Source: Sycon ciliatum (taxonomy: Eukaryota > Porifera > Calcarea > Leucosolenida > Sycettidae). Taken from it: a stretch of 64,000 nucleotides of DNA. Of this stretch, positions 1 through 64,000 are shown piece by piece (within the stretch, counting starts at the first letter, position 1; each line of letters begins with the position of its first letter). The stretch is taken from assembly GCF_964019385.1 (NCBI RefSeq), contig NC_088645.1, forward strand, positions 7,435,527 through 7,499,526. Reading direction: 5' to 3'. A program made the position numbers and the translations under genes. The notes below the pieces were generated by a model. The model was not told where the DNA came from and ran no database searches. It saw only the letters and a list, made by a program, of their open reading frames with translations.

Positions 1-45
1 CGACCAATCTGTTGGGGTAGCATCCACCACGAGACTGCGGGGCTG

Positions 46-3000
46 CTAGCCAACCATTGCTTGCATAGGTGAGACACCGGTGACACTGTGGGGCCTGTTG
101 CGGTAGAAGTACAGGAGCATAGCTAGGTCAACCTGCCAATCACTGGACTCGTCGAGGACCTTCCGCACCAAGGTCAACAGCGTTTGGTTGAACCGTTCTG
201 CGGCACCTTGCGATTGGGGGTGGCGAACTGCGCCAAAACACACGTTGACCCCAAATACCTTGTAGAGGGATGACATCAGGGCATTGTGAAGCTCGGTGCC
301 GTTGTCGGAGCGGATAACATGGGGAGGACCCCACCGAGTGCAGACACTAACAAATGCATCGGCGACAGACTCAGCATCATGGCGAACAAGTGGGACGACC
401 TCCTCCCACTTGGTGAAGGTGTCAATGCAGACAAGAACGCAGTGATATCGGCCAGACTTGTTGGTACCAAGCTCGAGCGTGTCAATTTCCACAACACGCC
501 AGGGACCATCGGGAGTTACAGGTCGCGTTGGTTGCGGTAGACAAGGTTGAGCAGGATTTGCCGCACGGCAGGTAGTGCACTCTGAAACGTAGTCACGGCA
601 GCGCTGTGCCATACCAGGGAAATAGCATTGGCTACGGAGTAGACGCCACATACTTTCCCAACCGGCGTGACCACTCACAGTATGGGCGACTGCAAGTGCA
701 TCGGCAGTAAGACTCTGGGGAAGGGCAGGCACAAGCTCAACATCGTTGAGAGGCGATTTCACGCTGCGAAACAGCACATCATCCTCAATCACCAGCTGGG
801 TTCGGACTTTGCTGTAGCTGGAGTTGGGAATCGGTTCACCGGAGAGAAGCTGGGCCTTAACGGACGAGATTGCCTCGTCGGCAACTTGGGCAGTGGCGAT
901 GTCACCCATAGCAAGAGGTGGGAGAGCACGAACGGTAACACCGGCTGCTGCAACATCAGGCTGTGGCTTCTTAGGACTGTCCGGCACACGGAACCAGGTA
1001 GGGACACGGGTTAGCTGATCCGAAATATTGTCCTCTGAGCGGACCCATTCAACGTCAACTGTAATGCCAGATACAGTGATCAAATCGTCGATGATCTGCA
1101 AACGACGCTGAACCAACGTAGCGTGAGGGCCACTCACTTTAACACGACGAATGTTGTTCAGCAACTGCGTCAACCAGCCATGGACTGTACGCGAATCAGT
1201 GTGCAAGACCACGTTCTTCACTGGCCAACACAGAGCGAGGTTGAGCGACTTGATGACGGCGTCTAACTCTGCTATGTTGATATGACGCTTATCATCGGAA
1301 GGTCTGAGCCAGGACTTGTCTTCGACGATAGCGCCGTTGACTTCCAGAACCGCACCCATGGCCAGGCCAGAAGCATCGCACCAAACGTGCCACACTGTGG
1401 TGTCATCACAGGGCACAGACCAGACACCATGCACAGGATCGTCTTGACGGACACGAGACTCGACCTCACGACATGGTTGCACGAGATGAGGCGGTACGAG
1501 GTCATCCCATTTCGATGTGTTCTCGCCGACAAGCCGCTTGATGTAGTTGCACAGCGGGCGTAACCAGGAACATACCGGGTAGTGACTAATCACACGGCCA
1601 CACCAACTGAACACTTGACGACGAGTTGGTGACTCTGGCAACTTGAGGTCAACACCAGCACGACGTTCCCACGTGACTGTATCTTCGACATCAGAAGAGG
1701 ACAGCTGTAGGCCCAACACACGAGCAGTTGCGAACTGCTCTGGCTCTTTCGTCTCAAGCCCATAGCTGGCGAGTTCATGGCGGACGATGTCGGTCTGGGC
1801 AGTAGGGACGTAGAGGTTGTCCACATAGTTGTCAACGTCGGCGTGATCACGGGTAATCCATTGGACAATCATGTCCAAGATCTTTGGCGCGACGTTCAGA
1901 CCGAATCCCATGCGGGTCATGGTATACAACTCGCCTTTGTACACAACGGTTTGGTACTTGTACAGGGTGGGATGGATCCGAACTTGCAGGTAGGCTTTCC
2001 GGATGTCGAGAAGAACGCTGTCGGCACTACGTCTGCGCCAGTCACGAAGTTTCGCGTCACAAACTGGAGCGGTGACACCGGGGTGGGACACAAGACAGGC
2101 ATTCAGGGCACGGTAGTCCAAGCACGGCCGAACCGGCGTGGATGCCTTGTGCTGCTGACTAACGGCAAGTATCGGCAAGACAGCGACAGGCTCTCCGAAT
2201 GCCTCGGAGTCGTACTTGACAAGCCATCCATTGTCCACCCACAACTTCATTTCTGAAGCAAACTGCTCCTCCTCGCTGACGCTTAGAGACTTCCGCGAGT
2301 ACTCTCCAATGCCGGAACCAATGTGCTGCTCGGGTGCAACGCCACCCTTCCACGACCACTGAGCAATCCAATGACCACGCTCATTCGACCAGTTAGCTAG
2401 GCAATCATTTGCCTTCAAGGTGACTGTCGACTCGGACTCGGTAACATCGATGTGACGAGAAAGCTTGTTAGGCTTCTCAGATTCGGGTTGGGGAGATGCC
2501 CCGGCAGCGACACCTGCCTGCTGACCAAACACAACTGAGGACAGCGTGCCCCCTAGACCGTCGTAACGTAGAGTGAGGCCACCGACCTTGCCAATGGTAT
2601 CTGTGCCAATCAGGAAGTCCGTGTTCAAGGACGACAAGTTGGGCACAACGAGACAATCAATAGTGATCCGAGGCAAATGGACGGCTCCATCAAGTCGTTG
2701 CACACGTAGCGTGACGTTGCCAAGGATAGTAAGTGGTGTTCCGTCGATAGACAACAGCTTGTCCTGACAGGGAGAAACTGCAGCTGATAGGTTCAATCGG
2801 TCAACAACAGCCGACTCCACCAGTGTGCGAGTACAGCCAGAATCCACCACAGAGGCAAAACGCGTCCACGTACTAGACTCAGTACTGGGTTCCTGTACGT
2901 CCACGGCTACACGAACTAGGTCTCCATCCGATTTTGCCAGAGCAAGGCAAATATCCGTACGTTCAGGCGGCGCGTGACCAGCAGCGACATTTCCAACTCG

Positions 3001-3684
3001 ACTCTTGTTCGGACAGTCCTTGGAAATATGCCCTTTCGCTTTACAGGCATAACAGGTGACACTGGGCTTACGCTTCGGGCACTGTGATCTCACATGGCCC
3101 ACGGCCTTACACTGGTAACACACGAGCGACTTCTTGGGCTGAGAGCTAGCAGCAGCAACAGCACCATGGGATTCTGGGAGTTTGGATGCCTGCATGACTC
3201 TGATTTGATTTGCCATATCAGTGACAGTGAGCTTCTGCGTAGCAGACGCCATACGAACGTGGTGACCAATATCAGCTGGCAACCCACTCAGGAACTGCTC
3301 AATCAGCACGGGATCTGAATTATCCGCAATCTTATGGCCAGACAGCGTAAGTAGGCGCTTCAAATCTGCCAGGTACGCGTCCACAGGCTCTCCATTCCGC
3401 AAAGCCCTTGACGTAAATGAACGGTAGGCAGCACCAGGCGTGGGGCAAAATGCCTGCTCCAGCGCAGATTTAATTTTTGCCGACGATTTTTTGTCCTCGT
3501 CAGACAATTGAGTGACAACCGTAAAGGCTTGTCCACTCAGGAACAACGGAAGATGCTCAGCCTTGGCAGCGTCATCGGCCCACTTATTGGCCATGGCTAA
3601 GACCAGAAACTTAGCCCAGAACTCATCAAAGTCGTCCTGTTTGCCCCGATACGGGCGAATAAATCCATCCAACTTCGAAGCCAT
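46..3684 (-). CDS. gag-pol polyprotein, in-frame TAG near the 3' end
   Basis: The 1212-residue frame starts at an ATG about 15 bases after the putative primer binding site. Two CCHC zinc knuckles (about residues 189-202 and 211-224) mark nucleocapsid. A DSG at about 281 is the likely aspartic protease active site. RT carries LLDIRKAYL near 560 and YVDN near 620, where most RTs have YxDD. RNase H shows CDAS near 770, an ELDA glutamate near 806 and HTDSR near 830. Integrase has a zinc-binding H/H and C1036/C1039 pattern, then catalytic Asp near 1068, Asp near 1127 (SDNG) and Glu near 1163. The frame stops at a TAG (46-48), but the same frame stays open to the window edge with plausible coding sequence, so this is probably a nonsense mutation. 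Otherwise the frame is intact, suggesting a fairly recent insertion. The YVDN change may reduce activity or be a lineage trait. Confidence 0.88.
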   Translation of the reverse strand: MASKLDGFIRPYRGKQDDFDEFWAKFLVLAMANKWADDAAKAEHLPLFLSGQAFTVVTQLSDEDKKSSAKIKSALEQAFCPTPGAAYRSFTSRALRNGEPVDAYLADLKRLLTLSGHKIADNSDPVLIEQFLSGLPADIGHHVRMASATQKLTVTDMANQIRVMQASKLPESHGAVAAASSQPKKSLVCYQCKAVGHVRSQCPKRKPSVTCYACKAKGHISKDCPNKSRVGNVAAGHAPPERTDICLALAKSDGDLVRVAVDVQEPSTESSTWTRFASVVDSGCTRTLVESAVVDRLNLSAAVSPCQDKLLSIDGTPLTILGNVTLRVQRLDGAVHLPRITIDCLVVPNLSSLNTDFLIGTDTIGKVGGLTLRYDGLGGTLSSVVFGQQAGVAAGASPQPESEKPNKLSRHIDVTESESTVTLKANDCLANWSNERGHWIAQWSWKGGVAPEQHIGSGIGEYSRKSLSVSEEEQFASEMKLWVDNGWLVKYDSEAFGEPVAVLPILAVSQQHKASTPVRPCLDYRALNACLVSHPGVTAPVCDAKLRDWRRRSADSVLLDIRKAYLQVRIHPTLYKYQTVVYKGELYTMTRMGFGLNVAPKILDMIVQWITRDHADVDNYVDNLYVPTAQTDIVRHELASYGLETKEPEQFATARVLGLQLSSSDVEDTVTWERRAGVDLKLPESPTRRQVFSWCGRVISHYPVCSWLRPLCNYIKRLVGENTSKWDDLVPPHLVQPCREVESRVRQDDPVHGVWSVPCDDTTVWHVWCDASGLAMGAVLEVNGAIVEDKSWLRPSDDKRHINIAELDAVIKSLNLALCWPVKNVVLHTDSRTVHGWLTQLLNNIRRVKVSGPHATLVQRRLQIIDDLITVSGITVDVEWVRSEDNISDQLTRVPTWFRVPDSPKKPQPDVAAAGVTVRALPPLAMGDIATAQVADEAISSVKAQLLSGEPIPNSSYSKVRTQLVIEDDVLFRSVKSPLNDVELVPALPQSLTADALAVAHTVSGHAGWESMWRLLRSQCYFPGMAQRCRDYVSECTTCRAANPAQPCLPQPTRPVTPDGPWRVVEIDTLELGTNKSGRYHCVLVCIDTFTKWEEVVPLVRHDAESVADAFVSVCTRWGPPHVIRSDNGTELHNALMSSLYKVFGVNVCFGAVRHPQSQGAAERFNQTLLTLVRKVLDESSDWQVDLAMLLYFYRNRPHSVTGVSPMQAMVG

Positions 3685-3700
3685 CTTTCAGAACTTCCAA

Positions 3701-3715
3701 CGGGTTTCGGCACCA
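3701..3715 (-). promoter_or_regulatory. putative primer binding site
   Basis: Read on the minus strand this is TGGTGCCGAAACCCG, directly upstream of gag. It begins with TGG, the complement of a tRNA 3' CCA end, and sits a few bases after a CA that could end the LTR. The priming tRNA was not identified. Confidence 0.5.
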
Positions 3716-3719
3716 AAGT

Positions 3720-4020
3720 TGTCGGGGAATCTCAAGCACGCACACAGAGTGCACCCGACACAACGAACACCCACTCAGTTCATATGGTTTACAAAGTTGA
3801 ATGCATGATAGGATTAAAGTAACGGGAAGAGAAATAGAAAGTCGGAACTGTCTTCATGCCATTGCAATAATAATTACAACCACTGAACACCGCGTGGTTG
3901 AGAGCTCTATCTGCTCAGGGGGTGCATGCATGCGTGCACAGCACACCCACACGTAATGAGTCTGAAGCACATGCCAGTACGTCATATTAGGACGTGACGT
4001 GGCAACGTGATACTAGTACA
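3720..4020 (-). repeat. putative 5' LTR
   Basis: Read on minus, the interval begins TGTACTAG and ends GACA just before the primer-binding-site-like sequence, fitting the TG...CA rule and giving about 300 bp. The partner LTR is outside the window, so the limits are a guess. Confidence 0.3.
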
Positions 4021-4141
4021 TACACTAAAGCAAAAAAGGTATGGGAAATATATTACACAAAATATCATCTTGCAATATTGCGAAACACGTTTCCTATTCT
4101 TTAGTCTGCTATACTACAGAAACACACAAGCCGAAAAGCAT

Positions 4142-4775
4142 TTAAACGGTGCCCTGATGCGCTTTTACCAGGGCACAGAACTGAAGGTGGCTGGGCTCGG
4201 AGCGGAGATCAGGCGGAAACTGGTTCCACAGGACTGCGCTGATGAACTGTATGGTCGCTCGACCCACAAAACCCGGCCAAAATGGTACTTGGAGAAGTTG
4301 ATGTGCTGCTCCCCGAGTACGGTCACCAGTAACCATCAGGAAGAACTTGGCGGAGAGAGAGAGCTAGCTCGAGAGAACAGAGGCGGAGCTGTTGAAAGAT
4401 CGGGCTGGTGCGCCATCACGGTGGCAGACCGAAGAAGCCGCGGATAGCGCACTTCGTTAGCCATGTCAGGGGCTCCATTTTGCCAATTGCTAGTGACGGA
4501 TAAAACGCGTTGGAAGCGTAGGCCAACCTACCCTGGATTATCGACCTGTGAAACAGGATCTTTGATGCCAGGAAGAGGCTTCGGCGGCTCCGCCACAGCG
4601 CACCTACGGACTTCCGCACCTGCTGGATTGTGTGGTTGACGTGAGGCTCCCAGGAGAGCTGACCATCTAACAGGACGCCCAGGTACCAGCGCTTGTTCCA
4701 GAACTGCAAGGGCTGCTTTTCCACAGCAAATTCGTGTGTCATCTGTGGCAGGGGCTGGGCCTCTTGGGCAATCAA
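4142..4775 (-). pseudogene. LINE reverse transcriptase C-terminal relic
   Basis: Two minus frames together give the C-terminal thumb and tail of a non-LTR RT. The first (4416-4775) contains WYLGVLLDGQLSWEPHV, the usual LGV..D..L.W..H motif that follows the RT palm. The second (4142-4336) contains AVLWNQFPPDLRSEPS, matching the W..LP..LR.. end of CR1/L2-type ORF2. A frameshift and stops separate them and the catalytic palm is absent, so this is a decayed fragment. No poly(A) or TAA tail could be assigned. Confidence 0.65.
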
Positions 4776-4808
4776 CAGCGCCTGCGTTTCCTTACTTGTG
4801 GTTGAGCA

Positions 4809-5060
4809 TTAGTCCACGGTTCTCCAACCACTGTTACACGTTGGTGAACACTTAGGGTGAGATAACAAAATGCAAAAACACAGCAGAGTTCTGACGATCA
4901 ACGTCTCCATCCCACTCACCATCATCATCAGCACCACCATCCATGTCATCGTTCGATCCTTCATACGTGTCCATCTCCAACTCTTCCTCCGCTCCATCCT
5001 CCTCCTCGACCTCGTTCACTTCTCCATCCTGTCAGTGTCCATTAGACGCCGCTGAGAGAC
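4809..5060 (-). pseudogene. Penelope-like acidic/tail ORF relic (minus copy)
   Basis: One minus frame reads an acidic stretch (EEELEMD, then NDDMDGGADDDGEWDGDVD) followed by NSAVFLHFVISP and a stop. The same order, acidic tract then SAVY.HL..SP, recurs in the ORFs at 16190-16507, 24633-25562 and 48487-48762. The copy breaks off before the LEAV.IR..P.LC.QK motif. It lies head-to-head with the plus-strand copy downstream, as in the composite at 15497-17016. Confidence 0.5.
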
Positions 5061-5269
5061 GCCTCGTGTCACCAGCACGGTAAATATTTGCATCAATTGA
5101 TGTTGCAGTTGACCTCACAGTTTCTTGATATCCAGTGTCATAATAATTCATTGTGTAGGTCGCAGTTGCTCTTCTTGGTCTCCCAATTCCCTGCCTATTT
5201 TGTTGTTGTAGGTGGCGGCTCCGGTGGAGGCAACGGTACTGGTGGCGGTACTGGATCCACCTCCTCCTA

Positions 5270-5670
5270 ATTGCCTCGTTTGTCAGCCGCGACTAGAGCT
5301 GCATTCTGCTCCGTTCACTCTTGTGTTGTTAGAGTGTGGAAGGTTCTTGAAACTGTGTGTATTCCTTTGCGTAGGCCTGTGCTCTGTAAACAAAAGAAGC
5401 ATGTTGTCGCGCTGAAATTGTTTTGTTTACTAGTAGTTTTTTTTCTGTTTCCACAGTTTGTTTCTCTCTTCACTTCATGGTTTTCACATTCTGGTTGTCT
5501 CACTTTCTTTTGTGCCGTTTACTTACCATTTTTGTTGCCTGTTTTGTTAGTTTATCACATTTTGGAATGCATACTTTTAACATTGTTTTTTTGCTTGACT
5601 TGCCTTCACTTCAGTCACGATAATCCACTGATGACAGTGACAAGAAAATCGTTTTTATTTGAGTTCGTAG
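5270..5670 (+). pseudogene. Penelope-like 3' end relic with degenerate hammerhead
   Basis: A plus frame gives VLETVCIPLRRPVLCKQKK and then HVVALKLF, matching the conserved C-terminal motif L.VLEA..IR...P.LC.QK..V..L of the related copies. About 200 bp downstream, CTGATGA (5628-5634), CAGTGACAA and GAAAATCG repeat the layout of the hammerhead copies, but a pairing stem I is missing. A glycine-rich GGGSGGG stretch at about 5210-5265 precedes it. Confidence 0.5.
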
Positions 5671-5831
5671 ATACATGGTGATGAAGGCAGAGTTAGTTCT
5701 ATTAATTGTATTGCTTTAATCTTCTCCGCGGCGTTTATTCAGAGTTATAATTATAGTATAATTATAGTAGTAAAATATCATGAAACAGTAAAAGATGATG
5801 AAAAAGTGTTTTAACTCCGAGATTCACGGAT

Positions 5832-5879
5832 TAAGCGATCACCAGAAAACAGATCTCTCTGTTTTCAGATGATCGCTTA
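5832..5879. repeat. 21-bp inverted repeat hairpin
   Basis: TAAGCGATCA at the left pairs with TGATCGCTTA at the right, and AGAAAACAG pairs with CTGTTTTC around a 6-base loop. Two mismatches interrupt the stem. The role is unknown; it may be a fold-back end. Confidence 0.6.
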
Positions 5880-5991
5880 GATTGCGCTCACACGACGATA
5901 AAAACATGCGAGAAAGGTTGCGCGTCGAGCGAGAAAAAGTGCTACCTCGCTCACGTGACACTTTTACGTGTACGATTACGATTAGGCATCG

Positions 5992-6176
5992 GCGGATAAT
6001 GCTCGAAAAGGTGGCAGATTCTGCTTGAAAAGCAGTGAAATTTGCAGAACCATACAAACCTTATGGCGAGCAATTCCTCGAATTCTGCTCCATTTCTTTA
6101 TCCACATACCAAACATGCATGAAACTTACCAGAAAAAGTACCGAAATCTGCCAAATTGTCTGCCGGAATTATCCGC
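5992..6176 (+). mobile_element. 185-bp MITE-like repeat, copy 1
   Basis: A nearly identical inverted copy lies at 28949-29134. Both copies end in GCGGATAAT/ATTATCCGC-type inverted termini and share a long internal stretch (CCATTTCTTTATCCACATAC). Length, short terminal inverted repeats and absence of coding potential fit a miniature inverted-repeat element. No target-site duplication could be fixed. Confidence 0.6.
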
Positions 6177-6189
6177 ATATGCCTCCTAA

Positions 6190-6705
6190 TTACGATGAGG
6201 GCAAATATCAGGGAGCAGTAAAATACCTACATTATTTCTCTGGTTGAAGTAGACAAAAACAAAGACTTGGTATGTTCTGCCGTGATGGGTGAGTGACGCA
6301 CCCGGGTTTCATTTTGCCTGCTGCGGTGGGCAGTCACGTGCTTTAGGGGCTGCAGGGTCTCTTACATTCGCCGCAAGGTCGGGTGCCCCTTTATATATTT
6401 ATTACTATGTTCACATAAACAGCTCGAAAAGAATAAGGAAAGACAATGGGGGGTGGGGGGGGGGCTTTGCAGCACTTTGTAGCCGGCTGTGCCGACGTGG
6501 GCAGAGGCCTGACTTCGCCGTTGCATGCGAGTAGGCAATCTTGTTAGGTAACGATTTCTCGTGAAGCTTTTGTGTTCAATTTCTCAATTATTTCAATTGA
6601 CTCCGAAATTGGGTTGTCTTTTTGCTTTGACTCTTACTTCATGGTTTCACGCGATTGTTGTTGTGAATAAAACCGTTCCCAAGTAAAATACCTATTTCAC
6701 TACTC
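6190..6705. other. non-coding interval
   Basis: No supported gene. Positions 6400-6450 (TTTACTATGTTCACAT, CTCGAAAA, AAAGACAATG) resemble 19180-19230, a short dispersed repeat, and are followed by a G-run near 6450-6465. Confidence 0.5.
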
Positions 6706-6803
6706 TCCTGTGATATTCTCCGCGCGTGGAGTGGATGTGGATGTGGATCGTCCCAAGTTTTTTCTTCCTTGTGGAGAAGACGGCTCACGATGGATGACCG
6801 ACA

Positions 6804-7075
6804 TGCTGCTCTGCTGTTTTTTGTTGTTCAGGCTTCTCAGTACATGTGCCTCAGGAGATGAAGAAGAGATCGACTCGGCTCCTCCTGTTCTTCACGTGGA
6901 CAGAAAAGCCAGGGCTTGCAGCTCTCGCTGCACAGTGATTTCATCTCGCTCACGCAACAATGACAACATTTACTACTGGACCACGATGATTGGCAGGCTG
7001 CCCAAGTCTTTTGGAAATTGTTTGCTTCGGCGGATTCTACGTATCCCCGGAGTTCTCCACTACTCTGCAACCTGA
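6804..7075 (+). CDS. possible short secreted-peptide ORF, unrecognised
   Basis: From the internal ATG at 6804 the frame encodes about 90 residues beginning MTDMLLCCFLLFRLLSTCAS, which looks like a signal peptide (hydrophobic leucine/phenylalanine core, small residues before the expected cleavage). An acidic GDEEEID stretch and a CSSRC motif follow. The longer frame opening at 6710 is less likely to be the start. AATAAA follows shortly after the stop, at 7086. It could be one exon of a larger gene or chance. No family was recognised. Confidence 0.25.
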
Positions 7076-7079
7076 ATAC

Positions 7080-7811
7080 TGAACAATAAAATACTGACTG
7101 GCACTGGAGCAGAAAAAGCAGTCAAACAGTATGGTGGGCATCAGACATCGTGCATAAACGCTCAGTGAATGTAGTTTACTTTTATCTTTGATCCCCCCCC
7201 CCCTCTCGAGGTTCTGGACAAGTTTTTCTCGGTGCGATTATGATTTTCGTGGCCAGCAGCATGGTCACTTTCCTTTGCGCATCATTTTGCGAATGGTGCC
7301 AGCGCAACCTTCGTGCGTGAAACTCGGGAGTTACAACACTTTTGTCACCCTCTTATTAAGGTTTGAACTAGATCTGCCTTTCGGTATTGAGCACTCTATT
7401 GGACAGCCTGGCCGGAATCTCTTTGTTTTATAAATATACTTCAAAGTAATTATATCATGGTACTTCAAAGAAGTACAATATTATTGTGCCATGATGATTA
7501 CAAGTAAAAGCCCCCTAACAACAGACAATTCGTACATTTCACTGGTACATTTGTACACACAGTGTGCGTTGCCAATCAATAGGTCTGGATTATTGTTAGG
7601 AAAAAAGTGCTTTGTATGGCAAAGAGCATGTGTATGTGATGCTGACCTACATTTGTATCTCTTCTTTTGGCCGAACTAGCCGACACGTACACATGAAGTT
7701 TGAAGATGGCACATGCAAGAAACATGTAGTCAGTGCTGAACACATTGCAATACGTAGTCCACACAACTACCTTGACGTGTGATCCAATTTTGAAAGTGAT
7801 CTAAATTCGAT
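7080..7811. other. non-coding interval upstream of gene A
   Basis: No supported gene. It contains a C-run at 7192-7203 and an imperfect palindrome around 7455-7495 (CATGGTACTTC ... GTGCCATG). No clear TATA box was seen directly before the 7812 ATG. Confidence 0.4.
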
Positions 7812-8414
7812 ATGGACGGTCGCGGGGATTTGAAGGATAAGGAGATCACGGGTGAGCCAATTTTTGCACAGCGCCGTGATCAACCCTCGCCACCATGTCC
7901 AATCTCTACATGCCCAACTGGTGCAGGCCCAGGCTGTAGCAGAGCGGACACAGCCGCTCCTCAGGATAAGGAGACCACCGGTGAGCCAATTGTTGCACAG
8001 CGCCGAGACCAACCCTCGCCACCATCTCCAATATCTACACGCCCAACTGGTGCAGGTCCATTCGGTTGCAGAGCGGACACAGCCGCTCCTCAGGCTGGCC
8101 GTGTGAAGCCAATGGAACGACCAGCTGCGGAGCGAGGAGCTGTAACTCTAAGAGCCGTTACTGCTCAAATGCAAGCCCATCGAGTGGTGCTGCCGGCACT
8201 GGGGGCCGTGATCAAGCGCAGCCAGCCTCGTGCAAAACCTGGATCTGTGGTGGAAGTCAGCCAAATTACTGTGGTGCGGAAAGTAAGCGTGTCCCTGCCA
8301 GAAGAGAAGCCGAGCCAGGCTGCCGCAGCAGAACCCCCACCGTTTTCACGCAACACCAAATCGAGACTGTCCTCCAGGATTAGTAAGGCGTTTGGGCAGA
8401 AGAAAAAGCAGTAA
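7812..8414 (+). CDS. gene A: 200-aa proline/arginine protein with tandem repeat and basic tail
   Basis: This 200-residue ORF begins MDGRGDLKDKE. Residues 9-51 and 52-94 are a tandem duplication (129 bp per unit, in frame), each with TGEP, AQRRDQPSPP and RADTAAPQ. The middle is basic and valine-rich. The end is SRLSSRISKAFGQKKKQ, a basic amphipathic tail containing R-I-S-K, like the tails of genes E, F, G and, more loosely, the H family. There is no signal peptide or membrane segment. The protein looks largely disordered. No family was recognised and the W..FKPS segment of genes E-G is missing, so it is placed apart from them. Being intronless, repeat-bearing and short makes a young, lineage-specific gene plausible. 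Confidence 0.55.
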   Translation: MDGRGDLKDKEITGEPIFAQRRDQPSPPCPISTCPTGAGPGCSRADTAAPQDKETTGEPIVAQRRDQPSPPSPISTRPTGAGPFGCRADTAAPQAGRVKPMERPAAERGAVTLRAVTAQMQAHRVVLPALGAVIKRSQPRAKPGSVVEVSQITVVRKVSVSLPEEKPSQAAAAEPPPFSRNTKSRLSSRISKAFGQKKKQ

Positions 8415-8882
8415 TGTGCGAGCAATGCTCAAATAGAACACGGTGAAGTTCTCACTGAGGGCGATGCCTGGTGCGTTATACTTCGGAAATTAATGTAATA
8501 ACTTAAAGCGGAATGGCACTTTCGGTGTGATCTGGTGCTAGGGCTACATGTGTGGGCCTCATGAGACTTTTCAGTGTACTTGCAAATCCAGGCTGGATCT
8601 ATGTGTGACTGGAAAAGGCGTTGAGAAATGTACAGGATAAGATAGAGCGATATTTAAGAAATTATTTTTGTCGGTTGGTTTCAATCAACATACATTGTAT
8701 TATCAGTGTAGCGAGTTATGGAAGCCCCTTTCATCCCTATGAAGAAGAGGTTCACGAGGAGTTTGTCGCGCTGGAAACGGAGCGTCTCTGCAAGTTTGAA
8801 TCCCTGGTGATATTTGTGCCTGTACACAGTGAGCACTATATAAGTGGTGCTCTTCAGGCACAATCCTCCTCAGCCTACTCAA
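8415..8882. other. interval between gene A and the 8.9-kb ribozyme
   Basis: No convincing gene. A 93-codon frame at 8621-8902 has no recognisable motif. A TATATAAG at 8836-8843 lies about 45 bp upstream of the hammerhead and could be its promoter element, though this is speculative. Confidence 0.4.
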
Positions 8883-8928
8883 GCTCAACTGATGAGGGGT
8901 GAATTCCCCGAAACAATGTGTATTGAGC
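8883..8928 (+). ncRNA. type I hammerhead ribozyme, near-perfect
   Basis: All parts of the hammerhead fold are present in order. Stem I strand GCTCAA (8883-8888); core CTGATGA (8889-8895); stem II GGGG/CCCC with loop TGAATT (8896-8909); GAA (8910-8912); stem III ACA/TGT with loop ATG (8913-8921); cleavage nucleotide A (8922); stem I strand TTGAGC (8923-8928), fully complementary to the first. The A15.1-U16.1 pair and a permitted cleavage base (H17 = A) are intact. In family terms this is a type I motif open at stem I, the form found in metazoan retroelements. No linked ORF was found. Confidence 0.82.
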
Positions 8929-9379
8929 AAGGAGTGGTGCCGTCTTGCAGGTTTGCCCAGTGGAAGGTTCGATGGACTTCTCGTGTGCTCTGGAAGACAG
9001 TCGTGAGCCAGTCAAGTGAGAATTCAAGTCGGCCAAAGTAGCGCAAGCTCCCACGTAGGGAGTAACACACAATTCCTTTCATCCCTGGTCGGGTATCATG
9101 TCCCGTGACAGGCTGGTCTAGAGGCGTGATCCTGAGCTATTGGGCCAATTTAGAAAATTCATTATACGCTACACACACCAAAACAAAAAAGCCACTGATT
9201 CAAACAAAACCAATGCATTCACAATGTCCGCATACACATTAAAAGGTATAGGGCCGATGACATCGGTTACATGCATGTACATGTAGGTTGCAGACAATGA
9301 ATGACACAAACATGAACCCCTTCGCACAAATCATATCCCCAATTCATTTCGCCAGGAGCGTAACAATTCCATTAATCTT
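8929..9379. other. non-coding interval
   Basis: No gene or clear repeat structure is supported here. Confidence 0.4.
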
Positions 9380-9450
9380 GGGCACCCTGTAAGAAGACCT
9401 TCGGGTCTGTTGGGAATTCCCAAGTAAAATAATAAAATACAATACAAACA
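9380..9450 (+). repeat. LINE 3' end remnant with UUCG hairpin
   Basis: AGACC-TTCG-GGTCT (9395-9408) forms a perfect tetraloop hairpin, followed by GGGAATTCCCAAG and an A-rich AATAAAATACAATAC tail. This layout (3' hairpin, AATTCCCA, short A-rich repeats) is typical of CR1/L2-like LINE 3' ends. The body of the element is missing. Confidence 0.5.
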
Positions 9451-9976
9451 CCATCAATATTTTCTGCAGATTGTGAAACTCGGGAATGTATTTTTGTCTA
9501 TCTTATTAACTAATAGGTTCGACTCATATCTCTTTCATGTGGGCATGCCATCGCTTAAACTTCATTTCATGGTTTGATTGCCCGATCAGTTGTTATGGCT
9601 ACTTTCGTTGTGGTACTACATAACCCTTTTTCCAGCAGGTGTAATTCGAAGAAGTTGCTTGCTTTTCGCTTGACGACAATGCACGTAAACTGTTTGGAGT
9701 ACATGTATGTACGCGAGTCCAAAGGGTTGGTGGGTGAGTGTTGCAAGTTTGTTGTGTCCGTGCCGTTAGTAGTTCTATAACGTGAAAGTACCCGAAGCAG
9801 TCTGGCAAACACATCGGCGAATGTCTTGGCAGTCATGCATCATAATCGTCTCTTGCAAAGTTTCCGAAAAAGGCATCCACAAGATCTCCGCACAAAAAAT
9901 AAAAAAATTATTAATTACTCACTTGGTTTGAGGGAAAGACATAAATGGGAAAAGTCTGAAGAAAAAATGGACTGTG

Positions 9977-10065
9977 ACCATGGTCACCACAGGATTCAAA
10001 CCAGAGACCTTCACTTGAGGCCGCCGATGCTCTAACCACTGAGCTAATGTGTAGCCGTCATCCCA
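9977..10065 (-). mobile_element. tRNA-derived SINE-like sequence
   Basis: On the minus strand an A-box-like TAGCTCAGTGGTTAGAGC (10029-10046) is followed about 26 bases later by a B-box-like GGTTTGAATCC (9992-10002). The spacing and sequence match a tRNA-type internal RNA polymerase III promoter. The flanks do not pair as an acceptor stem, so this is a SINE or tRNA relic and not a functional tRNA gene. Confidence 0.65.
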
Positions 10066-10069
10066 TTGG

Positions 10070-10934
10070 AGACCGTTCACCACTTTCTTCAGACTTCGTA
10101 ACTCACACTTCCCGTGAGTCCACACCCAATAACACCCAATAAGCATACCATTAAACAAGCATGTGCAATGTGAAAATCCAAAACACTTTCCACTATGCCG
10201 CTGCATTGGAGATTTTGGAGCCGCTTGCAGGAAAATCGGCTAGATAAGGAGCTTACCTTCGTGTGACTGAAATCAAGGCCACTGAAACCATCAACTGAAG
10301 GCATGATTAAGGAAGCACAAGACCAAGCCCTCAAAACGAAAATTACCAACAGGCCATAATGAAGTCAATTGTCAGCGCCTGCCAGTTCTTGCTCGGACCA
10401 GTTACATCGAACGTCATAACCGGATAGTAAAGTATGTGCACTTCGAAATGTGTAGAGCACGAGATCTACCTACTGGTGCTTCGTGATTCGATCACCAGCT
10501 CAAGGTATTGATCAAAAGTGATCGGTATCGGCTCTATTGGGAGTATTCGGTCCAAACTGACCTGAAACTATCAGCAAACAGACCCGATCTGCTCCTTGTT
10601 GATGACAAGGAGCGCATCGCATACATATGCATCAGAAAATGGCTGAAAAGCGCTCGAAATATTATGACTTGAAGAAGGAGATTTCCATAATTTGGTCCCT
10701 CACCCAGGCTGACGTGGTCCCTGTGGTTGTCGGTGCCCTGGGAGGCTTGGTGAGAATGCCTTCGGACTGTTCAAGGAGGAAGCCTGGCTGTTGTGCACCA
10801 GGAGGCTATCCAAGGTTCGGTTCAAATTCTAAGAACTGTCGTTAACATGTAGATGCACATCTGCTGCGTTTTCATTTTCAAAAGCCAACAGACATGAATA
10901 ACAACTGATAAAGATTTTTCCTTTGTTACTCCCT
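10070..10934. other. non-coding interval
   Basis: No supported gene. Short ORFs at 10089-10349 (minus) and 10627-10845 (plus) have no recognisable motif. Confidence 0.4.
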
Positions 10935-10937
10935 TTA

Positions 10938-11603
10938 GGCGCCGGTCACACATGCATGGCGCTTTTGCGACACCACCAAAGCTGCACCACAAAAGTTGGG
11001 ATATCCCCGGATCACCATGGATACTGCGCCTGGCGCCACTGGCGCCACGGCGGCAATCTCAAAAGCGCCACAACCAAAAAATTGGTGGCGAAACACAAAA
11101 GCGGTAGTGCAACTTTTGCGGCGTTGTCGTTGTTGGATCTCTTGGATCATGGAAAAATTGGTTTTTCATCTCTCGTCATGAAGTGGACTGGTGACCAAGA
11201 GCAACTGCTCCTCTCCCTCTATTTCGAGGTCTACCATCCGACATGGGACTCGACTCAGGCGTCCACCGATGCTCAAGGAGCTTCCGCAAGATTCAAACGA
11301 AGAGAAATTGAACAACATGAATATTGAGGCAATCTCCATAGCTCTCCGCAGTCGCTGGTCACGACGTAGTCGGCGATTCTGGGCGTTTCTGCGATCCATA
11401 CCAGCGCAGGAAATGAATTTTGAGGCTACAGTCCTTTTCAGAGAAAAGTTTTACGACACCTGTGGGGACCCGTGAAGCTGCGTGCGTATCAAAGCCTTTG
11501 CATGTGTGACCGCCGGCAGAAAAGAGCCGCAAAAGCGCCCACTGCCAGCGTGTTGGAGGCAGCCGCAAAAGCGATGTCGCCGCCTGCATGTGTGACCGGC
11601 GCC
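10938..11603. mobile_element. 666-bp PIF/Harbinger-like non-autonomous element
   Basis: Inverted ends GGCGCCGGTCACACATGCA (left) and TGCATGTGTGACCGGCGCC (right) are perfect over 19 bp and continue imperfectly into GCGCTTTTGCG/CGCAAAAGCG. TTA flanks both sides (10935-10937 and 11604-11606), the 3-bp target duplication typical of PIF/Harbinger. On the minus strand an arginine-rich MDRRNAQNRRLRRDQRLRRA frame (11166-11399) resembles the basic start of Harbinger transposases. No full transposase is present. Confidence 0.7.
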
Positions 11604-11606
11604 TTA

Positions 11607-12300
11607 TTGGTTGATGTACTTTTATTTAGCACTCTGACGTTGGCCAGTTTAGGCTTTTGCACTTGGCTACAATCTGCACAGGCCATACTTGGGTCCTGGT
11701 GTCGGCTTTTGTCCCTTGTGCTACTTCAGGGCGGACTCTAGAGGCGTCAGTAATAGACTGGTACCGATTCCGAATCCCAGTGTCTTAATAATCCCATAAT
11801 GACATCATTCGGCTCACCAAGTTTCGAGCTTTAATTAACCGATCTCAACGTACTTATCACTTGTAGAAAACATGTCGCTGCAAATTCTTTATTATTGTTT
11901 TATATTGGAGTTCGGATTGAGGTTCTTTCCTTTCTTCCTCTTCCTTCCCCTATTTCTTGTCCCTTTGGTTTTTAGCTTTTTATGTTTTCACTTTGTTTTT
12001 GCTGTTACACCCATGAAAAAATCTTCCCGGTGGGTCTGGCTGATCGCCTTCAAAAGATGTGAATAAAGGAGATATAATAATAATAATAATCTTTATGGAC
12101 TCGGATGGAGAGCAAAGGATTAAATAATTTTAGAAAACAGAAAGGAACAAGGAACTGCAAGACGTGCTAGAGCTGTGAGCCAGTTAGTTGTCAGTGTCGT
12201 GCAATGTCATCGCATGAGCTGATTGTTTTAGTAACTGGTGGTGTTAGTGGGCATTATAGCATAACTTGCAGTTCAGTCGTCCTGTATATTTTCTATAAAA
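11607..12300. other. non-coding interval with (TAA)n
   Basis: No supported gene. A short (ATA)n run lies at 12072-12092, possibly the tail of a lost LINE. Confidence 0.4.
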
Positions 12301-12302
12301 TG

Positions 12303-12348
12303 ATTTTTATTTCAGAATAAGCCAAAGGCTAACGCCTATCTGTATGCT
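12303..12348 (-). repeat. LINE 3' tail fragment
   Basis: Read on minus, AGATAGGCGTTAGCCTTTGG then AATAAAAATC matches the 3' ends at 23715-23773 and 45030-45085 (AGATAGGCG.TAGCCTTT, hairpin GGC-GNTA-GCC). This is a dispersed LINE tail. Confidence 0.5.
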
Positions 12349-12496
12349 GTATACCCTCGGCTTTCCTTCTATGGCTTATACTGTATATTATCTGAAGTGA
12401 ATTGGAATGCAACGACAGCCTAGTACAATGGATACCTCGAGCTTAGGCGGTGGTAATCGCATTATCACTTGTGCACCGCAAAAGGCTCAAGAGTCT

Positions 12497-12947
12497 AAAC
12501 TGATGAGTACAAAGATCGGATGGGGCGTATAACTCTAGGTACAAATGAAAATAGCTCGCCAGTTTTTATAGTATTGTTTGAGCGACGCTGGAAGCGGTAT
12601 ATCTTCGCTAAAGTCATAATTAATAATTAATTACGGTAACTATTAATTGTTACCGTTGGCAACTTGCAGGTGTATGTATACGTTTGTGTACTGGGAGTGA
12701 TAACATACATAGTATACTGTCCATGTGTGTAGCGATTGTAAAACGTGCAATCAAATCATTATAGCTGCATGTGAAATTTGTGATGTCCCTCGCAACTATG
12801 AAAGGAGGCGCCATCGCCTCTTTCCACTGTGATTTGTAATGTACGACAACATCAACATCAGACTGAACGAAGGCTCATTGCTATTTTCGACTCCCTTTGA
12901 GAATCTCAGACGTCGAACCGTTAGCTTTGTAGCAGGAGAGCATCGAT
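12497..12947 (+). promoter_or_regulatory. gene B upstream region, conserved with E, F and G
   Basis: The stretch GAGTACAAAGATCGGATGG...CTCTAGGTACAAATGAAAATA aligns with 20305-20360 upstream of E, 37235-37290 (displaced flank of F) and 45830-45895 upstream of G. Closer to the gene, CTATGAAAGGAGGCGCC (about 12796) lies where E and F have GTATAAAAGGCGG, so the TATA box is altered here. An upstream ORF from ATG 12839 carries RLNEGSLLFS, matching the uORF motif of G. Confidence 0.6.
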
Positions 12948-13685
12948 ATGGAGGCCCCACAACAGCAACAAGGTGCAGTACCTCAATGTCAAGAGCCAGT
13001 ACCACCACCGTTGCCTCCACGTCGACGGGCTCGTGCTCCACGAGCTATGGGTGCAGCAGTACGTGCGGAGTCAACGCCGCTACCACCGCTCCCAACAGTT
13101 GCGGTGTCACCACTCCCGGTAGTAGAAATGGAGGCTACAACACAGCAACAACAAGGTTCAGTATCTGCGTCTGAAGAGCCAGTTCCACCGCCGTTGCCTC
13201 CACGTAGACTTCCACGTCGGAGGGCGAGTGTTGCACCAGCTTTGGGCGCAGTAGCAGTACTTGTGGCGGAGTCAACGTTGCCGCCACCACTGCCTCCAAC
13301 GCCGCCGCCGTCACCCTCCACAACGCCGCCCCCAGCACTCCCTCCACGTGACTACCCTCTACGTGGTGCGGTTCCGGTGCCACCACCACGTGACTACCCT
13401 GTACGTGCCCCGGTTCTGCCACCACGGGACTACCCGAAGGGATGTGGACGTACTGTTGAAACAGATCGTCATGGGCGCATTATCAATGTATTCGTACCGA
13501 TGCGCGAAAACCAGGCCCCCGGAGTTGAAAGAGACGATTATACTCCGATGAATTACACTCCGATGGGGCGCGTTGACCGACATCGTCGAGCCGCTCGGTT
13601 TAAGCCATTCGACAAACTGGAGCCTATTAGCGAAGAGGTTGTCGTGGCAACCAAAGTTCCAGGTGCTGCCACGGCGCGTGACTGA
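12948..13685 (+). CDS. gene B: proline-rich YTPM protein, frameshift-truncated C terminus
   Basis: The 245-residue ORF contains a 60-residue internal duplication: residues 1-29 and 61-92 both carry QQQQG...EPVPPPLPPRR. PPPLPPR fits the class II SH3-ligand consensus PxxPxR. RDYP occurs at 134, 148 and 160. Two YTPM motifs (198-201, 203-206) fit the YxxM consensus bound by p85 SH2 domains. The ORF stops at ATARD. In a neighbouring frame, beyond a one-base shift, APHG..AMQR, LPP and EWPEF resume, which is the C-terminal region of genes E and F, although the basic tail is lost. Gene C has the same break, so it predates their duplication. B may be a shorter functional form or a pseudogene. Its 3' UTR array and AATAAA are intact. 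Confidence 0.55.
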   Translation: MEAPQQQQGAVPQCQEPVPPPLPPRRRARAPRAMGAAVRAESTPLPPLPTVAVSPLPVVEMEATTQQQQGSVSASEEPVPPPLPPRRLPRRRASVAPALGAVAVLVAESTLPPPLPPTPPPSPSTTPPPALPPRDYPLRGAVPVPPPRDYPVRAPVLPPRDYPKGCGRTVETDRHGRIINVFVPMRENQAPGVERDDYTPMNYTPMGRVDRHRRAARFKPFDKLEPISEEVVVATKVPGAATARD

Positions 13686-13834
13686 ACGCCGTGGCCCCAC
13701 ATGGTGCTGTTGCCATGCAACGCATCCTAGGACTCCCGCCCACAGATGCAAGGGTTGAGTCGAAACCCTAGGAATGGCCGGAGTTCCAACAACATCAACT
13801 AAATGTCCCAAGTCTAGACTTTCAGTTGAAACAA

Positions 13835-14115
13835 ATGTTTTAGTCTCACATTCATGTTTTAGTTTACCTATCACACAAACGTGTTTTAGTCTATCCATCC
13901 ACAAGGAATGTTTTAGTCCATTGTTATCAAGAACGACATGTTTTAGTCTAATCATTTTGAAAGTGTTCCAAACTGGTTTTAGTCTACCCATCCACAAGAA
14001 TGTTTTAGTCTATTTATCAAGTAATGACATGTTTTAGTCTACTAATCATTTTCATCTTTTTTTGGTGTTCGAAATGTTCTAGTCTATTTATTATGAATAA
14101 AATGTTTTTGTCAAT
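13835..14115 (+). promoter_or_regulatory. gene B 3' UTR: TTTTAGTCTA decamer array and poly(A) signal
   Basis: ATGTTTTAGTCTA-like units recur about ten times at irregular 20-45 base spacing (GTTTTAGTCTC, GTTTTAGTTTA, GTTTTAGTCTA, TGTTCTAGTCTA). They end in TATTATGAATAAAATG, a canonical AATAAA. The same array follows C, E and F. It could be a binding site for an RNA-binding protein or a small RNA. The function is inferred. Confidence 0.6.
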
Positions 14116-14517
14116 AATGAAGAACGAACTGTGTTGAAACACATCACTTGGTATGCGTCAGGTACATGTACATGTACAGGACCTGTTCTTTGAACGGATA
14201 CCCTACAGAAAAACAGAGAAACTATGCAGATGAACTGGAAAAGAAATGTGGTCGGTTGGTGTCCATATTCAACACTTAAAATAATAATACTGTTGTTACC
14301 GGCGTTATGATGCTAGGGCGTTCATTCTTTCACTTGGTGTGATTGCTTGTTATTCGCCTATGGAGAGAGCACGAAAACATGTTAAGAGTACTGGGTCCTC
14401 TATCCTAAAGATCCTGTTCCTCCATTACCACCACACTAGCTTTGTTTTGGGTAGCATCACTGCGGGGGTCAACGCCGCCACCACCATACCCCCCGCGTAG
14501 CCCGCTTCGGCCACCAC
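14116..14517 (+). repeat. tandem-duplication flank of the B/C/D array
   Basis: The interval 14140-14520 is closely matched by 19025-19530: ACCTGTTCTTTGAACGGAT, GTTATGATGCTAGGGC and TTCGCCTATGGAGAGAGCAC occur in the same order. It is the spacer of a tandem unit holding a proline-rich gene copy. The second copy is now displaced by two transposon insertions. Confidence 0.65.
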
Positions 14518-15153
14518 GTGTTGAGGCCAAGAAAGTTAGTTCAACAAGGTCAACCATCGCTATCCGAAAGATCCAGTTCCAACTTTGCCTCCACTTGGAT
14601 GTGCTTGTTCGCCAGTCAGCTTTGGATTGTGCAGCAGCAGCAGCTCCGGAGTCAACGCCACGTCACCACCATTCCCTCAACATGGTTGCGTTCTGCAACC
14701 ACGTCAGCCGCGCCACTACCACTCCCAGCAGTTGCGGAGTCAACGTCTCCGCCACCACTCCCTCCAACGCCGCCGCCATCACCTTCCACAATGCCGCCAA
14801 CAGCACTCCCTCCACGTAACTACCCTCTACGTGGTCAGGCTCCGGTTCCGCCACCACGTGATTACCCGCAACGTGCCCCAGTTCTGCCACCACGTGACTA
14901 CGCGAAGGGATGTGGACGTACTGCAGAAGAAGATCGTCATGGGCGCGTTATCAATGTTTTTGTACCGATGCGCGAAAACCAGACCCCCGGAGTAGAAAGA
15001 GACGATTACACTCCGATGCATTACACTCCGATGGGGCGCGTTGACCGACATTCTCGAACCGCACGGTTTAAGTCAATCGATAAACTGGAGTCTATCAGCA
15101 AAGAGATTGTCATGACAACCGAAGTTCCAGGTCCTGCCACAGCGCGTGACTGA
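14518..15153 (+). pseudogene. gene C: degenerate proline-rich YTPM copy
   Basis: The ORF opens with sequence unlike the other members because the normal start region is gone; upstream, proline codons of the family (CCTCCATTACCACCACA) lie in shifted frames. From about residue 65 it follows B: PPPLPPTPPPSPST, ALPPRNYPLRG, PPPRDYPQRAP, LPPRDYAKG, then DDYTPMHYTPMGRVDRH and a stop after ATARD, the same premature end as B. No TATA box or uORF precedes it. It is probably a 5'-broken tandem copy, though its YTPM block and 3' UTR array are preserved. Confidence 0.5.
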
Positions 15154-15289
15154 ACGCCGTGGCCCCACATGGTGCTGTTGCCATGCAACGCATCCTAGGA
15201 CTCCCGCCCACAGATGCCAGGGTTGAGTCGAAACCCTAGCAATGGCCGGAATTCCACCAACATCAACTTAATGTCCCAAGTCTAGACTT

Positions 15290-15487
15290 TCAGTTGAAAC
15301 TATTGTTTTAATCTCACATTGTCCATGTTTTACAAGTAGTTTACCTATCACACAAACTTGTTTTAGTCTATCCATCCACAAGGAAGGTTTTGGTATAATT
15401 TTCAAGAACGACATGTTTTAGTCTAATCATTTTGAAAGTGTTCAAAACTGGTTTTAGTCTATCCATTCAGAAAGAATGTTTTTGTCA
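15290..15487 (+). promoter_or_regulatory. gene C 3' UTR array, first part
   Basis: TGTTTTAGTCTA-like units continue as in gene B (GTTTTAATCTC, TGTTTTAGTCTA twice, GGTTTTAGTCTA) and are cut at 15488-15496 by the Penelope-like composite. The rest of the UTR resumes at 17026. Confidence 0.6.
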
Positions 15488-15613
15488 AATTATCAATCAG
15501 TAATACAAGCTGGATCGACATTTGTGCACACTTTATTCATGTAATGTAAAACTGTGGAGACAATGTGCAATAAAACGATGAAAATGTGAAGAAATTGTGT
15601 AGAGAAAAAAAGA

Positions 15614-15651
15614 GATTCAAACAAGTTTTCGTACAACACTCATCAGGAATC
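15614..15651 (-). ncRNA. type I hammerhead ribozyme (inverted arm)
   Basis: On minus: stem I GATTC; CTGATGA; stem II GTG/TAC with loop TTG; GAA; stem III AAC/GTT with loop TT; cleavage base T; stem I GAATC, complementary to the first strand. All core bases are canonical. The very short stem III is the pattern described for Penelope-like hammerheads. Confidence 0.75.
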
Positions 15652-15968
15652 TTCGTTGTACTAAAGGACACTGAAAACAAAATTGAACTATTATAGAAAA
15701 TCTAAGTTAGAGAAATAACACTAAGAACAACAGCATTGAAATTTACAAGTGTTAATTTTATCAATGAAAGCGAGAGCAATAACGAATGCGTGTACTAACA
15801 CTAAACTTGCAACTGAAAAATGAACAAAGAAGAGAAAGGGAAAAAGTGATAACAAATAACAGCAGTACATTACACCTAGAAAATTAAGGGCCAAGCTTGG
15901 CCGCACAAAACATGACACTTTACTTGAACAATTTCAACCCAATTATACAATCCTTCTGTACACACAAA

Positions 15969-16211
15969 TTAATTAGGCTTATACAGACGATGACAGATGG
16001 CTTCCAAAAGTTTTAACTGTAGTCCATAACCATGACGACCACGGCACAATACAGTGAAAGAAGAATCGGAATACGAATTGCAACAATCAGGACTAGCCAA
16101 CAGATGATTGTACACTGAAGGCTTGCTACCACGAAACCTACGCACAACACTAACATTCTCACGGGCAGAAGGAGGGACGTAACAGCAGGGTGACGGCCGA
16201 GACCCGTTCAA
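15969..16211 (-). pseudogene. Penelope-like C-terminal tail ORF, minus arm
   Basis: The minus frame includes ENVSVVRRFRGSKPSVYNHL, then LLASPDC and QLKLLEAICHRLYKP. It is the inverted partner of 16190-16507. It resembles the C-terminal part of GIY-YIG-bearing retroelement ORFs (xHLxxxPxC...L.VLEA..I...P.LC). RT and the GIY-YIG catalytic motif are absent. Confidence 0.5.
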
Positions 16212-16507
16212 TGAGCCAAGTCAGGCGGTATAACAGAGAAAGCGGAGAGGAAGCGGATGATGGGACGGACGGTGAAGGGAGCAATGAGTCCGAGAGCGAC
16301 GATTGTAGTGATCGTGAGAGTGCTGGTGAGAATGTTAGTGTTGTGCGTAGGTTTCGTGGCAGCAAGTCTTCAGTGTACAATCATCTGTTGGCTAGTCCTG
16401 ATTGTTGCAGTTCGTATTCTGACTCTTCTTTCACTGTATTGTGCCGTGGTCGTCATGGTTATGGACCACAGTTAAAAGTTTTGGAAGCCATCTGTCAGCG
16501 TCTATAA
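16190..16507 (+). pseudogene. Penelope-like acidic/tail ORF, plus arm
   Basis: A 105-residue frame with an acidic segment (EEADDGTDGEGSNESESDDC) followed by SSVYNHLLASPDC, FTVLCRGR and QLKVLEAICQRL, then a stop just before the expected KP.LC.Q. The sibling ORFs at 24633 and 48487 have the same order. It is 5'-truncated: no RT was found in the window for this family. Confidence 0.55.
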
Positions 16508-16824
16508 AAGCCTAATTTGTGTGTACAGAAGGATAGTAAAATCGGGTTGACATTGTTCAAGTAAAGTGTCATGTTTTGTGCGGCCAAGCTTGGCCGTTAT
16601 TTTCTAGGTGTAATGTACTGCTGTTATCACTTTTTCCCTTTCTCTTCTTTGTTCATTTTTCAGTTGCAAGTTTAGTGTTAGTACACGCATTCGTTATTGC
16701 TCTCGCTTTCATTGATAAAATTAACACTTGTAAATTTCAATGCTGTTGTTCTTAGTGTTATTTCTCTAACTTAGATTTTCTATAATAGTTCAATTTTGTT
16801 TTCATTGTCCTTTAGTACAACGAA

Positions 16825-16862
16825 GATTCCTGATGAGTGTTGTATGAAAACTTGTTTGAATC
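16825..16862 (+). ncRNA. type I hammerhead ribozyme (forward arm)
   Basis: GATTC (16825-16829), CTGATGA (16830-16836), stem II GTG/TAT with loop TTG, GAA (16846-16848), AAC-TT-GTT stem III, cleavage base T (16857), GAATC (16858-16862). It differs from the inverted copy by C to T in stem II, giving a G-U pair, so the fold is retained. Confidence 0.75.
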
Positions 16863-17025
16863 CTCATTTCTCTACACAATTTCTTCACATTTTCACCGTT
16901 TTATTTCACATTGTCTCCACAGTTTTACATTACATGAATAAAGTGTACACAAATGTCGATCCAGCTTGTATTACTGATTGCGGTTATCAAATTGTTGTCT
17001 CTTCGCCATTTGTTCTAATTATCAA

Positions 17026-17156
17026 GTAATGACATGTTTTAGTCTACTAATCATTTTCATCTTTTTCAAGGTGTTCGAAATGTTCTAGTCTATTTATTAT
17101 GAATAAAATGTTTTTGTTTATCATAATGAAGAACGAACTGTGTTGGAACACATCAC
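17026..17156 (+). promoter_or_regulatory. gene C 3' UTR array, second part, with AATAAA
   Basis: GTAATGACATGTTTTAGTCT to GAATAAAATG matches 14024-14105 of gene B. It is the displaced end of C's 3' UTR, cut again at 17157 by a LINE. Confidence 0.55.
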
Positions 17157-18762
17157 TTTGAGCATAGCTGATGCTCTGAACACTCAGTTCACCTCATTTG
17201 GGCTACCTGATGATCCTTCGTGGCGCATTCCCCCATTGTCCCAGTCGCCTTTCATATCTGTTCCGTTCCGTACAATCACTGTCACTACGTTTCAAGTTCG
17301 GAAATATCTGAAGCGCCTGAAATGTGGAAAGTCTCCCGGCTCAGATGGGATCCCGAATGAAGTGCTGCAGTCTCTTGCACCATCAATAGCCTATCCTCTG
17401 GCCATTATTTTTAATATGTCATTTCCAACTGGTACATTCCCACAGGATTGGAAATCCTCCATCGTGACACCGCTTTACAAGAATAAAGGCTCCCGTGCTT
17501 GCCCGGCAAACTACCGCACCATCTCTCTGCTGCGCACAGTTTCCAAACTTTGTGAGCGTATTGTATTCGATTCCCTCTACCTGCACATCGCTCCGGCTCT
17601 CTCACCAGCTCAGTCGGGATTCTGCCGTGGTGACTCAACTCAATACCAGGTGACTCGACTTGTCCAAGACATAGCGACAAAGAGGAACTGTGGGTAGCAC
17701 GTGGGAATGGTGTTTTTCGACTTGGCTAAGGCATTCGACACCGTTTGGCATCGTGGCTTACTTGCCAAGTTGGAGGTCACCTTCCGGGTGGAGGATGCTG
17801 CCTTGCGTTGGATATCCTCGTATCTGTCTGCTCGTTCTCAGGCTGTTCGCTTGTCCTATTTCTTGTCTGATCCCCTCCCTGTAACGTCTGGAGTGCCCCA
17901 AGGTTCCATTCTGGGTCCTTTGTTATTCTTGCTTTACGTTAATGACCTACCTTAAGTTGTCCCCGATGTTAGTTTGTATGCAGATGACACTGGCCTTATC
18001 TGTTCTGATTCCTCCCCTGCACAATTACTCCTTACCATGCAGCATCGCATCAACAGCACTGTCATGTGGATGCAAACGTGGAAACTCCAGCCCAATTTAG
18101 ACAAGACAGAAGCCATGTATATTTCTTCATCCCCTCCTGATCAACCATTATACTTCCCTGACTCGACTATGCCTATCCGTGTTGTTACTCAGCACAAACA
18201 TCTAGGTGTGATGTTTGACTGCAAACTCTCTTGGGCTGCACATGTCAGCTGTGTATGCAAGCGAACCAGTTGAGCATTAGGGGTACTACAACCACATTGC
18301 ACTCATTTGCCCATCCAGTGTAAACTATTATTTTATCAGTGCTATATTCTCCCTATATTCGACTATTGCGATACCGCTTGGTGTGGCCTTTCTGGCACAA
18401 CTCTGAACCAATTAGAAGTCCACCATAGATTTATACTTAAAATTCTTTACAACAAGGATCGATGTTTTCCTTCGGATGCCCTTTATCGACTTGCACACAC
18501 TTCTCCTCTCTCCGTTCGTCATAAGCACCATCTCTGTACAAAAAAAATATTTCTTCATAAAACCCCTTCACACATGATGAAGTACAATTGGTTTTCGACA
18601 AGCTCAACCCGTAACGCGCTCATCCTGCCTCTTGTTAAGTCAGCCCAGTATCTAAAGTCCCCTTTGTTTTCCGGCTACTCTCATTGGTTATCATTACCAT
18701 ACGGTCTGAAAACTTGTTCTTCTATTGGTCAGTTTAAAGATCTACTATCACAACTGAACTAG
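17157..18762 (+). pseudogene. LINE reverse transcriptase, one frame with three stops
   Basis: A single frame covers the [50 protein letters not shown] (catalytic Asp), [28 protein letters not shown] (catalytic pair), LGVMFDCKLSW and the C-terminal LPYGLK region. Stops interrupt it at TAG 17695-17697, TAA 17953-17955 and TGA 18271-18273. No frameshift occurs in 1.6 kb. Each stop could arise from CAG, CAA or CGA by one C-to-T change. The endonuclease is missing. Confidence 0.75.
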
Positions 18763-19028
18763 TAGCTATAATTATCATCGAAGAACATTCTCGAATAGTA
18801 CCTGGGTGATGCACGAATTTTGGTAGTGCTCAATTCCGTTAATCGTTTTTATTTGCAATTTTCCATTCATTTTCTGCTTTAATTCATATTTGCTTTGTTT
18901 TCCTAGCTTACTATTGCCGTGGCTGGCTCAACGCCCTCGTCTCAGGGGATTCTGTCCCTGCATTAGCTATGCTTGTCACATGCTATGAGATTGTGTCTAA
19001 TAATACTAATAATAATAATAATAATACT
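17157..19028 (+). mobile_element. 5'-truncated CR1/L2-like LINE insertion
   Basis: Comparison with 14148-14165 shows the empty site: CATCACTT is broken here and ACTTGGTATG resumes at 19027, after a (TAA)n tail (about 19001-19026). A short ACTT target duplication is suggested. The insert begins inside the RT region and holds only the RT part of ORF2. Confidence 0.7.
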
Positions 19029-19437
19029 TGGTATGTGTCAGGTACATGTACAGCACCTGTTCTTTGAACGGATACCCTACAGAAAAACAGAGAAACTATG
19101 CAGATGAACTGGAAAGGGGAACGTAGTCGGTTGGTGTCCAAAATACTTCAGTAATATTACTAGTTTATTATTTATTTATTTTTACTATGTTCACATTCCC
19201 ATCTCGAAAATAATAAAGAAAGACAATGATACTGAGTATTACCGGCGTTATGATGCTAGGGCATGCATTCTTTCACTTGGTGTAATTGCTTGTTATTCGC
19301 CTATGGAGAGAGCACGAAAATCTGTTGGAGTACTGGGCCCTCTATCCTGAAGGTATAGTTCCTCCATTACCACCACACTAGCTTTCTTTTGGGCAGCACC
19401 ACTCGCGGGTCAACGCCGCCACCACCATACCCTCCAC
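18763..19437 (+). repeat. LINE 3' UTR, then resumed tandem-array flank
   Basis: 18763-19026 is the LINE 3' region ending in (TAA)n. From 19027 the sequence follows 14148-14520, the spacer before gene C. A short (TTA)n-rich insertion (19160-19230) resembles 6400-6450. Confidence 0.5.
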
Positions 19438-19848
19438 GTGGTCCGCTTCGCCCACCAGGTGTGGAGGCCAAGCAAGATCAACAAGGTCAACAATGTCAAC
19501 CATCGCTATCCTAAAGATCCAGTTCCAACTTCAACTCCACGTGGATGTGCTTGTTCGCCAGTCAGCTTTGGATTGTTCAGCAGCAGCTGCGGAGTCAACG
19601 CCACATCACCACCATTCTCTTCACATGGTCGCGTTCTGCAACCACGTGACTGTCAGAGGGCAGGAGGACGTACTGTTGAGACGGATCGTGGCGGGCGCAT
19701 TATGAATACTTTTTTTACGGATGCGTGCAAACGAGCCCCTGGAGTTGATGCGAGTGCAGCTCCAAACTCTAGCGCTGCTCCAGACAGAATGGTGTGGGTC
19801 ATGTATGTAAATACCCTGTTATCTAGTTTGTTTCTTTGTTTAGCTTGA
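19438..19848 (+). pseudogene. gene D: relic of the proline-rich family
   Basis: The frame shifts among family pieces: DPVPTSTPRGCACSPVSFGL and NATSPPF match gene C's 5' part, and GGRTVETDRGGRIMNTF matches CGRTVETDRHGRIINVF of gene B. PPPLPPR and YTPM are lost, and the frame ends in unrelated sequence. It is the third, decayed unit of the B-C-D tandem array. Confidence 0.55.
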
Positions 19849-19904
19849 GTGGTGTGAGTTGCCAGTATGATGCAAGCCAAATATTGAAGGATAGATTTGC
19901 CATC

Positions 19905-19945
19905 ACTGAGGTGCCTGGTTCGAGTCCCCGTGGTGTGGCTGATGA
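19905..19945 (+). repeat. B-box-like tRNA relic
   Basis: GGTTCGAGTCCCCGTGGTG resembles a tRNA T-arm with B box (GGTTCGANTCC). No A box or acceptor stem was seen, so this is a weak SINE or tRNA remnant. Confidence 0.3.
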
Positions 19946-20089
19946 TTTTTTTCAGTTTAATATTTTAGCCGATCGCTGACCTTGAAGGTCGTTTCACACT
20001 GCAAGTTAGTTACTAGTATTAGTTGGTCACTAGTGGCTTGTTATGGTGCGCTAGTGTTTGGAGAAAGACAGCTACCAAAACAATTGACC

Positions 20090-20150
20090 AACTCCAAGAG
20101 CTTGGCTGATCGTGATCGTCCGTACGGTGCACTTATGGTGCAGCCTCCCT
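20090..20150 (+). pseudogene. short relic of the H gene family
   Basis: One frame reads LADRDRPYGALMV, matching DRPYGALKV in the C-terminal domain of H1-H3; at DNA level GATCGTCCGTACGGTGC parallels 36545-36565. It shows that an H-type copy once lay next to gene E. Confidence 0.4.
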
Positions 20151-20256
20151 AACCTTAATCGACCGTATAATTATTACTATAAACCTACTGGACCCAAGGA
20201 TAATAATGATTGTGTTACTTTTTGTACGTATAATTATATTTTTTATTTTTTGTTGT

Positions 20257-20820
20257 GCCGGGGTAAACTATTCACGCGGTGATAACTATTGTGTTCAGTT
20301 TGACTGAGTACAGAAATCAAATGGCGTGTACATTGTAAGATTCTAGGTGCCAATGAAAATAAATTACACATTTTGCAGTACCGTTTGAAGGTTTCAGGTA
20401 CCTGTAAGTGTACTTCTCCACTGTAATCAGAGTTTTACAGAGCCGAGCAGAAGAGCTCTTCTGACCTCCAGGTGTGCACCCTTATTGCCGCTTCTCTTTC
20501 TTGCCTTTTAACATGTAATCCAGGTGTGTACTTGAGAAAGTTCGATTAATTTAAAAAGTTAATTCGTGTTGATTGTCGTGCCTCCACTCGGCTACCCACT
20601 ACAGTAGGATGGCGACGTATGTAGACGTGTGTGTGCTGGAAGTCATTGGAATTAATATAATTATACATTACATGTACTTGTATGTGTGGCGATTGTATAA
20701 CGTCGTATAGGGGAACTACGATCGAATCTACGCAGGTGCATATGAACTGTGCACTATTACGGAATTTGTCTCACAAAGTATAAAAGGCGGCGCTATTTTT
20801 CTGTTTTGTGTCGGGACTTC
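20257..20820 (+). promoter_or_regulatory. gene E upstream region with TATA box
   Basis: TATAAAA at 20779-20785 (in GTATAAAAGGCGG) is followed by a pyrimidine-rich stretch. About 130 bp upstream, GTGGCGATTGTATAACGTCG and GGGGAACTACGATCGAATCT are nearly identical to the F locus. Further upstream, 20265-20350 aligns with the displaced flank of F (37185-37290) and the G upstream region, so about 500 bp of promoter sequence is shared. Confidence 0.65.
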
Positions 20821-20825
20821 ACAAT

Positions 20826-20924
20826 ATGCCAGAAGAGCAAGTGCAGCAACTATTACAAAGCCAACTGGACGCAGGCACATTGCAATCTCTAAAAGATCAG
20901 CAAGCCGCTAGTTTTGGTGTATGA
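20826..20924 (+). CDS. conserved upstream ORF of gene E
   Basis: The 32-codon uORF begins MPEEQVQQ and contains QLDAGTLQSL, ending 10 bases before the main ATG. The F locus has a 30-codon equivalent (MPEEQLQQ..QLDAGTLQIL), and G has RLDEGTVLF. Retention of start, core motif and stop near the main start suggests translational control, not a protein with its own role. Confidence 0.5.
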   Translation: MPEEQVQQLLQSQLDAGTLQSLKDQQAASFGV

Positions 20925-20934
20925 GACTATCGAC

Positions 20935-21684
20935 ATGGAGGGCAAGCAACAACAGGAGGGGGCATCATCTGTTTTTGTGATCGAAATATGCGAAGATCCA
21001 GTTCCACCTCCTCTACCTCCACGTCGACGGGCTCGTCAGCCATCAGCTTTGGTTGCAGCGGCAGTATGTGCGGGGTCACCACCACCGCCACCTCTCCCCC
21101 CACGTCGGCCTGCTCTACCACCGCGGGATTACCCGACATCAGGCCGAGCTGCTGCTGCTGAAATGCGGGCAAATCAGGCTCCAGGAAAGGCTGTAGCAAC
21201 AACAAGTAGCGCCGTGTCAGATGCAGACTACACGCCCATGGACTATACTCCCATGAGGCGGCACGGCGGGAAAACTGGCGCTGTACAAGATACAGACTAC
21301 ACGCCAATGCATTCCACCGTGATGAGGCGCAAAGTTAGACGACCTCGCGCCCCACGTATGCAGCCTATAAAGGAAGGCGTTGTTATGACAACCGAAGTTC
21401 CATGTGTTCCCACAGCAGAAGCGCTGCAAGCTGTGGCACCACATGGTACTCGTGCCATGCAACGCGTAATGAAACTTCCGCCCTCCACAGTAACGTTGGA
21501 GCGGACACCCCTGGAATGGCCTGAATTCAAGCCTAGTTACTTCGAGGAGGTCGCTAGAACCAGAGAATTTGAAGCGGCACGTCAGCAAGGCAGTGCTTCC
21601 GAAGCAGGCGCTGCCGGAGATGCAGGCCCCGTCCAGGGAAAGAAAAAGAAGAAGTCCCGGATTGCGAAGTTCTTTGAGTGGTGA
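20935..21684 (+). CDS. gene E: proline-rich YTPM protein with basic tail
   Basis: From ATG 20935 (the family-conserved start, MEGKQQ) the protein has 249 residues. PPPLPPR at about 24-30 and 51-57 fits SH3-ligand PxxPxR, and ALPPRDYP follows at 60-67. YTPM occurs at 99-102, 104-107 and 122-125, each matching the p85 SH2 ligand pattern YxxM. Residues 131-141 are arginine-rich. A conserved block AMQRVMKLPPS, then EWPEFKPSY (194-202), is shared with F and partly with G. The end is KKKKKSRIAKFFEW, a polybasic amphipathic tail that could bind acidic membrane or nucleic acid. A CGA-to-TGA change ends it four residues earlier than F. The protein has no folded catalytic domain and reads as a disordered linear-motif scaffold. 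This function is inferred and no known family was recognised. Confidence 0.7.
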   Translation: MEGKQQQEGASSVFVIEICEDPVPPPLPPRRRARQPSALVAAAVCAGSPPPPPLPPRRPALPPRDYPTSGRAAAAEMRANQAPGKAVATTSSAVSDADYTPMDYTPMRRHGGKTGAVQDTDYTPMHSTVMRRKVRRPRAPRMQPIKEGVVMTTEVPCVPTAEALQAVAPHGTRAMQRVMKLPPSTVTLERTPLEWPEFKPSYFEEVARTREFEAARQQGSASEAGAAGDAGPVQGKKKKKSRIAKFFEW

Positions 21685-21699
21685 AAGAACGGGTAAATG

Positions 21700-21990
21700 T
21701 TCCCAGTCTAGACATTGCTGAAACAATTGTTATAGTCTTCAAACTTGCATGTACATGTGTTAGTTTTATGATGTAACAACCTGTTGTAGTCTACCCATTG
21801 TCAACATGTTGTAGTCTATTGTTTTAGTTAAAGTTGAGAACATAATGTTTTAGTCTACTCATTGTCAACATGCTGTAGTCTATTGTTTTAGTTAAAGTTG
21901 AGAACATAATGTTTTAGTCTACTCATTGTCACAATGTCGTAGTCTTTTCAAAAACGAAATGTTTTAGTTTGCTGCTGTATAATAAAATGA
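21700..21990 (+). promoter_or_regulatory. gene E 3' UTR decamer array with AATAAA
   Basis: About ten TTTTAGTCTA/TGTAGTCTA units, with an exact local duplication of TGTAGTCTATTGTTTTAGTT-type sequence (about 21810-21910). It ends in AATAAA at 21981-21986. The same architecture follows B, C and F. Confidence 0.6.
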
Positions 21991-22015
21991 TTTTGTTCAC
22001 CCATCAATCAAACTT

Positions 22016-23000
22016 TTTAAGAAGACTGGCAGAGCATGGGTACCAGCTGTTCAAGGGAGATTATCTAGAATCGCTAACTCTCCTCCATGGTTGACCTCTC
22101 CTGAACAGGCCATCGAGGCTTTTCGACGATTCGCCTCAACGAATTTCAGGACATTACATAACGAATTTCAGGACATTGGTGCGCACGTAGTAAAAGAGAC
22201 AAAGATGTAGCTTCTGAGCTCCCGCCATTGGTGAAGTTTTTTATGTACCAGCCACCACAAAACGAGAAGGAGATCCGTGCTGATGTCAGTGTAAAAGCAT
22301 TCTGGACAATGGCTCAGAACGTGTTTTATGACGTCCAGCTGCATCACCGAAGCCCTCAGGCATAATTAGCAGTGCCCATTGGACAGAGGGTGGCTGTCTT
22401 GGGGGAGCCAGGAGACTTGGTACGGGATCGAAGCCTGAAGCGCCGTATTGGAGAGTTAGAAATTACCTGTGAGAAAAAGGTAGACGGCTGCACGTGTACA
22501 GGCCCATTATCTTCGTACGAGTCACACGTCACTCGGGACCATGGTTAAATGTATATGTACAGTCATGCATACATAATACATTCACCCCACCGTGTTTTTC
22601 AACATGTGTCCGTGTTTTTCAACATGTGTCCGTGTTTTTCGCACTCGACTTTATACTAGAATAAGCCCATTAAAGGAAGAGCGAATCCATCACACAAATT
22701 GCCAACGTCGAACTGTGGTACTGTCTCTCCATCAGTCTTCACCATGGTGGGTGGCTTTGCAGCGAATTTGTCAAGCTTCATAAAGCGAGTGCGCGGACTG
22801 AAGTGTCCGTTGACAAACCTAATAGCGAGCAAATCGCTTACGTTTAGTGCTCATGCCAGCAATATTGTGCATTCGCGGACGAAGCTCAGCGTGCCACCGC
22901 CCCAGTTTGTGCACTGAGGAAGTTGATTATAGCTGAGAACCGCTTCTAAGCATGACCAGAAATAAACAAGACTAATAATTGATGTGTGATCTCTAAGGTC
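22016..23000 (+). repeat. E-locus downstream segment, paralogous to 43440-44240
   Basis: GCATGGGTACCAGCTGTTCA and CTCCATGGTTGACCTCTCCT match the F locus exactly. At about 22690-22920 a decayed frame (CGTVSPSVFT..GGFA, FIKRVRG) resembles the region downstream of RT in some invertebrate retroelements; this is a weak call. A 20-bp unit CGTGTTTTTCAACATGTGTC repeats 2.5 times at 22591-22640. Confidence 0.55.
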
Positions 23001-23149
23001 CTTCTTTGGATCCTTTCTTACACTGTTAATCGACTTACATGTATATCAAGTACATGTGATGCTAACATTTAATCGAATTCGGATTATGAGCCAATAGGAT
23101 CAAAGTAGAAGGGAAAGGAACAATGTTTTATGAGTTATGACTGACAGTC

Positions 23150-23780
23150 CACCACGGTGAAGATATAATGTACAGTCAGAAAGTGCAACAATAGGGCACT
23201 AAAACTGAGAAGGGTAGTGAGACATTCAACGACCTCACACCCAGCTCCAGCGGCTCTACGAAGCGCAAACTAACAGCCTTCCAACTTGGATGCCTCAGGT
23301 GCGAAAAGCTCAAAGGAGGGACATCTTCGTTGCACTTCCCTTCCCTTGTGTGGAACTTTCCTTTTTTCATTGTTTCCTTCCGTTCTTTTGTAGTTCAACT
23401 GCCGACTTTCCTCCGATCCTCGTCAACCAAAAACCTATACTCCGACCAAAATCTGGTCCCTAATTTGCTAAATCCTTCAGTTTCCTTGTTGTTATTGCTT
23501 CCCCTCTGAGCTAGGCTCCTTAGACAGTCCCAGGCTGTTGAATATGCAGTTGAGTGAACTTTATAATGCTTACTGATTCTCAAATTCTTTTCTTTTCTTT
23601 CTTTCTTACTTTCTTTCCTTATTATTTCTTTTCACATCCAATATTTCACATTCACTTTGCGTGCTTTCTCTCCTCTTCTTAACTATGTTACTAGTACATA
23701 CACAAAGAAGAGATCACCAGATAGGCGCTAGCCTTTGGGGAATCCTAAAATAAAGATTATTATTATTATTATGGGGGTGG
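23150..23780 (+). repeat. dispersed repeat plus LINE 3' tail, paralogous to 44460-45085
   Basis: GTGCAACAATAGGGCACTAAA, CCAACTTGGATGCCT and TGTTGAATATGCAGTTGAG all recur in the F-locus flank. The segment ends in the LINE-type tail AGGCGCTAGCCTTTGGGGAA, AATAAAG(ATT)n. Parts also recur at 24276-24400 (plus), 37455-37600 and 45460-45670 (minus). Confidence 0.6.
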
Positions 23781-24632
23781 CTTTATTGGTTTTGTGTTTG
23801 TATTATGCAGCATCCCGGGTCATTTAAGACCATGGGGAGTACTGCTGTTGTATGTGAAGAAAATATAATAAGGAAGACTGAGAAAAAAGAAAGAAAAAAG
23901 AGAGAAATACTGTGAACAGCAAATCTACAATGATGCATGTACAATCTATTATACATCTAATCTGCGAGAATGAGACTTAACACAAGCAGGTACAGTAATA
24001 GCAAGAGAGCTTAATCAGAAAACAAAATCCGTTGAAAAGTAACCGTCATCAAATCGGAAATCGAGCCCTTCAGCGACACAATAGCACTGAAGGCAGCAAT
24101 ATAATTCTTCTCATTCAACATCAGTGAAGCACCGTCAAAACCGGTGAATGGGGGCTGATGGTATTATTGTTGTCTTTGTTATTGGCAAATGATTAATATT
24201 ACAAGTAGAAAGGAAAAGGACACACGGAAACGAGCCAAGAGCAACCCTCCACCACCGCAACCAGACACTATACACAGTCAGAAAGCGCAACAGCCAGGCA
24301 CAAAACCGACAGAGTACCGAGACACCCGACGTCCCGACACCCAGCCCCAACACATCTCCGCAGCGCTAGCCTTCCAACTTGGAAGGTTCAAGGTTATGGA
24401 GATGTGTCGAAGCTAGGCGCCAGGACGCCGAATGTCCCAGCACTCCGCCAGTCCCGCGCCCAGCCGCCGCACACCCCGACTGCATATATTATTATTATTA
24501 TTATTCAAATAATCTACGTGGAGATAAAAGTTTAATAAACGCTATGAAAAGTATGAATGCCGCAGACATCACCACGCAACATGGACCCTTCAACACCTGA
24601 GCGCACGTATCAAGCAGCATGTACCACTTCAC
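23781..24632. other. non-coding interval with dispersed repeat
   Basis: 24185-24400 is a diverged copy of the repeat above. A (TAT)n run lies at 24485-24507. No gene is supported. Confidence 0.4.
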
Positions 24633-25557
24633 ATGCTGCCGGACGCAGCAAAAGCGAAGCGCCCGAAGCGGGGAAGACCACGCAAGAACCCGCTCCCTCT
24701 ACCACCCACACAACCAGAGCAAGTCGAACACACGGTGCAGAGGAAGAGTGGTGGATCACTAAGCCAACCGAATGTTCCTTCTCCACCGTTGCCCTTGCTG
24801 CCACCGGAGCCACCACCAGTGCCGTTGGTGGCTGGGGTTGGGGAGGAGTCGGCAACAACGACGGTACCGCTAATCACAGAAATTGATCCCATTTCTTTGA
24901 CACAGTATCCGGCTGTGCGGACACCGCAGCACCCTCCGGCGCTTGATCCGTGGGTCCAGAGACCACGGAGGTCGACCGCTAATTATTCAACCGAAATATA
25001 TGCTAGGAATGGCCAAGGCCCACGCGGAGCATCGAAGGAGACCGGAAGCCGAGGGCAAAACGGAACACAATCTCGGGACGTAGATGAGGTAAGGACAGTG
25101 GCACGGGACAGACGTAGGAAGGAGAACATGGATGGTATCAGACGACTGACTGGTGGTGAATATGAGTTGGGTGATGATGCGGCGGATGACGAGGATACAG
25201 ATGACAACGAGGCGGATGACGGCGAGGATACAGATGACGACGAGGCGGGTGATGACGAGGCGGCGGATGACGACGAGGCGGATGACGATGAGACGGCTGG
25301 TGGTGATGGTGATAAAACGGATGATGAGGAGTCAGGTGGCAGGGAAGGTGATGGAGCTGATGAGGGTGAAATTCGTAAGAAGTCAGCTGTGTACTTGCAT
25401 TTGTTATCTCGTCCCGATTGTTTGAGTGTTTATGATGATTCCCACTTCTCTGTACTGTGTCGTGCCCGTTATGTCCAGCAGTTGAAGGTCCTTGAAGCTG
25501 TTTGTATTCGTACGCATAAGCCCGATTTGTGTAAGCAAAAAGAACATGTTTTAGCAC
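24633..25557 (+). CDS. AT-hook, proline-rich, acidic Penelope-like tail ORF
   Basis: The frame opens MLPDAAKAKRPKRGRPRKNP, where RGRP flanked by basic residues is an AT-hook (minor-groove DNA binding). A proline-rich part follows, then RRSTANYS, then about 60 residues of Asp/Glu/Ala repeats, and KKSAVYLHLLSRPDC, FSVLCRARY, QLKVLEAVCIRTHKP and LCKQKEHVLAL. The last part is the family tail seen in the other Penelope-like copies and in GIY-YIG retroelements. RT and the GIY-YIG motif itself are absent. The frame runs on to 25736 only because a MITE was inserted at TTAA 25558. Across that insert the tail closes within a few residues (K-L-F-L), as in the relatives. Whether the AT-hook half belongs to the same gene is uncertain. 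Confidence 0.5.
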
Positions 25558-26167
25558 TTAACCCTTTAAGAGCCACAGGAAAATTTCAAAATTCTGCATT
25601 TTTTCGTGTTCCTTGGACCATAGCTTCAGTTCTACTCACTCAATCTTCACAATCTAGGGCTTCCTGGAAAGGTCTCCGCGAGAGGAAGAGAATGAGGTTG
25701 ATCATGATAGCCAGCACACCGTCTATCCAGCGCTAGATCGCAGCGACAGTACGAAAAATGCCCCAAATGCGTCCAATTGCGTCCCGCTCCAGATATTTCA
25801 TTTTACTCGATCGTGGAGTTCCCATTTTTTCGCTGTGTACTCTTGACAATATCAACAGTGAAACCCGTGCAAATTCGAGTAAACCAGCGTGACGAAAAGT
25901 CTCAAAATTCTCAATACTAAAGTCGCACTGCGCGCTTTTGAAATTGCCGCGATCGCGGCTCAACTTACGAGTGATTTATCTCAGGAACCGTTGCTCGCAG
26001 CGCTTCGCGGATTGTTTCTCCTGACAGGTGAGAGTTTTCTCTTCGCCCTGGATATTTCGATCACTGAATTTGAGCAGGATTGGACTGAGTTACGATCTTT
26101 TGAAGTTTTGCATTTGAATGCGTCGTTTACGACGCATTCAAGTATGGGGCGGCTCTTAAAGGGTTAA
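25558..26167. mobile_element. 602-bp TTAA-flanked MITE, piggyBac-like
   Basis: TTAA flanks both sides (25558-25561, 26164-26167). Ends CCCTTTAAGAGCC and GGCTCTTAAAGGG are perfect 13-bp inverted repeats beginning CCC, as in piggyBac-type elements. Near the right end GAATGCGTCGTTTACGACGC forms an internal palindrome. No transposase is encoded. It interrupts the Penelope-like ORF tail cleanly. Confidence 0.8.
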
Positions 26168-26354
26168 GTTATTTTTGTGAGTTTGCACCCCGTGTTCATG
26201 AGTTGTTTCTGCACTGTTCATGCCCGGTTGTCACACTTACTCTTTATTTTAGTTTTCACTTTTTGTAATACTTACCACAAGTTACCCGTCATGTGTCACA
26301 CTTCTTTGGATTTTTAACCTTTGTTTTTCCCTTGATCTCTTTAGTTCCGTATTT

Positions 26355-26388
26355 CCACTGATGATCGGAGCGTGAAAATCGATTTTGG
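26355..26388 (+). ncRNA. hammerhead-like motif downstream of Penelope-like ORF
   Basis: CCA, CTGATGA (26358-26364), TCG-GAG-CGT (C-G and G-C pairs, with a T-T mismatch at the first pair), GAA, palindromic AATCGATT as stem III, cleavage base T, then TGG pairing with CCA. The core is canonical, stem I is only 3 bp and stem II is weak. Activity is doubtful alone but possible as a dimer. Confidence 0.5.
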
Positions 26389-26484
26389 CAACACACAAAA
26401 CCAAACCTTGAACAAATTGTCATGTTGCGTGGTGATGTCTGCGGCATTCATACTTTTCATAGCGTTTATTATTATTATGATTAT

Positions 26485-26730
26485 ATCTCAGTGTACGATG
26501 GTCTGGACCTGCTTACGCTTATTAAATTTTATGCTTTCACCACTTTCGATACTTCCCCTCCCTCCACCCCCTTGTTTTCTATTTCTCTGAAAGTCCATAT
26601 GCCTACATAGAATGGACGAGAACACCCACACCTACGCCAACAACAACAACTACAAAATAGAACATAGTGGCCTACAAGGGACGTGTGGGTGCTATGAAGG
26701 TGAGGTGAGGTGCGCGCCCTCGAACCATAG
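26485..26730 (+). repeat. dispersed repeat, also at 45086-45343
   Basis: TCCATATGCCTACATAGAATGG, AACAACAACTACAAAATAG and GGTGAGGTGAGGTGCGCGCC are shared almost base for base with the copy at 45086-45343. No coding role was seen. Confidence 0.65.
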
Positions 26731-26875
26731 AACATTCTTGCCAGTATTCAGGTCTACTCGCTGGCATGCCGTTACACTGCTCATCGTAGTCCCCCCTCCC
26801 AATCTGTACTCTCTTGTACCAGCATCCTTCAATGCCACGGATCCCACGATAGGCGGTCTTTGGGTCTTCCTAACG

Positions 26876-27375
26876 AGAGAGCTTGGAATCTCAGGGCCCT
26901 ACGCTATACTTTTTGGCCTTGATGACCTAGACAAAAAAAAGCATAGGGATGTTATAAATTCTTTAAAAAAATCCTTTTTTTAAGACATAACCTGGGATTC
27001 GAACCCGCACTATCGCGCGCCCTGCATGCATCCCCGATACACTTCGCACACATACCCATTCTTCCAAGTTGTTTCACATTGTGATCTTGCATTTAGAAGC
27101 CCTATTTGAATATGCATTGTGGCCAGCCGTCTTTGATGGCACGGTACGGTAGGGGATAGGTACGGGACAGGTACGATCGAGGGTAGTACGACACCGTCTC
27201 CCGTACCGTACCATCAAACACAGCTGGCCACATACAACTGCCCGCAATATTCAAATAGGGCTTTCAAACGCAAGATAATAACGTGAAGCAACTTGGAAGA
27301 ATGGGTTTGAATGCGAAGTGTATGGGGGAATGCATGTATGGCGATAGTGCGGGTTCGAATCCCAGGATATGCCTG
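26876..27375. repeat. fold-back repeat with B-box-like ends, unit 1
   Basis: Arms 26994-27154 and 27199-27363 are inverted copies meeting at a TACCGTAC-rich centre. Each outer end carries GGGTTCGAATCCC, a B-box-like (RNA polymerase III) sequence; the right end is followed by an A-run. A leader CGAGAGAGCTTGGAA.CTCAG precedes it. The unit repeats at 28201-28740. Confidence 0.65.
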
Positions 27376-27669
27376 AAAAAAAAAGGAGAATTGAAAAATA
27401 TATAACATATTATGCTTTTTTGCCGTCAGATACAGGCCCGGCGGAAGCAATTGTTGATTGGTCCGGCCAAGTTTTTTCGCCAGCACAGCACTTGCGCACA
27501 TGTGACATGTGCCAACACAACGTCTCTTTGCTCATCATAGGTCAACCAAGACCATGTCTTGAAATACATGTATGACGCCTGACAAGAGCGCTTCACCACT
27601 GCCTTTTTCCCAAATTCCCGCCGAGGAAACGCGAAGGAAGTAGTTGGGTGGACTGGCACTTCTGGCACA

Positions 27670-27907
27670 GATACTTCGCTGGAAAAAGCCATAGCTGCTA
27701 AGCATGCACTGCAGCTAAGCTGACCAAACAGCGAGACAAATTTAAAAAACTACTTCGTTCAGTAAGTACTTGAGGGTTTTTCGTCCAGTGCTTCACATTC
27801 TTTTACTGAACGAAGTAGTTTTTTCAAATTAAATTATTTGTCTCACTGTTTGGTCAGCTTAGCTGCAGTGCATGCTTAGCAGCTATGGCTTCTTCCAGCG
27901 AAGTATC
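27670..27907. repeat. inverted repeat with arms of about 100 bp
   Basis: GATACTTCGCTGG (27670) through TTCGTTCAGTAA (27765) is the inverse of 27803-27907, including GCTAAGCATGCACTGCAGC. The loop is about 37 bp. No flanking duplication was found. Confidence 0.7.
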
Positions 27908-28200
27908 CATCATGGCACGTGCTTTCAGGTCGCGCGACTCGCGCCACAGGCCCACAGGCGCTAGGCCACAGCTAGACCTCAAGCGCGCACGCGTGCACGG
28001 CAAGATCAGAGCGAGATCGCAAGTACGCGTATATGCAATCGATGATCACAACAATCATAACGTTACTGTGTCGTAAAAAAATCGTCAGTGGCCGAAAAGT
28101 TGGTCCGGCCATGGCCGGACCGACCGGAGCGGCTCCGCCGGCCCTGAGATACGGATAGCGCCAGGCGTGACACAAACAAACAACCAAACACACAAACAAA

Positions 28201-28845
28201 CGAGAGAGCTTGGAAGCTCAGGGCCCTACGCTATGCTTTTTTTCCTTGATGACCTAGACAAAAAAATCATAGGTATGTTATAAATTCTTTTTAAAAAAAT
28301 TCCTTTTTTTTAAGACATAACCTGGGATTCGAACCCGCACTATCGCGCCCTGCATGCATCCCCCGATACACTTCGCATACATACTAATTCTTCCAAGTTG
28401 CTTCCCATTATGATCTTGCATTTGAAAGCCCTATTTGAATATGCATTGTGGCCAGCCGTCTTTGATGGCACGGTACGGTAGGGGATAGGTACGGGACAGG
28501 TACGATCGAGGGTAGTACGACACCGTCTCCCGTACCGTACCATCAAACACAGCTAGCTGGCCACATTCAGCTGCCCGCAGTATTCAAATAGGGCTTTCAA
28601 ACGCAAGATCATAACGTGAAGCAACTTGGAAGAATGGGTATGAATGCGAAGTGTATGGGGGAATGCATGTAGGGCGATAGTGCGGGTTCGAATCCCCCCC
28701 CCCCCAGGATATGCCTGAAAAAATAGGAGAATTGAAAAACGGGATAGCGCCAGGCGTGACACAAACAAACAAACAAACACACAAACACACAAATACCAAA
28801 CGAGAGAGCTTGGAAGCTCAGGGCCCTACGCTATGCTTTTTTGCT
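28201..28845. repeat. fold-back repeat unit 2 plus partial third leader
   Basis: This nearly duplicates 26876-27375: arms start at 28324 and end near 28697 (TGCGGGTTCGAATCCCC). A third copy of the leader, CGAGAGAGCTTGGAAGCTCA, occurs at 28801. Between them, ACAAACAAACAAACAC microsatellite-like tracts occur twice. This suggests tandem duplication of the whole unit. Confidence 0.65.
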
Positions 28846-28948
28846 TGCTTATCATGCATGTAACGTGTCAAAGCTGTGATGGCCCTGGCTAGCGTTCTGG
28901 AGTCGAAGTTATATCTGTCCTGACGTTGCCTGTGACCGGTAGGCATAT

Positions 28949-29134
28949 GCGGATAATTCTGGCAGAAAAATTGGCAGAATTCGGTACTTTTTCGTGTAAG
29001 TTTCATGCATGTTTGGTATGTGGATAAAGAAATGGAGCAGAATTCGAGGAATTGCCCGCCATAAGGTTTGTATGGTTCTGCCAATTTCACTGCTTTTCGA
29101 GCAGAATCTGCCACCTTTTCGAGAAATAATCCGC
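28949..29134 (-). mobile_element. 185-bp MITE-like repeat, copy 2
   Basis: Inverted copy of 5992-6176, with the termini GCGGATAATT and AATAATCCGC and high internal identity. Confidence 0.6.
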
Positions 29135-29379
29135 ACACCCCTAGTGACCGGCGCTGACTCTGCCGATCACGGACGTTCTGGAGTCGACGGGATCTCTCTT
29201 CCGACGTTTCCTGTGACCGGCGCTGACTCGCCCGTTCAGGATTATTTTGGAGATGACGGGATCTTTCTTACAAAGTATGTTTTTGCTGACGCATCCTGTC
29301 TTTTATTCGGCAACTAAAGTCCATTCTAATAGCATTTCCTCGTCTCCCTACTTCGTATTTCTTTTCAGAAAATCTCCCT

Positions 29380-29500
29380 ATACAGCAGGGAGTCGTTTAC
29401 ATAATACGAATCCCTGCTATACATCTATATACGTTATAATTATTATGCTACAGAAAGAAAGTGTTATCACCCTCAAATTGTTTACGTAGTGTATGGTGCG
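29380..29500 (+). pseudogene. Penelope-like tail relic
   Basis: The frame ending at 29489 closes with LQKESVITLKLF, matching the terminal QKE.V..L.LF of the related ORFs. The rest is lost. The hammerhead about 260 bp downstream keeps the usual spacing. Confidence 0.4.
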
Positions 29501-29750
29501 AGTGTTGTGAGTATGATTGTCCCCCCCCCTCCCTCCGTTCACACTTCCTTCCGTCTGTTCAGGTTCGTTCTTTGTTTTGCTGATGCTGATGATTCACATA
29601 TGCATTGTTCTTACCTGCTGACCTTGCCCCCCACTGAATTGATGTAGTATTATCACCTTTTTTGTTTCGCTCCTTTTCACCTTCTTTCACTTTTATTTGT
29701 CCATAATTATAAGATTAGTTCAAGTAGTTCTCATTCCATTGTTACGTAGA

Positions 29751-29785
29751 TTCACTGATGATTGTAACAAGAAAACAGTTCTGAA
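29751..29785 (+). ncRNA. minimal type I hammerhead ribozyme
   Basis: TTCA (29751-29754), CTGATGA (29755-29761), stem II TTG/CAA with loop TAA, GAA (29771-29773), stem III AAC-A-GTT (effectively 2 bp), cleavage base C, TGAA (29782-29785) pairing with TTCA. All core positions are canonical. It lies downstream of a Penelope-like tail relic. Confidence 0.65.
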
Positions 29786-30011
29786 CGAATCCTCGCTTTC
29801 CCTTCCTTGTGTGCCTTGCGATAATCGTACAACATTTTACACATACATGTCGACATAATGCTTACTGTGCAATTAGTTGTCTTTGTAGCTATAATTATTA
29901 AAACTTCTGTCTCCGAAAGGCTTGTTCATTTTTAAATTGTTTGATGGAAACATTTTTGTTGTTTCGTTCTGTGACAATTGTACAAGCTGCCAGGCGTTGT
30001 TTTTCTATTGC

Positions 30012-31112
30012 GATGGGTAAGAAGCGAGCTCAAGGCCGACCAGGCAGACCCAGGAAGAGAAAAGTTCATGGAAATCAATCGCTGAGAGCCGAATCGGAAG
30101 ATGAAGCTGCAGCATGTGCGCCAGAAAATCTTGACGATTCTCTGCCAAATTTCAACGATTATTTGCCTTCTTGTTCTAGTTCTGATGATGCTGAGACTTC
30201 TTCCAAGGATGACCTGAGCACAAGCGATTCGAGTTCAGGATCCAGTTCAGACTCGGACGATGACAATGAACTACCTCATGGATTCAGGCTCGTCGACTTG
30301 GTGTGCCTTCAAACTCTTTTGTTGGCTTGTGTGTTGCAAAATTTGTCATGGACCAGTCACTCTGAGTGAGCAGAAGTGGAAAGGGTTTGCATCCTGCCCG
30401 GAGCTGACCTGTCAACCCTGTGAAGCTCACACATCGCAGTATATGACAGACAAACATAAGCGTGTTTGGGATGTAAACCGACGAGCTGTGTTTGGCATGC
30501 GCTGGATCGGTCGCGGGCACTGAGCAATGCTGAAGTTGGGAGCTGCTTTGAATATACCTGTGCCCATGACCTTCTCCGCATACCAAGGACATGCCAGGGC
30601 TCTACACAAATCGGCCAAGGTTGTTGCTGAGAATAGCATGAGTGCGGCAGCGACACAAGTCTTGGACAATGCACCTGGAGATGTTATTATTGCCGACACT
30701 GCCGTTACGTATGACGGAACCTGGATGCGCAGAGGCTATGCATCGCTGTATGGTGTTTTGTGGCCATGGCATGGGGCACAGGAAAAGTCCTTGACGTTGA
30801 AGCTCTATCCCGATTCTGCCACCAGTGCGCCCATTTCAAGAACGAGCATGCAAATAAAGAGTTGACAAATGCTGAACTGCAGGACAAGCTGGACAACCAT
30901 GAATACCCGTAGGCAAATACACCGCCTCCACCAGTGTGCTGTTGGATGCCAAGAGAAGGTCAGGTGCAGCCAGAAAGCAGTTGGGGCACATCAAGCTGTC
31001 CAGGAAAAAGCGCAGGAGGTTGAGGAAGGGTGGACAGGATGCAGCAGAAGAGATAGAAGGCGCCCCCTGTGTGGCAGGTGGTCACTAATACATCATCATG
31101 CTGTGAAATGCT
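30012..31112 (+). pseudogene. Mutator-like transposase-domain gene, decayed, with AT-hook
   Basis: Starts MGKKRAQGRPGRPRKRKV (AT-hook), then a Ser/Asp/Glu-rich stretch and GFRLVDL. In other frames follow CKICHGPVTLSEQKW, NRRAVFGMRWIGRGH, IPVPMTFSAYQGHARALH, VIIADTAVTYDGTWMRRGY and GKVLDVEALSRFCHQCAHF, an ordered match to the Mutator-like transposase domain found in metazoan YqaJ-type proteins (DGTW, C..C zinc ligands). A basic C-terminal piece (KQLGHIKLSRKKRRRLRKG) follows after an apparent internal deletion. At least three frameshifts or stops break it, so it is a pseudogene. Confidence 0.65.
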
Positions 31113-31659
31113 GAGATTTGGAGTGCCTTTTTCTCCTATTTTAGGGCTGTTCCGCAGCTTCTAACCACGATTTCAGGATGCCAGTGCATGACACACCCCA
31201 CAATGTATATATATTCTGAACTCTGTGACATATTTGGCTAGGTGCTAAACCAATTGTTCCGTGCATTACTGCAAGTTTTATGATGTTTTACCTCATTGAA
31301 GGACGCGTTGTCAATGTGCGCGAATTTTTATATCTCTTGCTCTGGGTACTGTGTTTCTCCTTGTCAACAGATCAATCCTTTCTTTGGTTTAGCACCTCAA
31401 GTTATATAGTAGCAATTGTGTTTTGTAACTTGTTTTGTGTTTTCTTCATTTTGCGGCTAGAGCTCAGTATGCGTGATTTTTCGAAGAATTTCTAATTATT
31501 AATACATAGAGTGACCAGTTTGGTTCATTGGCATGTGCTAAGAGTGCGGTGTGATACGTTAGAAGAAAGCACAGAAAATGTTGTGCAATTCCAATGAGGG
31601 AGACTGAAGTTACGTCCCGTTTGCCGATGCCGGTCCGCGAAGGCATAGTCCCACCTTTT
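31113..31659. other. non-coding interval
   Basis: No gene or repeat structure is supported beyond AT-rich sequence. Confidence 0.35.
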
Positions 31660-33959
31660 TTAAGGTAGCAGCCGGGTCCTAAATTTCATATGGCATTCAA
31701 TTGACCGTAACTTTGGTGTCTCTCAATGGATTTGAGTGAAATTTGCACCACACACTCCTGCCAATATGCTGGCCCTCTGGACATGATTTAAAAGTTCTTG
31801 CGCCTCACTGACAGGCTTTACAGGCCGGACAAACCTCAAAATTCCGGCATAGTGCCACGGTTGGCGAGCCACCCAGGAGCCAAACAAATACATTTACAAT
31901 TTTTTCACATTTTCTAGCCAATTCTGTCCGTGCGCAGGATCAAAACCTAAAAAACGTCCAGAAGCAGCCATGGGTGGTGGGATAGGGCCCTTCAACGTGG
32001 CCCTGGAATCTGTCACAACTGAAGGTGTGGGCGTTCTGTCACAGACTCCCACAGACCCAAGTCAATTTTTGAATTTGTTTAGGTTCAGGGCGTGCTACGA
32101 GGTCGTACCTTAGATACAACATCCAGTGCTGGGACCTCCACAGCAAGCCATTTCCACAGCGCTTTAAACCGAATCCAGGATACCCTCCAAAATCGGCAAA
32201 GACTACCACTCACGTTCCACTACTACCTAGTACTGAGTCCTACCTGACTTCTTGACACGACTCAAACTTGCCAAAGTCACTAAATCAACATCAACTACAA
32301 TAATCAAGCCACATATCTGCAACGTCACGAGGGTGCTGGCAAAAGTCCTGCTGCACGGCGGCGGGCTTCGCCTGCCGCCGTGCAGCCCAATACGTGGTTT
32401 TTTAACGTGATTATTTGACCCAGAATCTGCGAAAACCAGGCTTAAGGTGAAATTTCACAAAATGACTTTTTCCCATTTTCAGCTTCTACTGGGCATGAGA
32501 GGTCAGGAAACAAAATATTACAGGTGTGTGTCGACTCATAGTGGTATTAAAAGTATCTCAAACACACCAGGGTATTGTGTTAAAAAATCCAAAAAAAACA
32601 CAAAATTGTTATCACAGGAAAGAAATGAAGAGAGATCCACCAGAGTGAAGGAAGAGACATGGATGATTTTTGTTTAGGTGACATGACAAGGTAGGCATGT
32701 GGGGGCAGGCCTGTTGTGGCCTTGGTGCTGCAGGCTGTAGCCGCCATGCACAGTTCTGCATGAATTTTGTTTGCTCCTCACTCAGCACATTCTGGGGCTG
32801 AATACATGTACTGGCATGCTCTGGCGCTACACACCACAAGGAAACCCGACTCCAGTCGAGATGGCACCTTTTGAAGGGTGAATCTAGTACAACTGTTCAG
32901 AAACCAGAAAGAACACGGCCTTTTAAACTGTTCCACTGTTCATAGTATGCGCATAGTGTGCTGGCGTCACGCGGCTGCAGTGTCTGCTTGGTGCTGACCA
33001 GCAAGTGAAATCTCGCGATTATCTCGGCACGCCGTACAATCCCTGGCAGCTGGCTGTCCAGCGAGGAAAGTTTCAAGTGGAGGCCTCTCGATCTGCTTGC
33101 TCATTCGCCTGGCATTCAGTAGCACTTCATCGCCAAGGACTTCAATTCAAAACAGTTTTCGCACTGCGCTTCAAGCCTTTTCCTCGTCAACTTGCTGCAA
33201 ACGTATGAGCTCTGCTGCGCGTGTTCCCTTTGCGTGAGGCCCAGAAACAGCTAGTATCTCCATACTTCGATTGGCTAGGATCAATGTCGTCCAGGTTCTC
33301 CTCGCTATCGCCATCACGACTCTAACTGGAGGCGATTTCTTCACCATTTTCCGCAAGCAGCAGCTAGCGCAGAAATTTCGCCATTCCTGAGTGAAGGAGA
33401 TGGAATCCGTTCGATCAGCTCAAAAACTCTTCGTTGTGACTAGAGGAGTAGCAGGGAATATTCTACCGGAAGCCCTTTGACTTCCCTGACTGCTGAAACC
33501 CTTCCTGCCATGACTGCTACTTCTTCAAACAAGCGAGATTCTCTTTGGTTCCATTTCACTGCACTCGAGCGTCCACGCGACACAACCTTTTACAAAACAT
33601 CATTTTTCTCAAAAAAATGATTTTCACCCTAAGACTGGTTTTCGCAGAAGTTGGGCCATTTGGACTTTTTTGGACTTGGAGCAAAATTCTGCACACTTTC
33701 GCGTGTTTCCATGATACAGCAAGTTGCGCACAGTCTGCTCACATGCAAATACAGTGCTGCCAACAAATGACAGCGTGCAACAAAAAAATCTTTCCCTGCA
33801 AGGGCACATTTTCGGCCATAACTCTTGAACGGCCGGTCAGATCGAGACAATATTTTCAGAGATTTTGCAGCTATTCATGCTCTCTCAATTGATGTACCAC
33901 TCGATATGAATTTACAAATTCGATTTTTCAGTGATTTTACGACCAGGCTGCCACTTTAA
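31660..33959. mobile_element. 2.3-kb TTAA-flanked DNA transposon, non-coding
   Basis: TTAA at 31660-31663 and 33956-33959 flanks inverted ends of about 20 bp (GGTAGCAGCCGGGTCCTAAA and, inverted, AGTGGCAGCCTGGTCGTAAA; four mismatches). TTAA duplication with such ends fits Kolobok or piggyBac-like elements. Internally a strong GC hairpin sits at 32350-32386 (GCTGCACGGCGGC arms). ORFs are short and unrecognised, so it is non-autonomous or decayed. Its right end recurs as a fragment at 57995-58190. Confidence 0.6.
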
Positions 33960-35820
33960 GCGTTTAAGCGTTTGGGTGAATGGAAACGTCATCGCACTAG
34001 TAGAAGCGATGCTTGGATGGTGTTTGCGGATGCGGGTTTGCTCTTTGTTTTTGTATTCCCTACATGGCTTGTAGTCCATCAGCCAAGAACTCAGAAGTCG
34101 TCAAATTCAAGCACCCTGTTGCACTTAGAAATCGAATACTTGATTTTGGCCTCAATGGGGAGGTTAGGTACCCTGTACACCGAATCCGCAAGTAAAAAGA
34201 GTAAACGACTTGCACGCTCTGCAGGGGGAAGCCGACAAAGTGACCATTTTTGGCATTTCATCGACAGCCATTGTTGTGACCTAAACCCAATCTCCAATCA
34301 GTGCCATGCGCGTTTCAGGAATGAACTTTCAGATTTTTGTGAATTACGGGAAAAATCTTGCAAATCGAGAAGATTTGCAGTGTAAACCATTGCAGTTTCC
34401 GTATTACACGTGTGCCTGGGTTCAAATTACAATAAAATTGTTGTTCGCCTAAAGTTGTAGAGTGTTGTTCCATTACACATCTCTTTCACTGTTCTATTTA
34501 ATTGAACATCCGAATACATACCTTCAGGAAGATTACAATGAGCTAGTATTGAACATCATCCACCTTCGGGTTTCCGAAGTGTGCACCCCGAGTCATGTCA
34601 AGCAGGTTTGAAGCGTAGTTTTTACTGTTTGGCAAAAGTGATCTACGCTTCCACCCTGAATGGAATCACCCCGGGAAGGTCCTGATCCCTGGAAAAATAA
34701 GGAACGTGGAGAGCTAAAAGTAAGGAATCTGCGGCGATGGATGTTGTACATCGAGTGAATGCCCTGCAGTTCTCTTCTCCATTACGACCAACTAGCAAAC
34801 GCCATGGCTCTGGATGCTGACAGCAAACAGTTGAAATAAAGGCAAGGCTGCTTTGAACATGTTGCAACCATGTAGTAGTACAGTTACAGTTGTACTACTT
34901 CGAAGTACTATCTACCACACTCGAGATCACCCAAAGAATAAAGCGATTGAATTCAAAATCAAAAAAATTGTTGGGGATCGTCTGAAGCATATTCAAGCGA
35001 GGTACAGTCGGGCTTGATGACTGACCAAAGCCCTCGGGCTGGTCCCTTGGGCTTTGATCAGCCATCAATCCCTCTGTACCTCGCTTGATTATCTTCTTCA
35101 TACCATTGTAGTTGCAAACAAGTAACTACAACAATTGCAGTACAATAGTCATGTAGTTTTTTGAATTAGTTATTTGAAAATGGTTAGCATCTTCATCTTC
35201 TTCCCGGTGCGCATGTACACATATTTTTTGAATCTGTACGTGCTCCAAGCCAACTCACCTCTGCTCAAATCGACGGCGATTTATTTCGCGATTTTAGGTC
35301 GATCGCCACGGAAAACCACACCAAACGTTGACAAAACTCCACGTTTTTCACTGAAGACGCATTGGATGTCCTGATAAAACGGATGGAAAACCTCGTAATG
35401 GCTGATGAAGAAGAAGAAATTTGTCGAACTTCCAAGGCGCACTGCAAAAGGAGTGCAAGAGTTTCGCCAGGGAAAGTAGGCAGGTTGGATTCAGTGATGC
35501 TTTTGCTGTCGATTGATGTCAGTTCCAGGTGTTCGATTTGTAAGTGCAACAGGGGACTCACTTTAGCACCACTGGCTGATGGACTATTGATTCCTTTCTA
35601 TCATTTTCGGATTGGATTTTCCTATTTAATTGATTTGACTTTTCCTCCTTACTTGAATAGATTTGTCACCATTGCCTTCCTGGCTTGCGCTTTTCAGTTT
35701 CTTCATTCCGACACCCGGTTTGTTTTCAAATAAAGGCGAAGTTCAGTAGTAATAGCAGTAGTAGTAGTATGTATGTATTATTTCCTACGGCAATCCCACA
35801 CTAATACGGTGACGTTTAGC
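33960..35820. repeat. fold-back region with nested inverted repeats
   Basis: 34112-34200 (CTGTTGCACTTA.AAATCGAA) recurs inverted at 35465-35560, and a tighter hairpin lies at 34993-35088 (TCAAGCGAGGTACAG arms of about 40 bp, with CAAAGCCC/GGGCTTTG). 34005-34050 (GCTTGGATGGTGTTTGCG) also matches 50790 and 60237. Frames such as 35362-35733 have no recognisable motif. It is probably a fold-back transposon relic. Confidence 0.45.
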
Positions 35821-36027
35821 TGGCAGTGGATTATAAAGACTCGCTGAAAGGAGATGAAGCACGTGGGCAACTTGTGACACGTTCTCTTGAGCCTAACGCG
35901 CAACATTCGAAGCTGGTGGTGCTTTTTAACACAGGATCAAGCCTGGATTGTCACGCATGAAAGAAAGTTTCGTCCATTCAATTCTGATTTATCCCGTGTA
36001 GTTCAAGATTCATTCAGGTTTTGTAAA
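35790..36027 (+). promoter_or_regulatory. H1 promoter with TATA box
   Basis: TATAAA at 35832-35837 follows CACTAATACGGTGACGTTTAGCTGGCAGTGG, nearly identical at H2 and H3. Downstream TCGCTGAAAGG and the leader GCCTAACGCGCAACATTC are conserved. A short uORF starts at the ATG about 35957 (MKESFVHS). Confidence 0.65.
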
Positions 36028-36744
36028 ATGTCCAGTGAAAGCCAAGAGGCTGTGCCCAAGAAGGAGGCAAAGCTTGGCTTGCGCACGAAGGTAGCGGCTT
36101 TGAGGGCAAAGAAAGCAAGTATGGAGCGTCAGCGAGAAGAAGAAAGTGAAACCAAGGAGTGTGTGCCCAAGAAGGAGGCAACGCTCAAATTGCGCGAGAA
36201 GGCAGCGACTTTAGTGGCAGAGAAAGCTAGTAGCGAGCCTTGCCGAGAAGAAGGTGATAAGACAATATCAAGTGAAACCAAGGAGAGTCTGCCCAAGGAG
36301 AAGTCGAAGCTCGACTTGCCCGCTAAGGCAGCGACGTTGGGGGCAGAGAAAGCAAGTAGCGAGCGTGGGCAAGAAGAAGACGATGTTACAATATATATTG
36401 AAATGCTTGAAGAGCTCAACCTTCGCGCTACGGCAGCAGCTAGCGAGCGTCAGCGAGAAGAAGGTGATCGTCAGAGGGCCTGCATAGCTGCCAGGGAGCC
36501 CTACAAAGTCCAATTTCAGACAAACGCCGATAGCTCGACTGATCTAGATCGTCCGTATGGTGCCCTTAAAGTTACGAAAAGTGCCCTTCCACTCCAGTCC
36601 AGTCTTCCACTGGACCCACGGGTATGGTGGGAGTTGTCACAACATCGAACTCTGGACCCTGCGTACCTGAGGACTACGCGCGAAGGACGGGTACGCATCA
36701 ATAAGATGAAGAGAGATGCGGCGAAGAGACGACAACTTGAGTAA
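36028..36744 (+). CDS. gene H1: charged-repeat protein with conserved C-terminal domain
   Basis: From ATG 36028 (aligned with H2 and H3, MSSESQ) the protein has 238 residues; the frame opens earlier at 35887 but that part is not conserved. The N-terminal half has three copies of a unit of about 40 residues (PKKEAKLGLRTKVAALRAKK, then ERQREE), Lys/Glu/Ala-rich and probably helical or coiled coil. A C-terminal domain of about 85 residues follows: EPYKVQFQTNADSSTD, DRPYGALKV, LPLDPRVWWELSQHRTL, AYLRTTREGRVRINKMKRD and a basic end. H2 and H3 have two repeats, so copy number varies while the C-terminal domain is kept. No known family was recognised. It has a TATA promoter, no intron, and AATAAA at 36819. 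Confidence 0.7.
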   Translation: MSSESQEAVPKKEAKLGLRTKVAALRAKKASMERQREEESETKECVPKKEATLKLREKAATLVAEKASSEPCREEGDKTISSETKESLPKEKSKLDLPAKAATLGAEKASSERGQEEDDVTIYIEMLEELNLRATAAASERQREEGDRQRACIAAREPYKVQFQTNADSSTDLDRPYGALKVTKSALPLQSSLPLDPRVWWELSQHRTLDPAYLRTTREGRVRINKMKRDAAKRRQLE

Positions 36745-37170
36745 TTATCGTAGTAAGGAGGACGAAGCCATTATTGACGGTTGGCATGAGACAATTTTTT
36801 TTGTATACGCACCTTTTAAATAAAAATTATTTCGCGTTCAATTACTGTATACTTTTAGTGTAAGCTATTATAAATTTATAATATTGCCTCTTGTCTTGGA
36901 AAGCTACATGGACTTCAGAGTAGTTCTCTCGTAGCCCCTTCTACTATGATCACATAAATATTATGATCAATCAGGTGAGACGAAGAGAGAGGGCTACTAC
37001 TTCTACCAAGGTCGTAGGCGGATGAATGTAAGGCGCCACAACAATGTTTACATTAAATTTAAATTTTCGATAATATTACTTTCTTACGTACCGGTAGCCT
37101 GTTGATAGTAGTAATACGTCACGTGACAAAGCCTCGAATCACTCTTGTGTACGTAACGGTAGATATTATT
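36745..37170 (+). promoter_or_regulatory. H1 3' region with poly(A) signal and conserved downstream block
   Basis: AATAAA at 36819-36824. Beyond it CTTCTACTATGATCA, then CAG|GTGAGA at 36974/36975 and TTCTACCAAGGTCGTAGGCGG are shared with H2 and H3 (CAG|GTAAGA there). The donor-like site is conserved, but no acceptor or partner exon was identified. Confidence 0.45.
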
Positions 37171-37430
37171 AATTTTTTTGTTGCGTCAGGGTAAACTATT
37201 CACCCAGGATAACTGTTGTGTTCTGTTTGAGAACAGAGATCGAATGGCGTTCACATTGTAAGATTCTAGGTATCAATGAAAATAAATTGCCCAATTTGTT
37301 TTGCAGTACCGTTTGACAGTTTGAGGTACCTGTACGTGTACAGGTTGACTGTCATCATAGTTTTACGGTCAGTAGGATGCCGGCGTATGTAGACGTGTGT
37401 GTATTAGAAGTCGTAGGAAAAAAATATTTA
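37171..37430 (+). promoter_or_regulatory. displaced distal upstream region of gene F
   Basis: GGGTAAACTATTCACCCAGG through GTATGTAGACGTGTGTGTAT aligns with 20265-20635 upstream of gene E. In E it is continuous with the promoter. Here 3.6 kb of repeats and LINE separate it from the rest, which resumes at 41054. Confidence 0.65.
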
Positions 37431-37777
37431 TTTTATTTATTTAAAACTCGCTACGGAGATGTGTTGAAGCTGGGTGTCAGGACGTCGAATGTCTCAGTTT
37501 TGTGCCTAGTTGTTGCACTTTCTGACTGTATATAGTATCTAGTTACAGTGGTGGAGAGTTACTCTTAACTCGTTTCCATATGTCCTTTTCCTTTCTACTT
37601 TTATTTATTTATTTATTTATTTATTTCACCTTCCCGTGGCCAGAGAATATAGGCCAATATGGAGGGAGGGGGGCGGTAGCCAGCCATGGCAGTAAACAAA
37701 AACAAAGCAAAAATAAATAAATATTACACATTACTGGAGGCAAAGAGAAACAAATGTGGATGAAGAACTAGCAGTTA

Positions 37778-40030
37778 TTAGAACACGAGCTTCATGTTGG
37801 CCTTGAAATCCTTTAGCGTACAAGACGATTTTACTGATAGAGGCAGGGCCAGCCAGAGAGAATAGGCAGCAAAAAACGGAGATCTGGTATAAGCTGAGGT
37901 TCGGGCTTTAGGTAAAGTGCAGGGATTGCGCGTAGGACGAGTGGGAAGAAACCAGTTATATTTACGCAAGTGTGGCGGGGCTTTGTCAAGACGAATAGAA
38001 TGAACAACAATACACAGTTTTCGATCCGCTTGACTAGAGATAGGGAAGGTGTTAAACATATCATACAGCTCGGCAGAAGGAAAGTATGATGGTTTGCGGA
38101 AAAGGACTTTGAGTATCCTCTTATTGTGGACTTCCAGGGTACTCATTAACGATTTACTAAGTAGGGATGACCAGGCGGTTGAGCAATAGAGAAAAATGGG
38201 GAGAATATAGCAATGATAAAAAAGGCGAATGCATTCAAGCGGTAGGTGGGAGCAGTGAGACACGAGGTAGCCAACAGCTTTACTGACTGTGCTACAGATA
38301 TAGTCGACATGTCTACTAAACGATAAGTCTGAGTCAATGACCAAACCAAGATGTTTGTGTTGTTTTACCACTGTGAGGTCTGTGAGGGATCCGGGAAGAG
38401 TGAATGCATAGGTTGGCTCTGAGTTCGGCAGGAATAATATCTCAGTCTTGGCGATATTAAGTCTTAGTCTCCAGGTAGTCATCCACTGATGGACTTCGTT
38501 GATACCGCGCTGGAGACTGTCTCGCAGCCTGTCTAGACACTCATTGAACCGGAGCAGTGCAGTATCGTCAGCAAATAAGGACACACCTTCAACATGACTG
38601 GGAATATTTATATACACTAGGAAAAGGAGGGGCCCTAGGATGGATCCCTGGGGCACTCCGGACAGAACAGGTGAAGCATCTGAGAGAGTTCCACCTACAA
38701 AGACAACTTGCGTTCTGTCGGATAGGTAGTCTGTAATCCACTCCAGCGCTGAGTCACACACACCGAAAACTTTGGAAAGTTTAGCAAGTAATGCACGGTG
38801 CCACACGGTGTCGAAAGCTTTCTCGAGGTCGAAAAAGCACATGGCAACTTTCCGCCCCATATGACGATGGTCGGCAATGTTTTGGATCAGCTTGGTGAGC
38901 TGTAGAGCGGTCGAGTCACCACGACGAAACCCAGATTGCGCGGGATCCAGAGCAGAAGAAATATGATTATACAATTGATTGAAGAAGAGCCGTTCGCAAA
39001 GTTTGGAAATACAGGACAGGAGGGAAATTGGGCGATAGTTACTAGCTTGAGATTTGCTGCCTTTGCACTTGTAAATAGGCACACTTTTAGCCAGTTTCCA
39101 GTCAGTAGGGAACTTGCCTGTGGTAAAGGAGAGGTTAAATAGGCGGCTAAGTGGAAAAGAAATCGCAGGAGCTAGCTTCTTTATCATATTGTTCGTGATA
39201 CCGACTAGCCCTGGCGCTTTCCCAGATTTCAGGTTTGAGATGGCTTTACGAACATCTGCTGTAGTGATATGAACGCGGGTGAATTGGCGAGTAGGACGAG
39301 TGTCATATTGGAGAGGGGGTATTACTAAACGTGGGTCATCAGGCACCGCGACAGAGGTAAACTGCTTGTTGATGATGGTTGCTTTTTGGAAGCTGTCGGA
39401 CACCAGCAGCCCATCAGGGCTTGCAATGTCAGGGATGCCAGGTTTTACTTTGTGCGATCGCTGACTGCGGACAAACTGGTGAAGCGTAGTGCTGCCTGAG
39501 ATAAGTGTTGTTTTGATTGAACGAATGTACTGGCGGTGGCACCAGCGGGAGAGATGTCTCACCTGGTTCCGCTGTGCCTTATATGCTGATAGGTTGTAGT
39601 CCGTAGGGAATTTCTTGGAGAGGCTGAATAGGTCACGCTTCAACTTGATAGCCTTGCGTAGTTCAGTGGAAACCCATGGATGATATTTGCGTGTAGACCC
39701 TGGGGTTGAGGGAGTTCGATTTGGTTTGCGGGAGCTATGAAGGGGAACATACTTGGACAGCACAGTCTGCAGGACACTGTGCAGGTTACTAAGTGCACTG
39801 TCCACGTCTGAGGATATTAATGAGTTCCAAGGTACTGAGTCTAAGTCTGCATTGACCGCCTCCCACACAGCAGGTGTGACGTGTCGGAGATCAAAAGACA
39901 TAGGGTTAGGCTCCTGAGCTTGAGACGTTATTTCGCGGGGAGACTGAGGCAGGGGGATGTCAGTACACAATGGCATGGTCTGAGGCGCCCAGAGGGCAGT
40001 CAGTTTCGACGCAAGACGAGAGATTGGCAC
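37778..40030 (-). CDS. LINE reverse transcriptase
   Basis: A 750-residue frame. RT motifs in order: [51 protein letters not shown] (catalytic Asp), [26 protein letters not shown] (catalytic pair), LGLVIDSDLSFSRH and a C-terminal WLALPLSVK block. The first methionine is not the true start; the frame continues from the endonuclease across two frameshifts. It is otherwise uninterrupted, unlike its relative at 17157-18762. Confidence 0.85.
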   Translation of the reverse strand: MPISRLASKLTALWAPQTMPLCTDIPLPQSPREITSQAQEPNPMSFDLRHVTPAVWEAVNADLDSVPWNSLISSDVDSALSNLHSVLQTVLSKYVPLHSSRKPNRTPSTPGSTRKYHPWVSTELRKAIKLKRDLFSLSKKFPTDYNLSAYKAQRNQVRHLSRWCHRQYIRSIKTTLISGSTTLHQFVRSQRSHKVKPGIPDIASPDGLLVSDSFQKATIINKQFTSVAVPDDPRLVIPPLQYDTRPTRQFTRVHITTADVRKAISNLKSGKAPGLVGITNNMIKKLAPAISFPLSRLFNLSFTTGKFPTDWKLAKSVPIYKCKGSKSQASNYRPISLLSCISKLCERLFFNQLYNHISSALDPAQSGFRRGDSTALQLTKLIQNIADHRHMGRKVAMCFFDLEKAFDTVWHRALLAKLSKVFGVCDSALEWITDYLSDRTQVVFVGGTLSDASPVLSGVPQGSILGPLLFLVYINIPSHVEGVSLFADDTALLRFNECLDRLRDSLQRGINEVHQWMTTWRLRLNIAKTEILFLPNSEPTYAFTLPGSLTDLTVVKQHKHLGLVIDSDLSFSRHVDYICSTVSKAVGYLVSHCSHLPLECIRLFYHCYILPIFLYCSTAWSSLLSKSLMSTLEVHNKRILKVLFRKPSYFPSAELYDMFNTFPISSQADRKLCIVVHSIRLDKAPPHLRKYNWFLPTRPTRNPCTLPKARTSAYTRSPFFAAYSLWLALPLSVKSSCTLKDFKANMKLVF

Positions 40031-40057
40031 GGTTACTAAATACCAAATCCAAGCTGC

Positions 40058-40777
40058 TTAGCAGGCTTGGACACCAGAGTGTGACGTGTATGTACATGTG
40101 TTGACGAGTTGGTGAAGACCAAATGGACTGAGCGTGCGATACAATTCAGCACGGGCAGTATTGGTGGAATCTGTCGAACACCATGACGTGTGCTTGCTGT
40201 TAAAATCACCTGTCAAGATAACGTGAGAAGATGAAAAAGGAACAGTAATGAGTACGTCTTCGAGAGTCTGGCAGTACCTTGCTATATCTGTTGGCTTAGC
40301 AGAAGGTGGACGATAACTGCAGCAGAGGAGGATCGGCTCAGCTGCAGCCGGATACGGCTGGAGTTGAACCCAAACGGCTTCGCACCCATCGCGAGCTAGA
40401 TCGGGACGCATGGCAACAGACTTAAACTTATTCTGTCGAACAAGGATAGAGACACCACCATAACCTCTTGCACTTGTCGCGGACTTATTCTCTGCAGGGG
40501 GCCTGTCCCTCCGGAAGGTGTCATAACGCGTACTTGTAATATTAAGTGCAATATTCGGGTCGAGCCAGGTTTCAGTTAGGCAGATTATGTCAGGCTGCCA
40601 CTCTTCAGCAACAATAGTAAGCTCTGTACACTTATTTACTACAGAACGACAGTTTGTTGATAGGAGTGTGAGCTGGGGTGGTGTAGAATGCTGGTGAGTG
40701 GGAAGGGAGTGTCTGGTAGGAAAGAATGGGTGTGCGTGTGGGTTCAGTGAGGAAGGTGGGTGTGGGTCCAATTGCAT
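40058..40777 (-). CDS. LINE apurinic-like (EEP) endonuclease
   Basis: The frame has LTLLSTNCRSVVNK, DIICLTETWLD (catalytic Glu), GYGGVSILVR, CCSYRPPS and LTGDFNSKHTSW (catalytic Asp/Asn), the ordered motifs of EEP endonucleases in CR1/L2-type elements. The terminal SDH motif lies a little downstream in another frame (GASDHAIVY), so a frameshift near 40070 cuts the domain. It nicks target DNA to prime reverse transcription in intact relatives. Confidence 0.8.
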   Translation of the reverse strand: MQLDPHPPSSLNPHAHPFFPTRHSLPTHQHSTPPQLTLLSTNCRSVVNKCTELTIVAEEWQPDIICLTETWLDPNIALNITSTRYDTFRRDRPPAENKSATSARGYGGVSILVRQNKFKSVAMRPDLARDGCEAVWVQLQPYPAAAEPILLCCSYRPPSAKPTDIARYCQTLEDVLITVPFSSSHVILTGDFNSKHTSWCSTDSTNTARAELYRTLSPFGLHQLVNTCTYTSHSGVQAC

Positions 40778-40834
40778 GGTTTAGTTACTTGCAGACTGAT
40801 CCAAGGTTGTGCTGTCATATTATACATTACATCG

Positions 40835-41015
40835 TTATGCAGAGCTCACTGACTTGTCAGTTCGAGCACTCTGGCAAGGTACGTTCGGGCCCGGTTTAAA
40901 TCTGGCTTTGGAAAATATATTTTTCATTGCTACCAGATTCGGCCTCATTTCCTCTGTGCTGCGCTGACGAGTCCACAAAGGACGAAACAGTTCTGGCCGC
41001 AGATTGAGTATTATA
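40835..41015 (+). mobile_element. retrozyme-like repeat, copy 1
   Basis: CTCACTGACTTGTCAGTT, GCACTCTGGCAAGGTACGTT and TCGGCCTCATTTCCTCTG recur in the same order on minus at 56985-57170, each followed by a hammerhead. A small non-coding repeat with a type I hammerhead fits metazoan retrozymes. Only a partial unit is visible. Confidence 0.55.
40959..41002 (+). ncRNA. hammerhead ribozyme, one core mutation
   Basis: CTGCG, CTGACGA (allowed CTGANGA), stem II GTCC/GGAC with loop ACAAA, GAA, stem III ACAG-TT-CTGG, cleavage base C, CGCAG pairing with CTGCG. U16.1 is G here, breaking the A15.1-U16.1 pair, so cleavage is probably impaired. It differs from the minus copy at 57006-57051 by paired changes in stem II (GTCC/GGAC versus GTTC/GAAC). 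Confidence 0.65.
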
Positions 41016-41053
41016 CATCACACACACTTGAGAGGAATCAAAAGCGTTTCTGC

Positions 41054-41200
41054 ATTACATTTTTGTGTGGCGACTGTGTAACGTCGTATAGGGGAACTAC
41101 GATCGAATCTACGCTGGTGCATATGAACTGTGCACAATTACGGAATTTGTCTCGCAAAGTATAAAAGGCGGTGCCGTTTTTCTGTTTTTGTTTCGGGACT
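41054..41200 (+). promoter_or_regulatory. gene F proximal promoter with TATA box
   Basis: TATAAAA at 41160-41166 (GTATAAAAGGCGG), preceded by GGGGAACTACGATCGAATCT exactly as in gene E. Homology to E resumes at 41054 after the LINE-bearing insertion. Confidence 0.65.
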
Positions 41201-41207
41201 TCACAAT

Positions 41208-41300
41208 ATGCCAGAGGAGCAACTACAGCAAATTAGCCAACTGGACGCAGGTACATTGCAAATCTTGAAAAGATCAGCCAGCCGCTTTTTTTGTGTCTAA
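41208..41300 (+). CDS. conserved upstream ORF of gene F
   Basis: Thirty codons, MPEEQLQQ..QLDAGTLQIL, ending 4 bases before the main ATG at 41305. It parallels the uORF of gene E. Such tight spacing would disfavour reinitiation and may repress translation. Confidence 0.5.
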   Translation: MPEEQLQQISQLDAGTLQILKRSASRFFCV

Positions 41301-41304
41301 GACC

Positions 41305-42081
41305 ATGGACATGGAGGGCAAACAACAAGAGCAAGGTTCACTATCTGTGTCTGTGACCGAAGTATGTCGGGATACAGTTCCACCTCCTCTACCTCCACGT
41401 CGACGGGCTCGTCAACCATCAGCTTTGGTGGCAGCATCAGCATGTGCGAGGTCACCACCACCGCCACCTCTCCCCCCACGTGGGCCTGCTCTACCACCGC
41501 GGGATTACCCAACATCAGGCCGAGCTACTGCTGCTGCCATGTGGGCAAATCAGGCTCCCGAAAATGCTGTGGCAACAACAGGTAGCGCTGTGTCGGATAC
41601 AGATTACACGCCCATGGATTCTACTCCCTTGAGGCATCAAGGCGGGGAAAATGGAGCCGTACAGGATTCAGACTACGGGCCAATGCATCACACTGCCATG
41701 AGGCGCAAAGTTAGACGACCTCGCGCCCCACGTATGCAGCCTATAATGGAAGGCGTTGTCATGGTAACCGAAGTGCCATGTATTCCCACGGCTGCAGCAC
41801 TGCAAGCTGTGGCCCCACATGGTGTTCGTGCCATGCAGCGAATCATGAAACTTCCGCCGTCCACATTACCGTTCGAGCCGGAACCGCTTGAATGGCCAGA
41901 GTTCAAGCCCAGTTACTTTGAGGAGGTCGCTAAAGCTAGAGCGTATGAAGCGGCACGTCACCAAGGCAGTGCTGCCGATACAGCCGCTGCCGGAGATGCA
42001 GGCCGTGCCAAAGTCGTCCAGGCAAAGAAAAAGAAGAAGTCCCGGATTGCGAAGTTCTTTGAGTGGCGAAAGAACGAGTAA
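41305..42081 (+). CDS. gene F: proline-rich YTPM protein with full basic tail
   Basis: From ATG 41305 (MDMEGKQQ; a second ATG at 41311 aligns with gene E) the protein has 258 residues. PPPLPPRR at about 26-33, PPPLPPR at 53-59 and ALPPRDYP match E. Of the tyrosine motifs, YTPM (101-104) and YGPM (124-127) keep YxxM, while the middle one has become STPL. RRKVRRPRAPRMQP, AMQRIMKLPPS and EWPEFKPSY are conserved. The end is KKKKKSRIAKFFEWRKNE, four residues longer than E. It is the best candidate for the ancestral form. A 683-bp element sits 2 bases after the stop codon and a LINE fragment further into the 3' UTR, so its mRNA end may be changed. Confidence 0.7.
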   Translation: MDMEGKQQEQGSLSVSVTEVCRDTVPPPLPPRRRARQPSALVAASACARSPPPPPLPPRGPALPPRDYPTSGRATAAAMWANQAPENAVATTGSAVSDTDYTPMDSTPLRHQGGENGAVQDSDYGPMHHTAMRRKVRRPRAPRMQPIMEGVVMVTEVPCIPTAAALQAVAPHGVRAMQRIMKLPPSTLPFEPEPLEWPEFKPSYFEEVAKARAYEAARHQGSAADTAAAGDAGRAKVVQAKKKKKSRIAKFFEWRKNE

Positions 42082-42769
42082 ATAGAGAGGTTTAGCATAA
42101 TGAAATTCGTCTGAATTTTCGTTAGATTTTGAATCCCGGGAACGAGTAACGAAACTGGCAACGAACTTCGGGACACACACTCCCAGAAAACATCAATCCA
42201 ACGAAGTTTGGTCTGTCGACTTTTCGTACCGCGATCACATGAGAATTTTTCCTTTCCTTTCGACATTTTTTTCTGAGGTCCTTGTTTTCACGACCAGAAT
42301 GTCCGAGCCGAACTCAAATCCTGCAGTTTCTGCAGCTGCTGTTACCTCTGGTGATCAGGAGGGACGACGACCTACGTGGGATCTGCAGATGGATCTAATG
42401 ATGCTTTGTGAGGTCGATGGCGAATTGTTTCTTGCGGAAATAACGCACGAATGAAGAAGCAGCTCTGCTGCTTTCCCAGAGCGATGAGAGATTTCAAGTG
42501 CTGGGCTGAAAAATAAAGGGCTTGTGGATCGGCTTCATCTCCTGCTCAAGAAACATTCGAGTGGTGAGGCCACCAGTTTACGAAAGTCGGGGATTGACGA
42601 GGATTGTATTTCGCGGGGATTTCCGCGACATCCACGGTATCCACCAGTAACACCGAAGTTCGTGGCGAACGTTCTGCTAAACAACAATTCAGCGAATTTC
42701 GGTCGGCTTTTTTGTACAGCGGCATAACGAAAATGAACAACGAATCTCGCTGTGCTAAACCTCTCTAAT
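42081..42769. mobile_element. 683-bp inverted-repeat element in gene F 3' UTR
   Basis: Ends AGAGAGGTTTAGCATAATGA and, inverted, AGAGAGGTTTAGCACAGCGA. AAT flanks both sides (42081-42083, 42767-42769), and the empty site is visible in gene E (GTAAATGTTCCC). Inside, RRPTWDLQMDLMMLCEVDGE and a LLKKH...SLRKSGIDED frame resemble the Myb/SANT-like DNA-binding protein carried by some DNA transposons. It is non-autonomous. Confidence 0.65.
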
Positions 42770-42807
42770 GTCCCCAGTCTAGACATCGCTGATTCAATTG
42801 TTATAGT

Positions 42808-43297
42808 AGTAGCAGTAGTAGAATCTATTATTTTACTAGAGAACTCCCAACAGGCGTTGCCTTTTTACTGGGAACCCTAGGAATGACTTGGTGCAGAAAG
42901 GGGCTTAGCTTGACGACATCCAGGTGGAAGCATGTTCCATCTGTCTGCTGCCAAAAATGAAATAGCATTCAGGCCATAACGAGACGTAGCTCTGGGTATG
43001 TTCAGAGCGGCTGAAGCTTGACCGCGGGTAGCAGCATTTGTGCGGCATGATGCAGAGCGGGGGGTAAATATCGTGCTTAAAAGAGCACTGGCGCAACGAG
43101 ATAGACACCTAAAAACAAACACAAATAGCTTCAAGTTTACACGGCGAGAGAAAGTATACAGGTTATATTTGGTGAGAATGAAATCGATAGAAGTATACTG
43201 ATCATAGCCAAACACTCGCCTTAGGCACCTATTGCTGGTTGACTCAAATTTGTCTCGGTGTTTAGCTGACAAGCAGTGAGCATAAGATGTGCTGGCC
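42808..43297 (-). mobile_element. 5'-truncated LINE fragment in gene F 3' UTR
   Basis: TAGT flanks both ends (42804-42807, 43298-43301), and gene E gives the empty site (TTATAGTCTTCAAAC). A minus frame (42877-43272) reads RDKFESTSNRCLRRVFGY, then AADRWNMLPPGCRQ, the C-terminal part of a CR1/L2-type RT protein. Confidence 0.65.
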
Positions 43298-43440
43298 TAG
43301 TCTTCAAACTTACATGTACATGTTTTTTTTGTAACAATAAGAAGATCCGGTTGTAGTCAACTCATTGTCAAAATGCTGTAGTCTACTCAAAAAATGATAA
43401 TGTTTTCGTTTGCTGCTGTAAAATATAATGTTTTTCTTTG
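43298..43440 (+). promoter_or_regulatory. gene F 3' UTR array remnant
   Basis: GTTGTAGTCAACTCATTGTC, GCTGTAGTCTACTC and TGTTTTCGTTTGCTGCTGT correspond to the gene E array, reduced to three or four units. The AATAAA of E is changed to AATATAATG here. Confidence 0.5.
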
Positions 43441-45085
43441 CAAACTGTTCAAGAGGACTGGTAGAGCATGGGTACCAGCTGTTCAAGGGAGATTTTCGAG
43501 ATTCGCTAACTCTCCTCCATGGTTGACCTCTCCTGAACAGGCCATCGAGTTGTGTGTGCGGGCAGCCATTTCACTCGACACATATAGTGTTTTGCTCAGC
43601 GCGAGGCTTTTCGACAATTCGCCTGGACGAAGTTCACGACATTGGTGCGGACTTAAAGGAGGCACAGATGTAGCGGCTGAGCCCCCGCCATTGGTGAAGT
43701 ATTCATAGAGGCCACCACAAAAATGCGAATGAGGTCTGTGCTGATGTCAGTATAAAAGCATTATTGTCCATGGCTCAGAACGTGTTTTGTGCCGTCCAGG
43801 TCCTCGAACGCGACTTTATACGAGAATAAAGCCATGAACGGAAGAGCGAAGCCGCCGCACACATTACCAACGTCGGCTGTGGTACTGTCTCCCCATTAGT
43901 ATTCACCAGGGCGGGTGGTTTTGCTGGGGATGTGTCCAGCATCATCAAGCGAGTGCGCGGAATGAAGTATCCGTTGACAAACCCTATAGCGAGCTAATAG
44001 CTTAGCTTAGTGCGGCTTGTCCTTTGCATCGCTCATGGCAGCAATATTGTGCATTCCCGGACTGAGCTCAGCATACCACCGCCCCAGTTTGTGCACCGAA
44101 CGAGTTGGCTATTGCTGAGAACCGCTTCTAAGCATGAACAGAAATATGCAAGACTAATTGAAGTGTTATCTCTACATGTCAGCTCCTTACAAAGGTCTAT
44201 TATTGTATCCTTTCTTAAATTGCCAATAGGTTAGATCAATTTAAAATCTTCATTCCTGATGACGGTCTTTTTATGACCGAAACGTGGAATTGATTTTTTT
44301 CTGAAATGAATTTGTGAAAAGCATTGATTGAATGTGAGCCAGTAGTGCTCACAAGCCAATGGGTAGATCAAGTACATGTAATGCTAACATTTAGTCGAGC
44401 CAATAGGATTAATGCAGAAGGGAAACGAACGAAATGTTTTTAGTTATGTCTAACAGTCCACCACGGTTAAGATATAATATGCAGTCAGATGGTGCGACAA
44501 TAGGGCACTAAACCGAGAGGGGTCACGACTGAGACATTCAACGACCTGACACCTAGCTCCAGCACATCTACTAAGTGCAAACTAACTGTCTTCCAACTTG
44601 GATGCCTTAGGTGCTAAAAGCTCCAAAAGATGGACATCTTCGTTGAGCTTTCCTTCTCTTACCCTCTTTTTTATTGTTTTCTTTCTGTTCTTTTGGAGTT
44701 CAACTGCTGACTTTCCTCCAATCCTCGTAAACCGAACATCTATACTCCTTCCACCATCTGGTCCCTATTTTGCCAAATCCTTCCATTTCCTTGTTGGTAG
44801 GCTCCTTAGACAGTCTCAGGCTGTTGAATATGCAGTTGAGGGAAGTTTATAATGCTTACTGATTCTCAAAATCAGGCATACCCTGTTTCATATTTGCATG
44901 CTCGTTCACTTCTTTTCGTTCTCTCTTACTTTCTTTACTTGTATTTCTTATCATTTCTTTTTTGAATCCAACATTTCACACTCACTTTGCGCGCTTTCTT
45001 TCTTCGTCACTAGTACATAAACAAATAGGAGATCCCTCAGATAGGCGTTAGCCTTTCGGTAATCCTGAAATGAAGATTATTATTA
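43441..45085 (+). repeat. F-locus downstream duplicate of 22016-23780
   Basis: Same order of blocks as the E locus, including the GTVSPLVFT..GGFAGDVSSI frame (about 43870-43960) and the AGGCGTTAGCCTTT LINE tail. An insertion near 44230-44340 carries CTGATGA-C-GGTC...GACC-GAAACG (44257-44283), a hammerhead-like but non-canonical hairpin. Confidence 0.55.
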
Positions 45086-45343
45086 TATCTCAGCGTGCGA
45101 TGGTCTGGATCTGCTTATGCTTATTTATGCTTTCGCCAATTTTGGTACTTCCCCTACCTCCAATAATTATTTACCCCCCCCCCCTTTGTTTTCTATTTTT
45201 CTGAAAGTCCATATGCCTACATAGAATGGAAGAGAACACCAACACCAACGCCAACAACAACAGCTACAAAATAGAACATAGTGGCCTACAAAGGACGTGT
45301 GAGTACTATGAAGGTGAGGTGAGGTGCGCGCCCTCGAACCATA
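45086..45343 (+). repeat. dispersed repeat, copy of 26485-26730
   Basis: Shared blocks as listed for the first copy, with a C-run insertion at 45175-45184. Confidence 0.6.
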
Positions 45344-45353
45344 GTCTGGGAAT

Positions 45354-45593
45354 CAAGGCGCACATCACGCACCATGGGGGAGAGAAGAGAGATTGTGCGA
45401 GAGAATTCTTACGCCCTTTTTTCACCTCACACCTCCTGACACCTAGCTTCAACATGTTTCCGTTGGAAGGCTGTTAGTTAGCGCTGCGGAGATGCGTTGA
45501 AGCTAGGTGTTAGGTGGTGTGAGGTGAAAAAAGGGCGTAAGAATTCTCTCGCACAATCTCTCTTCTCTCCCCCATGGTGCGTGATGTGCGCCT
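45354..45593. repeat. near-perfect fold-back repeat
   Basis: AGGCGCACATCACGCACCAT through AAAAAAGGGCG on the left is matched in inverse by GCCCTTTTTTCACC-type sequence ending ATGGTGCGTGATGTGCGCCT on the right. The outer 75-80 bp look perfect, and GACACCTAGCTTCAAC/GTTGAAGCTAGGTGT pair further in. High identity implies a recent event. Confidence 0.75.
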
Positions 45594-46112
45594 GACTGTA
45601 TAATTACAGTATCTAGTTACAGTGGTGGACAGTTCCTCTTAACTCGTATCCATATGTCTTTTTCCTTTCTACTTTTTCGAGTAGAAAGGTAAATAGGAAT
45701 GCATTTACCGAATGGAGTAGTTTCCTACCCAAACCTGTAGATCAAAAACGAACGCCCCGGAAATGAAAAAGAAACAAATTGTGCCGGTGTAAACTATTCC
45801 CCGGTGAAAATCTTAGCGTTCTGTTTGCCTGAGTACAAATATCGGGTGGGATGTATATTGTACAGCTCTACGTACTACTTGAAGTAATGAAAATAACTTA
45901 CCCAACTTGTAGTGCTGTTTGACGGTTTGTGACAAGCAGGAAGAGGTACGTACGTCTTGACGTATCATACTAATGTTTTGTAATGATTCTTTAACGTATA
46001 GCGGAACGACATTCAGATCTTCTCGGGTGTACATGTATGCTTGGTATGGTACTTCTATGGTATGGTATTCTCTATTTTGTGTATATGAACTGTGCCCTAT
46101 TATCACATGTGT
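45594..46112 (+). promoter_or_regulatory. gene G upstream region
   Basis: 45785-45920 (GTGCCGGTGTAAACTATTC, GAGTACAAATATCGGGTGG, AATGAAAATAACTTACCCAA) aligns with the upstream regions of E and F. Nearer the gene, TATGAACTGTGCCCTATTA matches TATGAACTGTGCACTATTA of E, but no TATA box follows at the same place. Confidence 0.5.
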
Positions 46113-46113
46113 G

Positions 46114-46185
46114 ATGTCGCTCAGCCGACTGGACGAAGGCACAGTGCTATTTCGACTCGCATTGAGAATCTCAGCGAAAGGTTAG
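46114..46185 (+). CDS. upstream ORF of gene G
   Basis: Twenty-three codons reading MSLSRLDEGTVLFRLALRIS, ending 27 bases before the main ATG. RLDEGT corresponds to QLDAGT of the E and F uORFs and RLNEGS upstream of B. Confidence 0.45.
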   Translation: MSLSRLDEGTVLFRLALRISAKG

Positions 46186-46212
46186 TTTTGTGGTACGAGA
46201 CATCCCAGTGAT

Positions 46213-47022
46213 ATGGACCCGAAGAAACATGCCCAAGGTCCTCCACCTCTCCCTCCAGAAACAGATCCACCTGCACTCCCTCCGCGTGGCTGGCCTCGTC
46301 GACCAGCGCAGCGGCCAGCGGTAAAAGTAACAGCATGTGCGGGTGCGGGTGCTGGTGCGCGTGAGAAACATGCGCAAGGTCCTCCACCTCTCCCTCCAGA
46401 AACAGATCCACCTGCACTCCCTCCGTGTGGCTGGCCTCGTCGACCAGCGCAGCGGCCAGGGGTAAAAGTAACAGCAGGTGCGGGAGCGGGTGCTGGTGCG
46501 CGTGCGGGTGCAGCACCACCACCACTCCCTCCGTATCCACCTCCACCTCCCCTTCCCCCACGTGATCGCGCTAAGCCAGGACGTGCTGCTGCGACCCTGC
46601 ACGCCGCGGCTGGTGCGGGTGCGGGTGCAGCACCACCACCTCTCCCTTCCTATCCACCTCCACCTGCCCTTCCCCCACGTGATCGTGCTATGCCAGGACG
46701 TGCTGCTGCCACCCTGAACGCCGCGGATCCAAATGGTTCTCAGGGCATGCACAGGGTAATGAGAATTCCGCCCTCACAAGCGCAAGCCCCCAAGCAGGCC
46801 AAACATGTGCGATGGGACTTCAAGCCCAGTTTTCACGCCGACATACCTCCACCTGAAAATTTTGTGGCCGGGCACGGTCGAGTGGCTGCGGCTCGAGTCA
46901 ATCAAGCACACGGAAAGCCTGGCCCTGCTGTAGACCCTGCAGACGCTCGTGCCGCTGTCCCCCCACCCAAGAAGAGCAAGTCCAGGATTTCGAAGTTATT
47001 AAAATTTGCCAAAAGGAAGTAA
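46213..47022 (+). CDS. gene G: proline/alanine-rich member, no YTPM
   Basis: 269 residues. Two 47-residue repeats (141 bp period, starting at about 46224 and 46365) contain HAQGPPPLPPETDPPALPP and GAGAGA. Two further repeats carry YPPPP.LPPRDRA.PGRAAAT. LPPRD fits PxxP-type SH3 ligands, but tyrosine YxxM motifs are missing. The C-terminal half keeps MHRVMRIPPS and RWDFKPSFH, matching AMQRVMKLPPS and EWPEFKPSY of E and F, which establishes the relationship. The end is KSKSRISKLLKFAKRK, a basic amphipathic tail. It is intronless and shares distal upstream sequence and a uORF with the other members. It may do the scaffold part of the job without SH2 recruitment; this is inferred. Confidence 0.65.
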   Translation: MDPKKHAQGPPPLPPETDPPALPPRGWPRRPAQRPAVKVTACAGAGAGAREKHAQGPPPLPPETDPPALPPCGWPRRPAQRPGVKVTAGAGAGAGARAGAAPPPLPPYPPPPPLPPRDRAKPGRAAATLHAAAGAGAGAAPPPLPSYPPPPALPPRDRAMPGRAAATLNAADPNGSQGMHRVMRIPPSQAQAPKQAKHVRWDFKPSFHADIPPPENFVAGHGRVAAARVNQAHGKPGPAVDPADARAAVPPPKKSKSRISKLLKFAKRK

Positions 47023-47247
47023 AATATGCCCCGCCTATGGTCTAGATTTTCTTGTTACTACAAAAAAAGTGCACTTGAGCAGTGATTTTCATACATCTAG
47101 TGTGATGGACAGTGGAACGCTGAATGGCACTTAATCCTCATCGTGTGCGTGTTGATTTTTCAGATTGATCTTACACACTTGAGCTCTTCATTTTTATGTT
47201 CAGTCTTCTCTCTTTGTGTCTGTCCGTCTGTGTGCTGTGTGTCTGTT

Positions 47248-47286
<39 letters not shown>

Positions 47287-47307
47287 GTGTCTGTGTCTGT
47301 GTCTGTG

Positions 47308-47340
<33 letters not shown>

Positions 47341-47865
47341 CGCTCTCTCCGTTTCTTTCTGTCTGTCTGTCTGTCTATGTCTCTGTGTCTATCTGACTGT
47401 GGGAGTATACTATTCAAACCAAAGTTGGAGCAGCGACACATCATCACAGCACTAAACTACACATCTAAATGTGATAATATTATAATGGTACAACAGTTAA
47501 GGTGTGAATCTGTATGCGAACATGCTAGCAGAGCGATGACACGTGACGTAGCAAAATAACCCTGCCCTTTTTATAGATGTTTTAAATCTCTAAAACGGCC
47601 AAAGTAGTACCACAGCAATCAGGACGTTTCATCATCCAGCACACCATAACTGCGCTCTCCGGCCGACCTTGATACGACGTGGCCACAGCACACAACCCTG
47701 CACGAGTCAGCAAGGTGAAAAGAAAGGAAGGGTTAACACCAGCGAGTGTGCGGGAGGAACTATGAGACTATTAATAAGTTTTGTATTTGTATTGATTTAT
47801 TGGAATTCGGTATCTCAACAGTACAATGTACAACTTGGGAAGATCCGAATGACATAGATACATAA
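47023..47865. other. interval with (GTCT)n microsatellite
   Basis: 47215-47396 is a TGTC/TGTG microsatellite of about 180 bp. No gene is supported; the leucine/cysteine ORFs are products of the repeat. Confidence 0.6.
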
Positions 47866-48486
47866 ACATCACATAAAAATGGAGTACATGTGCATGTAGA
47901 TGCTTCAGCTAATCATTTTCAATTACAAGGGTTGTGACTGAGAGGAGCATCGTCATGGCTAATCATGGCGAGTTGTTGTTGTTGTTTATTTATTTCACAT
48001 CGCATGTCCAGCTTCGTGCCCGGATCAGTATGTGCATGATTCGCTGGCAAATTACTTGCCTGTGGGGGTCACGAGACTCCTACCCCAGAAGGCCCATGAG
48101 TGCTGGTCATGGTGGTCTTGTGGTGGAGTGCAGAGCCCGTGCTCACCTGGCTGTTTAGCCTGACCTAAATGTTTCATGATAATTATTGTAAAATGGCAAT
48201 AAATAAGATGAATTGTGCACTCATACCAACAGCAAAAATGAAGAAAGTCAAGTTCCATAGCGTTTTCTTGTGACTGTCATCAGTGGAACGCCGTCACATA
48301 AAAATGTAATAACTAAAACACACACTTATATACATGTAGCGAATATGATTTCAGGTAGAAATACAGCAGCTAACAGGTACAAAAAGCGAAGTTTGCACCT
48401 TTGCAATGTGTGAATATAGTGTATGTGAGAAAGGTAGTGGCAGATGAATGTGATACTGTGTGAATGAATGTAATGGTGCGTGTGTA

Positions 48487-48762
48487 TTACTTGAAGAGTG
48501 TGAGTGATACAACGTTTTCTTTCTGTTTACTTCGAGTACATAGCACAGGGTCACGAGTACGAATATACACAGCTTCCAACACCTGCAATTGCTTGAAGAA
48601 ACGTGCGCAACGAATAACACTAAACCAGGAATCGTCAAACACCTTACGACATTCTGGACTGGACACCAAATGCTTGTACACTGCAGATTTCCTCTTGTCA
48701 ACATCAAACTCCTCCTCATCACTACTCTCATCCTCCACCTCCATTCCAATGCCGCCGTCCAT
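48487..48762 (-). pseudogene. Penelope-like acidic/tail ORF
   Basis: Reads EVEDESSDEEEFDVDKRKSA, VYKHLVSSPEC, FSVIRCARF, QLQVLEAVYIRTRDPVLC and KENVVSLTLF. It is the most complete tail of the family seen here, but RT and GIY-YIG parts are absent. Confidence 0.55.
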
Positions 48763-48857
48763 CCCATCGCACTCGTATTCGTCGTCATCAGTCTGAAACC
48801 ATATTCACTACATGTATATAAGTGTGTGTTTTAGTTATTACATTTTTATGTGACGGC

Positions 48858-48895
48858 GTTCCACTGATGACAGTCACAAGAAAACGTTATGGAAC
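48858..48895 (+). ncRNA. hammerhead-like motif with weak stem II
   Basis: GTTCCA, CTGATGA (48864-48870), CAGTCACAA, GAA, palindromic AACGTT, cleavage base A, TGGAAC pairing with GTTCCA (6 bp). The core and stem I are good, but the stem II bases do not pair. The inverted copy at 48252-48289 has AACGCT in place of AACGTT. Confidence 0.45.
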
Positions 48896-49043
48896 TTGAC
48901 TTTCTTCATTTTTGCTGTTGTTATGAGTGCACAATTTATCTTATTTATTGCCATTTTACGACTATTGTCTCCTCGTCGATTGTTTAGATAATTATTGTCT
49001 GTATTTTTGTTGTAGCAATTTTGCTATTATATGTTGGTCATGA

Positions 49044-50706
49044 TTAAGGGCCAGTGCATGCAATACCGTGTCTTAGGGCACATTTTTGGAAATTTTTTTC
49101 TTTCTTGAAAATCAATCACAGGGGTCTAGAGAACACCTCTGTGGAAGATAAAGTTGGATATCACATTTGAAAGTACATAGAGACCATGATTTCTATGGCA
49201 TTGTCCAACATAGAATATGCCTTGTATAATGCATTATCTACAGTGTCGCTGAAAGCAGCAACAGTGTTGCGTATCAGCCTTTAGTATTGGCCAAGACATT
49301 CAATGAAGGCTGCCTTGTTCTCCGGTCAAAACCGGGCAACATTGTCCAGCAAGTTCTTGTGGCGTTGAGCTAACAAGAACTCGCATTCTTTTTGAGCAAA
49401 GACAACAATGGGCACGGAGTGGTTCCGTTGTAGAATTCTTTCATCCTATCCACGAGGAGAACGAATATCGTCCTGGAGCAGCTCACACTTGTTGCACACA
49501 TCCATCCGTTGCGTCATGAACTCGATGGACTTGCACTTCTTAGTCCACACTGTGACAGATACAAAAATATAGAGTAACCCAGGGTTTGCGCTTCACCAGA
49601 CTGCTCCACATGTTCCGAAAGGACAAACCTGTAGGGACAGATGTAGGTAAGTTTATGGGAGATTCCTCACCTCTCCCTCTTGGTGCAGCAGACAGAGGGA
49701 GACTGAACACTAAGCCCTGGTTCAGAATAAACTGCTGCGCTCTGTCTCCCACTTCTGCACTAAATTTATTCCAAGGCACATTGCCAGATTTCCATGTGCA
49801 CCAGGATGACAGCTATTGTTCTCCTTGTCCACTTGAACACAGTCATGTTCTGCCAACCACATAGAGATGCATAAACGCAGTTCCACACACGATGTATCCA
49901 TCACAGATTATCCAAACGTGATGCACGTCCGTTCCGTTGCGGAAGCTGTCGACTGATGCACGACAGTCGACAGGATCGTCATGCGTGCAGCGCAGCCAGC
50001 ACACCAATAATGCAATAATAATAAATAACGAGATCCTTCGATTTCATCGCCGAGATTTAGTTGTCGTAATGGAGGATTGCGCTCGACGTGAAGCTGCTGA
50101 AATGGCAATTCCGCACGCAGCCACAGCCTTCAAGAATCAGTGAGTCCACAGCGGCAATGCTCTGAAGCGCGTCCTGCTCATCGTCGCTTGCAGAGTCCAC
50201 AGAATATCCGCCTAATTCATCCGCTCTCGACTCGCCTTCAACCTCAACGCAGGAGTCTTTCACTCCCGGACGCTTAGTTGGGGCTTCGTCAGAGTTACTG
50301 TGAGCAGTACAGCTGCTAGCTGCCGACTGTTCCGACTCACGACTCGCCAAATAAATCGTCGTCTTCCTCCTCGATAGTAAACCTTGTCGATCTCTTCGGA
50401 CGCGCCGACGATAGTCACGCGAGCGGTACAGCTCAACCGACGTGCTGCTCGGCGTCTGCCGCGAGTGTGTCTACTCAGATGCCCTTCCTCAAGTGCTACT
50501 TCCAACTCCTCCTGCGCCGCCACGTTCACGATGATTGCTGCAAGTCGATCGCTTGTCGGTTCTCTTGTCGTCTTGAGATCGATTAGACAAGATCCGCGAT
50601 CGAGCCACAAAAAAATATAACTCTTCTTTCCGCGCGATTTTCTCAAAACTCTGAAAGAAATCGGTTTCCCCGAAGACACGTTTTCGTATGCACTGGCCCA
50701 TATTAA
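49044..50706. mobile_element. 1.65-kb terminal-inverted-repeat element
   Basis: GGGCCAGTGCATGC at the left and GTATGCACTGGCCC at the right are inverted ends; TTAA occurs near both, but the exact TSD is unclear. On minus, a frame near 49380-49560 reads CKSIEFMTQRMDVCNKCELL then QDDIR, recalling the cysteine-bearing region of uncharacterised metazoan transposon proteins. Another frame (50260-50679) is unrecognised. Stops interrupt all of them. Confidence 0.6.
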
Positions 50707-50837
50707 TTTTGATGGTTGATTTACTCGTTTTCTTTGTTTACCTTATCTGGTTCTCATGTCTGGACTGTTGGATGAGTTGGGTAAACGGTGCTGCTTGGAT
50801 GGTGTTTGCGGGTGCGGGTTTACTCTTTGCAAAATTC

Positions 50838-50962
50838 TTTCAACGTTTCGGCAAAAACATACTTCATAGCACCAAGTATTCCATGCATGTATATAGCTGC
50901 TCCTTTGCAAACTTGCACACCATTGCATACCTGATGAAGGCAATTTTGCCGAAACGTTGAAA
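50838..50962. repeat. 19-bp inverted repeat with CTGATGA...GAAACG motif
   Basis: TTTCAACGTTTCGGCAAAA and its exact inverse bracket about 87 bp. The right side contains CTGATGA-A-GGCA-ATTT-TGCC-GAAACG, a hammerhead-like core with one extra base before stem II. Copy B has the same at about 60290-60407. Confidence 0.6.
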
Positions 50963-51068
50963 CATTTGATTGAGAAATGAGTTCGAGTTTGCAGAGTGAA
51001 TGGGAAGAGAGCGAGTATGCTCTGAAGTCTTTTTTCATATTATTTTATTTTTGCCTGTGCAAGAGGCT

Positions 51069-51146
51069 TTACTACAGTGCATGCTGGCAACTGAAATCTG
51101 ACCACCCAGGGGGTCGGATTTCAGTTGCCAACATGCACTGTAGTAA
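51069..51146. repeat. 78-bp fold-back element
   Basis: TTACTACAGTGCATG and GGCAACTGAAATC are mirrored by GATTTCAGTTGCC and CATGCACTGTAGTAA around a loop of about 16 bp. It is present in both duplication copies but absent upstream of H1, so it entered before the A/B duplication. Confidence 0.6.
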
Positions 51147-51179
51147 CATTAGGAGTAGTGGTATGTACACACTAGTGGT

Positions 51180-51438
51180 ATGTATGTATTATTTCCTACG
51201 GCAATCCCACACTAATACGGTGACGTTTAGCTGGCAGTGGAGTATAAATGCTCGCTGAAAGGGAACTAAGGACGTGGGCAATTTGTTACAAGTTCTCTTG
51301 AGCCTAACGCGCAACATTCAAAGCTGGTTGTGTTTTTAAACACAGGATCAAGCCTGGATTGTTACGCATGAGAGAAACGTTCGTCCATTCAAGTCTCATT
51401 CATCCCGTGTCGTTCAAGAGTCAGTCAGGTTTTGTAAA
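51180..51438 (+). promoter_or_regulatory. H2 promoter with TATA box
   Basis: TATAAA at 51243-51248, with the same upstream GACGTTTAGCTGGCAGTGGA and downstream TGCTCGCTGAAAGG as H1 and H3. A uORF from the ATG at about 51369 (MRETFVHSS) overlaps the main start. Confidence 0.65.
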
Positions 51439-51987
51439 ATGTCCAGTGAAAGCCAACAGCTTGTGCCCAAGAAGGAGGCGAAGCTCGGCTTGCGCGCCAA
51501 GATAGCGGCTTTGAGGGCAAAGAAAGCACTCATTGAGCGTCAGCGAGAAGAATGTGAAATATCTAGTGAAAGCAAGGAGCGTGTGGCCAAGAAGGAGCCA
51601 ACGCTCGACTTGTCCGCTAAGGCAGCGAAGGAGGAGCCAGAGCTCAAAATTCCCGCTGAGTCAGCGACTTTGAAGGCACAGAGAGCAACTAGCGAGCGTC
51701 GGCGACAAGAAGATGATCGTCAGAGGGCATGCACAGCGGCCGGGGAACCTTACAAAGTCCAATTTCAGACAAACGCCGATAGCTCGACTGATCAGGATCG
51801 TCCGTATGGTGCCCTTAAAGTCAAGAAAAGTGCCCTTAAAGCGCGTCTTCCACTGGACCCACGGGTATGGTGGGAGTTGTCACAACATCGAACTCTGGAA
51901 CCTGCGTACCTGAGGACTACGCGCGAAGGACGGGTACGCATCAATAAGATGAAGAGAGATGCGGCGAAGAGACAACAACTTGAGTAA
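51439..51987 (+). CDS. gene H2: charged-repeat protein
   Basis: 182 residues, starting MSSESQQLVPKKEAKLGLRA. Two Lys/Glu/Ala-rich repeat units and a shortened third precede the conserved C-terminal domain (EPYKVQFQTNADSSTD, DRPYGALKV, LDPRVWWELSQHR, AYLRTTREGRVRINKMKRD). Compared with H1 it lacks about 50 residues of repeat. It is almost identical to H3. AATAAA lies at about 52117. Conservation of the frame in three copies, while neighbouring repeats decay, argues that the protein is used. The function is unknown. Confidence 0.7.
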   Translation: MSSESQQLVPKKEAKLGLRAKIAALRAKKALIERQREECEISSESKERVAKKEPTLDLSAKAAKEEPELKIPAESATLKAQRATSERRRQEDDRQRACTAAGEPYKVQFQTNADSSTDQDRPYGALKVKKSALKARLPLDPRVWWELSQHRTLEPAYLRTTREGRVRINKMKRDAAKRQQLE

Positions 51988-52764
51988 TTATCGTACTAAG
52001 GAGGACGAAGCTATTATTGACCATTGGCATACATGTATGTCTGTATGTCTGTTATCATGCACCCATTTGACCTTTTTCGACTTGTTATATGTCGTTGATG
52101 GCGGGAAAACGCCTCAATAAAAATTATTTGCGTTCAATCACTAGTGTACTTTTCGTGAAAGCTATTGCCTCATGTCATGGAACTGAGCTACTTCGTAGTA
52201 GTTCTCTCCTTCTACTATGATCAAATTTATGATCGATCAGGTAAGACGAAGAGAAAGGGCTCCCACTTCTACCAAGGTCGTAGGCGGACGCAAATTATTC
52301 AGCCAAGACATTTGAAGAGGGAGGCGAGAAATCGCAATGAATGGAGGTGGACACAGAAAGAATCACGGCTAGCTATTTTGCCGGCTTCATGCTTGCCTCC
52401 ACAACAGGAGAAGGAAACCGACAAGCAAGTCGTCGATAAATGCATGGGCGTCGTAATTGCCCTCAAATGTTAAATGTCTTCGGTCGTGGGTGTGTTTTGT
52501 TTAAACGTGTGATCAACACTGTCAGCGTTTGTTCTTTCAACATTTTCAATCTTTGCTTCTCCAGTAGTGAAAAATAAAGTGGAATTCCCTGTGTTGGCTG
52601 TACCTTGACAATTTATATTAGTTGCTAGCCTCCACGGCAATACCCGCTCTAGAGCTGCACAATTGGGTTGATGTTTGTCCAAAGTGTGACTGGTAAGAGA
52701 CAATCGTGGAGAGTCGTTGTCTTGCCAGTAACCAATACTGTAACAAGGGCAACTGGATCGGGAC
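51988..52764 (+). other. H2 3' region, conserved with H3 and partly H1
   Basis: AATAAA near 52117. A 102-codon frame (52165-52473) includes a donor-like CAG|GTAAGA at 52240/52241. The block TTCTACCAAGGTCGTAGGCGG is shared with H1. A possible second transcript is suggested but not proven. Confidence 0.35.
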
Positions 52765-52925
52765 AACAAGTGTTTGATCGGAGCAACAAGTGTTTGATCA
52801 GAGGAACAAGTGTTTGATCGGAGCAACAAGTGTTTGATCAGAGCAATAACTGTTTGATCAGAGCAAAATTGTTTGATCTGAACAATAACTGTTTGATCAG
52901 AGCAATAACTTTTTTACGCATAATA
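52765..52925 (+). repeat. 20-bp minisatellite, short allele
   Basis: Unit CAACAAGTGTTTGATCRGAG; four good units plus degenerate ones. Copy B (62188-62410) has eight good units in the same place. Confidence 0.75.
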
Positions 52926-53579
52926 TTTACAAATAAGCATTGTTACATTCTTACATTGTTATGTCTTAGTCCTAGCTTGTAGCGTGTTTCAGATTACATG
53001 TAGTAGTGTGAATTCAGTGACTATTCCTGTACTGTCTTATAAAAAGCCAATTTTGTATCATTCTTCTCCTATATCCCTGATGATGCCCTCCTGGGTGAAA
53101 ATTTGGACAATTTCAAATGTATGTGGTGAAGCCAAGGACTGTTTGTGTGTTGCGAGTTGGGTATACTGAAAATATGACAAGGCTACAGTGGAGTTTCAAA
53201 GTTCTTTAAAAATGTTTCAATTGTATTTGTAGAAAAAAACAAGGACCAAGAAATTACAACTTATGCTATAATGTTCACTAACACCACCAGTTAGTAAAAA
53301 ATCAACTCGTTCGATAACATTGCACGACACTGACCGACAATACTGACGTTCTACAACTAACTGGCTAACAGCTCTAACACATCTCGGATGCGCACTCCAA
53401 CAGCCTTCCAATTTAGAAGTTGAACCTGTCCTGCAATGTTATCGGATGAGCTGATTGCTTAGTAACTGGTGGTGTTAGATGACGGCTTTGAGCAGCAAAG
53501 CCAAGTTAGCCCACGCATGCACATGTTTTGTCACGGGTTCGTCACGCGGCACATGATTAAAAAAATATTTTTTCCGAAA

Positions 53580-54200
53580 ATGGTGGATGAAAAAATACAT
53601 CTTGCGTGGCCGCTTTCCCTGCCTCGTGTCAGCAAAGCGAAAAAAAAACCCTGACCTTGAGCTATTCACGGATGCCTCTGATGTTGGCTTCTGCGGTTTC
53701 TATCAAGGACAATCGTTTTTGGGGCAATGGGCCGCTGAGATGCAGCATGAACCTATTGTGATTACTCGCTTCCGAGAACTGGCTTCCACAGCCAACCAAT
53801 GCCTGGTGACAACTCCTCCGCTGAACTCGCCGCTCTGATTGCTGCCAGCAATGATCTCATGAGCGACTCAGACCTTTAAGCCCGGTATTTGCCCACACAT
53901 AATCTGATGTACCCAGTTCCGGCTATGGCCGAGTTCCGGTCCCTGACCGCTACTGCCGGCAGCTCACGGCCAGTGTTTGTGTTCGTCGACGGCAGCTACT
54001 TCTTCCGAGTTTGCTCGACTAAGATCCTCAACTGCAACCGGGTGAGCTCCCATTCTGTGCGCATTGGCGGGGCCACACTCATGGCTCACCGGAGTACAAG
54101 TGTCTGTGAAGCAGCCATATGCCGTGCAGGCTGCTGGCGAAGTGCAGCATCCGATCACTATGTCAGGCGTGCACCCGGTAATCCCTCTGTGCAATGGATA
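53580..54200 (+). pseudogene. DIRS-like retroelement relic: RNase H and tyrosine recombinase
   Basis: A first frame has DLELFTDASDVGFCGFYQGQ and FLGQWAAEM, matching the RNase H start (TDAS..GFG.Y..G.W..G.W) of DIRS/Ngaro-type elements. A second frame (from 53889) has FVFVDGSYFFR, SSHSVRIGGATLMAH (the HxxR box) and CWRSAASDHYVRR (the tyrosine-bearing end), matching tyrosine recombinases of the same group. The two parts are in different frames and the RT is missing, so it is a relic. Confidence 0.6.
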
Positions 54201-54490
54201 GCAGCAAAGACTGGAACAGCCCACGCCCATGTGGTGTTGAGAACAGAAGTGAGGTACATTTGTAGTGTTGTACAGTGTCGTGCCGTCCGCTTGTTGTGCC
54301 GTCCTTGTGCCGGTGTAGCTCTGTGGGTATCACTTAGGGTTTTCCATGGTTACTTGTAGGATGTTATGCTACTGAGCGATGCCGTGAGAAATGCTTGGTC
54401 GTGAACACTGGTTTTTGGGAGGGTCAAATGCATTTGCCTCTCAGTGTTGTGCTGTACTGTCTCAGTGTTGTGACACCTGTATGTTGTTGT

Positions 54491-54800
54491 GTGGTTGACC
54501 CGCCAGTTTGAGGCATGGGTGGTCAACTGTGTATGTTGTATCGGTGTGGTCCCGTTTGAAGTTGCCGGGCCACCATGTGGTTGACCAGCCGGTTTGAGGC
54601 ATGGGTGGTCAACTGTGTCTGTTGTATCGGTGTGTTTCCGTTTGAAGTTGCCGGGCCACCATGTGGTTGACCCGCCGGTTTGAGGCATGGGTGGTCAACT
54701 GTGTCTGTTGTATTGGTGTGTTCCCGTTTGAAGTTGCCGGGCCACCATGTGGTTGACCCGCCGGTTCGAGGCATGGGTGGTCAACCGTGTATGTGTATCA
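54491..54800 (+). repeat. 86-bp tandem repeat, about 3.6 units
   Basis: GTGGTTGACC starts at 54491, 54577, 54663 and 54749, an exact 86-base period. Each unit holds GGTTGACC and GGTCAACT, giving a weak internal palindrome. The period is not a multiple of three, so the ORFs across it are not real. Confidence 0.8.
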
Positions 54801-55672
54801 TTGAAGTTGCAATACGTACATTGCTATGACTCGCCCGATTGCTGTTGCCGGGCACCTACGCATTTATTTGCCTACTTGTGAAGAGATATCTCTTCTGGTT
54901 TATTGCATAATTCTTGGCTCAATGTTATCCACGGTGTCGCTCGATGCAAATTCTCGTAAATATTTATCAGAAAAAATTGAAAGAAAAAAACTTTGGCAAA
55001 CCCCACTTCCTTGTATTCTATCTGCTTGGTGTACATGTGTCCATGTTTTGTACGTTTGGCACGCACATGCGTGTGTGTGTGCGTGAGAGCGTGTCAGGAT
55101 AAATGTGCATATTGATGTTTTGTTTGTTTTAAGTTTTATTGTGTGTATGCGTGCATGCATGTGGGTTAATGGACATTATAGCGTAACTTGTATTTTCTGG
55201 GTCCTTTTTTCTTTACTATAAATTTATCCTTGGCTCAAGAGATCTCCATCCGAGTCCATCCTTGCATGCCTGATGAGATTTTCTATACGGCGAAACGAAG
55301 GTGGTGTGAAAATGCTGTCTGTCACCGCTGCTTATTGTCCTTCTAAATTGTCACAGTCGAAGTAGAGTGTTGTTTAAGAGAGACATTCCGTTTTGCAGGA
55401 TTCTTGTTCACATGGCTTCGGAATCGGTGCGGGACAGATCGCAAGAGTTGGGCACTGCTCAACTTTGCCGTCGGTCCCTTGCGATTATTTAACGTATGAT
55501 TTTGTTACGACTTCACTGGTTCACAAAATCGCAATGCGCGGGGAGTGGTTGCAAGAGGCCCACCACCGGTGACTCCCGGCGAACTCCCCTGGTAAGAGGG
55601 TCAGAACCGGGGCTAACACCCATACGGTAATCGTCTGAAGGCCGGGGCTCTGCCGACCTTGGATGGTTGTAA
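54801..55672. other. non-coding interval
   Basis: No supported gene. 55535-55665 has higher GC (ACCGGTGACTCCCGGCGAAC) but no recognisable RNA or protein. Confidence 0.4.
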
Positions 55673-56213
<541 letters not shown>

Positions 56214-56984
56214 TCAGGTGACCTACATGCATATAAGCTGAATCTTGATCAATCTATATTCGATTTTTTAAATATTCTCTTCCAATTTCTGTTTCATTTT
56301 CATTTTTGATTTTGTTTTTTTAATAGTATCTTTCCCATTTCTACACATTTTCCAATTTCTGTTTCATTTCATTTTCAGATGCTCGTATAAGTCTACCATT
56401 CATAGTATAACCCCTTGGTTCCCATAGTCCATGTTGATTCCGAGATCGGAATGGTCGGAAGAGTGCACTCCTTGTTTGTTTGTCTCTTTAATACCTCCTT
56501 TATTTTGTAGGGATGTGCACACAGTATTAGTAAGGGCACCGTTTCCGAACATGGTGGTCATCTGCCTTGTAAGTTGTAACATGCTGTCAACCAACACCAT
56601 GCCGATGGTTGTAGAGAGTAGCATGACTATTATTGTATAGGTACAACTCAGCCGCCCGATGCAGATGGTTGCAGTCAGGACTCAGGAGCACCGTATTGTC
56701 AGCGCAGTGCGTCCTCCGCCTTGTAGGTAGTACATGTAGTATGCTCCCTAACAAAATGCGCAGTCATGTGCATGTACGCCAGAACGCCACCGTTAACAGA
56801 AACATTTCCATGTCGCTATGACTGTGATGTTTGCAGCCTCACACTGATTTCGTGCTACATGTCCACTCCTCCTTCCTACACCCTTTTCTTAATTAACCCC
56901 ATTATTATATTCGCTTCCATGTAATTGGGCTTGTAGCCCGTGTGTACTAGCGAATTCAAATAAAAAATATACATCCATACATGA
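56214..56984. other. non-coding interval
   Basis: No supported gene or clear repeat. TTCCAATTTCTGTTTCATTT is locally duplicated at about 56280 and 56350. Confidence 0.4.
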
Positions 56985-57170
56985 TTGTACATGTACATAC
57001 TCAATCTGCGAACAGCATACTGTTTCGTTCTTTGTGAACTCATCAGCGCAGCGCAGAGAAAATGAGGCCGAACCTGATAGCAATGAAAATAAAATTTCTA
57101 AAGCCAGATTGAAAACCAGGCCCGAATGTACCTTGCCAGAGTGCCCAAACTGACAAGTCAGTGAGTTTTG
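56985..57170 (-). mobile_element. retrozyme-like repeat, copy 2
   Basis: Minus-strand counterpart of 40835-41015: CTCACTGACTTGTCAGTT, GCACTCTGGCAAGGTACATT and TCGGCCTCATTTTCTCTG, then the ribozyme. It is non-coding. Confidence 0.6.
57006..57051 (-). ncRNA. type I hammerhead ribozyme, perfect
   Basis: On minus: CTGCG; CTGATGA; stem II GTTC/GAAC with loop ACAAA; GAA; stem III ACAG/CTGT with loop TATG; cleavage base T; CGCAG pairing with CTGCG. Every conserved core position is intact. Compared with 40959-41002, the stem II pairs differ in a compensatory way. Confidence 0.85.
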
Positions 57171-57389
57171 CGCAATGCAAACAACAAATGCATACATCTA
57201 CTTCATACGAGATAAGCCTTGTTTTTGAATTGAAAAATCATTGTTCCTCCGCCTTGTTACCTGCTGTCAACCCACAACACGTACCTGACATTGTACCACT
57301 TGAACTACATCACCAGTGTGAGAGACAATGATGTCCGCATTTTCCAGTCTCCCTCAAACCACTGAGTTTTGACGATGATGTTCTAAAAC
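57171..57389. other. non-coding interval
   Basis: Nothing recognisable. Confidence 0.35.
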
Positions 57390-57620
57390 ATTAGCCGCCC
57401 GGGCGTCTGAAGGGGGGCGGGGTGGGGGGGGGTGAGTGCCCGGGCGTATGGGGGGGGATGACTGAGTGCCCAGACGTCTGAGAGGGGGAACTGAGTGTGC
57501 AGGCGTCTGAGGGGGACTAGGAGACCGGGACTGAGCGCGTCTGAGCGTGGACTGAGTGTCCGGGCGTCTAGGGGGGGGGGGGGACTGACTGCCCGGGGGT
57601 CTGAGGGGACTGAGTTTTCA
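57390..57620 (+). repeat. G-rich degenerate minisatellite
   Basis: Units of about 30 bp built on ACTGAGTGCCCGGGCGTCTGA plus G-runs of 5-11 bases. The runs could form G-quadruplexes on the plus strand. Confidence 0.6.
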
Positions 57621-57795
57621 CCTGGCTGGCAACTTCTTGGACGTGCTTGCAGAACCCCAACAATTAGAAGCTACTAAAGGTTTCTGCAATCGCTTGTCTC
57701 AAGACACACTACATGTACAATATACATGTAGGTCCGACTTGCAACTGGACTCCACAGAAGTGCTGGCCAGTAGCAGACAGAGCTTGGACCAGAGC

Positions 57796-57985
57796 CAGAC
57801 GTTACTGAAGTAACGTCTTCTGCATAGCTACGGGAATTAAAGCTGTGTGGACCCTGGCTAGCTCCAGACGTTACTGAAGTAACGTCTTCTTCATAGCTAC
57901 GGGAATTAAAGCTGTGTGGACCCTGGCTAGCGCCAGACGTTACTGAAGTAACGTCTTTTGCATAGCTACGGGAATAATTTTTAAC
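57796..57985. repeat. 69-bp tandem repeat with palindromic core
   Basis: Units start at 57796, 57865 and 57934 (exact 69-base period). Each contains AGACGTTAC-TGAA-GTAACGTCT, a perfect 9-bp stem hairpin. The minus frame is open across it (SYAEDVTSVTSGASQGPHSF repeated), but no start or family was recognised. Confidence 0.75.
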
Positions 57986-57994
57986 GTGATTTTT

Positions 57995-58190
57995 GGGCCT
58001 TTTTTGGACAGCGTGCAACAAAAAAATCTTTCCTTGCAAAGGGCACATTTTAGGCCATAACTCTTGAACGGCTGGTCAGATCGGGACACAATTTTCAGAG
58101 AATTTGCAGCTATTCAAGCTCTTTTAACTGACGTAGCACTCAATATGAATTTACAAATTCGATTTTTCAGCGAATTTTGGGCAGTCTGCC
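57995..58190 (+). repeat. end fragment of the 31.7-34.0 kb transposon
   Basis: GCGTGCAACAAAAAAATCTT, CCATAACTCTTGAACGGC and AATTTACAAATTCGATTTTT match 33770-33935. The terminal inverted repeat is lost at the junction with the LINE relic. Confidence 0.65.
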
Positions 58191-59740
58191 AGTGATTCTG
58201 CTTGTGCCGCTGTGAGCACCCATGCGCCGCAGTTATACAAAAGAACGGGCAGAACCAGGGCATTATGCAGTCGGATGCGCCTTTGCTCACTGACCTTCCC
58301 ACGCCTCAGCCAGAGGCTATACATCCTGCCGTCTGCACTCGAAGCGAGGTCTTTCCTCCGCTCCAAGTCCTCACTGTCGCCAATGAGGGACCCTAGCTGC
58401 CTGCTGGACCGCCAGGAGTCTGAAGTTGATGTCAGATGCAATAATTCGGTCTTGGTCTCATTTGCTGTAAGGGACCAATCCCCGAGTTCTGCGCTTATGA
58501 TGGAGAGGCTTCGCTTCAGCCACTCCTCACTGGTTGAGTACAACGTCACATCATCGGCGTAACCTGTTTCTCCGGGTATGTGACGGTCGGCGAAAGGGCG
58601 TTCGGGAAGGTTTGCTCTCACTTGGCGCAGTGCTGCCTCCAGGTAACAAATAAAAAGAACAGGGATTAGGCCATCTCCCTGGGGGGTGCCGATGGTGCTG
58701 AGAAACGGATTGGCAGTTGTCTTTCCTACTTTCACTGATATTGTGTGTGGAACAGTAGGTGCAGGATCATGCACACTTCATCGGGGCTAGTCACTGATGC
58801 CATGACGTCTAACAGTTTGGTGCGATCGATCGTGTGGAACGCATAGGACATGTCAATTCCCAGCATGTGGCATTCCCAGTTGTATTGAGTCGCCTTCGCC
58901 GCAATCCAGCGCTGTGTTCATACCACATCTGTTGTACTTCGGCCTTGTCTGAAGCCAGATTGAGTTGGACCGACATAACGAGCAACGTCCTTTGCGATTC
59001 GGCAGTGCACTACAAGGGAGAAAACTTTTCGGATGGTGTTCAGGAGGACAATGGGACGCAGGCTAGTCACGGGTCCTCTAGGTTTTTTGGGTTTTTGTAA
59101 AGGAATCAGTGTGCCAAGTCCGATGAACGATGACATGTCGGCACCCTCTGCTACGCTTTGGTTGATGATGTCTGCCGCCACGATGGATAGCTGTGATGTT
59201 CCATACTTCAGTAATTCTCCAGGAACTTTGTCCGGCCCACAAGCCTTTCCGTTTTTGAGTCGTTTCATCGCTGTTTCCACCTCCGCTGGAGACACTGCCA
59301 CACTTAGCCGGTGAGGGACTGGCTTCTGGATAGCAGCTGATTGATCTCTACAGAATAGACCCTTGAAGTGCTCCGTGACGCGCTCTGCCTTCTGCTTATC
59401 TGAATCCAAAATGTGGCCATCAGCAGAGCTGACTATGATACTGGATGGCTGAGATCTACTTTTCATGGCCGAAACAGCAAGGAACATCTTTGCTGAGTCA
59501 GGTGCCTGCTCCACCTTCTCTGCCAGTCTGTCGAGGCGTTCATCGGCATCGGCCCGCTGAATAGAACGGATGTTGTGCTGTATCTGGTTCCGCTGCCTCT
59601 TTAGCTCTGCCAAGGAGTGGTGACCCGACTCTGGACTCTGCACGAAGCCGAACCTCCCGCTTCTGCTCCGATAGGCGTGCCACTTCCTGGTTGGGCAGAG
59701 GTTACTTCCCGGATGTGGATTTGTGCATATGGCCAACACT
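58191..59740 (-). pseudogene. LINE reverse transcriptase relic
   Basis: Minus frames give KNGKACGPDKVPGELLKY, SLRPIVLLNTIRKVFS and TQSGFRQGRSTTDVV (58918-59739), then, after an in-frame stop, GIDMSYAFHTIDRTKLLD, then, after a frameshift, IGTPQGDGLIPVLFICYLE and ETGYADDVTLYST (catalytic pair), ending VLPVLLYNCGAWVLT. The motif order is a non-LTR RT of a different lineage from the CR1/L2 copies in this window, possibly RTE- or Tx1-related. One stop and one frameshift disable it. Confidence 0.7.
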
Positions 59741-60506
59741 GCTCTCTGCCGCTTTCAGGGTACATAAACATAACATAAACATAACATAAAATGGAGTACA
59801 TGTAGATGATACATGTAGATGCTACAGCTAATCATTTTCAATTACAAGGATTGTGACTGAGAGGAGCATCGTCATGGCTGATCATGGCGAGTTGTTGTTG
59901 TTTATTTATTTCACATCGCATGTCCAGCTTCGTGCCCGGATCAGTATGTGCCTGATTCGCTGGCAAATTACTTGCCTGCGGGGGTCACGACACTCGTCCC
60001 GCAGAAGGCTCATGAGTGCTGGTCATGGTGGTTTTGTGGTGGAGTGCAGAGCCCGTGCTCACCTGGCTGTTAAGCCCGACCTAAATGTTTCATGATAATT
60101 ATTGTCTGTATTTTTGTTGTAGTAATTTTGCTATTATATGTTGGTCATGATTTGATGGTTGATTTTCTCGTTTTCTTTGTTTACCTTATCTGGTTTTCTC
60201 ATGTCTGGACTGTTGGATGAGTTGGGTAAACGGTGCTACTTGGATGGTGTTTGCGGGTGCGGGTTTACTCTTTGTAAAAAATTTTCAACGTTTCGGCAAA
60301 AACATACTTCATAGCACCAAGTATTCCATGCATGTATATAGCTGCTCCTTTGCAAACTTGCACACCATTGCATACCTGATGAAGGCAATTTTGCCGAAAC
60401 GTTGAAAAATTTGATTGAGAAATGAGTTCGAGTTTGCAGAGTGAATGGGAAGAGAGCGAGTATGCTCTGAAGCCTTTTTTCATATTTAATTTTGCCTGTG
60501 CAAGAC

Positions 60507-60588
60507 TGCTTTACTACAGTGCATGCTGGCAACTGAGATCCGACCGCCCAGGGGTTCGGATTTCAGTTTCCAGCAGGACTGTAGTAAC
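60507..60588. repeat. fold-back element, copy B
   Basis: Counterpart of 51069-51146 with several mismatches in the right arm (CAGTTTCCAGCAGGACTGTAG), so its stem is decaying. Confidence 0.5.
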
Positions 60589-60614
60589 ATTAGGAGTAGT
60601 GGTATGTACACACT

Positions 60615-60880
60615 GGTGGTATGTATGTATTATTATCCTACGGCAATCGCACACTAATACGGTGACGTTTAGCTGGCAGTGGAGTATAAATGCTCGCTGA
60701 AAGGGAACTAAGGACGTGGGCAATTTGTTACAAGTTCTCTTGAGCCTGACGCGCAACATTCAAAGCTGGTTGTGTTTTTAAACACAGGATCAAGCCTGGA
60801 TTGTTACGCATGAGAGAAACGTTCGTCCATTCAAGTCTCATTCATCCCGTGTCGTTCAAGAGTCAGTCAGGTTTTGTAAA
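60615..60880 (+). promoter_or_regulatory. H3 promoter with TATA box
   Basis: TATAAA at 60685-60690 in the same context as H2. Confidence 0.65.
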
Positions 60881-61429
60881 ATGTCCAGTGAAAGCCAACA
60901 GCTTGTGCCCAAGAAGGAGGCGAAGCTCGGCTTGCGCGCCAAGATAGCGGCTTTGAGGGCAAAGAAAGCACTTATTGAGCGTCAGCGAGAAGAATGTGAA
61001 ATATCTAGTGAAAGCAAGGAGCGTGTGGCCAAGAAGGAGCCAACGCTCGACTTGTCCGCTAAGGCAGCGAAGGAGGAGCCAGAGCTCAAAATTCCCGCTG
61101 AGTCAGCGACTTTGAAGGCACAGAGAGCAACTAGCGAGCGTCGGCGACAAGAAGATGATCGTCAGAGGGCATGCACAGCGGCCGGGGAACCTTACAAAGT
61201 CCAATTCCAGACAAACGCCGATAGCTCGACTGATCAGGATCGTCCGTATGGTGCCCTTAAAGTTAAGAAAAGTGCCCCTAAAGCGCGTCTTCCTCTGGAC
61301 CCACGGGTATGGTGGGAGTTGTCCCAACATCGAACTCTGGAACCTGCGTACCTGAGGACTACGCGCGAAGGACGGGTACGCATCAATAAGATGAAGAGAG
61401 ATGCGGCGAAGAGACAACAACTTGAGTAA
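60881..61429 (+). CDS. gene H3: charged-repeat protein
   Basis: 182 residues, differing from H2 by a single residue change (L to P in the KSA.KARLPLD segment); the remaining DNA differences are silent. Repeats, C-terminal domain and basic end are as in H2. Few replacement changes between copies are compatible with purifying selection or with recent duplication; the flanking differences are also few, so the two cannot be separated by eye. Confidence 0.7.
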   Translation: MSSESQQLVPKKEAKLGLRAKIAALRAKKALIERQREECEISSESKERVAKKEPTLDLSAKAAKEEPELKIPAESATLKAQRATSERRRQEDDRQRACTAAGEPYKVQFQTNADSSTDQDRPYGALKVKKSAPKARLPLDPRVWWELSQHRTLEPAYLRTTREGRVRINKMKRDAAKRQQLE

Positions 61430-62187
61430 TTATCGTACTAAGGAGGACGAAGCTATTATTGACCATTGGCATACATGTATGTCTGTATGTCTGTTATCAT
61501 GCACCCATTTGACCTTTTTCGACTTGTTATATGTCGTTGATGTCGGGAAAACGCCTCAATAAAAATTATTTGCGTTCAATCACTAGTGTACTTTTCGTGA
61601 AAGCTATTGCCTCATGTCATGGAACTTGAGCTACTTCGTAGTAGTTCTCTCCTTCTACTATGATCAAATTTATGATCGATCAGGTAAGACGAAGAGAAAG
61701 GGCTCCCACTTCTACCAAGGTCGTAGGCGGACGCAAATTATTCAGCCAAGACATTTGAAGAGGGAGGCGAGAAATCGCAATGAATGGAGGTGGACACAGA
61801 AAGAATCACGGCTAGCTATTTTGCCGGCTTCATGCTCGCCTCCACAACAGGAGAAGGAAACCGACAAACAAGTCGTCGATAAATGCATGGGCGTCGTAAT
61901 TGTCTTCGGTCGTGGGTGTGTTTTGTTTAAACGTGTGATCAACACTGGTCAGCGTTTGTTCTTTCAACATTTTCAATCTTTGCTTCTCCAGTAGTGCAGA
62001 ATAAAGTGGAATTCCCTGTGTTGGCTGTACCTTGACAATTTATATTAGTTGCTAGCCTCCACGGCAATACCCGCTCTAGAGCTGCACAATTGGGTTGATG
62101 TTTGTCCAAAGTGTGACTGGTAAGAGACAATCGTGGAGAGTCGTTGTCTTGCCAGTAATCAATACTGTAACTAGGGCAACTGGATCG

Positions 62188-62415
62188 GGACAACAAGTGT
62201 TTGATCAGAGCAACAAGTGTTTGATCAGAGCAACAAGTGTTTGATCAGAGCAACAAGTGTTTGATCGGAGCAACAAGTGTTTGATCAGAGTCACAAGTGT
62301 TTGATCGGAGCAACAAGTGTTTGATCGGAGCAACAAGTGTTTGATCAGAGCAATAACTGTTTGATCAGAGCAAAATTGTTTGATCTGAACAATAACTGTT
62401 TGATCAGAGCAATAA
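62188..62415 (+). repeat. 20-bp minisatellite, long allele
   Basis: Eight clear CAACAAGTGTTTGATCRGAG units (exactly 20 bases each) followed by the degenerate units also seen in copy A. Confidence 0.8.
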
Positions 62416-63086
62416 CTTTTTTACGCATAATATTTACAAATAAGCATTGTTACATTCTTACATTGTTATGTCTTAGTCCTAGCTTGTAGCGTGTTTCAGA
62501 TTACATGTAGTAGTGTGAATTCAGTGACTATTCCTGTACTGTCTTATAAAAAGCCAATTTTGTATCATTCTTCTCCTATATCCCTGATGATGCCCTCCTG
62601 GGTGAAAATTTGGACAATTTCAACTGTATGTAATGAAGCCAAGGACTGTTTGTGTGTTGCGAGTTGGGTATACTGAAAATATGACAAGGCTACAGTGGAG
62701 TTTCAAAGTTCTTTAAAAATGTTTCAATTGTATTTGTAGAAAAAAACAAGGACCAAGAAATTACAACTTATGCTATAATGTTCACTAACACCACCAGTTA
62801 GTAAAAAATCAACTCGTGCGATAACATTGCACGACACTGACCGACAATACTGACGTTCTACAAGTAACTGGCTAACAGCTCTAACACATCTCGGATGCGC
62901 ACTCCAACAGCCTTCCAATTTAGAAGTTGAACCTGTCCTGCAATGTTATCGGATGAGCTGATTGCTTAGTAACTGGTGGTGTTAGATGACGGCTTTGAGC
63001 AGCAAAGCCAAGTTAGCCCACGCATGCACATGTTTTGTCACGGGTTCGTCACGCGGCACATGATTAAAAAAATATTTTTTCCGAAA

Positions 63087-63707
63087 ATGGTGGATGAAAA
63101 AATACATCTTGCGTGGCCGCTTTCCCTGCCTCGTGTCAGCAAAGCGAAAAAAAACCCCTGACCTTGAGCTATTCACGGATGCCTCTGATGTTGGCTTCTG
63201 CGGTTTCTATCAAGGACAATCGTTTTTGGGGCAATGGGCCGCTGAGATGCAGCATGAACCTATTGTGATTACTCGCTTCCGAGAACTGGCTTCCACAGAC
63301 AACCAATGCCTGGTGACAACTCCTCCGCTGAACTCGCCGCTCTGATTGCTGCCAGCAATGATCTCATGAGCGACTCAGACCTTTAAGCCCGGTATTTGCC
63401 CACACATAATCTGATGTACCCAGTTCCGGCTATGGCCGAGTTCCGGTCCCTGACCGCTACTGCCGGCAGCTCACGGCCAGTGTTTGTGTTCGTCGACGGC
63501 AGCTACTTCTTCCGAGTTTGCTCGACTAAGATCCTCAACTGCAACCGGGTGAGCTCCCATTCTGTGCGCATTGGCGGGGCCACACTCATGGCTCACCGGA
63601 GTACAAGTGTCTGTGAAGCAGCCATATGCCGTGCAGGCTGCTGGCGAAGTGCAGCATCCGATCACTATGTCAGGCGTGCACCCGGTAATGCCTCTGTGCA
63701 ATGGATA
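63087..63707 (+). pseudogene. DIRS-like relic, copy B
   Basis: Same RNase H (FTDASDVGFCGFYQGQ) and tyrosine recombinase (SSHSVRIGGATLMAH, HYVRR) pieces as 53580-54200, with a handful of base changes. Confidence 0.6.
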
Positions 63708-64000
63708 GCAGCAAAGACTGGAACAGCCCACGCCCATGTGGTGTTGAGAACAGAAGTGAGGTACATTTGTAGTGTTGTACAGTGTCGTGCCGTCCGCTTG
63801 TTGTGCCGTCCTTGTGCCGGTGTAGCTCTGTGGGTATCACTTAGGGTTTTCCATGGTTACTTGTAGGATGTTATGCTACTGAGCGATGCCGTGAGAAATG
63901 CTTGGTCGTGAACACTGGTTTTTGGGAGGGTCAAATGCATTTGCCTCTCAGTGTTGTGCTGTACTGTCTCAGTGTTCAGTGGTGTTGTGACACCTGTATG

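Follow-up and report, generated by a model that had tools for sequence, protein, structure and literature searches.

Adaptor proteins that carry YxxM motifs, those of the IRS type for example, recruit p85. Class II SH3 ligands follow the consensus XPxXPx+, as reported for CD2AP SH3-2 and RIN3 in an excerpt of one study (PMC10453029), which also describes PxxDY ligands (ABI1, RN-tre and CD3 epsilon) that bind EPS8 and NCK SH3.1. The Musashi and Unkempt RNA-binding proteins recognize sites with a UAG core, according to an excerpt of another study (PMC12136788).

Here we describe a gene family of the sponge Sycon ciliatum that resembles each of these systems in part. A cluster of its copies lies in the window, by which we mean the whole stretch of 64,000 nucleotides that was analysed:

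12948..13685, + strand: gene B, an ORF of 245 amino acids with seven PxxPx[RK], three PPRDY and two YxxM; C-terminal segment lost by a frame change
13686..13786, + strand: remnant of B's C-terminal segment, downstream of the ORF and out of frame
14518..15153, + strand: C, a copy of B with its N-terminal part broken across frames and with paired YTPM units; the B/C comparison shows no constraint
19404..19848, + strand: D, relic of a B/C-like copy
20935..21684, + strand: gene E, 249 amino acids counted from the ATG, with five PxxPx[RK], one PPRDY, three YxxM and a polybasic C-terminus
41311..42081, + strand: gene F, paralogue of E (79% identity), 256 amino acids with four PxxPx[RK], one PPRDY and two YxxM; 3' flank interrupted
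46213..47022, + strand: gene G, a distant paralogue, 269 amino acids with three PxxPx[RK], no YxxM, no PxxDY and a polybasic C-terminus; TATA box and 3' array not found

The family's PPPLPPR and PALPPR peptides match the class II consensus as that excerpt gives it; the motif alone is in common, and no known homologue was found in the libraries searched. Its PPRDY peptides lie in a proline-rich context and also match the EPS8/NCK PxxDY pattern described there (three in B and in C14, a further copy; two in C; one each in E and F). In contrast to the EPS8/NCK ligands of the excerpt, the family's PxxDY is fused to PxxPxR (ALPPRDYP), and it is absent from G. The DYTPM units match YxxM; unlike in the p85-recruiting adaptors, however, no Pfam domain was matched in the family, its units are weakly conserved in two of the three pairs compared, and two members have none. 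A motif in the 3' flanks contains UAG and occurs in many copies, as do the UAG cores of Musashi and Unkempt sites in the excerpt, but it is longer (12 bases), and the resemblance is one of motif only.

The family is real and has few members. When E, B and G served as genome queries, the significant matches were confined to the cluster (B, C, D, E, F and G) and to C14, one B-like copy on a different contig; these are lower bounds, so the genome holds at least this many copies. The first-pass annotation placed ORFs at 12948-13685 (B), 14518-15153 (C), 20914-21684 (E), 41293-42081 (F) and 46213-47022 (G), all of which are present, and called D a relic, which indeed matches B (E 1.8e-4). It also described the family as unrecognised, and no match was found in Pfam (none at E up to 1), NCBIfam, PHROGs, PDB sequences, viral contigs or prokaryote contigs. 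The family is absent among the matches listed by literature searches on sponge lineage-specific proline-rich SH3 proteins and on intronless orphan genes. It is possibly lineage-restricted. ORF A (7812-8414), which by eye resembles the family near its C-terminus (SRISK), was rejected as a relative: it scores 3.0 bits (E 12) against a profile of the E/F/G C-termini, many of the 500 shuffles of A score higher, and its sole match as a query of the genome is itself.

The DNA around the ORFs has a shared anatomy that the first-pass annotation did not report:

12797..12805, + strand: TATA box of B in degenerate form (TATGAAAGG; C14 has TATAAAAGG)
12839..13174, + strand: upstream ORF of B, 111 amino acids, shifted by one and overlapping the main ORF
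13836..14114, + strand: 3' array of B, 10 TGTTTTAGTCTA-like motifs within two mismatches
14096..14101, + strand: AATAAA signal of B near the array end, with one weak motif past it
15304..15488, + strand: 3' array of C, first part, five motifs
15494..16980, no strand assigned: foldback element of nested inverted repeats, by which C's 3' array is apparently split
17035..17120, + strand: 3' array of C, probable second part, three motifs
20779..20787, + strand: TATA box of E (TATAAAAGG), at -156
20826..20924, + strand: upstream ORF of E, 32 amino acids
21728..21971, + strand: 3' array of E, nine TGTTTTAGTCTA-like motifs
21981..21986, + strand: AATAAA signal of E, at the array end
41160..41168, + strand: TATA box of F (TATAAAAGG), at -151
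41208..41300, + strand: upstream ORF of F, 30 amino acids
46107..46211, + strand: upstream ORF of G, 34 amino acids
46114-46185: another upstream ORF of G, with an LDEGT peptide

In E, F and C14 the TATA box lies 151-163 bases 5' of the start codon, and B reads TATG at its position. The leader can be aligned among the five copies examined, each of which has an upstream AUG. By eye, changes in the upstream ORF mostly alter amino acids in B/C14 and show locally compensated shifts in E/F; we therefore treat the upstream AUG as putatively regulatory rather than as the start of a coding sequence. In B, C14 and E the 3' array adjoins an AATAAA signal, while it was not found in F (one motif) or G (none). 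The 538 Mb genome contains three exact TGTTTTAGTCTA pairs spaced 7-36 bases apart, each of them in B or C14; the information content of the motif is biased, as sites were picked by their match to the motif itself. Together, TATA box, leader, array and AATAAA support, at the level of sequence, a model of intronless genes.

The C-terminal segment reported for E, F and G is present in slightly altered form: it reads MxR[VI]M, with RIM in F, and the W..FKPS part is W-D-FKPS in G, one residue shorter than WPEFKPS. In B and C the segment lies out of frame downstream with a stop inside. The end of the proteins, described as basic and amphipathic, is basic (net charge of the last 22 residues +5 in E, +7 in F and +9 in G), but its amphipathicity, measured as hydrophobic moment, does not exceed that of shuffles in E (802/2000) or F (1045/2000) and is marginal in G (145/2000); B, C and C14 have no such basic tail. 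The proteins are probably mostly disordered, as had been proposed. The AlphaFold2 model of F is mostly low-confidence (mean pLDDT 52.8), and a single helix, residues 245-255, is predicted with confidence; a charge-hydropathy plot classes E and G as disordered and F and B, narrowly, as ordered. Across E, F, G and B the 19-residue Kyte-Doolittle mean peaks at 0.73-1.64, which would tend to speak against a transmembrane stretch.

Is the coding sequence under selection? The ratio dN/dS, which the first-pass annotation had proposed as a check for E/F, is 0.465 in that pair (bootstrap 0.31-0.72) and 0.29 in B/C14 (bootstrap 0.18-0.48). We did not accept these values as such, since flanks and CpG sites needed control. 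With CpG stratification, fourfold changes exceed zero-fold changes in B/C14 (odds ratio 3.2, p 3.3e-5) and in E/F (odds ratio 2.1, p 0.010), and no constraint is detected in B/C (odds ratio 1.2, p 0.69). The E/F differences at non-CpG sites are alike for fourfold sites (0.113), zero-fold sites (0.094) and the noncoding leader (0.099), so that selection in this pair is weaker than dN/dS implies. In B/C14 the coding sequence is 86.4% identical, below the flanks (87.7-92.4%). Purifying selection is clear in B/C14 and weak in E/F. The C-terminal blocks, the GRTVET block of B/C14 and the identical B/E, B/G and E/G peptides were picked after viewing the alignments, and zero or low nonsynonymous counts there are partly by construction.

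These results bear on the possibility that the cluster is decaying, i.e., that recently active or mostly relaxed genes are becoming pseudogenes and remain open largely through youth and low-complexity composition. The in-frame C-terminal segment missing from B and C, the broken N-terminus of C, the fragmentary D, the TGA that ends E four residues short of F, the insertions within the 3' flanks of C and F, and a dN near noncoding divergence all fit such a process. Nevertheless, the synonymous excess in B/C14 and E/F persists after CpG stratification, the frames of E, F, G and B are long, and the TATA box (E, F, C14), the leader and AATAAA (B, C14, E) are kept; we consider general decay unlikely, while taking it seriously.

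The SH3-ligand claim of the first-pass annotation holds for part of the family. Counting overlapping matches against 2000 shuffles of each protein, PxxPx[RK] is enriched in E (5 versus a shuffle mean of 0.67, reached by 0/2000), B (7; 0/2000), F (4; 3/2000) and C14 (6; 13/2000), but not in G (3 versus a mean of 2.16; 724/2000) or C (2; 345/2000). The blocks containing these ligands are retained: 0/22 residues are changed in E/F versus 23% elsewhere (4/248 circular shifts are equally low), and 2/41 in B/C14 versus 27% elsewhere (7/244 shifts). B/C does not clearly favour them (1/15 changed; 25/152 shifts). Within the B/C14 blocks, synonymous changes number 10 in 39.8 sites versus 2 nonsynonymous changes in 92.2 sites. 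Synonymous change is scarce too in the E/F blocks (1 in 25.8 sites), and this pair therefore cannot separate protein from DNA conservation. The enriched counts of E, F, B and C14, together with the blocks retained in B/C14, make it quite improbable that we are dealing with a proline-rich structural or RNA-binding protein whose PxxPxR motifs are a by-product of proline and arginine richness, although the numerous arginines, the basic tail and the unremarkable counts in G and C would suit one.

The first-pass annotation further proposed a scaffold to which phosphorylated YxxM would draw PI3K and PxxPxR would draw SH3 proteins. YxxM is a p85 SH2 consensus, as an excerpt of one paper gives it (PMC2373309), and the motif exceeds composition shuffles in E (3; 2/2000 reach this), F (2; 25/2000), B (2; 13/2000) and C (2; 19/2000). 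A genome search for the p85 inter-SH2 domain (PI3K_P85_iSH2, PF16454), run exon by exon, found four exon-like matches over the Pfam cut-off on contigs C1 and C4, as pieces with no complete domain in one place. The units are retained in C/B (1/10 residues changed), but in B and C the adjacent DYTPM pair corresponds to a tandem repeat of 15 bases, so that their units are not independent. In E/F 5/20 residues are changed, no better than the background of 21% (3/15 when recounted by eye without the HSTVM unit); F retains two YxxM, its remaining units being DSTPL and HHTAM. In B/C14 7/10 are changed, again no better than background, five of them through one deleted unit, and neither C14 nor G has any YxxM. 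These comparisons do not support the PI3K half of the proposal or a conserved p85 function, and the full scaffold is of similarly low probability to the by-product reading. A transposon-encoded or domesticated mobile protein, suggested by retroelements within the cluster and copies on two contigs, is already very improbable, given the few copies genome-wide (lower bounds), the lack of any mobile-element family match (Pfam has none at E up to 1) and a B/C14 homology of about 2.5 kb that includes the flanks, as in segmental duplication.

We hold, with about as much confidence as doubt, that the family is small, intronless and possibly restricted to its lineage, and that its genes encode largely disordered, soluble, multivalent SH3-ligand proteins. 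The E, F, B and C14 products, with several predicted class II ligands (PxxPxR) fused to PxxDY (PPRDYP), would bind SH3 proteins multivalently, NCK/EPS8-type proteins being candidates, and thereby cluster or titrate them. In E, F and G the basic helix at the C-terminus may provide a second contact, possibly to acidic membrane or nucleic acid. Expression would probably be tuned post-transcriptionally via the upstream AUG of the five copies examined, and the UGUUUUAGUCUA-like array just 5' of the poly(A) signal in B, C14 and E is a candidate post-transcriptional element. It is tempting, if rather speculative, to go further and propose a lineage-specific SH3-scavenging family: its PxxPxR-PxxDY repeats would cross-link adaptors of the NCK/EPS8 type, and the upstream AUG together with a family-specific, UAG-containing array in the 3' UTR would set the dosage. 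If true, this would be a gene family made of short docking motifs that retains its composite SH3 ligands while putative kinase-pathway motifs come and go, and whose 3' motif array would be traceable across duplications. The family would also supply concrete testable peptides and a reporter element.

The gene family is real, small and absent from the libraries searched. Open reading frames (ORFs) B (12948-13685), C (14518-15153), E (20935-21684), F (41311-42081) and G (46213-47022) exist as the first-pass annotation described them, and D (19404-19848) is a relic. Using proteins E, B and G as queries, we searched the genome (538,412,230 bases, 313 contigs; window at C3:7435527-7499526); the match counts are lower bounds. 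At E-value ≤ 0.001, E retrieved at least six matches: the gene itself, B and F, the remnants that follow B and C, and, on another contig, a copy resembling B (hereafter C14). B retrieved itself, C14, C, E and D at E-value ≤ 0.001 and F at 0.01; its matches at E-value ≤ 1 (at least 10) also include second, weaker hits within E and F, along with two further, unrelated-looking places (0.37 and 0.49). For G, at least five matches were found at E-value ≤ 1: itself, F (0.00105), E (0.002), a second F stretch (0.51) and one other place (0.33). DNA comparisons strengthen the kinship of G: its upstream DNA resembles that of E (71.5% over 151 bases, E-value 1.3e-17), and its leader resembles that of B (77% over 97 bases, E-value 2.3e-14). 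None of eight proteins matched Pfam at E-value ≤ 1; F, G and B had no match in PHROGs or NCBIfam, nor had F, the single query there, among PDB sequences. IMG/VR and prokaryote contigs contained no family relative.

The cluster contains retroelements, according to a Pfam scan of nine ORFs, three of which had no match:
46-3684, gag-pol-type ORF
37778-40777, LINE-type reverse transcriptase plus endonuclease
58151-58774, reverse-transcriptase fragment, above the Pfam cut-off
17140-17697 and 58918-59739, reverse-transcriptase fragments, below the cut-off

A second ORF family (35887-36744, 51439-51987 and 60881-61429) begins MSSESQ, has K/E-rich repeats and carries a C-terminal DPRVWWELSQHRTL..AYLRTTREGRVRINKMKRDAAKR; the two members tested had no Pfam match. 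The latter two ORFs sit in a tandem duplication of about 9.4 kb (98-99% over the stretches compared), with TATAAAT at -196. ORF A (7812-8414; 200 amino acids) includes a tandem repeat of 129 bases, and its C-terminus, SRLSSRISKAFGQKKKQ, is basic. It was the sole match to itself genome-wide, and we rejected it as a family relative because the E/F/G profile shows no kinship. At 55675-56209 lies a run of (TC)n some 535 bases long.

Regulatory anatomy that the first-pass annotation had not mentioned accompanies the family genes. The leader is alignable among B, C14, E, F and G, and the main ATG of all five has G at -3 and at +4. TATAAAAGG lies upstream of the start by 156 (E), 151 (F) and 163 bases (C14); B has TATGAAAGG in the equivalent place, and no similar box was found within 400 bases of G. 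All five copies have an upstream AUG 103-121 bases ahead of the main start, with the frame shifted by one. The ORF that it opens overlaps the main ORF in B (111 amino acids) and C14 (100 amino acids) and stops ahead of the main start in E (32 amino acids) and F (30 amino acids); that of G has 34 amino acids, and the peptide there that resembles the others' (LDEGT) is read from a second AUG upstream, in a different frame. Querying the genome with the B leader gave three matches (B, C14, G), a search that is not exhaustive, since E and F were missed.

In the 3' flanks, motifs like TGTTTTAGTCTA form arrays:
13836-14114, array after B, AATAAA alongside
21728-21971, array after E, AATAAA alongside
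15304-15488, array after C, first part

TGTTTTAGT occurs 18 times in the window versus 0.83 expected; 15 of these occurrences, with the one at 17035 included, follow B, C and E on the coding strand. Allowing up to two mismatches to TGTTTTAGTCTA, we counted 10 motifs after B, nine after C14, nine after E, five (probably three more) after C, one after F and none after G. Nested inverted repeats at 15494-16980 (most arms 93-97% complementary) form a foldback element that seems to have landed in the 3' region of C, splitting its array. AATAAA begins 10 bases past a motif's end in each of B, C14 and E; this motif is the last one in C14 and E, and B has one weaker motif past the signal. Exact pairs 7-36 bases apart occur three times genome-wide (one in B, two in C14) versus none for the reversed motif; E is absent from this count because its exact copies stand 64 bases apart. 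The motif contains UAG, which according to an extract from PMC12136788 is the core that Musashi and Unkempt proteins bind, a resemblance that is only a lead. An interruption (42083-43380) breaks the 3' flank of F, with an E-like trailer picking up again at 42767-42807 and a lone array motif at 43374. A TGTC-type repeat (47217-47400) lies about 195 bases 3' of G.

Are these genes maintained as proteins? By the Nei-Gojobori method with bootstrap ranges, dN/dS for E/F, a check proposed in the first-pass annotation, is 0.465 (0.31-0.72), not near 1; it overstates selection, since the synonymous excess is largely CpG (fourfold changes: CpG 13/26, non-CpG 11/97; non-CpG changes: zero-fold 39/414, leader 22/223). 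The B/C14 value of 0.29 (0.18-0.48) likewise overstates selection, as the flanks (87.7-92.4% identical) are more alike than the coding sequence (86.4%). C/C14 gave 0.40 (0.24-0.78) and B/C 0.62 (0.40-1.06); E/G (0.52) and F/G (0.31) come from uncertain, near-saturated alignments. With CpG stratification, fourfold sites change more than zero-fold sites in B/C14 (odds ratio 3.2, p-value 3.3e-5) and E/F (2.1, p-value 0.010), an excess not seen in B/C (1.2, p-value 0.69). On these odds ratios, B/C14 looks constrained as protein and E/F weakly so. A serious rival is that part of the cluster is decaying: D survives as a fragment, the C-terminal part is gone from B and C, and protein constraint on C is probably absent.

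We compared the two motif classes of the first-pass annotation with circular shifts, scoring gaps as changes. In the SH3-ligand blocks, 2/41 residues changed in B/C14 versus 27% of the rest (7/244 shifts as low), with a synonymous rate of 0.251 versus a nonsynonymous rate of 0.022, and 1/15 in C/B versus 22% (25/152 as low); E/F, with 0/22 versus 23% (4/248 as low), is uninformative on protein conservation because both rates are near zero. The YxxM-type units changed, versus about 21% elsewhere, at 5/20 residues in E/F (100/248 shifts as high), 7/10 in B/C14 (five of the seven being one deleted unit; 15/244 as high) and 1/10 in C/B (69/152 as low). C14 has a single YTPR where a YxxM pair stands in B, and G lacks the units, as had been claimed. 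Recruitment of p85/PI3K through YxxM is disfavoured, although p85-type exons are encoded in the genome; the SH3 half of the original interpretation stands as a putative role and the PI3K half does not.

F was modelled with AlphaFold2 together with E and G. Its model has a mean pLDDT of 52.8 and a pTM of 0.14, with 135 of 256 residues below 50; only one secondary-structure element is predicted with confidence, a helix at residues 245-255 within the basic tail, and the proline stretch 51-60 averages 71 with no structure. Only E, F and G retain the polybasic tail with its SRI[AS]K; the tail's supposed amphipathicity is not above shuffles in E or F. No strongly hydrophobic stretch was seen. In a charge-hydropathy plot E and G fall on the disordered side, and F and B just over the line.

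PPPLPPR and PALPPR match the class II SH3-ligand consensus XPxXPx+, and PPRDY matches PxxDY, which EPS8 SH3 and NCK SH3.1 bind; on CD3 epsilon, NCK SH3.1 binding to PxxDY hinders tyrosine phosphorylation (extract from PMC10453029). The family's most distinctive feature is PPRDYP overlapping PxxPxR, as every one of the three copies each in B and C14 does. The best reading of these sequences is that the family encodes a probably soluble protein, a putative multivalent SH3 ligand, that would cluster or titrate candidate SH3 adaptors.
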